The notes below the pieces were generated by a model. It had not been told where the DNA came from. It ran no database searches and was given only the letters and a program-made list of their open reading frames with translations. The position numbers and the translations under genes are program-made. 64,000 nt of DNA from Ulota crispa (Eukaryota; Streptophyta; Bryopsida; Orthotrichales; Orthotrichaceae): the NCBI GenBank assembly GCA_963920765.1, contig OY987246.1, positions 4,590,501 to 4,654,500 of the forward strand. Direction: 5' to 3'. Within the stretch, counting starts at the first letter, position 1. The number at the start of each line of letters is the position of its first letter. Shown here piece after piece: positions 1 to 64,000 of this stretch.

Positions 1-107
1 ATAACTTATTGAAGATTCTCCTATGATAATCAGCTTGGGTTAGAAAGCAAGCCTTATTATATGGCAAAGCCGTGGAAAATCTCACATTTTTAGCCCGCCA
101 GAATTAA

Positions 108-1027
108 CCCCTAAAGGATTGAGCCATTTTTTCAGTGAAAATCACTCAAAACTGCCACTTTTGGGGGTTAGTAAGAAGGTAATTTTTTTTGAAAATTTGG
201 GAAATCCAACTGTAGGATCTTGCCCAAGACTGGATTAGGTACTTGTAGAAAAAAAATCAGATTATTCAAGATGGACATGAGTGAGATATTTACATCTAAA
301 GTGAAAAGAAAAGTTTTTTTTCATGTTGTTCCAAAATTTTAGAAGCCTTTGACCATTCTTACATGAAAACAATTGCTCTACGCAACTTTGCACTTTCTTT
401 TCCCATGTAGGAGATCAAGTTAGCTATGTGTGGGAGAATTTTCAAATCAATTGGAACTACACAACACATGGGAAAAATCAATAAGTAAAAATAAGTAGAG
501 AATGAGTAAAATCACTAAATTGTTAAGAATTTAATTATTAAAATGAAAAATGCAAATCCTAATGGCCAAAATGTTGTGATAAACAATTTACTTCCTTTGG
601 TTTTTTTTTTCCCAAAATAATGAAAATTGAGTAAAATAAAGGACTTCAAAGTTATTTTAAAGTAGAGAATCCAGAATTGCCTGCAAACAAAAACTCCTCA
701 TAACTTTGATCCCATTGATTGAAATGGAATGATTCAAAGCTCCTCACCTATAAAAAAATCTCAAGAACCAATTTCAAAATTTAATTTAAAAAAAATCAAA
801 TTTTAAAGAAGTTTTCGGGCTGCCCAAGCAGTCCTCTCCAAATTTTCAGAAATTCTTGCGTAACTTCTTCAATACTTGTTAGAATGAGGAAAAAATTAGA
901 TGCCCGTGTAGATCTTTGAATTCCCCACCTTCAATAAAAGTTTTAGAAAATCACACAAAGTAGCTTATCCAAAGGTACATGCCCAAACTCCCACATGTCC
1001 CGCAAAGGGATAACCGTCCTTTAGGGG
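108..1027. mobile_element. piggyBac-like non-autonomous element, 0.9-kb family
   Basis: The element is bounded by TTAA at 104-107 and 1028-1031. The left terminus reads CCCCTAAAGGATTGAG and the right terminus ends TCCTTTAGGGG, its inverted counterpart. Its interior (for example 505-740) is clearly homologous to the element at 61003-61916, which has the same length and orientation. It contains no long ORF, so it would depend on a transposase encoded elsewhere. Assignment to piggyBac rests on the TTAA target and C-rich termini only; Kolobok and Sola3 elements also use TTAA. Confidence 0.75.
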
Positions 1028-1078
1028 TTAAGGAAGAGTTTAGTTATTCACCATCAGAAGTCGAGTCAAAAGTTTGAA

Positions 1079-1260
1079 CTACACTAAATAATGCATTTAG
1101 GTTGCCCCAAACTAATTTCTTGACATTCTACACTATATAAATATTTACTATTACAATAATAATTTCATCAATAAGTGTTGCAATAAACAAAATTTAAAGT
1201 GCTTGGCAACAATCACAAAGTTGCCTTAATACATAATATCAATATCTAGGTTGGATAAGG
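1079..1260. mobile_element. Fragment of a CTACACC-terminal MITE family
   Basis: The sequence from 1079 begins CTACACTAAATAATGCATTT, followed by a stretch matching the start of the elements at 32835-33146 and 60010-60324. The matching right end is not clear here, so this is probably a truncated or diverged copy. It lies 50 bp beyond the preceding TTAA element. Confidence 0.4.
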
Positions 1261-2144
1261 CAATTAAAAGTTGCAGTTATCCTTGACATAATTTTCACCC
1301 AACACTAAAATCTCTATAGAAGGAAATTTGAAACTTTTTGAAGATGCTTTTGAAAAGGAATGATGTGCAAATTAATGGTTCCTACATACCAATACAATCA
1401 AATCTCAAAAATTCATCACCAAAGTTTTGAAATCAACTTCCAAATAAAAATGTGAATTTTATCTAAAATAATTTACCAAATAGGTTTTTGGTATTTTTGA
1501 ATTCAAATTTGGTATACTTAATTAGGATTGTGTAGGAATTAAAGAATAACGATACAAGATACATAAAATGCTAAGTCCTTTGAATGGTAGATTAGGGTGG
1601 ACAAAAACTTATTCAACCCCATTGTAGCTGTTTTCTTATGTGTAATCCTGAAATGATATAAGTTATGTTTGTACTTCTAATATTATCATAAAACGGCTCT
1701 AACTTTATATAATCAAAAACAAATATACTAAAAAACAATCTAACCATTTCCTAAAGTATTTATAATTTGCAATAGCTATAACTTCTTGTTTAGTGTAGAT
1801 TTGTTGGTAGTTGTCAAGTCAATCCCATGTGGAGTTGATAAGTCATTTTTCATTAAATTTATTTTAAAAAAAGATATGATTTTTTGTTTTATTTTTGCAA
1901 AAATAAGAATATAATTGCATCATTGCATTCATTCTATTTTCTCCTCTTCTATTTACTTAAGAAGATATTTTTATTACTTTAAAGCTAATATGTTACACAT
2001 AGACTATCAAGTTAGTTGTCGTATGTTTTAGGATTAGATGTTTTTAAGTTGTAAAGTAACACCATTTGGGTTTTGTTTACTATGATTCACTAAATATATC
2101 TTGAGTTTTTTAAAAGTCATTCATTATTAACTATAAATTGGTCA
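1261..2144. other. AT-rich intergenic spacer
   Basis: I recognise no gene, RNA or structured repeat in this AT-rich stretch. The last part (about 2090-2144) begins to resemble the interior of the TTAA element family seen at 25888-26812, so the left half of that copy may lie here in decayed form. Confidence 0.5.
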
Positions 2145-2516
2145 CCAAAAAAATATGAGGTCAAAGGGCCTAACATGCATAACCCCAATCAATTTATGCC
2201 TTCTAAAAATCTACTCTACAATTTTTTTAAATGAATTTCTAATGTGATTTTTTCTCAAAGATCTATTGTATTTGAGGCTCATTCCCAAAAGCCCTCAACA
2301 CTAAAAAAGTCAAGATTGCAATGGACGCCCATGCACAAAATCTTGAATAAAAAAATCATAATCAATCAATTGAAAAATAGGATTGTTGAAGCTAAGACCA
2401 AACTTCAAAAAGAATTTTTCAAAAATATAATTTACTAAAAATAGTAATTTGGTTGGGTTTAATTTAACCTCAAAAATTGGTCGAGAACAGTTTTTGTCCC
2501 CAATGATACTTTGGGG
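2145..2516. mobile_element. Right part of a TTAA-element (family B) copy, lacking the nested insertion
   Basis: The sequence matches the interior and right end of the element at 25888-26812, for example the shared GGTCACCAAAAAAATA start and the later AAAATCTTGAA and ACTAAAAATAG blocks. It ends at the TTAA at 2517-2520. At the position where the 25888 copy has a nested 221-bp element, this copy reads straight through (near 2160-2172), so it represents an empty site. The left end is not resolved. The short ORF at 2244-2438 is repeat sequence, not a gene. Confidence 0.55.
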
Positions 2517-2520
2517 TTAA

Positions 2521-2736
2521 AGGACCATATGGCATAGTATATACGCTGCCGTATAATTGGCATTTGCTACCAAAAAGAAGTTTTAATTTGGGATCTCAAG
2601 TAGCTCACTACAGTGGCTTTGATCTATTCTCCAACTTCATTGTTGATCTCAAATGTAGTAAAGATGTGAATTTAGTCCACATACAAGAAAAACACCTCGT
2701 ATTCTACTTGTAGTGGCACGTTGTGTCCTTTAGAGA
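2521..2736. mobile_element. piggyBac-like 0.2-kb element
   Basis: The element is flanked by TTAA at 2517-2520 and 2737-2740. The left end is AGGACCATATGGC and the right end GTGTCCTTTAGAGA. It is homologous, in inverted orientation, to the nested element at 26177-26397. It shares its left TTAA with the end of the preceding family-B copy, so two elements abut. Confidence 0.6.
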
Positions 2737-2740
2737 TTAA

Positions 2741-5601
2741 GGTCTAAATTTATTACCTCAAGTTTTAGATGAAAGATATAGAGTTAATTTGTATTATGTT
2801 CATTGATTTAAGAAAGTTGAACAATTTATTACTACTTTAGAGTGTGTACAGATTGTATAGATAAAAAGTACAAGCATTATAGGAGAAATATAGATTAGAC
2901 TCAACAAAATTTTATTTAACTAAATTTAAACATTACTTGCATTTCACATTTGGTTTATAAAACACGGGAGATCTTCCAAGATTTAGGGACATAGATTTCT
3001 CATTGCTTTCCATAGATCTTTCAACGTTTTTCATGAATCTCTCATGTTTAGCATAAATGTTTGAATATTTGCACAAATCTCTCAATGTTGGGGGCACAAC
3101 ATTGAAAGATCTCCTTGATGTTTAGCATATGAATTGTTATTCATAGACTTTGGATAGTCCATAATTAGGTAAGTACGGTCAGAATAGCCAAAGGGAGTTT
3201 ATGCTCAAAGTGTTATTCTCAATCGCATATCATACAAAGAATGTATAAAATGAACCAGTTTTTATTTTATCAAATACCAGTTTGAAAATCAAAGTTATGA
3301 TACTTGATCTTGTCATAAAATAAATTTAAAAAATCTACAACTATACAAAACTAATAATCATCTGCAGTACAATTCAACCTCACGTTTTTTTACTTTATAA
3401 AACAATACTCCGTACTAAAAAATAAATACGAGTTAAGTTAAAATATTTAAAAACCAACATTACTGAAATCAGATTTCAAAACATGTTCATCCTTGTACTA
3501 TACTTTTAATGATTTGATCGTTAAAAACCAAAGAATAAAAAATAAAATGAATGTTTAATTATAATTGTGTACAGGAATAAGTAATTCTGGAGAAGTTTAC
3601 CTACCATGGAATATACAGTTTGTAGAGTTCCCATGGTACAATGGTTGTAGGACTAGTAAAATTAAATATTCCCAAAAATCCAATTTCAAGCCAATGTGGA
3701 TGTGCATATGAGTGTAGTATAATTAATCCACTTTGACAAGTTGATCATAGGTATGTACGTAGGGACCCATACACAAGGTTATTAATTTCTTCACCACCTA
3801 CCTCTATAATTGCACTTTAGCACCTTCAATATTGTAGGTAATAAGGCCATTTGAATTTAATTTTTTTAAAACTCATGTACCTAATAGTATTATAAAAACC
3901 ACTATGATATATGTAAAATACAAATTTTCAAGTCATATTTTATCAAAAATGCAATACTCTACGGAGGAAAATCCAATAACACTTTGGCACATAGGTACAA
4001 ATAAGCATGTTCTTAAATGATATTTATTGCAATATCATGTTGAAAGTCTTTAAGCAATATGTGTTACTACTAGAAACATACATCTTGTATGTATAAGAAT
4101 CTTTTTATGAACTCATATCTAAAATGAGATTTCAAACTTCATTTTTGGAAATTATTCTTCTAGACATTATTACAAAATGGACCCTTGCTTGCAAATACAA
4201 TTTTTTTGAGTTGTAAGCTATTAAGTTCTAATGATTTTTGAAATCAAAGTTTTCCTATCTATCTTGAATTTTAGGGATTACATATCGATTTACAAATATT
4301 TCTTTAATTAACCTATGTTGTTGCCGTTTTGTGTAAATTCCCCCATATATCTTGGTAACATATTGTTGTACAAATGCTAATGTCAAAAACAAGAACAATT
4401 GTTCTTAAATTGGTGCCAAGAGCTCATTATTTCTTAAGAGTAACTACCTCCAAAATGTGGATGATGAATGATTTCAAACATTTTTAGTATGGAATATGTG
4501 AAATGGATGAAGTACATCCCAATATGATTAGATAGTAAATTTTGTTTGTTCTTCAATCATGTGACTACTTTGATCATCAAGTGCTTCAAGCCTCTTTGTG
4601 GAAAACTCTTAATTAATTCATATAAAGGTAGAAGAAGATTTTTTTTTTGCTAAAATGAAGATTTTGTTTTTGAATAAGCCATACTTTCTTTTGAATCCAA
4701 ACCAAGAAATGCTACCCACCCCTTACACTCCTAGGACTTGATGTAGGTAACTTACTAATTCTCTATCTCTCTAGACATACTTGTGTTGCAATGAGTAAAA
4801 AGATCTAGTAAATGATCCACCATTAGGATTTCTTGCAATACCCCTCCCTATAAATCTATTTAGGGCTGGATGTCATGTTTAGTCATGAATAATTTAGAGG
4901 CTATTGATAAAACAAAAAATATGTAACAAAGTATAAGTCCCCAAATTTTAAAGAGATTGTTAGAAAAATTAAATTACATTAAACCTCTTAGTCAGAAATT
5001 ATCACACAATCTAAATTTGGAATTCATTCATGGATCTGTTTCAAAACATTAATGGAATGCCCACCTTTTAAATATGCCAGAATTAAAAAATAAAATAAAA
5101 GCATTTATAACAAATTTTCTTAGTTGAAATTACACGTTTGATTGGTTTGTGAAACAAATTACCAAACTTGAGGATGAAACATCAAAAACTCACTCTCAGT
5201 TTCAAGATCTCAAAAAATTAGTTGATATGATACATTTTGTACTATTTTTATTCATAAAGCACTGATTTATCATGGCATTCTAAATTCGGATTTTTAAAAG
5301 CAGGAAAACAACAGGATCTTGTATGCAAAATATTTTGAAACTTTTAAACAAAGAAAGAGAATCCACTTCAATGTTGAAAGAGACTATTGAGCTTGGTCAA
5401 TTAGTATCCCAGCATTCCCCAATTTCAAACTATATTTAGAGAGCTTGCACTAGATATTGCGTATCATACTACTAAAATAAAAGGATCTCTATAATATCAC
5501 ATTCAAACCTATATAACATCACATCTGTAGTCTTTTGTGATATAATCACATAGAAAAGCTACAATTTGAAGATTTATTGAAATTTTTACTTTGCATTCTA
5601 T
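2741..5601. other. AT-rich intergenic spacer
   Basis: I find no convincing coding region, RNA gene or structured mobile element over this 2.9-kb stretch. Homopolymer runs and short ORFs are as expected for AT-rich DNA. Confidence 0.5.
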
Positions 5602-5605
5602 TTAA

Positions 5606-5691
5606 CCCCTAAAGGACCATGGGGACGATTTTTTTCCCCACTCATATATGAGGGGCGTGTATCCATAATGACACCCCCCAGCGCTTAAGGG
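5606..5691. mobile_element. Very short (86-bp) TTAA element
   Basis: The element is bounded by TTAA at 5602-5605 and 5692-5695. The left end is CCCCTAAAGGACCATGGGG. The right end, GCGCTTAAGGG, is an imperfect inverted counterpart. It is the smallest member of the group here, little more than two termini. Confidence 0.6.
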
Positions 5692-5846
5692 TTAACATAT
5701 GAAAATTCCAAGAAAATTATAATGGTGAATATGTAGCGTAGCAAGCGCCAACCACTAGTATTTGTGCTATAATTTTGCATTTTCCAAAACCTTGACCAAA
5801 TTTTTCTTATGATTTCAAAATCCAACTAATTTTTTTTACATTTTAA

Positions 5847-6185
5847 CCCTTAAAGGACGGATGGATCACCATGGCTTGCCCTATCTATAGCATTCTACAA
5901 TGTTTTGCTCATGGGCACCAGTAGTATTGCTTCAAAAAGTTGGAAAAGTGAATAGTGCGTGGTGCCCTCATGAAAATTGCAAGAAGGGCAGCTTGAGAGC
6001 TAACACCATGGGTTTTTGAATCTTATCACAATTTGGGTTACAAAAAAAAAACATCTCAAGAGGTAATTTTTTGCTTTCCATGATAGACCATATGTTTATG
6101 GTGTATGAAAAAAGACTTTTTGTAGAATCACAAAATCTTTTTTCAGAGCCGCAGGACGTTTTTTGTCCTCTTCTACGTTTAGGGG
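5847..6185. mobile_element. piggyBac-like 0.34-kb element upstream of the small gene
   Basis: The element is bounded by TTAA at 5843-5846 and 6186-6189. Termini are CCCTTAAAGGACGG and, inverted, CCCCTAAACGTAGAAG. It ends just before the GC-richer region that probably contains the promoter and 5' leader of the gene starting at 7275, so it may contribute promoter-proximal sequence. Confidence 0.6.
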
Positions 6186-6189
6186 TTAA

Positions 6190-7274
6190 CCGGCTAACAA
6201 TACACTAAGCTTACTTGCCGGTTCTCCCCCACACATCGGTCCACCCAAGAACGGCTGCCCATGTTCGGGCAGCGACCAAAAATATGGTAAGATTGGGCGT
6301 TCAGCGTATTCTTCCGTTCTCCTCCGCTGCCCATTCACACTGCCCGACTTGAAAACCCTAATCTGGAATCTCTTGCTCAAACAACTGCCTTTACGCCATT
6401 TCTCTAATCCCGTTGCTCTGTTTTCTCTCGGACAGTCTTGCGTGGACACGAATTGCACCATTCTCGTAAGCTTTTCTGCAACTCACGAATCTCTTGACAA
6501 AACGCACTTATTGTCCTTTAACGATCACGAAAAAACTTGCATCGAATTCATGTAACTCACCTCACTTACAAAGTCCACCAATTCTTTTAGTATGCCAACA
6601 AGCTCTTTTACCATGTGAATCAGAAGTAGGGTTTGGTATTAGTATGTCCAAAGCCTGCGTTATGACTAAGCTCTTGATCCCGATGTTTTTTTTAACGAAG
6701 TGCGCTTCAGATGATCGGGTGAATTGTCCACGGGATGATGTTATTGATGACTTGATGCATATGTTTTCCATAGAATTCTGTATTGTTTTAAATCACTCAC
6801 CGATCAGATCTCTCACCGAGTTTTGGTTTAGGGTTGAAACAATCTGTGCCTTTTGATACAGGAATTCAGAATGTGTAAAAAATACTTAAATTAGGGTTCG
6901 GTGTCTCATGCTGGTTGTGATTCGTTCTTTGGTGTTATCAATTCAGGATTGGTTATGTGTACTGCTATCTTTGTTTGCGTACATGGCATTGCAGGATTAG
7001 CTGATTGTGTTTTGCGGTTGTTGAAGATGTTGTGAGTTATTCCACTATTTGTTTATACTGAATTCATGTGTGTTTTTTTGGTTTTCAGAATAAGTGTTTG
7101 GAATGTTAAGAACGGCACCTCGATTTTGACATCAATGCACATTCTGTGAGCAGTGTTTACCTCGGTTGCTTACTTCATTTGGAAATCAATAAGCTTTGGT
7201 GTACGGGGACCGAAAACCTAAATTTTGCAGGAAGGAAGAAGTGGAGGACAATTGAGGGGGGTTCTTTTGTGAAT
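6190..7274 (+). promoter_or_regulatory. Probable promoter and spliced 5' leader of the 7.3-kb gene
   Basis: Base composition shifts here from AT-rich spacer to balanced sequence. A GAAAACCCTAATC stretch near 6350 resembles a plant 5' leader. A pyrimidine-rich tract ending TTTTCAG at about 7089 could be the acceptor of a leader intron, putting a second leader exon just before the ATG at 7275. Short ORFs at 6349-6856 overlap on both strands and have no recognisable domain, so I do not call them genes. The transcription start was not located. Confidence 0.35.
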
Positions 7275-9861
7275 ATGGAGGAGGAGCAGTTCCAACGTTT
7301 ACTGGAGCTGTTCCCGGTTGTTAGAACACCGTCTTATTGTGTATGCCTCTTACTCTGATACTTCTCTTTTCATTGACTTTTCACAATTGTTTATAGGGAA
7401 AATATAAAAAATGCCCCTCAGTTCTTTGAAAATGTCAAATATACCCCTATATTATTTGAAATATAAAAAATACCTCTAGTTTTGTGTAAGAATATCAATT
7501 ATACCCAGTGTTTAAATTGGATTTTTGTGTTTGGTGCTAATTTGGCGATTGCCTTTTTTTTTGGGTGCAAATCTGGCTCCTTTCATTTATTTTTTGGTGA
7601 AGTCCACATGGGATCCCCAACTTTTTAGTGCAAAAAGACATCTAAAGCAAATGATTGTGGCGTGACATGTAGGAAAAGGGAGGCGAAAGTAGTCCCCTGA
7701 AAGGAGAATTTTAGAGAATTTTAGAGAATTTTGGGGAATAAATCTTAAGAGAAACGGTAGCTCTAGCTCTAATTTCAGCCACCCTTAAAAAAATTCTTTT
7801 TCTGGCTTTATATTGCCAGAAACGAAAACACTGATTATACCCTTGGTTATCTTTGAAAACACCTCATACCCTTAGTTCTCTTGTACCCCTTTAGTGCAAG
7901 TTTTTGTAAATATTGGGATGACAATGGAAATCGCAAAAACTAAATGCAAGTTGAATGTAGATCAAATCTTGGAGGCAAGCTCTTCAAGCTTTATATACGG
8001 TTTTTGCTAACAACACGCTTTTCTTTGCCAATGTCTTCCGTACAAATGTGACTTACAAAAATTTCAATAAAGAGGCACACGGAATCTAAGGCTATTTGAT
8101 GATTTCTAAGATAACTAGGGGTATAATTGGTATTCTTACACAAAAACCAGGGGTATTTTTGATATTTCAAATAATATAGGGGTATATTTGATATTTTGAA
8201 AGAATTGAAGGGCATTTTTGATATTTTCCCTTGTTTATAACTTTTGACTCAAACTCGTTGTTGTTCCCTTTTCTATGAATGGCAAAGTTTCTCAGAAACA
8301 AATGCATAAAGACTCTGGTTTATGTATCTTGAATTTCGAAATTTTGTACAATTGGCAGGCAGATGAAGTTAATGGTATGAATAGGCGGGCTCCATCTGGA
8401 TTTTCTATCCCTTCATCAACCATGCAGTTGCAACAGGTATATGCCTTTCATGATATTAATGAACTGTTTTCTTCCTGATGATATCACTCTTTTTCGCTGC
8501 TATGTGTTGGAGCCATATAATCGTAAAAATATTTTGTCGCGATTTGGGGAAAAGGTTGCATTTCAATGAGAATCTTTTCTATGTTGCAACTTTTTTTGTA
8601 AGTCCGTTTCATAGCATGTACTTTTGGGATGGGACAGGTAGATACAGGGAGCCCTAGTCAAGAAACTGATACAGGGAAGAGTATTCAGTCTTCGCCAACG
8701 TCACTTGCATCCTTGAGTGATGAAGGTACTAATCACATATGTGCCGCTACAAAAGTTTGGCCAGCTCTTATTATGCCTTAGTGTACTGTATGCAGACACT
8801 TTCTGTTTGAGATTGTGTTTTTCCAGAAATCGCCTGTAAAAGCATCCTATAAAAGAATAAACTCTTTGTCTGTATATAATTATGATGCTGGCATATCAGC
8901 ATTTAGCCATTGAGTGTATGTCCTCATATGTCTGCATCTCAATTTTGAAGGGTCTGCAGTAGTGGAGAGTGCTCCTTTTGACGTGTTTGTTTTTGCTGAG
9001 ATGTGTAGCAAACTTCTGGGATCTCTTGAAGACAGCAGCAGAACAGCAGGTTCGTTCTTTTTTGTTTTAAGCCCATTGATAGCAAAGCTATTTTGCCTGA
9101 AAGAAAACTGTTCTCTTGTAGATTCAGAGTTTTGGGAAAGGTTCCTAATTCAATGCTCAGAGAGAAGACTAATAAACATATACCGATTTTGTTTTGTTTC
9201 AGAGTTCGTCTTTCACCATGTACCGTGCCAGTTTGTGATTGATATTTTTTACATATGCCTTTATGTCGTATGTGTGTTCATTGCATAACTTTGTGTTGGG
9301 ATGAATTGGAGCAGTTATCACCAGAAAATGCCCAACGTTTTTGTGATGCTTTTAAGGCTCGTCATAACGAACTGGTGAGTTTCTTCTTATCCATCCAGGC
9401 ATGTAGTCATTGCTTTAGCAGTATCAGAGTATGACTAAGCTGCAGTTGAGTCTTTCTTTACGTAAGGTGAGACCACCCATTCCCGAGCAGTCCCCAATTC
9501 CGACCATTGATGTGCTCGCTGTATACATTTTAATCCCGAAATGTACTCCTTGGTTACAGAACGTCGGAATTGGGGACAGGTTGCTAAAGGGTCGGGAATG
9601 GGTGGTCTTACCTTAATCAGATCACTGACCAGATGGTCTAGAGTTGCCAAGGAAAAGCGTCTGGAACAATACCTTTATTGACTGAGTCAATTGTATGTTC
9701 TGACTCATTTGAAAGATGGAACCAACCTGAGTAGCAAAACAAAAATGTCCTCTTTGGCAACTTACATCTTATTGTGGGCATGTTGAATTCAGGTGAATAA
9801 TACGTTATCTTTGGATGCAATAGAGCGCATAGCTAAGCACTGGCCACTGCCTACTAAATGA
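7275..9861 (+). CDS. Small conserved plant protein of unknown function (133 aa, six coding exons)
   Basis: Coding exons are 7275-7340, 8359-8436, 8638-8725, 9009-9049, 9315-9374 and 9793-9861. All junctions are GT-AG, phases agree, and the total is 133 residues ending in TGA. The start is the ATG that opens MEEEQFQRLLELFPVVR; this motif near the N-terminus, a Ser/Thr-rich middle, an FWDLLKTAAEQQ segment, and AQRFCDAFKARHNEL followed by an SLDAIERIA helix near the C-terminus resemble, from memory, a small plant-conserved protein of unknown function. I see no signal peptide, membrane segment or catalytic motif. The C-terminal half looks helical. Exon 4 (9009-9049) was chosen because only that acceptor keeps the frame into the conserved FW segment. 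Intron 1 carries a Mutator-like element and intron 5 a foldback element. A coiled or helical adaptor role is possible but unproven. Confidence 0.75.
7396..8230. mobile_element. Mutator-like non-autonomous element in an intron, 9-bp TSD
   Basis: The element is flanked by a perfect 9-bp duplication, TTGTTTATA, at 7387-7395 and 8231-8239. Termini begin GGGAAAATAT and end ATATTTTCCC. The terminal inverted repeats run about 110-120 bp (7396-7505 against 8110-8230) and share ATACCCCTATATTATTTGAA. A 9-bp duplication with long inverted repeats is the classical Mutator signature. There is no transposase ORF. It lies in the first coding intron of the 133-aa gene and accounts for most of that intron. 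Confidence 0.85.
9463..9615. repeat. Foldback element in the last intron of the small gene
   Basis: Two arms of about 40 bp are inverted. One starts TAAGGTGAGACCACCCATTC (9463) and the other ends GAATGGGTGGTCTTACCTTA (9615). An inner pair, TCCCCAATTCCGAC and GTCGGAATTGGGGA, extends the stem, leaving a loop of about 58 bp. No clear target duplication is visible. It is probably a small MITE; the transcript would form a long hairpin. Confidence 0.6.
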
Positions 9862-10320
9862 CGTATGACACGATGGTTACTGTTATAATAGGAACACTCT
9901 GATGCAAATATGTGTAAATCGTCTGTTTGAAAGCTGAGTGTTCAGCCTGGAGACATTTTTCTGTGAGCTAGAACAAACATTCATCTCTGTTTTGTTTTTT
10001 TAGAGTTTTGCTTGAGATCAATCAAATTCTGGTCACATTCGATGGGCTTTTTATTGGAACCTTCTACTTTTGATGTCTGACGTTCACCTTTCCCATTTTT
10101 ATGTACTAGAAGTTGGCAAAGTGTTAGTTTGGAATGAAATCATGCCATTTCTTTGCTAAATTGTAAAGTGTGTACTTAGTGTATATTTTTTCTTGACGAT
10201 GGCAACACCGCTCGTAAGACGTGTGGTGTAAACTTGAATGTCTTTGCAGCCAGTACTGTATCCTTGGTGGTTTTTCGTTTATGCTTTTCTTATTCAGGTA
10301 CCTTGTTTGACTCCTAAATG
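9862..10320. other. 3' flank of the small gene
   Basis: This probably contains the 3' untranslated region of the gene ending at 9861. No other gene, RNA or structured repeat is evident. The ORF on - at 10124-10342 has no recognisable feature and overlaps an element terminus. Confidence 0.35.
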
Positions 10321-10848
10321 CCCAAGGCACCCAAGGCACCACATTTTGGTGCCGACTATATTTTGAAGTTCAATAAAACCTAACTAAGCTGCTATTTTTA
10401 GAATTTTGTATTAAAATCAAAAACCTAATTTTGAAAATTATTGATTGTGAATTTTCTATTCAAGATTTTGTGCAAGGGTGTCCATTGCAATTTTGACTTG
10501 AGAGCTCATGAAAATGAGCCTCAAATACATTAGATCTTGGAGAAAAATTCACTCTAGAAGCTCATTTAAAAAAATGTAAAAGAGAATTTGAAAAGCTGTA
10601 AATAAATTGGAGTTATGTATGTTATTTCCTTTAACCTCATATCAATTTTGACACCCTCTTGATCAAACATTATAATCCTTCAAGTGGTATTGTTGTGTTT
10701 TCTTTTCCTATGTGATGTTTAACATATCTAATTTGAATTTGTATGGTTACAATTTTAAAAAAATGATACAACTTATCAAAACGTTGGCTTTTTGTTTAGT
10801 TTAGAGCAAATTCCTAAAAGCTCAGCAAAGGCCTTAGGCATTTAGGGA
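10321..10848. mobile_element. TTAA element, family B (0.53 kb)
   Basis: The right flank is TTAA at 10849-10852. The left flank is TTGA at 10317-10320, one substitution from TTAA. Termini are CTCCTAAATGCCCAAGG and, inverted, TCCCTAAATGCCTAAGG. The first 180 bp align with the reverse complement of the right end of the element at 25888-26812, sharing ATTTTGGTG, CAATAAA and CTAACTAAG blocks. Confidence 0.6.
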
Positions 10849-11469
10849 TTAATTCTGTAAGGTTATTGTACATTTTGAGGGGTATATTTGTCTCTGTATA
10901 TATGGTACAACGTTAATTCTACTTCGTCCAAGAGACCTTGTCTTGTCCTTCTAGCATTAGCTTATTTCTTAAGTATGATACCTATTCAATGATACATGTA
11001 ATAAAGCAATACCAATTGAAATCATATAGTTCTTTACAATATATAAACCAAATTATTTGAATGTAATGCCTCAACTTGAAAGTTGTAGGGTCATTGTATA
11101 TGCCACTCCATCATTGCCACATTTATCTGAATCTCAACTATTCATATGATTTTAGACTTTTTAGTTTTATCATTTAACTTGGATTATGTACAACACCCAT
11201 AGATATTGGGATGCTTTAGCAAACTACTATAATATATCTCTTAAATTACAACCAAAAAAGCTATGCCTCCCCCATTGTTTTTCATATTCCTCCAAAAAAA
11301 TCAAAATCAAAATCACACTTTTGAACTTTGAGTAATCCATTTATGGTCAAATATAACACAGTAGCAACAGTGGTCCTTTCGCAGGCTGACACACATAGTT
11401 TTATGAAACCATTAGGGAAACAATCTCCTTGTTTTGTCATTTAAACTTTACATGATCATATTTATTGTA

Positions 11470-11779
11470 GGGAAAATTTCATGGATACCCCTAAAGTTTG
11501 CTATATTTACATAGATACCCTTCGTTTTTCAGAAATTACACAAATATCCTTGGTCCATACTTTTCAAGTGTTTGTTAAATTGTGCATGTCACTTCTTTCT
11601 CCCTTGTGTGCATGTTGTTTCTTTTTTGTTCTATTGTAGTCCTTGATTTAACATTGGTCACACAATGAGTAGCATGCATAACAAAACAAATGCCACCAAG
11701 GATATTTGTGTAATTATTGAAGAACTAGGGGTATCTATGTAATTATGGCAAACTTTAGGAGTATCCAGGATATATTTCC
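11470..11779. mobile_element. Mutator-like MITE, 9-bp TSD
   Basis: A perfect 9-bp duplication, TTTATTGTA, flanks the element at 11461-11469 and 11780-11788. Ends are GGGAAAATTTCATGGATACC and, inverted, GGAAATATATCCTGGATACT. Inverted repeats extend about 100 bp (for example CAAATATCCTTGG against CCAAGGATATTTG). At 310 bp with no ORF, it is a miniature element of the same general type as 7396-8230. Confidence 0.85.
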
Positions 11780-12031
11780 TTTATTGTATTGCAATTTTTT
11801 TTTTACGTCACTCAAACTTCATATTAAAATGACAAAAAATATATTATTGGAAAACTATAAAAGGTGATTATTTTTAAAAATAATTTGAAAAATAATTCAA
11901 CTTTAAGAAGTTGCAATACTTCATATTTTAAAGTTTTTTATGTTGAACATCATAAGGTAACATGTAAGTTATATAAATTTTCAACTTGTTAGAATTTGCA
12001 TCTAGTGTACTCTAAAATTATCTAAAATTAA

Positions 12032-12681
12032 CCCCTGAGTGCCTAGCGCCCGAAATCCCGCCTCTTAAATTTTAATTTGGGGTGTTGGGGTGGTAAATGG
12101 GGTTTGACTTCAAGATTGACCATACTAATAGTATGAGTAGTGTGTTTAGGAGGTAAGAGAGTGGGGTCCCAAGTTATTATAGTCACATGCTCTCATAGGG
12201 ACAATGCAATCGTGGGAAAAACTGGCTTTTGGCGCTACTTTTGGGCAAAATGGTAGTCACAACCGTACCCTCTTCCCATTGGGTGTTTCTGGACCCTTAT
12301 GTCTTCAAGGTCAGCTTTAGGGTGCTCAAATTTCTCAAAAAGGCTTGAAAATTGGAAAGTACTTGATGAACCCATGAATGAACTTGAGTAAATAATTCCA
12401 GGGCCTAATTCTAGAAGGAGAGACCTAAATCAAATGGAGAAAGAGCCAAACATGTAAAAAAGTATACCCAATAAAAAAATTCAACCTTGCTTTGACCACT
12501 ATAAACATGCAAATGGTATGGTCAAAGTACCCCCATTTTAGATGAACCTTAGCACTCAAGCCTTGAAGATTTTTCAAAGGTTCAACCACATGGATTGTAA
12601 TTTCCAATGAACCAAAGGCTTTACTTTGTCGGGAGGTCTCTCAGACCTACACAGGAGCAGTTTGAGCTGGGCGCTCAAGGG
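12032..12681. mobile_element. piggyBac-like 0.65-kb element
   Basis: The element is bounded by TTAA at 12028-12031 and 12682-12685. Termini are CCCCTGAGTGCCTAGCGCCC and, inverted, CCCTTGAGCGCCCAGCTC, an imperfect match of about 18 bp. It is non-coding; the ORF on - at 12425-12607 lies entirely inside it and shows no domain. Confidence 0.7.
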
Positions 12682-12685
12682 TTAA

Positions 12686-13317
12686 CTAAAGGGCTTAAAA
12701 CATGATGATAAATAGGATGGTATATCTTACTTGAGAAGACACAAAAGTTAGCAAGTTAAGCTTTTCACATGCTTTGTATTCATCACATGCAACCTTTAGT
12801 GCAATTGTTCCATATTGTTGCGATCGCTATGCAAACTTGCACGTGAAGTCTTGTATGTCACATTTGACTAAATAAGAATTTTTCAAAGTCCATCAATAAG
12901 ATTTTAGAAGTTTTTTTGGTTTTGCAAAACATTTGGAGATAGTTGCAAAATACCAAGAGATATGTCCAAATAAAAAGACATTCAAAATTAGCCTCCCATA
13001 GGAAACCATCCATGCTTTCTCTACAATTCCAAACATATTGCATGTAGTATTGACTATTCCTTCACATTTGTAATCAATTTTGGAACATCCAAACTCATTA
13101 CTTCATTTGTAACTGATCTTGAACACCAATTTCTTATTTTTATTGAAGAATTATCCAACCAATTGGATTTAGGTACATTTTGTTTTAAAGATTTACAAAT
13201 AAAATCTTTAAAAGCTAAAGGAACCTACTGAAACCAATAGCTTAAATTTTCAATTCTAGCGTTTATTTTTATAGACATGGATGTTTGTAATCAAAAATAA
13301 GTTAACCATGAGAATAT
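12686..13317. other. Spacer upstream of the pectate lyase
   Basis: AT-rich sequence with no recognisable gene or element apart from the short inverted repeat that follows at 13319. Confidence 0.4.
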
Positions 13318-13318
13318 A

Positions 13319-13427
13319 TTCACACTTAGAATTAGGAGGAGTATTAGCAATATGAATGTAGTCTAAAATAATGTCCAAATGCATCTAATTTTTCTTCTCT
13401 AGTACCCCTCCTAACACCAAGTGTGAA
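13319..13427. repeat. Short inverted repeat (MITE-like) upstream of the pectate lyase
   Basis: TTCACACTTAGAATTAGGAG at 13319 is the inverted counterpart of CTCCTAACACCAAGTGTGAA ending at 13427, with a loop of about 60 bp. It lies some 300 bp before the pectate lyase start codon, so it falls in the likely promoter. Confidence 0.5.
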
Positions 13428-13734
13428 CATACCCTGACATGAAAACCAAAATTCCACGGCATCTCAACCACGTGGCGCCGAATTCGATGCCACGTCATCC
13501 ACCACTCCGTTGAGACTCACCTCAAGCTATTTCGATATTTGAATTCTCTCACCAAAATTCATCGTCAACTCCGCATTCAGGTCGCGAGAATTCCGCCAGA
13601 TTTCAACGTGAGTCCAATCGATTCTGTAGAGTTGCTCAAGAACAGAGCTTTTCGAAGGAATTCTCGCAATTGTTAAGCTTATTTCCTGTGAATTGTTGTG
13701 AAAACTCCATAATCGTGTAACATAAGACGCAAGA
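13428..13734 (+). promoter_or_regulatory. Probable promoter / 5' leader of the pectate lyase gene
   Basis: This interval between the inverted repeat and the ATG at 13735 has balanced composition, including CCACGTGG at about 13470, a G-box-like palindrome bound by plant bZIP/bHLH factors. A transcription start was not identified. Confidence 0.35.
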
Positions 13735-16700
13735 ATGACCGGAGAGGAGCACAAGCACAAGCACGTTGAAATCCTGGGAAACATGCTAGATCGCTGCATG
13801 CGAACTGGCAGTGGAGGTGCCGGACCTTCACCTCCTTCAGGCGTTTCGACCTCGACATCATCGGGGCCGTATGCTACTGCGGACTCGCACTTGCGAGCCT
13901 TGGCCGGCGCTGCGGAGGGATTTGGAAGCGCCGCAATTGGTGGACTCCATGGCAAAGTGTATCATGTCACCTCTCTTGCAGGTCAGTACACAGTATTCGC
14001 AATTTCCACAAACCCTAGCAATTATTCTTCGTGTGAAAGTAGAGCTTGTGCTGGAACTAATCTGAAGAATGCAAGAAGCGTTTCTCTGATCTAACCATTC
14101 TTCGGGTGTTAGTTCAGTATTAATTGAAAATTTTAACGCGTTTTTCGATCTTTGTGGTGTACTGAAGCTCTAGAACGGATTCTTCAATTTTTTTAAAATA
14201 AGCCGATTTAGGAAATCGTTAATGCAACTGAAAATGAAAGAAAATAGAAGCTTATGTTTTCTGGTGATGATGAAGTCATTTTCTAGAGATGATGAAGTCG
14301 TTTTCTAGAGTACTGAGATCCTAGGCTTGGGATCAAGAACAAACTCTATGCATTGACCAAAAACTTAAATTTGTTTGGAGATTCTCTACTGCACGCAAGA
14401 ATGTGAATTTATCGTTGTCAACTTGTCATTCAAATGTTGGTGGACTCCATGGGAAAGTGTACCGTGTCACCTCCCTTGCAGGTCAGTACACTATTCGCGA
14501 TTTCCTCAAACCCTAGCAATCAATCTTAGTGTGAACGTAGAGCTTTTGCTGGAGTTAATCCGCGGAATGCAAGCAGGGTTTCTGATAACCGTTCTTTGAT
14601 TGTTAGTTCAGTATAAATTGAAAATTTGAAAGCGTTTCTCGATCTTTGTGGTGTACTGACAGGTCTAGAACAGATTCTGATTTTTTTAATAAATAAGCTG
14701 TTTAAGGAAATTGATGATGCAACTAAAAAGGGAAGAAAACGGAAGATTATGTCATCTGGTGACGTTGAAGTCATTTTCTAGAGTACTGAGATCCTAGGCT
14801 TGGATCAAGAACAAGCTCTATGCTTAGACTAAAACTAAAATTCTTTAGCGATCCTCTACTGCACGCAAGAATGTGAATTTTATCGTTGTCATTCAGATGT
14901 TTAGTTATGGTTTGTATGCTGACTTGTAATCTTATTATCACTAACTTAGCAAAGATTAAATAGCTATTGTATGGAAGAAGACATTTGCTTAATGATACTC
15001 AAATTGAGAAAGCTACTCGAAAGTTTTTGAACAACCGTGAGAACTCGCTCTTCTCTGTTATGGATGGCAACCTAGAGAAAGTAAAAAACAAGAGCGAAAA
15101 TATTCAATGTATGATATTTGCTTTTTGTAGAGAGCATGTGGTCCCGTATCTCTCTTCTTTATGTAGCTTTTTGTACCTCCAGGCTAAGATGAGCTCAAGA
15201 TTTTGCACAAAAAGAATCTGAATTCCTTATCTTAAGAGTATTGAAGCAGCTCTTCAAAACTCTTGTGGCCATGTGAAAGTTTGATTCTGGATCTCGAAGT
15301 AAAAGATGCAGGATTAAGAGGGAGAAATAATGCCGGTATATCATGTTGCGCATCATTTCACTTAAAAGTTGTGACTTTATGCATCACAGATGAAGGTCGC
15401 GGGACGCTACGTGACGGATGCAAGAAGACGGAGCCACTGTGGATTGTGTTTGATGTATCAGGAACCATAAACGTGGCGAAGTGCATCCGGGTGCAGTCAT
15501 ACAAAACCATCGACGGGCGTGGTCAGAAAATCAAGATCACCAACAAGGGATTGCAGCTGAAAGAATGTGAGCATGTGATCATTTGCAACCTTGAATTCCA
15601 ACGAGGTGTAGGGCCTGACGCAGACGCTATTCAATTGAAGCCAAATTCCAAACATGTGTGGGTTGACCGCTGTACGTTGTCCGATTTTGACGATGGCTTA
15701 ATTGATGTCACTCGGCAATCCTCCTTCGTTACGGTGTCGAGGTATGTGGATTATTCTGCACACATGGTGGTTTGAAGAGAAACTTCAGTTGCTCTATGAA
15801 CAGACCTTACTGTTCACTCAACAACCAGGATACAATTTGGATTAAATCAATATGGTCAAGAATGGTGCACAACAACATGCTAATTCTGCGTGCTCAATAG
15901 TGTCAATTCAAGAGTTCTTTTCAGAGAGTTGTTGAAGTGATTAATGTCAAAAGCTTCTTTCTTTTTAAAATTAAGTAAATGTGAACTCACGGTATAAAAA
16001 GATGTGTCAAAGAAGGAAGCTGTAAGAGGAATGGAGTATCTAGCACACTCTGATTGTCTTTTGAATTAGTAGATGGGCTATTAGGAGCTCCTTTCAAGAA
16101 TGTTATGTATGTTTAGTTTGAATTATAACGATTTTTTTAAAATAAGCATGCGGTGGTATTTGTAAGGTTTGGGGGTTTAGTCATCTTCAAGATTGGATGG
16201 TGTATGCAGGTGCCATTTTTTTAACCACAACAAGACTATGCTGATTGGGGCTGATCCAAAGCATTTCGAGGATCGGTGTATTAGAGTGACCATTCACCAT
16301 TGCTTCTATGATGGGACCAAACAACGTCATCCTCGAGTTCGTTATGGCAAAGTTCATCTTTACAACAACTATACTCGAGGGTGGTCTGTTTATGCTGTCT
16401 GCGCAAGTGTGGAGTCTCAGGTATGAAAGTGGTATTGCATCTTATTCCTTCTTTGTCTCGCGTGACACTATTCACCAACTCCAGTAGGGTCCTTTTGCTT
16501 CCCATTGAGGTAGACACTCTTTTAGTGAGGTGTTAATGGTCATTTTAATTGCAGTTTCTCTTGCCAACATCTAAAGTGAGGTCAAATAGAAGCGTTTCAT
16601 GTGACAGAAGACCAAATGTAATGCATTCCCTTCGGAGAGTCTTTTGTAAGTTTCAACGGAGGTCAACTTACATAACGCGTCGAGACTCCATGTCTCTGAT

Positions 16701-17840
16701 GAGAAAAAGCTGTTCAAAGGTTTAGCTAAATGGTTTTTATATCTGCACAAGCTGTTTCACCACCTTCTGAACCGTTCACCGTAGATGCTAGTGTAATAGG
16801 TGATTTAGACTGGGAAAAGCATTTCTTATGTCTGCTCGTTGATCTGTTTGTCAAAAACCAAGTATACTCATCTCAATTTTGTAGGATTATTATTTACGTG
16901 TGGTATTGATAGTTCGCAAACTGCTTAGTGATTAATGATTGAATTCTTCCAATATTAAAACAGGTCCTTTCGCAACACTGCATATACGAAGCCGGCGATA
17001 AAAAGAAAGGCTTCGAGTACTACTGCGAAAAGGTATGGAAACTCAAAATCTAGATTTCGCCAAGAGTGATGCCATACTGAACTACCTTGTATTAGCTACA
17101 TCCTAATTGATCACTTATGAAAGTTGGTACTTATAGACCAAAAAACTGCCAATGTTTTACGAACTATAATTCTCAAGAGCAATGAGGTTTGAGAGTATTG
17201 TCAGGCATTAAGTCAAGCTGTTCTTTGCAATCACCAAATATGTACATTTTATGTTATGACAAGCTATGACTGTTGGCCCTCTTCCTTTTTCATAAGTATA
17301 ACATGCAAGCATTAAGAATCGGTCTATATAAGATGTTGTAAGCAAAATAGAGAGACCAATTAACCCTTAAAAATCACAGCCAGCCCTAGGAATGTGTTAA
17401 ACAACACATTTGACGGTACATTACTCACAATACTAGAAATGTTATTTCAAAATGTTTATCTTATTACACATCATATACGATATTGATATTGTATTGTGTG
17501 CATTTCTGAAACGTCATGTACATTTGTTGTATGAAGCTAAAAATTAAAAGAAACTTCGGAATTTGGCGTTTAAAGAGTAGTGTATTTGTGAGTGGCGCAG
17601 GCAGGAGATTGCAATCGTGAGGCATCAGGCACACTGAGATCTGAAGGCGATTTGTTTTTGAATGGTGCTCAAGGTCAAATGCAAGGTCCCAACCAGGTAT
17701 TTGGCATCGAGGAGTTCTACTCACGTTACACTCTTGAACGTGCCGATGCTGAGCTTATGAAGAAAATTCCTAAGATTGCTGGTTGGCAGAACATCCCATT
17801 GCCCTGTGAACTTACTGCATCGTCCCATGCCGTGAGTTAA
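13735..17840 (+). CDS. Pectate lyase-like protein, PL1 family ('probable pectate lyase 4' type), 372 aa, five exons
   Basis: Exons are 13735-13981, 15390-15741, 16210-16420, 16964-17032 and 17601-17840, all GT-AG with consistent phases, ending in TAA. After a low-complexity N-terminus comes SHLRALAGAAEGFG and GLHGKVYHVTSLAD. Then follow the parallel beta-helix hallmarks: LWIVFDVSGTINV, YKTIDGRGQ, HVIICNLEFQ, the acidic WVDRCTLSDFDDGLIDVT, CHFFNHNKTMLIGADP, and QRHPRVRYGKVHLYNNYTRG containing the arginine expected to act as catalytic base in the PL1 family. The C-terminus has EGDLFLNGAQ. This matches the plant family related to pectate lyases that cut homogalacturonan by beta-elimination. No convincing signal peptide is seen at the N-terminus, which is usual for this subgroup, so cell-wall localisation is uncertain. 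Intron 1 contains a tandem copy of the end of exon 1. Confidence 0.9.
13938..14905 (+). repeat. Tandem duplication spanning the end of exon 1 and part of intron 1 of the pectate lyase
   Basis: Unit 1 (about 13938-14437) and unit 2 (about 14438-14905) align at an offset of 500 bp. Both begin TTGGTGGACTCCATGG, continue through the end of exon 1 and its donor (GCAGGTCAGTACAC), and end with TACTGCACGCAAGAATGTGA blocks. Unit 2 therefore carries a decoy copy of the last 40 or so coding bases with an intact donor, but no obvious acceptor directly before it. Confidence 0.8.
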
Positions 17841-18298
17841 GTTGCCACATCAGGTTTAAAAAATATTCTGCCCCAAAATTCTCTCTTTAGTTCTATTCTC
17901 ACTGTTATTGTTTACTTTGTCTGCTTCCCTACGGACTGGAAGTGGATTGCATTAATATCAATTCTTTGGAAGCTATAAAGCAGCCTTTTTGTGGGAATCT
18001 CATTTTTGAGTGAACAAAAAGTAGAAATAAACAATTGGTTTATATTATAGAATGAGAGTCGAGATGCTTGTCATTCTTTCCATTAGAACTATACTTTTTA
18101 GTTGAAGGATTATACTGTAGGTTGTAATCATTGTTTCACTAGGCAAAGAGAGTAAACGTGGTTGTCTTGAATTCTAGACGTGGCATTATGATTCAGTTGG
18201 AGTTGATTTTTTCTTTGAATTTTTTTCTTGTTTCTCCTTATCCGTGTGTTGGTTGCAAAGATTGGTGGAACAAGTAAGAGCATTGTATTATTCATTAA

Positions 18299-18605
18299 GG
18301 TAGGAACACCCATAAGCGTCACTGTCCCCATAACCGTCACCTCTAAAATCTTGAATAATTTGTGGAAGTGAATAGATGACAAGGATGTACGACATGTGAA
18401 CATGAAATCTTGATAGTGGTTATGGGTGCAATGGCGGTTTGCTCTTTAAAAATTCACAACTTATTCTCACAATATCCAAATAATATATTCAAAATTGCAA
18501 ACTCATTATTTTTTTAATCCTAATAGGATCCTATAATTTGCTAGCTGTTTATTAATAGTCATCATGTTCAAAACCCTTAGATTGACGCTTATGGGTGCTC
18601 CTACC
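18299..18605. mobile_element. GGTAGG-terminal MITE at the left edge of the segmental duplication
   Basis: Inverted termini are GGTAGGAACACCCATAAGCG (18299) and CGCTTATGGGTGCTCCTACC (ending 18605). The element is about 307 bp without an ORF. No clean target duplication is visible. A related element occurs at 48661-48960. Homology between the first and second TNL units begins at about 18611, immediately right of this element. Confidence 0.6.
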
Positions 18606-18610
18606 TCACT

Positions 18611-21496
18611 ATGAATAGGATCCGTAACTAAAAAAACAAAATTAAAGTTGTAACTTTTACGTGAAGTTGTATTTTCAAACTAGTGATGTTTTTGCTGTTG
18701 TCCACACCTATTTTAATATTGTAATTATCAGCCATATATAATAGAAGTGGTAGAATAGTCAAAAAGGAGTGATACATATATATCAATTCCCTTACAATAA
18801 TTAGGTGAACAAAGAGTTTCATTTTTCAAACAATAATAACTGACCAACTACAAAACAATGGCAATTTTTTGCCATTCTCCCATTGGTTGTACTAAATGCT
18901 GAGCTGGACCACCTTAACCCTACAAAGCACGTGTCCCCCTCGCAGCATGCCAAGTCACCTGGCCCACTCAACTCACTTGAACCCCCACCTAACGACCCCG
19001 GATTCAAGCTGTCGTCCTAAAATTCGACGCCATGATTCCTGGGCATCTGGTTGACAATTTGCAAGCGCATGTGCCTTTGAAGTAAGCTTAGGAAGTAGGA
19101 ACTTGCAAACGCATTCTTTTGTGGGAAAGGTACTGTAACTTTGGACTTTTGGAGTAAAGCACTGGCGCTCCGTAGTCTGTATAGACTTGAAAGGGAGCAG
19201 TCGGTTTAAGGATCACGGCAGTCGGAGAATGCTTTTCTAATTTGTGCAGAGAGTGCTCATGCTTAGTGCGATGGACCAATTCTCCCCTTTATAGCTTCGG
19301 TGTGCGTGAGTTTTCTTTTTGTACGTTTTGTTCGGGCGTTCTTGTTTTTAGTTGCTCGTCTCCCTGTGTTTTGTGGACGCAATCCTTGGGTTTCAGCGGA
19401 TCATCTCCTCAATTTGGTGTTATTATGTGAAGGTTTGCTTTTGCGCTCATGTGCACCGTTGCTCCAATTTTTGTTGACAGGCTTGGTGTTGTCTAGAATG
19501 GGACCTATTCTCCACACAAGTCCTCAAATGCTGTGAGAACACAAGCTTTTGGACCATGTGAACTTGATTTGCGGTCGTCCACCCTCGTGGACGTGTCACT
19601 AAGCGTGCGAGTTTGTGTGAGATACAAGGTATGTATTCTGAGTGTGATTTGCAGCTTCAACTGTCGTAGGGTTTTCATTGTTTTTCAGGGGTAGGGTTTA
19701 AGGGGTTTGCCTAAGATATGAGGGGATTTCAAACTTTGTTAGGTGCTGTGTCTTTGAGAGTGGCTGCCGACATTCCAGCGCAACATGTTGAACTGGGTTT
19801 GTTGATGTGAAACCGTGGAACCGTACTTTCTGGGATTGACACCAATTTTGGTTTGTTGGTGCAATTCAAGGCACCAAAACTATGGCTTTGAGGACTAAGA
19901 TTGGTATAAGATTGGTATACATTAGCAGATTTAGGGTGTTCTGCTTGAGAATGTGCCAACGTTGAGAATCTCTGCCAACGCAATGAAACTGAGGGTTTGC
20001 GTAGTTCTCAATTCGACTTGTCAATGTAAGATAAGCTTACATGATGCTAGATGATGAAGCATGTGAATTTTGAACGTAGGCTTATAGAAGGCACCTAAGG
20101 TGCTGTAAATAAAGTTTGTAAAGTTGATCGTGTTTCCTAAATGGTACGGAACCCCTCACATTTCTTGTTCAAGAAGTGTGATGACTTTCATTGTTCATTT
20201 CTCTAAAACATATTCAGCCACCTCCTACGATGTCGAGGTACTCAAACAGTGTTGTTCTACATTTTGGTTGGCTATACCACATGGGTCCTATGCAATTTGA
20301 CAAAGAATTCTCCAATTGGACACCCTCTGCCACGAGTGACATGCAGATGTAGACAATTCGCTTGAAATCCGATTCTATTGCCTACATATACCTACGAGTT
20401 TGAAAGAAGAGCATGAGCCTTCTTGACTTCATAGAATGGGTTGTAATAAAAAGTTTGACAGGTCAGGGACTTCACTTTGGATGGAACGTAGCTTTGGATG
20501 CATTTTTGCCGTGGGGTTGGTGGTCGTAGGTTTTGGGGTTGATGGGCATGCCGTGCTGTTGACCTAGATTGTTTTCCTTCACAACTCGCAAGGATGTTCT
20601 CCAAGTACGTGGTCTTTTGTCCGTTTGGCAAGTTGAGGGAACTGACACTAGGATTGCAGATCTGGTGCGTGAAGAAATAGGTAATTGTTGCAAGCCACAG
20701 TGCTGACAAGAATGGAGACTCCAAAGGCATTGCAAAGGTACGTGCTTGTACATCGATTGCTTCCTTGAAATGGTGGTACCTTGATGTTGCGGGAGCTGGC
20801 ATTTGGAATTCAATAGCATCATGATTGTTCTTGTTGTTAGGCATGGAGATGAGGTCTCAGCTATGCTGTAGCAAACTTGGGTGGTGATATTGTAGCGGTG
20901 GGTTTGTAGAAATGGAATTTCCGGGGTGGTGGTGTTTTTTTTGTGTGAAATATAACCAAAGCAATCCCATTTTGTGATGTAGCCAAGGTATATCTTGTGG
21001 TACAACATGGTATCATGCAACAATTAGCACAAAGCTTAGTTGGGCCATTTTGCAGGATTTGTGCTTTGTTGTTCTGGTGTTGGGGGTGTGTCTGATTTGT
21101 GATAAGGTCTCTGCTCAAGGTGTTCACTCTGAATAGGTTCAGAATGGTAATGCAAGAATTGATGCTAAATCATGCACAAGGAATTGCAAGTGGTAGTTAA
21201 AAACTTGAAGCCTGATTGGAGTTGGAATGGTTGTGTCGTGCAGGAGGAGAGCTAGCTGCAGCAGCGGGTCCGTGTGTACTGAAAACGTGGAAAGGTTGGT
21301 AGAGGGTTTGGACCGTGGTTGATCTCATTTGCTCATTATTGTGCCTGTTGATAGAATGTGGCTGTCATATGTTTGGGTTGAAAGTTGGGACGGGGAAATC
21401 ATTGATGTGAGTTGTTGATGGTATGCATAAATGGTGGAGTCAGAGGTTTGTCGTGCTGATGGGGTGTCTTTGATGTGGCTCCGTGCATGTTTTCAG
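18611..21496 (+). other. Upstream region of TNL copy 1 (leader exons / promoter)
   Basis: This 2.9 kb is colinear with 41540-44416 and partly with 60831-63800, which marks the start of the duplicated unit. All three copies preserve remnants of one reading frame; here 19300-19536 encodes LLLRSCAPLL and SRMGPIL-like segments. The frame is degraded in this copy. Because the TIR exon at 21497 opens right after an acceptor without its own ATG, at least one upstream exon with the start codon must lie here. I cannot place it securely. Antisense ORFs at 20392-21023 look like shadows. Confidence 0.4.
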
Positions 21497-24400
21497 GAAC
21501 GATGGTGGTGTGGATTGCAAGCACAAGGTCTTCCTCTGCCACAGTGGTAAACAAAAAGACTTTGTGGAGTCGATGCATGACAAAATCAAAAGGCATGACC
21601 TTTCTGCATTCTTTGACAAGAATTGTGATTCCTTACCATTGGGGTGTGACTTTCCGAGAGAGATCTTGAAAGCAATCGAGGAATGTGAGGTTGGGGTGGT
21701 GGTTCTGTCACAAGCTTTCTTCATGAAGACATGGTGGCCAATGAAAGAGTTTGCAACGCTGGCAAAGCGGAAAGAGGAGAACAAGGACTTTGTCTTGATA
21801 TTGGTGTACTATAACGGTACTGAGCTGGCGGAGTGCAAGGATAAGAAGAAACAGATGGAGTGGAAAGAGGAGTGGGAAAAGTGGGCACTGTTAGACAATT
21901 GAATAGTGATAGAAGATTGGACGTCTGTGTTCAAGTTGTTCGGCGCAACCATGGCGATTTCATACAACAAAGAAGGGGGTGCGAAACGACTGATAAAAGA
22001 GGTGGTTGCAGCAGTTTGCAAGCGTGTGATGCCAGAGACGAGAGGAGATGACCTTGATATGCAAGGAAGGGAACGCATTTGCGAGGTGAGTGATGGAGAC
22101 TGAAACCCTAAAAGTGCAGCATTTGAATGACTTGTAGGATTGAAGTGCCGAGTTTGGAAGCACTTTTGACATGCGTTGGTTTGTGAAGTTTGAGCGATTG
22201 AGTCATGTGATATTCATCGTCTCTTGTTTTGCAGTTGGTATGGGGAAAAATGCAAGCGTCTGAAGCGTGTTGCATGGATGGAGCTCACGTGGTGGGGTTG
22301 TACAGAATGGGTGGCATCGGTAAGAGCACGGTGTGCAAAGCTTTGTGCAAGAAGTTGCAGTCAAATTTTGGCGAGAGAGTGTGCCACGCGGAGTTGCCGA
22401 GCAATAGCGATGATGGGAAGGAGAATGAGGTGTTGGGAGATATGGTGAAGAGATTGATTGGTATTGCACATGAGGTTGTAGTTAAATATAACAAAATGGA
22501 GGTACGGTGGGAATTGCAAATGTGCATTGCTAGTTTCTATTGCGCATGATGGTTATACAAGTTCACAAAATGCATGTGATGGATGCAAGTCATGGTTTGT
22601 GATGCATCATATTTGGAGTAGAGCACTTTGAGAGTTGTGGTTAGTTCTGTGTGTGAGTTGGAAGTGATGGGTGTTGTTGAGTGCAGCGTTTAAACTCGTT
22701 GAAAGATAAACTTCAGAGTCACAAAGTTTTTGTGGCCATCGATAATGTGGGAGATGGTGGCAGCTCAAAGGAGCTAGCAAGAGATTTGCTGAGAGCAAGG
22801 TTCACAAAGGACAGCTTTGTGGTGGTGACGGCCCGGTCAATTGAGATGCTCCAAGAAGTGGGCATTAGTGAAAGGGAGTGTCACGAGATGCCAGAGTTGA
22901 ATTACGAGGAAGCAGAGAGTCTATTTCTAATCAACGCACCAGAAGGGGTTCATTTGAAAGATGCTGTAATAAAGGAATGCGTACGTATGTGCTATTTTTC
23001 AAAAGGGGAGGGCAGAAGCCATCACTACCATCCTCTAGCTCTAAAAGTACTGCGTGGGCAGCTAGGGTGCAATCCGGAGGAACAGATGCCACGGTTGAGA
23101 AGAAGGGATCCATTCAACGCATTGGGAGAGAGGGTGCATCCGATCTATGGTATTTTGAGAAGCAGTTTTGATTCGTTGGAGTGGGAGAATCAAGATCTGT
23201 TCATGGGTGTGGCCCTTTTCTTTCCTGAAAGAAAAGAGCATGGATTAGATCGTATTATTAAGGACGTCAACATAATGACCTGGCTGTGTGTGATACATAG
23301 ATGGACTAAAGACGACTTGATGTTTCGGGTAAATTTTGTTCAATGTTGATGTTGGTTTGGTATGAATTTATGTTTATCATGGTTGTTGTGAATGCTGAGA
23401 GTAACGTGAAATGGAGCTTGGGTTGGATGTTGGAAATGGTTCTGCGGTTTGTTATTACTTCCTTTGTCTGGCTACGAGTGACCCATTGGAACCTCATACC
23501 ATAAGCAATGATGGGTATTGTACGTGGCCATTGCAACATACATAAGAACTAGGCGCAATAAGTCTCCATAGGATGGACTGAAAAGTACTAGAAGAAAACT
23601 GTAGTTTCCAATGGACCACTTATAGCTAGACTAAGGGAGTATTCATCATTGCCTTGGAAGTTTTTGAGGAGTAGGTATGGAAGATGGAAATAACCTATTA
23701 TCATTGTTGTAATGGTGCAGTTAAAAGCATTGAAGCAAAAATCATTGATTGAGTGCATAGGAGACGGCAGAGACGTTGTGGGCATGCATGATTTGTGGCG
23801 AGAGTTTTGTGTAATTGAGACAAGGAAGGATGAGAGTTAGTTTTATAGGGAGAATGAAATACTTGAAAGTTCTAAGGAAAGGGAGTTTTATGGCGGTGGG
23901 TGGAAGGACCTACAGAGAGTGTGCTTGATTGGCTCATACTCAGGCGGGTCGTTCAACAAGAGCTTGGCAGTGAGGATAGTGAGTTTGCAGTGTTGTTCAA
24001 ATTTGACTGTGCTGAAGTTGGTGAACGTGGAATTGAAGAATCGAGTGGTGAATGTGAGTCCCCTTTTACAACTGAAGAGCTTGGAATTTGAAGAGAAGAC
24101 TTCGGTCATCAAACGAACCAAACTGGAAGCTCGAATTGATATTCAAGGATTGGGTAATCTAGTTGATCTTTGTGTTTTGATATTGCTTAGCATATCAAGC
24201 AATTCAGCATGCATTGGAGAAATAGCAAGCTTGGTCTGCCTTGAAGTCTTGATGTTAAGCACATGGGATGTTGATGAGCCAAGCACGGCTGAGCTTGGAA
24301 TGACGAGATTACCATATTTGAGAAACCTTTGTTGTTTGTGGTTGGTGAGGTTGGAATTGGGTAGATTACCTTGGCAACTAGTGTGGTCCAATATGAAGAA

Positions 24401-25511
24401 CTTGCAGTATTTAGACCTCGGAGACAATGCAAGTATGCTTAGTTGCGATGGACTAGAGGACCTGTCTGATTTGGTGGAGCTTGATTTGGATGGGTGTAGG
24501 GACCTTGAAGTGTTGCCATGTTTAAGAAAGCTTAGAAAGTTGGAAAAGTTGAACATTTCTAGATGTGGGGTTTCAGAAGTGCCAGGATTGGATTGCTTGG
24601 TGGCTCTACAGGTATTCATTGCTACAGGTTGCAAACGGTTGAAGAGGTTACTAGATTTGCAGTGGCTTTCAAACCTGGAAGTACTTGAATTGAGTGGTTG
24701 TTGTTTGGTGGAGCCAATCCGTGGGTTGGAGAAGTTGACATCCTTGCAACGACTTTGTGTCCACTTTGATATGGTGAAAGACTCTCCCAAGCAATGTCTG
24801 TTGACGAAGCTGCAGGATGTGGAAATTGAGTCGTTGGGAGAGCGAGGATCACCATGTATGGTTGGTTGGACAGGTTTGAAAAGGCTGGTGATTCGTGATT
24901 GTGATGGAGTTTGTAAACTCGAAGGTTTGGAGAGTTTGTCAAGTTTGCAATTTCTCTGTATTCAAAGGTGCGACTTCCGAGATTTGTCAATCGTGAACTG
25001 CTTGGCTTTGTTACAAGAATTGTGGATTATAGAATGCAAGAAGCTAGAGCAAGTGCTTTGTTTGGTCCAGTTGTCGAAGTTGGAGACACTTCTGTTGTAT
25101 GGATTAGGTGTAGCAACATGGAAAGTGGGTGGGACTATTCCGCAGTTACGCTCGTTGAGTATAGACAAATGGTCTGTCATTACTCTTCCTGAGCTTGGCC
25201 GCTTTCCGGAATTGAGAGTGTTGAACCTTTATGGATGTGACTCTTTAACTCGTTTAACTAGTGAGGGACCCCTGGCAATGTTGGAGGCTCTTATGCTTAG
25301 GAGTTGTGATAAATTGGAGTCTGTGCCAAATTTTAGTGGGTGCACTCGGTTGAGGGGAGTTTACATTGAGCATTGTGGGAGTTTGATACCAATGCCTAAT
25401 TTTAGTGGCTTAGAACGCCGTGATGACGTGCATAATGGAAGAAATCTTAGCATTGAAGAAGGGACATACAAATGGATTAAAGAAGGAGCACCAGTGCTTA
25501 GCAACAACTAG
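21497..25511 (+). pseudogene. TNL immune receptor, copy 1 (TIR-NB-ARC-LRR), interrupted
   Basis: Exons are 21497-22085 (TIR), 22235-22501 (P-loop), 22687-23328 (rest of NB-ARC) and 23721-25511 (MHD motif plus LRR); introns are GT-AG and phase 0. The TIR has KVFLCHSG, a BB-loop-like SLPLGCDFPREI, and WPMKEF, whose glutamate fits the catalytic position of TIR NADases. NB-ARC shows the P-loop MGGIGKST, kinase-2-like VFVAIDNVGDG, RNBS-B-like FVVVTARS, GLPL-like HPLALKVL, and VGMHDLWREF. The last exon encodes about 20 leucine-rich repeats ending ...APVLSNN. Such proteins sense pathogen effectors inside the cell and trigger cell death. Lesions: in-frame TGA at 21900-21902, in-frame TAG at 23838-23840 (Trp in copy 2), and Arg in place of the first P-loop glycine (GLYRMGG against GLYGMGG in copy 2). 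A full-length receptor is unlikely. Confidence 0.85.
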
Positions 25512-25887
25512 ATGAACTTGAACATGCTATGGGCTTCTCCTTTATTTTGAATTGGAATTGCAAGCACCTACCTTGATTCATGGAGGTTGCAATGATACCA
25601 TGAGAGACTATTATGGATTCTACAAAGGTTCCCCACTTGTTTGTCTTGTAGTGAATTGGATTTGTGCTCTAGGTTGTGGCATTTGAAATAGAGCAAGATT
25701 GGAGTTTGGCTCTATTGTAAGAATTGCAAATCCTAGGTTGATTTTTGCATAGTTTTGATTGTGTATATTTGGAAATATGTTAAACCCTTCTATATTGTTA
25801 AACAATTCACAAATAGGTTGGTTTTTAAGATCTATGTGGAATTGGTCTTGACAAGAGATCATTTCAATCATCCGTTATGTAGATTTA
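25512..25887 (+). other. 3' flank of TNL copy 1
   Basis: Probable 3' untranslated region and flank, colinear with 48431-49113 in unit 2 except that unit 2 carries a MITE at 48661-48960. No further gene is seen. Confidence 0.5.
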
Positions 25888-26176
25888 CCCCTAAATGACT
25901 GAGGCCTTTTTTGAGGTTTTAGGAATTTGCTTGAAATTGAACAAAAAGCCAACATTTTAGTAAGGTGTATCAATATTTGTTTATTTTGTAATTGTACAAA
26001 TTCAAACTTTTGTTAAAGATCACATGGAAAACAAAACAAAACAACACCCATTATGGATTGAAAGATTAGAATATTTGATTATGAGGGTGTAAAAACTTCA
26101 AAAATGACTAGAAGTCATTAAATCCTTCTTTCACATATTTAATCAAAAAAATTGGTCACCAAAAAAATAACCTTAA

Positions 26177-26397
26177 CCCTTAAACAACTAAAAGGCCCTT
26201 TGCAATCAGTACAATATGGTTTATTTTACTTGGAATGGATCCACACCTCTACTACATTTGAGACCAACAAAGAAGTTGGGGAATAGATAAATGCCGTTCT
26301 AGTGAGATACTTGAGATCCCAAATTAAAATTTCTTATTGGTAGCAAATGACAATTATACGCCAACATATATACTATGTCTTATGGTTGTTTAAGGGT
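26177..26397. mobile_element. piggyBac-like 0.2-kb element nested in family B (unit 1)
   Basis: TTAA flanks lie at 26173-26176 and 26398-26401. Ends are CCCTTAAACAACTAAAAGG and, inverted, ACCCTTAAACAACCATAAG. It is homologous in inverse orientation to 2521-2736. The same TTAA in unit 2 is occupied by two unrelated elements (49405-49628 and 49633-50172). Confidence 0.7.
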
Positions 26398-26549
26398 TTA
26401 AGGGCATAACATAAATAACTCCAATCACTTTAGAGCTTTCCAAAATCTTTTTTACAAGTTTTCAAATGAGTTCTAATATATATTTTTCTCTAAAATCTAG
26501 TTTGAAGGTTGTTTCCATGAGCTATCAACACTACAAAAAGTCAAGACTC

Positions 26550-26638
26550 TTGTATAGTGGGGTTGAAGAAGTAATTGTCCTTTCCTGTCTAGTCACCAGA
26601 CATGAAAGGACAATTACTTCTTCGACCCCACTATACAA
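26550..26638. repeat. 89-bp near-perfect palindrome, insertion specific to unit 1
   Basis: TTGTATAGTGGGGTTGAAGA at 26550 is mirrored by TCTTCGACCCCACTATACAA ending at 26638, and the centre (CTGTCTAGT/CACCAGACAT) is also self-complementary. Unit 2 reads CTCTTGTACCAAATTTTGAA through the homologous point near 50326-50345, so the hairpin is an insertion. A TA duplication (mariner-like) is possible but not certain. Confidence 0.7.
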
Positions 26639-26816
26639 AATCTTGAAATGGAAAATTATAATCAATCAATTTCAAAGTCAATTTTTTGATGCAAAAACTC
26701 AACTTTAAAAAGTAACTCAAAAATACTAAATACTAAAAATAGAAACTTAGTTAGATTTATTGAATTTCAAAGTATGTCAACACCAAAATTTGGTGCATTT
26801 GGCATTTAGGAATTAA

Positions 26817-28087
26817 GGAATTTGGAGCAATTTGGGGTTATTTTCAAAATCTTATAAATTGTGAGATTGGATGCTAGTGTCAATTCAATTGGAGTAGCAT
26901 CTCCAATTTCTAGGATGGACTTTTAAGATCCTTGAGGTGGGCAAATATGTTTGTTGTGTGTTGATATGACATATTGTATACTCGGAAGTTGTTTTTGTTT
27001 GGCTATAAACTCTTGCACCTAAAGGTTAAACATATGTAGAAGACAAACATGCTTATGTCTTTTTGTAATGGATTTGTCATGTTTGTGAATATAACAAAAC
27101 TCTAGGATCTAGTGATTCTTACAACTCAATTAATTGGAACTTTGAAGAATTGCTCCAAAACATTGTTTCAAAATTGGCACAATGTAGTTGGGCATAAGCC
27201 TGAAGATCCTTTGTGGATATTTCAAGTTGTATTTGGGTGTTTAGCTCTTGGCAAGAATCTGCTTAGATTTGTGATGAGGGTTAATCATGAAAATTACCAC
27301 GCTTTGTTTATAAAATTCTTTAATTGTTCCATGAGCACATCTAATTCATTCCTTATGTCATCTCCTACAAGAACCAAAAACACTAGTGTTTTTGGATTCA
27401 ATTGATACGCATAAAATTGATATACAAGACTAGGAGTTCTACTTCACAAGTACCAACTTGGAAAGGGTGTCATTGGAGTGATTAATGTCTAGGACTCCTC
27501 TCTTCAAAATTCTTAATCTCAACATCTACAAATTTGCAACACCTAAAGACAAGGTCAAAAGATTTGAACATCTTAGGTACTCTCTTCAATTACCAAATGC
27601 TCCAATCATAGCCTTTCCAAGAAGAAAACAACCACTATATGGCCATTCATTCTATTTATGAGAAAGTTCCTACTTTGTTTATAGATTATACTAAAATGTT
27701 TTGAAAGTGCTCTTTCTATTCTTTCTCCGTGTTCCAAACACAAAATGACAACAAAACACTTGATGAAATGGTAGTCTCTTCACCAAGTTTTGTAGTTACT
27801 AATCCCAAAACACACTCATTGCCTATTCTTGTTTTAATGTCCTTTCAAGAATGCTACATTTGTTGATTACAATGCCAATGACATGCTCCAATATCAAAAA
27901 AGCAAAGTTCCCACAATGACAAGTAGGCCCTGTCAACGTTTTCTCACTTGAGCCGGCACAAATTTGACCATCTTAAATCATGTCAACCTTAGGACACAAA
28001 AAAACAAAGACAAAAAAAATGCTTGAAAAATGAACCAATTCAAAGAAGCAAAACAGCTTGAAGAGAGAATAATAAAAAGACACTATG
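26817..28087. other. Spacer between TNL copy 1 and hydrolase copy A
   Basis: Colinear with 50517-51796 of unit 2 and slightly diverged. The ORF at 27112-27405 has a disrupted counterpart in unit 2 and no recognisable domain, so I treat it as non-coding or as an old repeat remnant. No RNA gene is visible. The two convergent genes' 3' ends flank it. Confidence 0.45.
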
Positions 28088-31000
28088 CTACATGTATTGA
28101 TGACCAAGAATTTGAGACTCTAATTCCTTAGCAAGTTCTCCTTCTCTGCCCAAGACAACAGACATGTGATCTCCTCTTACAATTCTAGACAAGGTCACAT
28201 TAGCAAACTTCCGACCAAGGGCAATACCACATTCAACTGAGCACGTTGCATCGTCTTCTCCATGAATAACATGCACATGCCAGCCAGCCTTGGCAAGCTC
28301 TGCCATGGAATACTCCATCACAAACGGCCCAGCGCAAATGGTGTTGTGGAACATCTTGAAGGCTGAACTATGGCTATGTTGCATATAATCATGGATGAAG
28401 GAAGGTGGCATTCTGCACACACCAAGCTCCTAAACTCTGAACACCAACAAGATAAGAAAAACAACGTTCAAGGACATGTCTCTCTCAATAGTCACTTGCT
28501 TGCACCTACTTGTAAGGAACTTAGGTTACACGCCTACATGTTTTCTTTGCAGCATTCAAGAGATTAAGCACAAGAAAACATGATGTTGAACAATTTGCCA
28601 ACGAGTACAAGAAACACAAGTTTCAGTTGTGGTCTTTCACAGGGTTCGTAGTCCACTTACACAGTTGCAGAAAATTCAAGTATTGTGTACAATTGATCAC
28701 AGGTAGGCAAGAGAACGATATTGCAATCTAATGAGAGGTGCCTGTCTGAACACCTACCTCCCTGTCCGGTGCTTATGTTACATGATCTTGGATCATGATT
28801 TTCTTTCAAATTATCCCTCCAACATTCACGCTCTCAAAGGCACAACTGGCAGCATTTCTAGCTCTTGTCAGTTTCTAGCTCTTATGGGTGGCCAATTTCA
28901 AGGCAATGTCAAGCAAATTAACTCTAGAGCAGTGTTTAACTGTATAGCTGGATAAATGTACTCAATGGGTTACATTTTAACACCACATCAAATTTTGAGA
29001 TTCATCTCCTCTTTTTAGACTTCTCTTTGGTTTGTAAAATGAACTTTGTGTAAACAAGCTCTGCATAAATATACATCCACTCAAATGTGGCGCCGTCAAA
29101 AAGGATAAAAAGGGGAGGTGAAGTAGGAAAACCTGCTGCCCAAAAGTTTGGCGACGAAGGTCATGAGCGGGATCCAGAACCGGTGATGCTTGCAGAACAC
29201 CAGGCACACCACTCTTCCCAGATGCTCGTACCACGACATGAGTGTGTGCACAAATGCGAAGAAGGGCCAGATCTTCTGTGGAGCCACGTTGCCTAACACG
29301 TACGACGCAGGTGGCACACCTGGCCTAGTTGGAAAATACAGCTGCACGTCACAAACAGTTCAGTCATTCTCAGGCATTCCATAGGTGTGAAGTTTAGCCC
29401 TCAGAACAATTTGTTACTGCATGAAACATCGTAACAGGGCTCACTCTTGTTCATCTCACTCTTGTTCATCTGACGTGGAGAATACTACGACTTGATCCCG
29501 TCTCCTACGTTGGCACAGATGCCAGCAGGAGTTTATTCTTTCAGACCTTTACTTCAGTTTATTAACAAGTGGTGTACAAATCACTTCCCATATTTTATTA
29601 CAGTTCATGCTCATCAAATGAGAACCGAACTACCTACACTAGAAACTCACACGCTGAGAAAAGGAATTTGGTGTCAGTAGATTAGGCTCTTATACCCAAA
29701 CCGCACACTCCTAAGTAAAATAAATTGCTTCCAGCACTGCAGACGGTACTCTCACCACACTCCTTAGAAGAGACTGTGAACACCTTGGGGTCCATTACTA
29801 ATTCAGCCAAACAATGGACCATCTAAGATGCTTCGATTTTTGAGTATCTTCTTCCTTTGGACACAAATCCCCTAACAGCTGGAGTTTGACAATCACAGCA
29901 TTAGCCAGGTCTGGTAGGCAACATCAGTTACTGCCAATCACTTTGACAAGGGTAGGACGTCATCACTACTCCAAAATTCTATGACCAGTTCACGGTAGAA
30001 ACCCAAAGACAGGGCAAGACACGGCAGAAACGTCTACCGGTGCGATGATTGTGATGGATTTCACAGCAGCTGGGTCCTGGCCAGCCAAGGCCAGTGCAAT
30101 CGTGCAACCCATGGAGTGCGCCACCAGATGAAACCTCCGACTTCCGTACTTTTCCAGCACAGATCTGAACTAACAGTCACATCCTTCCAGTTTATGCAGG
30201 GTGGTTCACAATTCACCCGACTTCCATACAGACATAACCTTCACCGCATAAAACTCTTCACAAACAATGCCAACTAAAGAGTTGTGTACAGCAAAGCCAT
30301 CTCAAGTAAGAGCCAAATTAAAGCACCGACATACTCTCATGTTCAAAGATAATGGCTTGCGGAGTTTTCATTGCACAACAAAATGCCAGGGACTATTTCA
30401 AAGCACATGCGTGAGACGATATCAACTCGACGGTTTAGGGTTTAGAATTTACGGATTTAGGGTGCCACGCACCTTCGGATCATGTCCACGTGCTCCGCGT
30501 TCGTGTACAAGCAGTCCTCCGGTCGCGGGCTTCGGCCGAACCCGAGCACGTCCACGGCGAACAGGCGATGCGACAATCGCACTTCTTTCGACAAGCGGGG
30601 CAGAACCGTGTCCACCCAGAACGACGACGACGACAGAAACCCGTGCAGGAATATCACGTTGTGCACTGCCGCTGCCTCCTCCACGTCCTCACCGTCGTCC
30701 ACAGCGAAATCTGCACACCAGGCTGGCTACTCAGATATTCATGGCTCTTAAGGGCGACCGATTCGATCAATCATACTCCGAAATACCAGTCTGGTGTAGC
30801 CAACTCATATTCCTCTACAACCAGTGCAATCTATTACATGCATTGGTCCCAAAATTGAACAGAAGAGAAACCTTGTAAAGCATTCCCAAAACTGCTGAAA
30901 GCAACATGGAAGTAAAACCCTAAACCCTAAACTGAGAACTTCACAATGGCAACCTCGAAGCTAAATCTCGTTGACGAGAAGAGTATGGCTTGATAACCAG

Positions 31001-32089
31001 CAAAAACGTCAGGCACATCCTCTCCATTGAGCAATTCAATTAGGGCGCGAAAACATATCAAAAACAATCCGTGAAGAGCAATTTTTCTGTAGTTCGAGAA
31101 ATTCATCAAACTAGAATAAATAGACAAATCCTCATCCGACCAGTTCCAAACTCTTTAGACAAGCAGGAGGTCTGTTTGTCTTTTAGGACCTGAAACCCGG
31201 TCTGGCGTGGCCAATTCTTATTCCTCTACAACCAGTGCAGTCTATTGCATGCTTTAGTCCCAAAAATTGAACACAAGAGAAACCTCGTAAGACAGTCCCA
31301 AAACTGCTGAAAACAACAAGGGAATTAAAACCCTAAACCCGAAACTGAGAACGTCACAGTGGCAACCTCACAGCTGAATCTCGTCGACGAGGACAGTATG
31401 ACTCGATAACCAGCAAACACGTCAGGCACATTCTCTCGAGTGAGCAATACAGAGGTGGCATAAGTGTATATCAAACGCAATCGGTGAAGAGCAATTAATC
31501 TGTCGACCGAGAAATTCATCAAAATAGAATACACAGAAAAATCCTCATACGGCCAGCTCGAAACTCTTTAGAAAAGCAAGAGGTATATTTGTCAAACAAT
31601 GCTCACTACCTTTCAATTTCGGGCGTCGTCACACACACCTTGATAATCCGCATGGACGTAGAGCAGATTCTCTCGTGTGAGCCAAGCTGTGCACGTCGCG
31701 CACCCGCAGTCCGACCAACTCGTCGCATTCCGTGCACGCCTCTTCTCCGCCGATCTCGTCGTCGTCGTCGTCGTCTTCTTCCACCGCCGCACGACCTTCT
31801 CAGCGACAGCAACATCGTCACCCGATTGAAGCCTCACCTTCCGTCCGCCCCATTTCTTCTAGCGCTGGTGGAGCGTGTGACTGGGCCCCGTCCAGAACTC
31901 CAGCGCGTCGTAGCTCCCGGTCGTGTGAGGAGACGTGCAATGGCAGGGAGGCGAGGCGTTCTTGTCCAGATGCCGATCCAGAAACCGAAACACGGGACAC
32001 AGCAGCGTGTCCGCCACATCACAGCATCCGAACACGATGGCATTGATCGCCGTGATCAAGCATCGCCTTGGAGCTTGAAATGTCGTCAT
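28088..32089 (-). pseudogene. BODYGUARD-like alpha/beta hydrolase, copy A (five exons, one in-frame stop)
   Basis: Exons on - are 32089-31639, 30710-30473, 30164-30038, 29341-29133 and 28412-28088. Junctions are GT-AG and phases agree, giving 450 codons. The N-terminus (ITAINAIVFGCCDVADTLLC) fits a membrane-associated segment as in BODYGUARD. WSDCGCATCTAWL precedes the hydrolase fold, which shows NVIFLHGFLSSSSFW, VDVLGFGRSPRP, the nucleophile elbow AHSMGC, SWYEHLGRVVCLVFCKHHRFW, the acid in GEDDATCSVECG, and the histidine in GDHMSVV. BODYGUARD proteins are epidermal enzymes needed for cuticle and cutin formation. The catalytic triad is intact here, but a TAG at 31859-31861 lies in frame in exon 1 after TLHQR and is shared with copy B. 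No good GT-AG intron removes it. A 241-bp foldback element sits 14 bp upstream of the ATG. It could be a recent pseudogene or reflect unrecognised processing. Confidence 0.8.
30774..31560 (-). repeat. Tandem repeat in intron 1 of hydrolase copy A
   Basis: Two diverged units of about 380 bp (near 30774-31160 and 31195-31560) align at an offset of about 411 bp. They share TCCTCTACAACCAGTGCA, CCCAAAACTGCTGAAA and CCAGCAAA-ACGTCAGGCACAT blocks. Each includes an ACCCTAAACCC stretch like a telobox (30913-30931 and near 31329). The same arrangement is in copy B (54495-55281), so the repeat predates the segmental duplication. Confidence 0.75.
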
Positions 32090-32103
32090 TGTATACGATT
32101 TCA

Positions 32104-32344
32104 CAGGGAGCGTATATAAGTCCCCCGTGATGCTCACCGGGAATTATTAAGGTTTATTTGTGAGGTTCAATTTTTTCTTGTTTAAGTTTTTTCTTAGTCT
32201 CAACTTCTTTCGTGTTGAATTTTTTGTATTTCAACACGGAAGAAGTTGAGACTAAGGGAAGATTTACGCAAGAAAAGTTGAATCTCACAGAGGAACTTCA
32301 GTAATTCACAGTGAGCATCACGGAGGACTTATATACGCTACCTG
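32104..32344. mobile_element. 241-bp foldback element just upstream of hydrolase copy A
   Basis: The element is almost wholly palindromic. It starts CAGGGAGCGTATATAAGTCC and ends GGACTTATATACGCTACCTG; inner arms include TTAGTCTCAACTTCTT against AAGAAGTTGAGACTAA. TCA occurs at 32101-32103 and again just after the element, a possible 3-bp duplication. Unit 2 lacks it and reads GATTTCATTCCACC through this point. It ends 14 bp before the ATG of copy A. Its terminal TATATAAG could act as a TATA box. Confidence 0.75.
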
Positions 32345-32834
32345 ATCATTCCACCTCGCCGCCTCTGGGATTGTCCCAAGCAGTTGGACAAGTCTTCAAG
32401 TCTTCGAGCATCATGAAGTGGCAAGTGATAAGACAGTTCTGACAACTCTGGGAGGGTTGCTGCATTTGAAGAGCACGGAATTGAAGGTCGTGTCGAGTTG
32501 AGGTGAGGGCAACTTGATTTGTACACAATGCTTGTAGTGAGCATCCCATCGTGAAGACAATCTTCAGGGAAAACCAAAGCGTGCATGAGGTGCTTTTGGA
32601 AGAAGACACCACTGTGATCGTCTCACGCAAAAGCCAAGTCTTTTCATGAGAGACCAAAGAACAAAAAAGTTTTGTGCAACTGAGTTAGAGAGGTGCAAAG
32701 GAGTGCACGCATGGGAGTGTTGAGTGTGAGAAAAAGAGTGAAAACAGCAATGAACCAGCCTTGAAGCCCTTGTGAGATATTAGGTTTTCAACAAACAGAT
32801 AAGGTTAGAGGAATTACTAAATTTAGAAGCGTCA
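32345..32834 (-). promoter_or_regulatory. Former 5' leader / promoter of hydrolase copy A
   Basis: Colinear with 56126-56615 upstream of copy B. Small ORFs on - (32338-32657) differ in frame between the copies and show no domain, so this is more likely leader and promoter sequence than coding DNA. The foldback element now separates it from the start codon. Confidence 0.4.
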
Positions 32835-33146
32835 TATAGTAAATATTTAGTTGTGTTTAGGTTGTCCCACACTAATTTCTTGACTTTCTATACTACATTA
32901 ATATTCACTGCTGCTACAATCGTTTTCATCAACAATTAATGTAACAAACAATTATTAAAGTGCTTGATAACAACAATGAAAATGTGAAAATACAAACTAG
33001 TGGCTTCCAAGTCATAAATCATATGAAATCCAAGCATCTAGAGAGTTACATGCGCCTTCAAGTGACCAAGTGATGAGTCATGAGGTAATTTAGTAAGGTA
33101 AGGCAACATGAGTACCAAGGCAACCTAAATGCAATATTCGGTGTAG
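32835..33146. mobile_element. CTACACC-terminal MITE (unit 1)
   Basis: The right terminus GGCAACCTAAATGCAATATT then CGGTGTAG (ending 33146) is the inverse of the left terminus seen at 60010. The left end here (TTTAGTTGTGTTTAGGTTG) is diverged. The paralogous position in unit 2 (about 56616-56640) lacks it, with AGATTTGAGGTGACTTGCC following in both. Confidence 0.6.
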
Positions 33147-34322
33147 GACATTTTGATTTTTTTTAGAGATTTGAGGTGACTTGCCTCCCTATTTTTGATC
33201 ATAGGGATTTGCATGGTGGAATTAGAAGTCATGTTCCATCCTAGATTGCTAAATGTGAGATGTTTAACTTATTGCTGACCAGGTGGTACATGGGTCTAGC
33301 AAAGGCTTTAGGATTTATGGATGTAGGATTATTATTTATGGATTAAGGGTTAGAGTTTAAAATTACGTGCATTTTCCATCAAAAGTCAAATTTTAATTTT
33401 AAAGGATTTAGGGTTTTTGATTTGAGGATCCAAGATTACTAGGACGTTCCATTAAAACTTTATTTTTAAAATTGAGAGTTAAGGTGACTTGCACTTCCAT
33501 TTTGGATATTTGCTTAAACTTACCAAGCTTTGACACCTCTTGTTCTTCATGATTCATAATTATTAGTTAGACATAGCATTTTTTGCAATCTTATAATATG
33601 AACCTAGTAGTAAGTAGTATTAAAAACCGTATTGATTAATGACCAACAAATTGCAATTGTCTAAGCTACTATCTCTTCCAAAGACATCCCACATGCCATG
33701 TTGTTTTTGGATTGTATTTGCTAGATTTTGACAAAGTTTTGTTTTTAATGACAAAAATGTTGAAACCCTCAAGAAAATCATCCAAATGTTTAGGCAAATC
33801 TTAAGGATTTTTTTGTTTTGAGTTGATAGAATTGTGTTGTACCACCAAAAGAACAACACAAATATCAAGCAAAATTTGTAAAATATTAAAGGTCCAACCA
33901 GCTTTTGGAGCCACTATAGAAAAACAAAAAAATGATTTTCTTTTTGTTGTACTCCATCTACTAATTTACATGGGTGAGTTTTCTTTATTATTATTTGATT
34001 TGGATAATTGGGAATTTTATTTCACTCCAAACAAACGTATAACATCAAATTATTTAACATAAGGTAGAATTGTCCATGTTGCTACACTTCTAATTGGAAG
34101 AATTATTATTGGGTGTTCCAATGGAGCACCTTTGTGTTGTAATTGTAGTCAAAAGTATAAGGAAATGCTATTGCATACTTCAAGGTGGCATGTTGGGAGT
34201 GAAAGCTTCTATATTGGTATACGTAAATATGTAGTATTGAATTGGTTGGCATTTATTGGTTAAGTTCCTAATCATTACTTTACCTCTCAGGATGATATTT
34301 ATCAATAATCACTTAGAGGGAC
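33147..34322. other. Spacer, first part homologous to unit 2
   Basis: 33160-33330 aligns with 56640-56790. Beyond that, unit 1 and unit 2 diverge completely, so the right edge of recognisable duplication lies near 33.3 kb. No gene is seen. Confidence 0.45.
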
Positions 34323-34325
34323 AAG

Positions 34326-34475
34326 CACTACAAGAAATTGTTGTCAATTGGGTCATTTTTGTAGATTTGGACATATCAATTTAGATTTTTTTTTGTCAGT
34401 TTGGACACTTTTTGTCAATTCAGACAGTTTTAGTCAATTTGGACATGTCAATTTGGACAATGTTTTCTTGTAGTG
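34326..34475. mobile_element. Miniature CACTA element, 3-bp TSD
   Basis: The ends CACTACAAGAAATTG and CAATGTTTTCTTGTAGTG are classic CACTA termini. The trinucleotide AAG flanks both sides (34323-34325 and 34476-34478), the 3-bp duplication expected for this superfamily. The interior repeats variants of GTCAATTTGGACA, as in the subterminal repeats of CACTA elements. It is 150 bp and non-coding. Confidence 0.85.
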
Positions 34476-34478
34476 AAG

Positions 34479-36401
34479 GAACTGATTTAGCTAAAGTGGG
34501 ATCAAAGGGTGCAACAATAGTATTCTTGTATATTCTCCAAGAGGAAGATATGCTATTGCTAATAGGTTTTGTTGTAAGTTTCTATAATGTATTTGTTAAT
34601 TGTAATATCAAATAGACCAAAATTATCTCTAAATACCCTTCAACTTGTAATTTTGTAAAGATAGCATATGAATCAAAACATGTGCAATAATTGCCTTGCT
34701 TTTAAATATGCTCCAAATCTAAAAGGCAATACTATTTTCTTTCAAAATTCAAAATCGTCCAAAATTTTGAGACCACGTACATGTTCATGTATTTATTTTT
34801 TCCACATCACACAAATGTTTAGACAAATCTTATTGTTTGTGCAAAATCTCTACACCCTTTTCTAGAAAGTTTATGCATTCTTTATTTTACACCTAAAAAT
34901 ATTCACAAATATGCATGTGATTGTATAAGTTCTCTTAATTCATTTGACTACATTTGAGAAGCTTGTAGGGCCTTTGATTCTTATGGAACCAAGCCTAGAA
35001 TCAAACTCAAATATAGGAACAATTTTTTTATGAAAGAGCCAATCAAATCAAACTTGGTACAAATTCCTTCGCTATTTTGTTGGAGATTTTGTTACAGAGT
35101 CATTACTTGATTATTTTGCAATTGTTAGAAGGCTATGTGTTCATTAAACCTTATGCTTGAGTATAAAGTCCTAGAACCCAACATCACTTTTTGAGTATTT
35201 TTGATAAGTCAAAATTTTACTTGATCACCAAAGCTAATGTAAATAATCAATCCCCCTAGTAGCATGGTTTTACAAGTCATATGAATCAAAGCAAAAGCTC
35301 ATACTAGTTGCTATTAGATGTCTCAAATAGTAAATATTGTCAATCAAATTGTTTAGCACCAATCAAGTTCACAATACCCACATATCTTGTCGTGGTGGTC
35401 CATGATGTTCCTATATGTATTCAATTTTAGTTTATTATAATTTTCCATATCATACTAGTCATTTTTCAATAAGTTGGGCTATTACAATAAGTAGAGCCAA
35501 ATGCAATGTGGTTGATCATTCTCCTCTTAATATTGAAACCTCAAACTGCACACTAAAAATATTAGAGAGATTTTAGTCCTTTTGTTCATGATAGAAATTC
35601 TTTTAATACTCTAAAATAATCACCCACGTGGATACAAGGCCAATTAGCACTCTTTGTGCTACAATATTTTCTACTCATTTCTCATTGTCACACATCAATT
35701 TAAGTTTTTTTATAAATCATGCTAACTGTCCATTTTGAATGTATAATTCTATGCATGGAAGGAACCAAGAGTTGAAAGTGCCATTCCTATCATATATTTC
35801 TTCTTCTATAATATCACACTCTTTCAAATTAAATAAGCTTCAAAATCCATTCATTGGTTCGATTTTATCTTCTATTCTATATGACAAAAAGTTTGTTTGT
35901 TTTTTCAATATGTATGCTATGAATCTCTTATGATAGTAAAATCAACCCATTAGTAAAATTTTGAACCCTCCAAGATGGGCCCTTAAGTTTTGACACCCTT
36001 GGCATTTGTTGAGCCTAGGTCGGGTTAAATTAGAAAGTGAGTGAAGTGTCTCTACCTTGTATGACTTTTTATTGTACATCACAAAATTCATGCATAGAAT
36101 ATGGTAATCTACTTCTTATATGAAGAATCTTATCCACATGCAACTAAAATAATACAAAAAGGTATTGCATTGATAAAATATGTAGATGAACTCACTAATC
36201 ACTATCCAAGTACTTCACTCATATATACAAATAGAGTAAAATAGAACGTATGATTCTATTGTACCCATATCTTTGTCCTATTGAGATGGTACAACAGTAT
36301 AATTTTTATGATTGCATTGAACTCAAAGGGTGGGCATAAATAGGGGATTAATTATTTGTTTATTGCAATAAGTACATGTCTTGGGATCTTTTTAAGACTT
36401 C
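34479..36401. other. AT-rich spacer
   Basis: I find no gene, RNA or recognisable element in this stretch. Confidence 0.45.
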
Positions 36402-36405
36402 TTAA

Positions 36406-37311
36406 TCCTTTAACGACCACACCCATTTTCACAGAATCCCTGAAAACAAGGGCTGTAAGCTTAGATTTGGAATTGATTTAAACATGGACCCATTTTCAAT
36501 AATCCAACCGTACAAATGGGAAGCACACCTTGTTTATTGTAAAGTACCAAAATTTTAGCTAGATCTGCTGTTGGAGGTGAAATATTATAATGATTGAGTG
36601 AGCCATATGCGGATAATCTCTAGTTTTTCATTCTTGTTTAGTTTTGAATGTTAACCTTTCATGCAAGCTTTGATTGAGAAGAGCCTTACATTTCTAGAAA
36701 GCAGGGTTTCCCACCTTTCCAACAAGACTAGTTTCACACAAAATAGACAAAAATAGCAATCACAAGGTGTAGCTAAGTGGACAAAAAGGGTCAAAAAACC
36801 CATTTTCTTTGCTAGCCTAATACAGTTCTACAAGAAATTTGATAATTATTTTGGAAAATCCAATTGGTGAAAACAATCAAGAATTGGCCTTAAATGTAGG
36901 ATGACAAATTTTAAAGCCAAAATGACAACAACATTTTAGTAGATCTTCAAATACTACAATTATACTACTACCGTATACAAAAACAATACAAGTGTATTTC
37001 TTAAGCAATTTGAAATTTTTTAGAATTGTGCAATTGAAATTTGACATTCTCCTTGCATACTTGATGTATTGTGTTGTTGCTTTGATCCATCTTTGACAAA
37101 AATTGGATACATATTTTGAAGCCATGCCGTATAAACACCATTATTTGTCAACTCACATACCCAATTGTAGTGTTATTTTTTTAAATGGATGCAAAATTCT
37201 TATGATCACATGCATACTTCAAGATTAAACTCCAAATTAGTGAGCGATTTCAACCTACAGGCCAAAAACCACTCCCAACGACCAAAATACGGTCGCATGG
37301 TCCTTAAAGGG
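36406..37311. mobile_element. piggyBac-like 0.9-kb element
   Basis: Bounded by TTAA at 36402-36405 and 37312-37315. Termini are TCCTTTAACGACCACACCC and, inverted, CCCTTTAAGGACCATGCGACC. Its 906-bp length is close to the 108-1027 family. The ORF on - inside it (36877-37125) has no recognisable domain. Confidence 0.65.
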
Positions 37312-37315
37312 TTAA

Positions 37316-37940
37316 GGGCCTCATGGAGGTTTCAGAATTTTGGTAATACATGATGCTTTGGTGTCAATTAATGATACAACCTTCTACAAGAAAATCCACT
37401 CTAAGATAATACTCAATTTTAAGAGGGGTAAAATAATCTCACCACAATAGATGGTCCATATTAGTTTTTTAAATCGTTGCTTCCCAAATCTTTACCTTCC
37501 ATCGTACGTGAGTTATTTTAACCCACTCTAAGGAAATATTTGGCATTACTGTAAATGTATATTTCAAAAATCCTTGAATGATAATATAAAAAATGTTGCA
37601 AATTCTATGAAACACAACAATTATGTGCAATTGTGATTGTATATGATCAAGACCTAAAAGGTGGGACATTGAATTTCAAACAATTATTTCTATTATAAAG
37701 GACTGAGTGTTTGTTTGTTTGTTTTTCTTTTTGGAGGAAACCCAATTTTTTTAATTGTAAAGCATTTGGTTTCAAACATCAAATATTGGTCTCTCACGTG
37801 AAATTTGAGGAAGAGAAAGGAAGAGAGAGAAAAGTCATCAAAATTTGAGAGGAAGCCAGGAGGAAAAAGGCACATGAAATATGAGGGAGGGAGGGAGGGA
37901 AAGGAAAAGGGAGGGAAGGGAGGGTGAAAATCACTTAAAA
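37316..37940. other. Spacer with a purine-rich, G4-capable tract
   Basis: The interval ends in a purine-rich run (about 37800-37926), including four GGG triplets separated by single A at 37884-37898, a canonical G-quadruplex pattern. No gene is seen. The run lies just left of the TTAA element at 37945. Confidence 0.5.
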
Positions 37941-37944
37941 TTAA

Positions 37945-38854
37945 CCCCTAAAGGCCCAAGGAACCCACTTTGGGTTTTATGAGAACTTGGGCAGGCTCTA
38001 TTGACTTCATAATTTGGAAATTTTTCATGAAATTTTTAGGATGGATGCTACTCATCATAATTTACATGTGAAGTTTTATTTCATGTCATTTGGATAAGTA
38101 TTGCAAAAGTTAGAAGTTTTTCCAATTTCAATGTCAAACCAGGCAGCAAAAAATATATTCTAAATTTTTTTTTAAATTTTTTATAGAATTTTTTAGATTG
38201 ATATGTACTCAAAAAAAATTGAATCACTCAATTCTAAATAATGAGGTAAGAGTTACAAGGAGTTTTATTTTGCGGGCAATGAAGGTAGGAAGAGGGTAGA
38301 AAAAACATATAACGTTATCTTTTACTCTCAATTTTGAAAATTTTCAAATGAAAATGAAAAATAAAGTTACCAATTGTCTGTTAGAGCATTCTTACCATTG
38401 GGATTAACAATTTTCAAATTCTTCCAAAACTTATTAGCATATTAGTTATATCTTTCATTCATCAATACCTTTCAGTTTACAATTTTTGTAAAAATGAATC
38501 CAAATTTTTTTGGTTAATGTTTAATATATATGCTTTCAACCCATTTTCCAACATATTGCAAAAATTGCACAAGAAATACAACATATGTGTTTTTTTCTAA
38601 AAAGTTTGAAATTTAAAACTTCACCTTTTGGAAGGACTAGAAAAACCTACATTTTGAAGTTTAGGCACATTGATCTTGCAATTGGTGGAGACATTCATTT
38701 TGAAATTTTGGGACAATGTACTTGTGCAAGTCAACCAAAGGATCCTACGGTTGGATTTGTTAAAAAGCAAGTTTCAATGAAGATTTTGACCCTGGTTTGG
38801 GGACTAGTATTTTGAAGCAATTTTGGGCCTCTAAACACAAAAGAATTTTAGGGG
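37945..38854. mobile_element. piggyBac-like 0.9-kb element
   Basis: Bounded by TTAA at 37941-37944 and 38855-38858. The left terminus is CCCCTAAAGGCCCAAGG and the inverted right terminus CCCCTAAAATTCTTTTG. Interior blocks resemble the 108-1027 element in reverse orientation, for example ATCCAACCGTAGGATCC on - against ATCCAACTGTAGGATCT. Confidence 0.65.
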
Positions 38855-39000
38855 TTAAGAGAGAGATGGCGCAAAGCCAGGCAAGGCAATTAATTCATTA
38901 TAAACAACATAACATGACCACATGAGAGATTTGGGTGTAACTTTAAGTCACTATAGTTGCAGTAATGATATAAGCCATACCAAAATTCTTTATTGTTTAA

Positions 39001-39881
39001 CTCCTAAATGACCAAGGCACCAAGTTTTTGTATTTTAGAAATCTTTGAGACCTTGTTGAAAGCAAAGATTTGAATGTTGTAGTTTTTTGTGGAGAAGTGG
39101 CAATCTAAAATTAGCGTCAATGTTCAATTTCAGTGATTAGCATACGTCATTCCAACTATTTTTGATGGAAGCAATATGTGAAGCTATATTACAAGCATGC
39201 ATGTTGCACATTGAAAAATGTGATGAATGGTGTCACTTTAGAGCCTATGACAAGTTGTCAAGTTGAAAAAATGAGGAGCAAGTTGAAAATAACATGAAGG
39301 TCTCCTCCTAGGTAGTGTGGGCCCTTCTATTGAAAATTCATCAACTAATAAAATCGTTTTGTGTTTTTGAGCTAATTTCAATGGAAATGTCTATCTTCTA
39401 GGAAAGAGAATTCATCTATTGTTAAATCCTCTTCATTCATAATGTTTTATGGTCAAGTGTTGGAGCAAAAAAATTCTTTGTACTAGGTACTAGCTCTTTG
39501 ACTATTGCGTTGCAAGCTCATTTATGAAGTTGTGGTCATAGATTTGGAAGGGGAGTCTTTGGTTTTGAAGTAACAACAATAAATATTAAATCATCACAAG
39601 TGGTTGTTTTCCAATTTTGTGCACAAAATTTGCCATCATTGTATAACAAGTTTCAAGTTGTTTCAGAAAAACAATAATCTCTGTATTCATCCACATTCAA
39701 TCACAAATGTCTTAACATTCATATGACTTTTTTGGAGGTTTTTTTGGCAACACCATCTAGGAGCCTTGAAGTTCAAGATCCTAAAGTTACAAGTTTGTTT
39801 CACTGTTTAATAATGATCTTGCATCAACAATTCAGAAACTACCTTCCAAAAACAAGAAAAGTCACCTCAGGCATTTAGGAA
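39001..39881. mobile_element. piggyBac-like 0.88-kb element, family-B-type termini
   Basis: Bounded by TTAA at 38997-39000 and 39882-39885. Termini are CTCCTAAATGACCAAGGCACC and, inverted, TCCTAAATGCCTGAGGTGAC. It starts only about 140 bp after the previous element ends. Non-coding. Confidence 0.65.
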
Positions 39882-40221
39882 TTAATTTCTATACATAGGG
39901 TTTGGCGGTATTGGAGACTTGGAGTGGGCAAAGTGAAGCCTCTGCAAAGGGCCCACCCGAGGCTAAGTTTGCCTGTGAAATTTAGGTGTTACTCTCTCTG
40001 GCCCAATATAAAGTTCTAAATTAGGCATAGTCCTTGTCCCACTAAAAAGCTCCTTTTTGCTAATTTCAATTGTTGAGAAAGCGTTTGTCATGTCCAATGA
40101 TCTTATGGGGGCAAGTTAAGCAATTAAAGAGCATTCCTCTCCTAACAAGCTTGGCCTTGCCCCTATGAGGTACCATTGTTGGTACTTATCTTTAAATCAT
40201 CAATACTGAGGAGCTAGCAAT

Positions 40222-40500
40222 ATGTACAAATATGGTACTTTTTGCATGGAATTTGGGTGCCTAAACAGCAACATCAAAACTGGAGATTTTGCGCACATTT
40301 GATAGATGGTATATTGATTCTAGAATGCATGTGTCATCGTTACAAAGACTAAAATAATGAGGAGGCGGCAGTCTTCACAAACAATGCACAAATATGGTAC
40401 TTTTTGCATGGGATTTGGTTGTTTAAACGGCAACATAAAAACTGGAGATTTTGCAAATATTTGATAGGTGGTATATTGATTCTAGAATGCATTTGTGACT
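40222..40500 (+). repeat. Tandem direct repeat, two units of about 120 bp
   Basis: TATGGTACTTTTTGCATGG at 40231 recurs at 40393 (offset 162). The copies stay aligned through ACTGGAGATTTTGC and GGTATATTGATTCTAGAATG. Non-coding spacer repeat. Confidence 0.75.
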
Positions 40501-40610
40501 AGCATAATGACTAAAAATACAGCTAACCCCTCTTGGAGAAGTTTTTTGGAGCTTTATAATGGGACAGAGGGAGTAGTATTTAAACAAGAGAATTGATATC
40601 TATCCATCTA

Positions 40611-41299
40611 TCTATACTACTAAGTGGGAGCCTAACCCTCACTAACTCCGCGCCCTTTTCTAGAACCTTCTAGAAATTTTGGTGGGAGTTGAAGCAATAA
40701 AAAATGCCCTAGATACAAAATAGCAAGCACCCTCCAACCATGTTCTTTTCCAAAATCTTCTAGAACATTTTGGTGGAAGTTGAAACATGAAGGATGCCTC
40801 AAATATGGAACACCAAACACCCTCCAACCAGGGTTTTTTTTTTGAGCTCTTTGTAGCTAGATTTGCTATAGTAAGATTTGCGTTTAGCAAATGCACTGCT
40901 GTCCTCGCGATATGCTCCTCACAAGAGATTGCACGCAGCAATGCTACAGTACAAAAAAAAAACCTTGCCTCCAACCATGTGTTAGAAAAACAACAAAACA
41001 CCAAACATTCTCCAACCATGTGTTAGAAAAAACAACAAAACACCAAACGCCCCCCTAGCAAAGTATAAAATAAGAGCATTGTGATGAGGGCAATTACTAC
41101 TTTTGGTTTCCAAAAAGAACCAAAATGTTGGTGCATCAAGGTTAGATTCTAAACCAATTGTGAGATATTGACTTTTTGTAAAATACATTACAATTAGACG
41201 CTAGACCAATTGATTTGTGAGATGTTATTTTTTTGTAAAATTGAATGTTGCCTTACCCATATATGTCCAATTCATGCAAAGCATGTGCCTGTATACTAG
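40611..41299 (+). mobile_element. Non-autonomous Helitron
   Basis: The 5' end TCTATACTACTAAGTGGGAG is a typical plant Helitron start and is preceded by A (40610). The 3' end is CTAG at 41296-41299, followed by T, with the small hairpin CATGCAAAGCATG about 10 bp upstream. Insertion between A and T, TC...CTAG ends and no target duplication fit Helitrons. The interior has imperfect repeats containing CACCCTCCAACCA. A related, decayed copy begins near 57102. There is no Rep/helicase ORF. Confidence 0.75.
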
Positions 41300-41539
41300 T
41301 ATTCTATAGTTATGTACCACCCTTTTCAACTATTCTATCACACCAATTACATATGGCTAATATTTACATTATTAAAGTAGGTGTAGATCATGGGCCAAAC
41401 ACATCACTAATCTAAAAAATATAGCTTGACATAGAAGTTGCAACATTAGTTTAGTTTTTTTAGCCTTGTTTTTAGCTTTGGATCTTGCTCAAAATATCAA
41501 TTTGAATTAAGCATGATTTAGGTTTCTTAATCAATACTA

Positions 41540-44416
41540 TTGAATAGGATCCGTAGCTAAAAGAAACAAAAATAAAGTTGTATTTTCAAACTAGTGATGT
41601 TTTTGCTGTTGTCCACACGTATTTTTATATTGTGATCATTAGCCATATATAGTAGGTGTGGTAGAATATTAAAAAAGGAGAGATACATATACATCAATTC
41701 CCTTACAATAATTAGGTGAACAAAGAGTTTCATTTTTTCAAACAATAATAACTGATCAACTACAAAACAATGGCAATTTTTTGCCATTCTCCCATTGGTT
41801 GTACTAAACGCTGAGCTGGACCACCTTAACCCTACAAAACACGTGTCCCTCGCGCAGCATGCCAAGTCACCTAGCCCACTCCTCAACTACACTTGAATGA
41901 ACCCCACCCGATTGACCCCGGATTCAAGATGTTGTTCCAAAATTTGACGCCATGATTCTTGGGCATTTGGTTGAAAATTCGCAAGCACATGTGCCTTGGA
42001 AGTAATTTAGGAACTTGCAAACGCATTCTTTTGTGGGAAAGGTACTGTAACTTTGGAGTAAAGCACTTTGGTGCTCTGTAGTCCGTACAGACACGGAAGG
42101 GAGCAGTCGGGAAGACTCCGACAGATGTCGAGCTCCTCGTCTTAGGATCACGGCAGTCGGAGAATGCTTTCCTATTTCGCAGAGAGTGCTCATGCTTGGT
42201 GCAATGGACCAATTCTCCCCTTTACAGCTTTGGTGTGCGTGAATTTTCTTTTTGTATGATCTGTTCATGTGTTCCTGTTTTTAGTAGCTCGTCTCTTTGT
42301 GTTTTGTGGATGCAATCCTTGGGTTTCAGCGGATCATCTCCTCAATTTGGTGCTATTATGTGAAGGTTTGCTTTTGCGCTCATGTGCACCGCTGCTCGGA
42401 TTTTCGTTGACAGGCTTGGTGTCGTCTAGAATGGGACCTATTCTCCACGCAAGTCCTCAAATGCTGTGAGAACACAAGCTTTTGGACCATTTGTACTTGA
42501 TTTGTGGTCGTCCACCCTCGTGGACGTGTCACTAAGCGTGCAAGTTTGTGTGAGATACAAGGTATGTATTCTGAGTGCAATTTGCAGCTTCAACTGTCGT
42601 AGGGTTTTCACAATTTTTCAGGAGTAGGATTTAAGGGGTTTGCCTAAGATATGAGGGGATTTCAAACTTTGTTAGGTGCTGTGTCTTTGAGAGTGGCTGC
42701 CGACAGTCTAGCGCAACACATTGAACTAGGTCTGTTGATGTGAAACCGTGGAACCGTACTTTTTGGGATTGACACCAATTTCGGTTTGTTGGTGCAATTC
42801 AAGGCACCAAAACCGTAGCTTTGAGGACTAAGATTGGTATACATTAGCAGATTTAGGGTGTTCTGCTTGAGAATGTGCCAACGTTGAGAATCTCTGCCAA
42901 CGCAATGAAACTAAGGGTTTGCATAGTTCTCAATTTGACTTGTCGATGTAAGATAAGCTTACATGATGCCAAATGATGAAGCATGTGAATTTTGAACGGA
43001 GGCTTATAGAAAGCACCGAAGGTGCTGTAAATAAAGTTTGTAAAGTTAGTCGTGTTCCCTAAATGGTATGAAACCCCCTCACATTTCTTGTTCAAGAAGT
43101 GTGATGACTTTCATTGTTCATTTCTCTAAAACATATTCAGCCACCTCCTACGATGTTGAGGTACTTAGATAGTGTTGTTCTACGTTTTGGTTGGCTATAC
43201 CATAATGGTCTTATGCAATTTGACAAAGAATTCTCCAGTTGGACACCCTCTGCCACGGGTGACATGCAGATGTAGACAATTAGCTTGAAATCCAATTCTA
43301 TTGCCTTCATATACCTGCTCGTTCAAAAGAAGAGCATGAGCTTTATTGACTTCATAGAATGGGTTGTAATAAAAAGTTTGACAGGTCAGGGGCTTCACTT
43401 TGGATGGAACATAGCTTTGGATGCATTTTTGCTGTGGGGTTGGTGGTCGTAGGTTTTGGGGTTGATGGGCATGCCGTGTTGTTGACCTAGATTGTTTTCC
43501 TTCACAACTCGCAAGGATGTTCTCCAGGTATGTGGTCTTTTCTCCATTTGGCAAGTTAAGGGAACTGACACTAGGATTGCAGATTTGGTGCGTGAAGAAA
43601 TAGGTAATTGTTGCAAGCCACAGTGCTGACAAGAATGGAGACTCCAAAGGCATTGCAAAGGTACGTGCTTGTACATCGATTGCTTCCTTGAAATGGTGGT
43701 ACCTTGATGTTGCGGGAGCTGGCATTTGGAATTCAATAGCATCATGATTGTTCTTGTTGTTAGGCATGGAGATGAGGTCTCAGCTATGCTGTAGCAAACT
43801 TGGGTGGTGATATTGTAGCGGTGGATTTGTAGAAATGGAATTTCCAGGGTGGTGGTGTTTTTTTTGTGTGAAATATGACCAAAGCAATCCCATTTTGTGA
43901 TGTAGCCAAGGTATATCTTGTGGTACGACATGGTATCATGCAACAATTAGCACAAAGCTTAGTTGGGCCATTTTGCAGGATTTGTGCTTTGTTGTTCTGG
44001 TGTTGGAGGTGTGTCTGATTTGTGATAAGGTCTCTATTCAAGGTGTTCACTCTGAACAGGTTCAGAATGGTAATGGAATTGATGCTAAATCATGCACAAG
44101 GAATTGCAAGTGGTAGTTAAAAACTTGAAGCCTGATTGGAGTTGGAATGGTTGTGTCATGCAGGAGGAGAGCTAGCTGCAGCAGCAGGTCCGTGTGTACT
44201 GAAAATGTGGAAAGGTTGGTAGAGGGTTTGGACCGTGGTTGATCTCATTTGCTCATTATTGTGACTGTTGATAGAATGTGGTTGTCATATGTTTGGGTTG
44301 AAAGTTGGGACGGAGAAATCATTGATGTGAGTTGTTGATGGTATGCATAAATGGTGGAGTCAGAGGTTTGTCGTGCTGATGGGGTGTCCTTGATGTGGCT
44401 CCGTGCATGTTTTCAG
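41540..44416 (+). other. Upstream region of TNL copy 2
   Basis: Colinear with 18611-21496, starting at GAATAGGATCCGTA, which marks the left edge of the second unit. The preserved reading-frame remnant is 42269-42469 (LLLRSCAPLLGF and SRMGPIL). The start-codon exon was not placed. The 190-aa and 183-aa ORFs on - at 43195-43946 are shadows shared with unit 1, with no recognisable domain. Confidence 0.4.
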
Positions 44417-47400
44417 GAACAATGGTGGTGTGGATTGTAAGCACAAGGTCTTCCTTTGCCATAGTGGTAAACCGAAAGACTTTGTGGAGTCGATGCATGA
44501 CAAAATCAAAAGGCACAACCTTTCTGCATTCTTCAACAAGAATCGTGATTCCCTACCATTGGGGTGTGACCTTCTGAGAGAGATCTTCAAAGCAATCAAG
44601 GAATGTGAGGTTGGGGTGGTGGTTTTGTCGAAAGCTTTCTTCACAAAGACTACATGGCCAATGCAAGAGTTTGCAACGCTAGCAAAGCGGAAAGAGGAGA
44701 ACAAGGACTTTGTCTTGATATTGGTATATTATGACGGTGTTGAGCTAGCGAAGTGCAAGGATAAGAAGAAATAAATGGAGTGGAAAATGCTATGGAAAAC
44801 ATGAGCACTATTAGAGAATCAAATAGTGATAGAAGATTGGATGTTCGTGTTCAAGTTGTTGGGCTCAACCATGGCAATTTCATACAACAAAGAAGGGGGT
44901 GCGAAACGATTGATAAGAGAGGTGGTTGCAGAAGTTTGCAAGCGTGTGATGCCAGAGACAAGAGGGGATGACCTTGATATGCAAGGAAGGCAACGCATTT
45001 GCAAGGGGAGTGATGGAGACTGAAACTGTGGAGGTGGAGCATCTGAATGGTTTGTAGGACAGAAGTGCTGAGTTTGGCAACACTTGTGACATGCTTTGGT
45101 TTGTGAGGTTTCAGTGATTGAGTCATGGAATAGTTATCGTCTCTTGTTTTGCAGTTGGTATGGGGAAAAATGCAAGCGTCTCAAGCGTTTTGCTTGGATG
45201 GAGCTCGCATGGTGGGGTTGTACGGAATGGGTGGCATCGGTAAGAGCACGGTGTGCAAAGCTCTGTGCGAGAAGTTGCGGTTAGATTTTGGCGAGAGAGT
45301 GTGCCACGCGAAGTTGCCGAGCAATAGCAATGATGGGAAAGAGAATGAGGTGCTAGGAGATATGGTGAAGAGATTGATTGGTACTGCGCATGAGGTTGTA
45401 GTTAAATATAACAAAATGGAGGTACGGTGGGAATTGCAAATGTGCATTGATTGTTTCTATTGCGCATGATGGATATACAAGTTCACAAAATGCATGTGAT
45501 GGATGCAAGTCATGGTTTGTGATGCATCATATTTGGAGTAGAGCAGTTTGGGAGTTATGGTTGGTTCAGCGTGTGAGTTGGAAGTGATGGGTGTTGTTGA
45601 GTGCAGCGTTTAAACTCATTGAAAGATAAACTTCAGAGTCACAAAGTTTTTGTGGCCATCGATAATGTGGGAGATGGTGGCAGCTCAAAGGAGCTAGCAA
45701 GAGATTTGCTGATAGCAAGGTTCACAAAGGACAGCTTTGTGGTGGTGACGGCCCGGTCAATTGAGATGCTCCAAGAAGTGGGCATTAGTGAAAGGAAGTG
45801 TCACAAGATGCCGGAGTTGAATTACGAGGAAGCAGAGAGTCTATTTTTGATCAACGCACCAGAAGGGGTTCATTTGAAAGATGCTGTAATAAAGGAGTGC
45901 ATACGTATGTGCTATTTTTCAAAAGGGGAGGGCAGAAGCCATCACTACCATCCTCTAGCTTTAAAAGTTCTGCGTGGGCAGTTGGGGTGCAATCCAGAGG
46001 AATGGATGGCACGGTTGACAAGAAGGGATCCGTTCAACACATTGGAAGAGAGGGAGCATCCGATCTATGATATTTTGAGAAGCAGTTTCATTTTGTTGGA
46101 GTGGGAGAATCAAGATCTGATCATGGATGTGGCCTTTTTCTTTCCTGAAAGAAAAGAGCATGGATTAGATCGTATTATTAAGGATGTCAACATAATGACC
46201 TGGCTGTGTGTGATACATGGATGGACTAAAGACGACCTGATGTTTCGGGTTAGTTTTGTTCAATGTTGATGTTGGTTTGGTATGAATTTATGTTTAACAT
46301 GGCATTTGTGAATGCTAAGAGTAACATGAAATGGAGCTTGGGTTGGATGATTGAAATGGTTTTGCAATTTATTATTACTTCCTTTATCTCGTTACAAGTG
46401 ACCCATTGGAACCTCATACCATAAGCAATGATGGGATATTTGTACGTGGCCATTGCAACATACATAAGAACTAGGCGCAATAAGTCTCCATAGGATGGAC
46501 TGAAAAGTACTAGAAGAAAACTGTAGTTTCCAATGGACCACTTATAGCTAGACTAAGGGAGTATTCATCATTTCCTTGGAAATTTTTGAGTAGGTATGGA
46601 AGATGGAAATAACCTATTATCATTGTTGTAATGGTGGAGTTAAATGAGTTGAAGCAAAAATCATTGATAGAGTGCATTGGAGATGGCATGGATGTTGTGG
46701 GCATGCATGATTTGTGGCGAGAGTTTTGTGTGACTGAGACAAGGAAGGATGAGCATTGGTTTTATAGGGAGAATGAAATACTTGAAAGTTCTAAGGAAAG
46801 GGAGTTTTATGGTGGTGGGTGGAAGGACCTACAGAGAGTGTGCTTGATTGGCTCATACTCAGGCGGGTCGTTCAACAAGAGCTTGGCAGTGAGGATAGTG
46901 AGTTCGCAGTGTTGTTCAAATTTGACTGTGCTGAAGTTGGTGAACGTGGAATTGAAGAATCGAGTGGTGAATGTGAGTCCCCTTTTACAACTGAAGAGCT
47001 TGGAATTTGAAGAGAAGACTTCGGTCATCAAACAAACCAAACTGGAAGCTCGAATTGATATTCAAGGATTGGGTAATCTAGTAGATCTTTGTGTTTTGAT
47101 ATTGCTTGGCATATCAAGCAATTCAGCATGCATTGGAGAAATAGCAAGCTTGGTCTGCCTTGAAGTCTTGATGTTAAGCACATGGGATGTTGATGAGCCA
47201 AGCACGGCTGAGCTTGGAATGACGAGATTACCATATTTGAGAAACCTTTGTTGTTTGTGGTTGGTGAGGTTGGAATTGGGTAGATTACCTTGGCAACTAG
47301 TGTGGTCCAATATGAAGAACTTGCAGTATTTAGACCTCGGAGACAATGCAAGGATGCTTAGTTGCGATGGACTAGAGGACCTGTCTGATTTGGTGGAGCT

Positions 47401-48430
47401 TGATTTGGATGGGTGTAGGGACCTTGAAGTGTTGCCATGTTTAAGAAAGCTTAGAAAGTTGGAAAAGTTGAACATTTCTAGATGTGGGGTTTCAGAAGTG
47501 CCAGGATTGGATTGCTTGGTGGCTCTACAGGTATTCATTGCTACAGGTTGCAAACGGTTGAAGAGGTTACTAGATTTGCAGTGGCTTTCAAACCTGGAAG
47601 TACTTGAATTGAGTGGTTGTTGTTTGGTGGAGCCAATCCGTGGGTTGGAGAAGTTGACATCCTTGCAACGACTTTGTGTCCACTTTGATATGGTGAAAGA
47701 CTCTCCCAAGCAATGTCTGTTGACGAAGCTGCAGGATGTGGAAATTGAGTCGTTGGGAGAGCGAGGATTACCATGTATGGTTGGTTGGACAGGTTTGAAA
47801 AGGCTGGTGATTCGTGATTGTGATGGAGTTTGTAAACTCGAAGGTTTGGAGAGTTTGTCAAGTTTGCAATTTCTCTGTATTCAAAGGTGCTACTTCCGAG
47901 ATGTGTCAATCGTGAGCTGCTTGGCTTTGTTACAAGAATTGTGGATTATAGAATGCAAGAAGCTGGAGCAAGTGCTTTGTTTGGTCCAGTTGTCGAAGTT
48001 GGAGACACTTCTGTTGTATGGATTAGGTGTAGCAACATGGAAAGTGGGTGGGACTATTCCGCAGTTACGCTCGTTGAGTATAGACAAATGGTCTGTCATT
48101 ACTCTTCCTGAGCTTGGCCGCTTTCCGGAATTGAGAGTGTTGAACCTTTATGGATGTGACTCTTTAACTCGTTTAACTAGTGAGGGACCCCTGGCAATGT
48201 TGGAGGCTCTTATGCTTAGGAGTTGTGATAAATTGGAGTCTGTGCCAAATTTTAGTGGGTGCACTCGGTTGAGGGGAGTTTACATTGAGCATTGTGGGAG
48301 TTTGATACCAATGCCTAATTTTAGTGGCTTAGAACGCCGTGATGACGTGCATAATGGAAGAAATCTTAGCATTGAAGAAGGGACATACAAATGGATTAAA
48401 GAAGGAGCACCAGTGCTTAGCAACAACTAG
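44417..48430 (+). pseudogene. TNL immune receptor, copy 2, interrupted in the TIR exon
   Basis: Exons by homology with copy 1 are 44417-45005 (TIR), 45155-45421 (P-loop), 45607-46248 (NB-ARC) and 46640-48430 (MHD plus LRR). The P-loop is intact (GLYGMGGIGKST), as are VFVAIDNVGDG, FVVVTARS, HPLALKVL and VGMHDLWREF. The last exon is open for nearly 600 codons, with Trp (DEHWFYREN) where copy 1 has a stop. Lesions differ from copy 1: in-frame TAA at 44772-44774 and TGA at 44802-44804 in the TIR-NB linker, and the donor after 45005 reads GG rather than GT. A truncated TIR-only product of about 120 residues is possible from the first exon; TIR-only proteins can act in plant immunity, but this is inference. 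The LRR exon is almost identical to copy 1, whereas the TIR exon differs by about 10 percent. Confidence 0.85.
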
Positions 48431-48660
48431 ATGAACTTGAACATGCTATGGGCTTTTCCTTTATTTTGAATTGGGATTGCAAGCACCTGCCTTGATTCAT
48501 GGAAGGTGCAATGATACCATGAGAGACTATTATGGAGTCTATAAAGGTTCTCCACTTGTTTGTCTTGTAGTGAATTGGATTTGTGCTCTAGGTTGTGGCA
48601 TTTGAAATAGAGCAAGATCGGAGGAGTTTGGCTCTATTGTAAGAATTGCAAATCGTATAA
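48431..48660 (+). other. 3' flank of TNL copy 2
   Basis: Probable 3' untranslated sequence, closely matching 25512-25730 of unit 1. Confidence 0.5.
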
Positions 48661-48960
48661 GGTAGGAGGCTCAAAAAGCGTCACTTTAAGAGCTAATTGC
48701 TTTTGGGAAGAAGTTTAATTCCTTGAAACAATTTTTGGTAAATTTTGGTAGGAAGAACAATGGAATGGGCATCTAACCCAAGTCGTTTCATATTTTTTGA
48801 ACTTTTGTGGAATTAGTTATGAATTTTTCAAGTTGAAATCCAGTGGTCACTAAAAGCGACCCCCTCTTGGAATGTACATCCTAGGTACATTGGAAAAAAG
48901 AAAACGTTCTTTTGTTTTAGAGGTTGCTTTTAGAATCAGGTCGCTTTTAGAGCACCCTAT
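48661..48960. mobile_element. GGTAGG-terminal MITE specific to unit 2
   Basis: It begins GGTAGGAGGCTCAAAAAGCG and ends with the inverted TCGCTTTTAGAGCACCCTAT. Unit 1 reads through the homologous point (near 25731-25740) without it, so it inserted after the duplication. The termini resemble 18299-18605. Boundaries are good to a few bases; no clean duplication is seen. Confidence 0.55.
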
Positions 48961-49404
48961 TATTGAATTTTGCATAGTTTTGATTGTATATATTTGCAAA
49001 TATGTTAAATCTTTCAATATCTTTAAAGTATTCACAAATAGGTTGGTTTTTGAAGATTTATGTGGGACTAGTGTTGACAAGAGATCATTTCAATCATCCA
49101 TTATGTAGATCTATTCCTAAATGCTTGAGGCTTTTTTTGAGTTTTTGGGAATTTGCTCAAAATTGAGCAAAAAGCCAATATTTTCGTATGTTGTATCAAT
49201 ATTTGTTTATTTTGTAATTGTACAAATTCAAATTTTTATTAAAGATCACGTGGAAAACAAAACAAAACAACACCATTTATGGAATGAAAGATTATAATAT
49301 TTGATTATGAGGGTGTTAAAACTACGAAAATGACTAAAAGTTATTAAATACTTCTTTCACATATTGAATCTAAAAGATTGGTCACCAAAAAAAAATAACC
49401 TTAA

Positions 49405-49628
49405 CCCCTGAACGTCCCAAACGCCCTTTGTGGTCATATGTATGGCCATATGTTCAGACATATTTGAGCTAATCTAAGGACTTTCCAAAAACATTTATGT
49501 ACCCCCCATCATACAACCTCTCAATATGTATGGTTGTAACAAATAAATTTTAGCTGATTCAAACTTCTGAATATTGGTTGCAACCGTATTCAATACTGTA
49601 GCTCCAAAGCCCAAGGGCCCTTCAAGGG
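49405..49628. mobile_element. piggyBac-like 224-bp element (nested, first of a pair)
   Basis: TTAA flanks lie at 49401-49404 and 49629-49632. Ends are CCCCTGAACGTCCCAAACGCC and, inverted, CCCTTGAAGGGCCCTTGGGC. It is clearly homologous along its length to 60606-60827. Confidence 0.75.
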
Positions 49629-49632
49629 TTAA

Positions 49633-50172
49633 TCCTTAGGCGCTTAGTTGACCATTTTTTGGTCGCTGCCCATTTTTTGCGAGCAACTTGAAATGAGAGA
49701 TTTTTTTTCAAAAAAATAAAATAATTCTTAAACACAAGAGCAAGTCTACTTTCCAACCCAATTTGAATCATGTCAATGCAAGTTAAACTCCATCAAGGAG
49801 AAATTTTCAAAGATAGAGACACTTCAATATTTCCTAGTGTTAAAAAATTTACTATTTTGGAAAACTAATGATGTCCTCTCCTTCAAAAACATTGCATTCT
49901 TGAAGTTCACAATAGAATGTATGTTTTTAACCAATTATACCAAGCTTTAAAATCTATGAATAAAATTTGTAATTTTGGTGAATATTAAATGGTAAATGAT
50001 TCTAAATTCATTAAATAAAAACCCAAAACTTTTTCGGAATATTTGACTACATAAATAATTACTAAACATCATGATTCTTGTTTTCTCATTTGAAGCAAAC
50101 TTCATCAAAGTTACAGATGTATCATTTTATAATGCATCTATGTTTTGCCTTTACCCCTTGGGCGTTTAGGGG
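49633..50172. mobile_element. piggyBac-like 540-bp element (nested, second of a pair)
   Basis: It shares the TTAA at 49629-49632 with its left neighbour and has TTAA at 50173-50176 on the right. Ends are TCCTTAGGCGCTTAG and, inverted, CCCCTAAACGCCCAAGGGG. Non-coding. Confidence 0.65.
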
Positions 50173-50516
50173 TTAAAGGACATAACATATATTACTCCAA
50201 TCACTTTGCCGCTTTCCAAAATCTCTTCTACAAGTTTTCAAACGAATTCCTAGTGTAAATTTTTCTCTAAAAGCTAGTTTGAAACTTGTTTCCATGAGCT
50301 ATCAACACTACAAGAAGTCAAGACTCTTGTACCAAATTTTGAATTGAAAAATTGTAAATTAGCCGTTTTCAAAATCAGATTTTTGATGCTAAAACACCAC
50401 TTCAAAAATAATAACTCAAAAATGCCAACTACTAAAAATAAAAACTTTACTTACATTTATTGAACTCCAAAGTATGTCAACACCAAAATTTGGTGCATTT
50501 GGCATTTCGGGGTTAA

Positions 50517-51796
50517 GGACTTTGGAGCAGTTTGGGGTTATTTTCAATATCTTATAAATTGTGAGATTGGATGCTAGTGTCAATTCAACTAGTGTAGCAT
50601 CTCCAATTTCTAGGATGGACTTTTAAGATCCTTGAGGTAGGCAAATATGTTTGTTGTGTGTTGCTATGACATATTGTATACTTGGAAGTTGTTTGTGTTT
50701 GGCTATAAACTCTTGCACCTAAAGGTAAAACATATGTAGAAGACAAACATGCTTATGCCTATGTGAGATGGATTTGTCATGTTTGTCAATACAGCAAAAC
50801 TTTATAAGGAAATGGTGAATCTTATAACTCAATTAATTGGAGCTTTGAAGAATTGCTCCAAAACATTGCTTCTAAATCGGCACAATGTAGTTGGGCATAA
50901 GCGTGAAGATCCTTTGTGGAAATTTCAAGTTGTAATTACGTGTTTAGTTCTTGGCAAGAATCTCCTTAGATTTGTGATGAGGATTTAATCATGAAAATTA
51001 CCACGCTTTGTTTAGAAAATTCTTTAATTGTTCCATGAGCACATCTAATTCATTCCTTATGTCATCTCCTACAAGAACCAAAAACACTAGTGTTTTTGGA
51101 TTCAATTGATACACCTAAAATTGATATACAAGACTAGGAGTTCTACTTCACAAGTACCAACTTGGAAAGGGTGTCATTGGAGTGATTAATGTCTAGGACT
51201 CCTCTCTTCAAAATTCTTAATCTCAACATCTACAAATTTGCAACACCTAAAGACAAGGTCAAAAGATTTGAACATCTTAGGTACTCCCTTCAATTACCAA
51301 ATGCTCCAAAAGTAGTTACACTCTACAAGAAGAAAACAACCACTATATGGCCACCCATTCTATTTATGAGAAAGTTACTACTTTGCTTAAAGACTATACA
51401 AAAATGTTTTGAAAGTGCTCTTTCTATTCTTTCTCCATGTTCCAAACACAAAATGACAATAAAACATTTGATGAAATGGTAGTCTCTTCACCAAGTTTTG
51501 TAGTTACTAATCCCAAAACAAACTCATTGCCTATTCTTGTTTTAATGTCCTTTCAAGAATGCTACATTTGTTGATTACAATGCCAATGACATGCTCCAAT
51601 ATCAAAAAAGCAAAGTTCCCACAATGACAAGTAGGCCCTGTCAACATTTTCTCACTTGAGCCAGCACAAATTTGACCATCTTAAATCATGTCAACCTTAA
51701 GATACAAAAAAGCAAAGACAAAAACAAATGCCTGAAAAATGAACCAATTCATAGAAGCAAAACAACTTGAAGAGAGAATAATAAAAAGACACTAGG
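50517..51796. other. Spacer between TNL copy 2 and hydrolase copy B
   Basis: Colinear with 26817-28087. Short ORFs (50779-50988, 51189-51482) do not match the frames of unit 1 and show no domain. Confidence 0.45.
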
Positions 51797-54700
51797 CTAC
51801 ATGTATTGATGACCAAGAATTTGAGACTCTAATTCCGTAGCAAGTTCTTGTTCTCGGCCCAAGACAACAGACATGTGATCTCCTCTTACAATTCTAGACA
51901 AGGTCACATTCGCAAACTTCCAACCAAGGGCAATACCACATTCAACTGATCACGTTGCATCGTGAATAACATGCACATGATCGTGAATAACATGCAAATG
52001 CCAGCCAGCCTTGACAAGCTCTGCCATGGAATGCTCCATCACAAACGGCCCAGCGCAAATGGTGTTATGGAACATCTTGAAGGCTGAACTATGGCTATGT
52101 TGCATATAATCATGGATGAAGGAAGGCGGCATTCTGCACACACCAAACTCCTAAACTCTCAACACCAACAAGATAAGAAAAACAAAGTTCAAGGACATGT
52201 CTCTCTCAATAGTCACTTGCTTGCACCTACTTGTAAGGAACTTAGGTTACACGCCTACATGTTTTCTTTGCAGCGTTCAAGAGATTAAGCACAAGAAAAC
52301 ATGATGTTGAACAATTTGCCAACAAATACAAGAAACACAAGTTTCAGCTGTGGTCTTTCACAGGGTTCGTAGTCCACTTACACAGTTGCAGAAAATTCAA
52401 GTATTGTGTACAATTGATCACAGGTAGGCAAGAGAACGATATTGCAATCTAATGAGAGGTGCCTGTCTGAACACCTACCTCCCTGTCCGGTGCTTATGTT
52501 ACATGATCTTGGATCATGATTTTCTTTCAAATTATCCCTCCAACATTCACGCTCTCAAATGCACAACTGGCAGCATTTCTAGCTCTTGTCAGTTTCTAGC
52601 TCTTATGGGTGGCCAATTTCAAGGCAATGTCAAGCAAATTAACTCTAGAGCAGTGTTTAACTGTATAGCTGGATAAATGTACTCAATGGGTTACATTTTA
52701 ACACCACATCAAATTTTGAGACTCATTTCCTCCTTTTAGACTTCTCTTTGGTTTGCAAAATGAACTTTGTGTAAACAAGCTCTGCATAAATATACATCCA
52801 CTCAAATGTGGCGCCGTCAAAAAGGATAAAAAGGGGAGGTGAAGTAGGAAAACCTGCTGCCCAAAAGTTTGGCGACGAAGGTCATGAGCGGAATCCAGAA
52901 CCGGTGATGCTTGCAGAACACCAGGCACACCACTCTTCCCAGATGCTCGTACCACGACATGAGTGTGTGCACAAATGCGAAGAAGGGCCAGGTCTTCTGT
53001 GGAGCCACGTTGCCTAACACGTACGATGCAGGTGGCACACCTGGCCTAGTTGGAAAATACAGCTGCACGTCACAAACAGTTCAGTCATTCTCAGGCATTC
53101 CATAGGTGTGAAGTTTAGCCCTCAGAACAATTTGTTACTGCATGAAACATCGTAACAGGGCTCACTCTTGTTCATCTCACTCTTGTTCATCTGACGTGGA
53201 GAATACTACGACTTGATCCCGTCTCCTACGTTGGCACAGATGCCAGCAGGAGTTTATTCTTTCAGACCTTTACTTCAGTTTATTAACAAGTGGTGTACAA
53301 ATCACTTCCCATATTTTATTACAGTTCATGCTCATCAAATGAGAACCGAACTACCTACACTAGAAACTCACACGCTGAGAAAAGGAATTTGGTGTGAGTA
53401 GATTAGGCTCTTATACCCAAAACGCACACTCCTAAGTAAAATAAATTGCTTCCAGCACTGCAGACGGTACTCTCACCACACTCCTTAGAAGAGACTGTGA
53501 ACACCTTGGGGTCCATTACTAATTCAGCCAAGCAATGGACCATCTAAGATGCTTTGATTTTTGAGCATCTTCTTCCTTTGGACACAAATCCCCTAACAGC
53601 TGGAGTTCGACAATCACAGCATTAGCCAGGTCTGGTAGGCAACATCAGTTACTGCCAATCACTTTGACAAGGGTAGGACGTCATCACTACTCTAAAATTC
53701 TATGACCAGTTCACGGTAGAAACCCAAAGACAGCGCCAGCCATGGCAGAATCGTCTACCGGTGCGACGATTGTGATGGATTTCACAGCAGCTGGGTCCTG
53801 GCCAGCCAACGCCAGTGCAATCGTGCAACCCATGGAGTGCGCCACCAGATGAAACCTCCGACTTCCGTACTTTTCCAGCACAGATCTGAACTAACAGTCA
53901 CATCCTTCCAGTTTATGCAGGGTGGTTCACAATTCACCCGACTTCCATACAGACATAACCTTCACCGCATAAAACTCTTCACAAACAATGCCAACTAAAG
54001 AGTTGTGTACAGCAAAGCCATCTCAAGTAAGAGCCAAATTAAAGCACCGACATACTCTCATGTTCAAAGATAATGGCTTGCGGAGTTTTCATTGCACAAC
54101 AAAATGCCAGGGACTATTTCAAAGCACATGCGTGAGACGATATCAACTCGACGGTTTAGGGTTTAGAATTTACGGATTTAGGGTGCCACGCACCTTCGGA
54201 TCATGTCCACGTGCTCCGCGTTTGTGTACAAGCAGTCCTCCGGTCGCGGGCTTCGGCCGAACCCGAGCACGTCCACGGCGAACAGGCGATGCGACGACCG
54301 CACTTCTTTCGACAAGCGGGGCAGAACCGTGTCCACCCAGAACGACGACGACGACAGAAACCCGTGCAGGAATATCACGTTGTGCACTGCCGCTGCCTCC
54401 TCCACGTCCTCACCGTCGTCCACAGCGAAATCTGCACACCAGGCTGGCTACTCAGATATTCATGGCTCTTAAGGGCGACCGATTCGATCAATCATACTCC
54501 GAAATACCAGTCTGGTGTAGCCAACTCATATTCCTCTACAACCAGTGCAATCTATTACATGCATTGGTCCCAAAATTGAACAGAAGAGAAACCTTGTAAA
54601 GCATTCCCAAAACTGCTGAAAGCAACATGGAAGTAAAACCCTAAACCCTAAACTGAGAACTTCACAATGGCAACCTCGAAGCTAAATCTCGTTGACGAGA

Positions 54701-55810
54701 AGAGTATGGCTTGATAACCAGCAAAAACGTCAGGCACATCCTCTCCATTGAGCAATTCAATTAGGGCGCGAAAACATATCAAAAACAATCCGTGAAGAGC
54801 AATTTTTCTGTAGTTCGAGAAATTCATCAAACTAGAATAAATAGACAAATCCTCATCCGACCAGTTCCAAACTCTTTAGACAAGCAGGAGGTCTGTTTGT
54901 CTTTTAGGACCTGAAACCCGGTCTGGCGTGGCCAATTCTTATTCCTCTACAACCAGTGCAGTCTATTGCATGCTTTAGTCCCAAAAATTGAACACAAGAG
55001 AAACCTCGTAAGACAGTCCCAAAACTGCTGAAAACAACAAGGGAATTAAAACCCTAAACCCGAAACTGAGAACGTCACAGTGGCAACCTCACAGCTGAAT
55101 CTCGTCGACGAGGACAGTATGACTCGATAACCAGCAAACACGTCAGGCACATTCTCTCGAGTGAGCAATACAGAGGTGGCATAAGTGTATATCAAACGCA
55201 ATCGGTGAAGAGCAATTAATCTGTCGACCGAGAAATTCATCAAAATAGAATACACAGAAAAATCCTCATACGGCCAGCTCGAAACTCTTTAGAAAAGCAA
55301 GAGGTATATTTGTCAAACAATGCTCACTACCTTTCAATTTCGGGCGTCGTCACACACACCTTGATAATCCGCATGGACGTAGAGCAGATTCTCTCGTGTG
55401 AGCCAAGCTGTGCACGTCGCGCACCCGCAGTCCGACCAACTCGTCGCATTCCGTGCACGCCTCTTCTCCGCCGATCTCGTCGTCGTCGTCGTCGTCTTCT
55501 TCCACCGCCGCACGACCTTCTCAGCGACAGCAACATCGTCACCCGATTGAAGCCTCACCTTCCGTCCGCCCCATTTCTTCTAGCGCTGGTGGAGCGTGTG
55601 ACTGGGCCCCGTCCAGAACTCCAGCGCGTCGTAGCTCCCGGTCGTGTGAGGAGACGTGCAATGGCAGGGAGGCGAGGCGTTCTTGTCCAGATGCCGATCC
55701 AGAAACCGAAACACGGGACACAGCAGCGTGTCCGCCACATCACAGCATCCGAACACGATGGCATTGATCGCCGTGATCAAGCATCGCCTTGGAGCTTGAA
55801 ATGTCGCCAT
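51797..55810 (-). pseudogene. BODYGUARD-like alpha/beta hydrolase, copy B, decayed
   Basis: Exons on - are 55810-55360, 54431-54194, 53885-53759, 53062-52854 and 52133-51797, with the same splice sites as copy A. The elbow AHSMGC and the HGFLSSSSFW block remain. It shares the in-frame TAG of copy A in exon 1 (55580-55582). In exon 5 the acidic GED of copy A is replaced by a 12-bp-longer tandem duplication reading DHVHVIH, and the following Cys codon has become TGA (51950-51952), removing the histidine-bearing C-terminus. A hAT MITE lies 5 bp before the ATG. Introns and exons are otherwise nearly identical to copy A, so the decay is recent. Confidence 0.85.
54495..55281 (-). repeat. Tandem repeat in intron 1 of hydrolase copy B
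   Basis: Counterpart of 30774-31560, with the same two diverged units at an offset of about 411 bp and the same telobox-like ACCCTAAACCC stretch. Inherited from before the segmental duplication. Confidence 0.75.
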
Positions 55811-55815
55811 TGCAT

Positions 55816-56117
55816 CAGGGCTTTTTTTTTCATTTTTCAAGAAGTGTGAAGGTGGCTTTTTAAAATGTTATAGCGGTGCTCCAAATTTCAACACTCATGC
55901 ACATATTGGATAGAAAATATCAAATTAGTACATACTATATACTATATGTCTAAAATTTGGTTATCATTCACAATTTGGCGATTTTATTCAATTTAATAAA
56001 AAAAAATGAAGACTAGTGGCGAAATCATCCAAGTTTTTTGGCATTTTTTTTTAATGTTTTTTAGCCAGAAATTGCTTTTGGGTGCAATCTGGCACTAAAA
56101 TGCAAAAAAAAACCCTG
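55816..56117. mobile_element. hAT-type MITE, 8-bp TSD, 5 bp upstream of hydrolase copy B
   Basis: A perfect 8-bp duplication, CATTGCAT, flanks the element (55808-55815 and 56118-56125). Ends are CAGGGC followed by a T run, and an A run followed by CCCTG. An 8-bp duplication with CAGGG ends is typical of hAT elements. The left duplication overlaps the start codon of copy B (ATG on -, 55810-55808). Unit 1 lacks it. Confidence 0.9.
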
Positions 56118-56125
56118 CATTGCAT

Positions 56126-56640
56126 ACGATTTCATTCCACCTCGCCGCATCTCGGATTGTCCCAAACAGTTGGACAAGTCTCCAGTTGTTCGAGCATCAT
56201 GAAGTGGCGAGTGATCTGACAGTTCTAACAACTCTAGGAGGGTTGCTGCATTTGAAGAGCACGGAATCAAAGGTCGTGTCGAGTTGGGTTGATGGGAAAT
56301 TGATTTGTACACAAAGCTTGTAGTGAGCATCCCATCGTGAAGACGATCTTCAGGGGAAACAGAGTTTGCTTGAGGTGCTTTTGGAAGAAGATACCACTGT
56401 GATTGTCTCACGCAAAAGCTAAGTCTTTTCATGAGAGACCAAAGAACAAAAAAGTTTTGTGCAACTAAGTTAGAGAGGTGCAAAAGAGTGCACTCATGGG
56501 AGTGTTGAGTGTGAGAAAAAGACTGAAAAGAGCAATGAACCAGCCCTAAAACCCTTGTGAGAAATTAAGTTTTCAACAAACAGATAAGGTTAGAGGAGTT
56601 ACCAAATTTAGAGGCGTACTGGGAGATTATAATTTTTCTT
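56126..56640 (-). promoter_or_regulatory. Former 5' leader / promoter of hydrolase copy B
   Basis: Colinear with 32345-32834 upstream of copy A. The 140-aa ORF on - at 56061-56483 is not preserved in unit 1 and runs into the hAT MITE, so I do not call it a gene. Confidence 0.4.
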
Positions 56641-57100
56641 TTCGGAGATTTGAGGTGACTTGCCCCCTCCCCCTGTTTTTGACCATAGGGATTTGCATGG
56701 TGGAGTTATAATCTCCTATTCCATCCTAGATTGCTAAGCCTTGAGATGTTGTTGACCACGTGGTTACATGGGTGTTGCATAGGGTTTAGGATTACATGGG
56801 TATTGTATAGTGTTTAGGATTTAGGATGTAGGATTAGGATGATGGAAATTATTATGAATTATGGGAGTCAAAAAGTGTTTTTCACCCATTGTCAGTGTGT
56901 AGATGTATGCAATTCCGATATTAGCCAAACTAATTTCAACTCATTACTTTCTACCTCACTTTGCGACATGTGGCATTTCTTCATTAGCCCCAACCTCAAA
57001 AAAATCAAAAAAACGCATCCCAAAGCACCTATCCTTGCTCATGGTGGAAATAGCACCCCCTACACATCTGGTCTGGGGCGTTATCAAGAATGGGTGCTTC
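56641..57100. other. Right edge of the duplicated unit and spacer
   Basis: Homology with unit 1 (33160-33330) fades by about 56790. No gene beyond that; ORFs at 56839-57189 are overlapping and featureless. Confidence 0.45.
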
Positions 57101-57101
57101 C

Positions 57102-57355
57102 ACCTTATACTACTAAGTGGGAGGATTTTGACTTCTTGCCCTTTTCCAGAATCTTTTGGTGTAAGTTGAAGCAAACAATGACGCTTTAGACAACACCAAG
57201 CATCTTCCAACCATGTCCTTTTCCAAAATAAATCATTACTTTTTGGTGAAAGTTGAAACAATAAAGAATGCCTTAAATATGAAACACCATGTGACCTCCA
57301 ACCATGTGCTAAAAAATCAACAAAATTGCCAAGCACTCCTTAGCAAAGTATTAAA
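57102..57355 (+). mobile_element. Decayed Helitron relative
   Basis: It starts TTATACTACTAAGTGGGAG and follows the interior of 40611-41299 (CCTTTTCCAGAATCTTTTGG, TTCCAACCATGTCC and AGCAAAGTATTAAAA blocks). A proper CTAG end was not found, so it is a fragment. Confidence 0.5.
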
Positions 57356-57360
57356 ATTTA

Positions 57361-57520
57361 GCTCTACAAGAAATTGTGTCCTAATTGACATGTCCGAAAT
57401 GACTAAATGTGTCCAAAATGACCAAAAAATGTCAAATTGGACAATTTTTGTAGATTTAGCCATGTTGGTTTGGACATATTTCTGTCATTTTGGACAGTTT
57501 CCCTTGTATAGCATTGTGAT
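57361..57520. mobile_element. Decayed CACTA-type miniature
   Basis: CTCTACAAGAAATTG on the left and CAGTTTCCCTTGTATAG on the right resemble the termini of 34326-34475, and the interior has the same TTTGGACA-type repeats. Neither terminus is intact and no duplication is seen. Confidence 0.5.
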
Positions 57521-58968
57521 GAAGGCAATTTTTATGTGAGAAAATATCAAAAATAGGCCCAAAAATGACCATATTTCAAAAATAGGTATGATATTTGAAA
57601 AATATCAATATAAGGCCTCACCTATATCAAAAGTTGGCCTTGCAACTATGAAGGCCAAAAGATTGCACTTGTCTATTTTTATTTAAATCAAATTGGTTTG
57701 GGATAGCTTTGCTTGTAGTGACCAAGATCAACAATTGCAATGTAGAGTGCACATAGAGAAGTTTGACTTTTTCCTTTTATGCCATTCCAAGAACTTGAAT
57801 AATACATTACATAGTTGGCCTTTTGTTGTTTTGCATAATTGAAATGGAATTCTCATGCAATCTTGGTCAAGCATACCAAATTTCAATTCCAAAAACTCAT
57901 AACTCCCTTTTTTGTGAATTACTTTTCACAATATTCATGGTTTTACATGATAATTGATTAAAAAAAATTGGTGATGAATTTTTGAGATTTGATTACATAA
58001 ATATGTAGGAAAAATTTATACATACATCTTCCAAGTTAAAAAAATCTCATTAAGTAATAAAATTATGATTTATGAAGAACTCAATGTGAGGTTTGGTATG
58101 ACCAAATTTTATAAAATACATATTTCTAATCTTTAAGTAGTTTTTGGTAAAATAAGCATATCATCATACTCAAAGGTACAAACTTAGTCATAATACATGA
58201 GTCAATTAGCAATCTAATTACCATATAGAAATGTCTATTCTACAAAATGTGGACACAATCACCCAATATTGACATTTTATGAAAAGAGTATTGAATTTAT
58301 TTGGGAAGTACCTCCATCTCTAGCTTGAATGTGCAAACGCCTTATTGACCAAGCCTTGACAACGCATGCTCGTCAAACAAAATAATGAAGAAACAAACAA
58401 AAAAACCTCCTAGATTTGGGCACTCTAGAAGATTACACAAACCTTGGACATTTGAGTTTCCTAGATACAATTGAGCGTATCTTGACTTGCATACAATGTG
58501 GGTGTGTATACAATGAGGCGCGCCATATGGAGCGGCCATGCCAAGCACTATTGAGGGCTTGTTTAGCATACAAGGGTGCAAATGCTTTGAGTGTAGGGAA
58601 GGAAGAATGGACAAAACCATCCTTGTGTGCATTTCCTGGTGCATGTTCATCCATAACATCCACCAACATCATTAAATTTCATCCAAACATTGGTATACCT
58701 ATTTTTATTAGAAATTATTACTATTATTAATTTTTGCTCAATTTTTTTTAAAGTTAGAGTAGACAATATCAGTATGGGGTAAGATCCTACCAACAATTTC
58801 CCTAGAAAAGAATTCCATAGAAATACACACCTATACATTTATATACTTCCCTACCAAATTGTTATTTTTAGCTATATTCAAATAAAATGCCATAAAGTCA
58901 CTTAATACAAAGCTCAAAATTTTAACTCTTGCAGTGAATGAATAACTCAAAAAAGGGCATAAGTTTTT
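57521..58968. other. AT-rich spacer
   Basis: No recognisable gene or element. Opposite-strand ORFs at 58342-58730 overlap each other without any domain. Confidence 0.45.
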
Positions 58969-58972
58969 TTAA

Positions 58973-59901
58973 CCCTAAACCATAAAAGTTTGTTCAACAG
59001 TCGGTTGAAAGTTTGGATAGGCTCCTATGGATTCAATTTTTGGCAAATGTTTCTGAAATTTGGAGACAAGGTGCACACAATAAACACCGTTGCATGAAAA
59101 AAACACTCCAATTGGATGCTCAAGTAAAGAGTTATGCTGCCCAAAAGAATTTGGGCATCTTTGGAGAATCTTATACTAAAACTCTCATTAACTTTTGAAA
59201 CTTGGCATGTATAGAACTAACAAAATATGGTATGTAATCACCACAAAAAACAGTTGACCTCTCACATCACATTTGAAGAGGAGTCAAACTTTGTTGACTA
59301 TGTTTGGGTGGTGTCAAGAACAAATATTTTCTTCTAACTTCATGCCCTATTATCTTTTGATTTATAAATCCAAAGCTCCTGAAATTTTTTTTGCACATTC
59401 TTGAGGTTTGTCTCTAACTCTTCAATATTTAATTTCAAAGAAAAAACTTCCTTATTGCACAAAAAATCATGAAAAAATGACTGATATATTGCCAATTCAT
59501 TGAACCTCCTTGCGTTACAAGGTGATTTAGAATGAGCTAGATTTTATGTTTGCTTTTGAATTTTTTTTATGAGTGGACCTAACATCATGTACTTGTGATT
59601 GGGTAGGTACTTTATTTTTGTGTAGAGCAAGAATTTTACTTTAGGAGGGCTCAAAGTTTGCTGACCTTGTTATGCAAGAATGAAAAAAAGTTGTTTTCCT
59701 CACTTCAAACATTATAGCTTACAATCTACTTGGTCAAATGGGCTAAATTTTTTTTCACACATTTTCTTACTTGTATATTACACCTTAACATGGTTGGAAC
59801 TCAAAAAAGAAGTTTTTACTTTGAAATTTAAACAAATCATCAAAAAAGGACAGTTTTGGTTGATCTTATTTTTCTCTGTAACACCCTTTTGCCTTTAGGG
59901 G
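58973..59901. mobile_element. piggyBac-like 0.93-kb element
   Basis: Bounded by TTAA at 58969-58972 and 59902-59905. Termini are CCCTAAACCATAAAAG and, inverted, CCCCTAAAGGCAAAAGGG. The length matches the 0.9-kb group. Non-coding. Confidence 0.55.
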
Positions 59902-60009
59902 TTAAACTCTATATGGAGGTTTTGGCAGTATTCAAGTAAGTAGGCAGAGTGAAGGTCCTGCAAAGTTCCTACTTAGAACTCCTTGACTCCTTAATTTAGG
60001 TGTTAGTTT

Positions 60010-60324
60010 CTACACCAAACAGTGCATTTAGGTTGGCCCATACTAATTTCTCCACATTTCACTTTATTTAAATACTTATTAAGATTATAGTAAATTTTGT
60101 CAATTATTACTATGACAAGCAATAGAAGAAGCAAGTTGAGGTTGGAGGCAGCAACAAGCACCAAAGACAAGGAGCAGAAAAGTTGGAATTTTACATAGAA
60201 CCAAGACATTAGCAATTGGCATAAAGAGAGTTGCATGTCCCTCCATGTGGCCAAGGATGAATCATAAGGTAAATTTGCCAAGATAAGGCAACCTAATTGA
60301 TAAGGCAACCACTATTTGGTGTAG
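60010..60324. mobile_element. CTACACC-terminal MITE
   Basis: It starts CTACACCAAACAGTGCATTT and ends CAACCACTATTTGGTGTAG, inverted counterparts. The 315-bp interior aligns with 32835-33146 and the left part with 1079-1260. No clear target duplication, so the superfamily is undetermined. Confidence 0.65.
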
Positions 60325-60372
60325 GTGAACCAAAAGTATTAATTTTTCCAACAACAATAACTGACCAATTAA

Positions 60373-60601
60373 CCCTTGAGCGCCCAAAGTTATTTTTGGA
60401 TTTTGGAGAAAATGGGGGGTTTAATGGCCATCACAGTTTGAAAAATTACATCTAGAAAAAGTGACCGTAGGATTTGAAAAGGATTACCTTCTTTGTTCAT
60501 GAGGACCAAGCATGACTGTTTTTACCGTACAAATTACGAGAAAAATTAAGATAGAGTTGTGGGCCCCAACGACAAGATCCCGTCGCTGTGGCACTCAAGG
60601 G
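60373..60601. mobile_element. piggyBac-like 229-bp element (first of an abutting pair)
   Basis: TTAA flanks lie at 60369-60372 and 60602-60605. Ends are CCCTTGAGCGCCCAAAG and, inverted, CCCTTGAGTGCCACAGCG. Its right TTAA is also the left TTAA of 60606-60827. Confidence 0.75.
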
Positions 60602-60605
60602 TTAA

Positions 60606-60827
60606 CCCCTGAACAGCCCATCAGCCATCTCTGGACATATGTATGGCCGTATATACAGCTATATTTGAGCTGCTCTAAGGGCTCTCCAAAAAAAAATGCA
60701 CTCACCATCGTACAACCCTTCAATATGTATGGTTGTAACACTTAATTTCTAACTAATTCAAATTTCTGAATATTGATTGCGACCATATTTGGTACTGTAT
60801 CTCTAGAGCCCAAGGGCCCTTCAAGGG
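60606..60827. mobile_element. piggyBac-like 222-bp element (second of an abutting pair)
   Basis: TTAA flanks lie at 60602-60605 and 60828-60831. Ends are CCCCTGAACAGCCCATC and, inverted, CCCTTGAAGGGCCCTTGGGC. Homologous throughout to 49405-49628. The pair interrupts sequence that is continuous in units 1 and 2 (ACTGACCAACTACAAAAC at about 18839). Confidence 0.8.
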
Positions 60828-61002
60828 TTAACTACAAAACAAGGGCAATTTCTTCCTTTCCAACCATTGGTTGTAGCAAATGCTGAGCAAGACCTTCCTG
60901 GCCCCACATACACGTGTCGGCCTTCTACAGCCCGCCAAATCACCAGACTTGCTCCTCAACTGCGCGTTGCGCTTGAATCCTCCCCCTCAACCCTTGAATT
61001 AA

Positions 61003-61916
61003 CCCCTAAAGGACCAAGCAAAGTTTTCACCAGAAACTCTTCAAAACTGCCATTTTTAGAGCATCAACCAAAATTGAAAACAAAAACAATTTTATGCATA
61101 TTTGACCATAGGATCTTGTAGAAGAATAGTTTTAGAAGATGTGGAAAAAAATTCAAAGTTTTCCACCATGTGGATTAGAAGTTAGAATGGTTTGAATATT
61201 CAAAAACGTCTTGTGAAAAACCAGACAGCTACACTTCAAAAGGTGAAATTCCTAAGGGAAAAAGGCCATGTGGGTGGTGCTTCTCTAAATTCCTAATTCC
61301 ACCTAAGTAAAGTACATGTCAAAAAAGTTTCAAATCATTTGGAATTGTATAACATATGGAAAAAAAATAGTAAGTAAAAAGAAGTAAAGAATGATTCAAA
61401 ACACAAAATTGTTAAGAATTTAATTATGGAAACAAAAAACGCCAATCCCAATGGTCATAATGTTGTCATAAACAATCTTCATCCTTTGGTTTTGTTTTTT
61501 TTCCAAAATGTTGAAAATTGAGTAAAATAAAGGACTTCATAGTTTATTTTAGAGTAGAGAATCCATAATTGCCTGCAAACAAAAAATCCTCATAACTTTC
61601 ATCTCGTTGATCAAAACAGAATGATTAAAAGCTTCCAACATTCACATAAATCTCCTAAACCAATTTAAAAAATTTATTTTTGAAAAAAGTGATTTTAAAA
61701 AATCTGCCCAGGCTGCCGCCAAATGTAAAGTGCAGCATATTAGACCATAACTTTTTACTCATGATTCCAAATGTCATAAAATTTAGTGCATATGAAAGAT
61801 AAACCTCATCCCCAGATTTTATTAAAATTTCAAACTAAAGTATGAAAAGCTCCAACCACAGGTACCTGCCCAAAATCGCTATGTTTCAAAAAGAAACGGG
61901 TCTGGTCCTTTAGGGG
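61003..61916. mobile_element. piggyBac-like 0.9-kb element, copy of the 108-1027 family
   Basis: TTAA flanks lie at 60999-61002 and 61917-61920. Ends are CCCCTAAAGGACCAAGC and, inverted, CCCCTAAAGGACCAGACCC, the cleanest termini in the window. The interior is strongly similar to 108-1027. Units 1 and 2 lack it at the homologous point (near 19007 and 41931). Confidence 0.85.
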
Positions 61917-62046
61917 TTAAGCTGTCGTCCCGAAATTCGACGCCATGATTCCTGGGCATCTCGTTGACAATTCGCAAGCGCAAGCGACTTACAATTTGCA
62001 AGCGCATTCTAATAAGTTAATGTCAGCAAGCACTGTAACTGTGGAG

Positions 62047-62485
62047 TCGGGCGCAATGGCGCTCCTTATGGAGATGGAAGGGAGCACTCGGAATACTCCA
62101 GCAGATCTCCAGCTTCTCGTCTTAGGGTTTCTGCACTCGGAGGATGCCCTCTTGATCTGTTCTGCAGAGATTGCTCATGCGGGATGCGATGGACCAGCTC
62201 TCCCGTTTGGTGAGTATCCTTTTGCAGGTTCTGCTCGGAGCTCGTCTCCTTGTGATCTGTGGGCACTATTCTAGGGTTTCAAAGGATCACCTCTTGAGTT
62301 TGCTTGCTGCTTTGAATGTGGATTTCCTCTTACGCTCATGTGCACCGCTGCTCGGGTTTGCGTTGACAGGCTTGGCATCATCTAGAACGGGACCTGTTCT
62401 CTACGCAAGTCCTCGGTTGCTGTTAGAACACAAGTTTCTGGACCCGGCTTGCGGTGGTCGTGGAGCTGTCACGAACCGTGTGTGA
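62047..62485 (+). CDS. Candidate 5' exon(s) of TNL copy 3
   Basis: In unit 3 two reading frames stay open: about 62056-62274 (MALLMEMEGSTRN, then LQLLVLGFLHSEDALLICSAE) and 62171-62485 (LLGARLLVICGHYS, then LLRSCAPLLGFALTGLASS). The second matches remnants in units 1 and 2. They are in different frames and overlap near 62171-62274, so an intron or a frameshift separates them. The position, about 1.3 kb upstream of the TIR exon, suggests a TNL leader or N-terminal extension. I do not recognise a domain, and this may be non-coding leader. Confidence 0.25.
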
Positions 62486-63800
62486 ATCCGTGTGAGGTGC
62501 GATAGAGTGCCTGGATCCAATTTCGCATCGCCGTTGGATGACCTGGCACTGCGTCCGTTTTGCAAGGTATGTGTTAGGATCGTGATTTGCAGCTTCAACT
62601 GTCGTAGGGTTTTTAGAGGTTCTCAGGTGTGAGGGGTTTTCAGGAATTTTTGGGGATGGGTTTTCAGGGGTTTGCCTGAGATCAGAGGGGGTTTTGGACT
62701 TCGCTGGGTGATGCGTCTTCGAGAGTGGGCTTCCGATTCTGTTGTTTTTATGTACCTGTGGGTTGGGAAGAAGGGTAAGGGGCTTCACTTTGGATGGAAC
62801 TTAGTATTGGAAGCTTTTTTGCCATTGATTTGGTGGTTGCTGATTCTGAGGTTGACGGGCATGAAACCTTGTTGACCTAGAATGTTTTCCTTTACAGTGC
62901 GCAGGTTTGTGCGAGAGTGCTTTGCAAGTATGTAGTCCCTTTGGCAAGGCGAGTCAAGTAACTTAAGGATTGCAGATCCGGTGTATGACGAAACAAGTAA
63001 TTGTTCCAGTACTGCCACAAATGGAGACTCTGGAGTCATCGAAAAGGTATGTGCTGGTGCATCGATGGCTTGCTTGAAAGGGGATGGGACCCTGATGTTG
63101 AGGGAGCTGGCATTTGGAATTCAGCGACATCATGGTTGTCCTTGTTATATGATATAGAGATGAGGTCTCAGTTATGTAGCGAGCTTGGGCGGTGATATCT
63201 TAGCGGTGGGTTGTAGAGGTGGAATTTCAGAGGTGGTGGTGGTGGTTTCTTGTTGTCTAATGTTTGACCAAATCAGTCACTTTTGTGATGTAGCCAAGGT
63301 GTATTTTGTGGTGCAACATAGGACCATAGAACAGCTTGCTCGAAGCTTAGTTGGGCCATTTTGCTAGATCTGTGCTTTCTTGTTTCATGTTGGAGTGTGT
63401 CTGGCTTTTGATAAGCACTTTGATGAAGGCGTACATTGTGAACAGGTTTGGAATGGGAACGTATTATGAAACTGAATAATGCAGCCGAGTTGCCCTTGCT
63501 AGTTATAAACTTGAAGCCTGATTGAAGTTGGAATGGTTGTGTCCTACTACAGGAGGAGAACTGACTACAGCGGCGGGTCCTTGCGTATTGAAAACGTGGA
63601 AAGGTCGGTAGTGGGTTCGGATTGTGGTTGATCTCATTTCCTCACGGACGTGAGTTTTGATAGAAAGTGGTTGTCATCTTTTGGGCTGAATATGGGACGA
63701 GGAATCCGATGATGTGAGTTGTTGAAGTGGTTGGATGGTATGTGTAAAATGGTGGAGCAAGAGGTTTTTCGTGCTGATGCGGTGTCCTTGGTGTTTTCAG
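62486..63800 (+). other. Region between candidate leader and TIR exon of TNL copy 3
   Basis: Colinear with 19560-21496 and 42480-44416, but shorter. About 0.7 kb present in units 1 and 2 (near 19760-20470) has no counterpart here, so those copies gained or this one lost a segment. No separate gene is seen. Confidence 0.4.
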
Positions 63801-64000
63801 GAACGATGGTGGTGTGGATTGCAAGCACAAGGTCTTCCTCTGCCATAGTGGTGAACAAAAAGACTTTGTGGAGTGGATGCATGACGAAATCCAAAGGCAC
63901 GACCTTTCTGCATTCTTCGACAAGAATCGTGATTCCTTACCATTGGGGTGTGACTTTCCGAGAGAGATCTTCAAAGCGATCGAGGAATGTGAGGTTGGGG
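63801..64000 (+). CDS. TNL copy 3, TIR exon (partial, runs off the window)
   Basis: The exon begins after GTGTTTTCAG, exactly as in copies 1 and 2, and is open to the last base. The visible 66 codons include KVFLCHSGEQKDFVEWMHDE and SLPLGCDFPREIFKAIEECE, the front half of a TIR domain up to the BB-loop region. No lesion is visible, but the positions where copies 1 and 2 break lie beyond the edge. By homology the P-loop, NB-ARC and LRR exons should follow within about 4 kb. Confidence 0.85.

Follow-up and report, generated by a model that had tools for sequence, protein, structure and literature searches.

The TTAA-flanked segments found in a 64,000-nt stretch of the genome of the moss Ulota crispa (the window) are, with a probability of about 94%, piggyBac miniature elements (MITEs) that were moved into TTAA sites by the transposases of 5–6 kb relatives in the genome. 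Using as criterion that an end adjoins TTAA and scores at least 8/11 against CCCYTRARNGNCC, we identified 36 such ends in the window (17 left, 19 right). First-order Markov simulations (n = 30) gave means of 1.3 left and 1.7 right ends and a largest sum of 7, and substitution of eleven other tetramers for TTAA in the same test gave 0–4 ends in the window. At a spacing of 40–1500 bp the ends formed 29 left–right pairs, several of which are cross-pairings among neighbouring elements, vs. 0–5 pairs in 20 simulations. After curation 16 paired elements were retained, counting 26177–26396 nested within 25888–26812, and these occupy 8,500 bp, or 13.3% of the window. A preliminary description of this DNA had reported about 18 segments; the TTAA-flanked population is real, with a curated count of 16, and the size classes given there (roughly 0.09, 0.22, 0.34, 0.5–0.65 and 0.9 kb) fit the measured sizes of 86, 216–229, 339, 538–650 and 881–925 bp. 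All seven intervals that it named as examples begin and end as it said, with TTAA on both sides; the tip beside TTAA is CCC in these, except for TCC at the left of 36406–37311. The elements are listed below in window coordinates, with no strand assigned.

108–1027: 920-bp MITE, TTAA-flanked, tips CCCCTAAAGG; full-length relatives in L020 and L021
2521–2736: 216-bp element, left tip degenerate, without the CCC tip; related to 26177–26396 in inverted orientation
5606–5691: 86-bp MITE, TTAA-flanked (end pairing, insert-free comparison)
5847–6185: 339-bp MITE, TTAA-flanked; relatives in L028, L014 and L022
10311–10848: 538-bp element, tips CTCCTAAATGCC / TCCCTAAATGCC (paralogue comparison); serves also as insert-free paralogue C, whose single TTAA is at 10631–10634
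12032–12681: 650-bp MITE, TTAA-flanked, tips CCCCTGAGTGCC / CCCTTGAGCGCC (end scoring, pairing)
25888–26812: 925-bp outer element, class CCCCTAAATGCC (paralogue comparison); two inserts inside, 26177–26396 and the TA-flanked 26553–26633
26177–26396: 220-bp nested element; TTAA left, TTTA right
36406–37311: 906-bp MITE, TTAA-flanked, tips TCCTTTAACGACC / CCCTTTAAGGACC (end scoring, pairing); three full-length relatives, 81–88%
37945–38854: 910-bp MITE, TTAA-flanked (end scoring, pairing)
39001–39881: 881-bp element derived by internal deletion from a piggyBac element bearing a transposase (L012, L021)
49405–49628: 224-bp MITE; at least 40 further copies in the genome
49633–50172: 540-bp element; abuts 49405–49628, with TTAA common to both
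60373–60601: 229-bp MITE, TTAA-flanked; TTAA common to 60606–60827
60606–60827: 222-bp MITE; approximately 80% identity to 49405–49628
61003–61916: 914-bp MITE, TTAA-flanked, tips CCCCTAAAGGACC; related to 108–1027

The polarity of the termini is CCC..GGG, and the terminal inverted repeats start with CC[C/T]T, which is given as a hallmark of piggyBac ends in an excerpt of PMC2872659. Decay of the flanks was visible as TTTA before 25888, TTGA before 10311 and TTTA after 26396. For the ends at 17364 and 59901 no convincing partner end was found in the window, and an Rfam search gave no match within it. Individual cases of elements inserted beside other elements were also seen.

The preliminary description was right that the window holds no transposase: none was detected there with the own-genome transposase profile (best E-value of 24). 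In the genome, the piggyBac transposase domain PF13843 (DDE_Tnp_1_7) gave at least 120 matches and was present in all five transposase sequences scanned. The genome transposases are homologous to piggyBat (2.1e-43) and piggyBac (3.7e-38) in the PDB, and the three catalytic Asp segments align with these homologues. We read 25 transposase loci out of 528 candidate PF13843 places. A C-terminal cysteine-rich motif was present at 10 of 20 loci and absent in the other 10, vs. 0 of 20 upstream controls. Many transposase copies sit inside 5–6 kb elements with matching TTAA ends; pairs of TTAA ends agreeing at 11/16 bases or more surround the transposase at 9 of 20 loci, vs. 0/140 for seven other tetramers. 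Nine of the 20 loci had no end pair at 10/16 bases or more, and three of five further loci were without any end pair. The search of the genome proposed in the preliminary description was thus successful, and DDD-type transposases, half of the 20 with the cysteine-rich motif, were found between TTAA-bounded ends like those of the MITEs. No intact transposase was seen among the matches listed, and present activity is therefore unsupported; the lineage looks old and decayed in the moss genome.

The transposases encoded in these scattered relatives would have moved the window MITEs by cut-and-paste into TTAA, with excision probably of the piggyBac kind. The element at 39001–39881 has the same ends as the transposase-bearing element of L012 and L021 and derives from a copy of this kind through loss of internal sequence. 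A transposase-bearing parent was found for this one of the 15 window elements compared and for none of the other 14, which are linked by tips and TTAA and may have used the same transposases through common tips. A mixed population, with piggyBac derivatives alongside MITE classes, most of all CCCCTAAAGGACC, that owe their mobility to a different TTAA transposase, seems unlikely. Such an origin would agree with the result that CCCCTAAAGGACC, the commonest tip among the genome matches listed, was not found flanking a transposase in the 25 loci read. Yet CCCCTAAAGGACC differs at few bases from the tips of transposase-bearing copies (best 11–14/16) and has the same polarity and target, and the loci read make up 25 of the 528 candidate places.

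Membership in Kolobok or Sola3, the alternatives named in the preliminary description, is very unlikely; Sola3 too has TTAA as its target. As described in an excerpt of PMC9587614, Kolobok likewise targets TTAA and some of its lineages encode accessory proteins, but it has a different transposase, and it is disfavoured because its termini are 5′-RR..YY-3′ vs. CCC..GGG in the window elements. The transposases that lie between such ends are piggyBac, and for the 39001–39881 family the Kolobok/Sola3 assignment is largely refuted. The piggyBac assignment made in the preliminary description is instead supported by the TTAA duplication, by piggyBac-domain transposases between like ends and by one deletion derivative.

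Comparison within the window showed that insert-free paralogues have one TTAA or TCAA site, and filled copies have two. Among 20 genome copies of the 224-bp family of 49405–49628, TTAA was present on the left in 18 and on the right in 19, that is in 37 of the 40 flanks, the remaining three being TTAT, TCAA and TCTA. Loosely matched ends were accompanied by exact TTAA in 27 of 79 cases, and no other single tetramer occurred more than three times. That only TA or TAA is duplicated (Tc1/mariner or Harbinger type), in elements inserting at TTAA alone, is extremely unlikely: TTAA being palindromic, a TA model with A..T ends predicts identical filled and empty sequences, but this reading is disfavoured because all four TTAA bases are conserved in the loose ends and the flanks, and piggyBac transposases lie between such ends. 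Exact ends numbered 25,829 in the genome, vs. 2 for the reversed pattern.

By its matK the moss belongs to the subclass Bryidae; an LRR protein search gave no information on the host. In a check for telomeres, the genome sequence C2 carried TTTAGGG-type repeats at both ends; the opening 1,500 bases of C1 and C4 were free of them, with N runs at both ends of the stretch.

An unexpected result was a conserved coding block of approximately 90 AA, which 20 of the 25 loci carry upstream of the transposase. All 54 genome-wide matches of the block that lie near a listed transposase are upstream of it and on the same strand. Three block sequences gave no match in Pfam, NCBIfam or PDB; further searches of these databases returned single members only, with E-values of 0.02 or worse, and one PDB chain was retrieved at E 0.71. 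We infer that the block represents an upstream exon or the gene of an accessory protein. According to the same excerpt of PMC9587614, KolX is related to the P2X7 tail and a KolX-like protein occurs in a few piggyBac families. A KolX or P2X7-tail origin of the block was rejected, as profile comparison gave a probability of 0.1%, not above reversed and shuffled controls, in a comparison of low power because the P2X7-tail profile held only three vertebrate sequences. PF20478 had no match in the moss genome in a search of low power that gave no signal in the controls either. The chances are about even that a two-component piggyBac lineage of mosses, whose autonomous elements combine the transposase with a conserved upstream protein, accounts for tens of thousands of TTAA insertions and has been a principal source of MITEs in a land plant.

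The moss elements resemble the piggyBac superfamily (Trichoplusia ni piggyBac, PDB 6x67; piggyBat, PDB 9c0f) in the TTAA target and the C-rich CCC..GGG ends, and their transposase is a homologue that shares the three Asp segments and the C-terminal cysteine-rich motif. Unlike insect piggyBac, of approximately 2.5 kb (PMC10813416, excerpt), they have a moss host, a length of 5–6 kb and, in most loci, the upstream coding block. The coral piggyBac-type MITEs (CMITE) described in the excerpt of PMC2872659 share the TTAA duplication, nesting and tandem arrays, and their tips, such as CCCTTTAAGCCC and CCCCTCAGTGTCC, are very similar to those of the moss. CMITEs are approximately 100 bp long with a conserved interior, whereas the moss elements are 86–925 bp long and fall into several families, one element having a demonstrated transposase-bearing parent.

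The preliminary description regarded piggyBac elements as barely documented in land plants. They are indeed hardly described there, but plants are not wholly without records: piggyBac is listed for angiosperms in a MITE review, a fern repeat table gives 1,230 piggyBac copies, and two reviews or surveys mention plants. Searches of an open-access library found no paper on moss piggyBac elements; PMC10619864 was discarded, as the word there is 'piggybacking'. piggyBac is a widely used tool of insect origin. A large natural population in a land plant broadens the known host range and is a source of plant-adapted ends and transposase relatives for study. Should the upstream block be a separate protein, the piggyBac superfamily would gain a new accessory factor, and moss repeat annotation without these families may overlook or misname much DNA.

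We found 36 ends in the window that directly adjoin TTAA and match the terminal motif of the preliminary description at 8 or more of 11 bases, whereas 30 first-order Markov simulations averaged about 3; when eleven other tetramers were substituted for TTAA, 0–4 ends were obtained. Left and right ends formed 29 pairings (0–5 in 20 simulations), and from these pairs and homology 16 elements, one nested inside another, were curated, with a total of 8,500 bp. All seven intervals that had been named as examples of TTAA-flanked, piggyBac-like miniature elements held on inspection of their ends. The window had also been described as free of a transposase, and none was detectable in our search of it (best E = 24). 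Abutting elements with one common TTAA were seen at 49401-50176, at 60369-60831 and in the fetched genome locus L042.

The target site could be read from a tandem duplication in the window (copy A, 18664-33264; copy B, 41575-56750), whose copies are 95% and 97% identical over two main blocks and 88–91% over smaller blocks. One TTAA is occupied in both copies, in A by a 220-bp element and in B by two elements that abut each other. The insert is absent from two paralogues elsewhere in the window, one with a single TTAA (C, reverse strand, 10311-10848) and one, aligned by eye, with a single TCAA (D, near 2161); some 75 bp of left flank are missing from C and present in D. This comparison thus gives one TTAA-type site when insert-free and two when filled. 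The genome holds at least 40 further copies of the 224-bp element 49405-49628 (41 matches including itself; best 40 of 2,044 candidates). In the 20 of these that were fetched, TTAA flanks the left end in 18 and the right end in 19, and the sequence beyond it varies between copies. The A/B duplication also includes a disease-resistance-like gene, of which a Pfam scan of copy A detected a TIR domain and an LRR stretch, and a third, partial copy, 78–79% alike, lies at 62774-64000. An 81-bp, TA-flanked insert with near-perfect inverted arms (26553-26633), present in copy A and not in B, resembles a small Tc1/mariner-type (Stowaway-like) MITE. Pectate lyase pieces at 15245-16424 on the plus strand (Pfam match in 15245-15775; 16181-16424 assigned by reading the sequence) are possibly a decayed or intron-split gene.

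In the assembly (275 Mb, 157 contigs), the piggyBac transposase domain PF13843 matched at least 120 places (best E 1.3e-73; best 116 of 528 candidates), and none of 14 control genomes had a match. Five of these transposases, combined in a profile, matched the solved structures of piggyBat (2.1e-43) and piggyBac (3.7e-38), and three Asp segments align. The check proposed in the preliminary description, a DDD transposase with a cysteine-rich C-terminal domain between matching termini, gave a positive result: of 20 loci, 10 have the cysteine-rich motif after the domain (upstream controls, 0/20), and 9 have the transposase between two TTAA sites 4.5–6.5 kb apart whose adjoining tips agree at 11 or more of 16 bases. 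Seven other tetramers gave 0/140 such pairs and 1/140 at 10 bases. Homology between the transposase copies L012 and L021, the latter without a clear left tip, begins or ends at or near the bounding TTAA; between L014 and L018 the edge lies at or near TTAA for the left ends, and between L016 and L024 homology starts 33 bp outside it. For ten transposase elements whose ends were set by eye, the lengths are 5,019, 6,002, 5,738, 5,578, 5,094, 5,280, 5,114, 5,694, 5,300 and 5,516 bp; in the L019 element, the left tip differs from CCC. Five further loci yielded an end pair in two (5,557 and 5,508 bp) and none in three. The domain is interrupted by an insertion in L022 (4309-5595, with stops) and L026 (4386-5615, in frame), which might reflect an intron or a later insert. 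Some transposase copies with equal or near-equal scores stand in pairs, 15–110 kb from each other on opposite strands, an arrangement suggestive of inverted segmental duplications.

Transposase copies paired on opposite strands (from PF13843 scores)
C7:18203169 and 18223004, opposite strands, transposase pair
C2:36765124 and 36779670, opposite strands, transposase pair
C10:676128 and 785346, opposite strands, transposase pair

An open frame of 522 aa for matK was observed on contig C157, and another matK on chromosome-sized C7. The top protein match to matK is 94% identical; among named species, Orthodontium lineare (84%), Bartramia pomiformis (83%) and Campylium stellatum (81%) come closest, with Physcomitrium at 73% and Sphagnum and Takakia at 55%. 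Orthodontium and Bartramia are members of subclass Bryidae, and the host is accordingly a moss of that subclass.

The connection to the window is the 881-bp element 39001-39881, whose alignment with the 5,738-bp L012 element runs almost from tip to tip, its positions 3-220 corresponding to the left end (62%) and 311-879 to the right end (73%); its alignment with L021 is similar. The 881-bp element is an internal-deletion derivative of such a transposase-bearing copy. The tip comparison took in 15 window elements, the 216-bp element 2521-2736 with its degenerate left tip being left out. In the remaining 14, the best tip match to transposase copies was 10–15 of 16 bases (22 ends), and similarity inward of the tips was weak, in some modestly above the best of 20 shuffles and in others not.

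Translated comparison of 15 elements revealed a conserved coding stretch of about 90 aa upstream of the transposase, common to different subfamilies. A profile built from two starting sequences with three iterations on the same 25 loci finds 22 stretches in 20 of these 25 transposase loci, all upstream and on the same strand, and none in L011, L012, L021, L055 and L056; in L012 and L021 the place of the block is taken by long open frames rich in Q and E (430 and 464 aa). Genome searches with two single block proteins gave 67 and 41 matches, 107 of them distinct. Within 7 kb of a listed transposase there are 54, every one of them upstream in the same orientation (median 1.8 kb) and none downstream or on the opposite strand. 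The other 53 are not near a listed transposase, and in both cases where the downstream side was fetched an unlisted one was present. Codon differences are most frequent at third and least at second positions in 11 of 11 locus pairs (e.g., 24/14/48 for L014 vs. L018), counted on a protein-guided alignment, which favours that pattern somewhat. No convincing match to the block was obtained in Pfam, NCBIfam or PDB. It could be a separate gene or an upstream exon of the transposase. Three outside relatives (P0108, P0109, P0110) are predicted without the block and count against a single continuous frame with the transposase, weakly so because their contigs are shorter than 3 kb.

The genome contains 12,974 exact matches to TTAACCCYTRARNGNCC on the forward strand and 12,855 on the reverse, against one on each strand for the reversed pattern. 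As only 10 of the window's 36 ends are exact, these counts indicate that the genome probably holds tens of thousands of elements; exact ends are more closely spaced in the window than on average in the genome. Within the 224-bp family, 22 copies differ on average by 9.5% from the majority sequence of the set and by 14.8% in pairwise comparison. None of the 120 transposase matches listed contains the whole domain in one stop-free piece. L019, the nearest to intact among them (2-340 of 349), diverges ahead of the cysteine-rich part. L026 has nearly all of the domain open in two pieces, though across a shifted stretch, and a stop lies beside its cysteine-rich motif. From the best candidates, which alone were scored, the lineage seems old and decayed in this genome.

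When proteins were searched with the transposase profile, 29 reached E ≤ 1e-10; they come from the sources jgi, lgn and ena, taken to be mostly metagenome assemblies, and are annotated no further than 'hypothetical protein'. Identity to the first query sequence is 40–73% for 26 of these and 29–31% for the other three. Distant animal piggyBacs are mostly beyond the reach of this search, and their absence is uninformative, because it requires shared exact words. The moss tips resemble those of coral piggyBac MITEs (PMC2872659) and of the animal CCCTT and CCCTC classes (PMC10813416). PiggyBac in plants is a known kind, since it is named among angiosperm MITE superfamilies and plant class II superfamilies in two reviews (PMC10004981 and PMC10794571, respectively), and the C-fern repeat table gives 1,230 PiggyBac copies (PMC6890710). 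As far as the literature searched shows, the novel points are the occurrence in a moss, the scale and the block upstream of the transposase.
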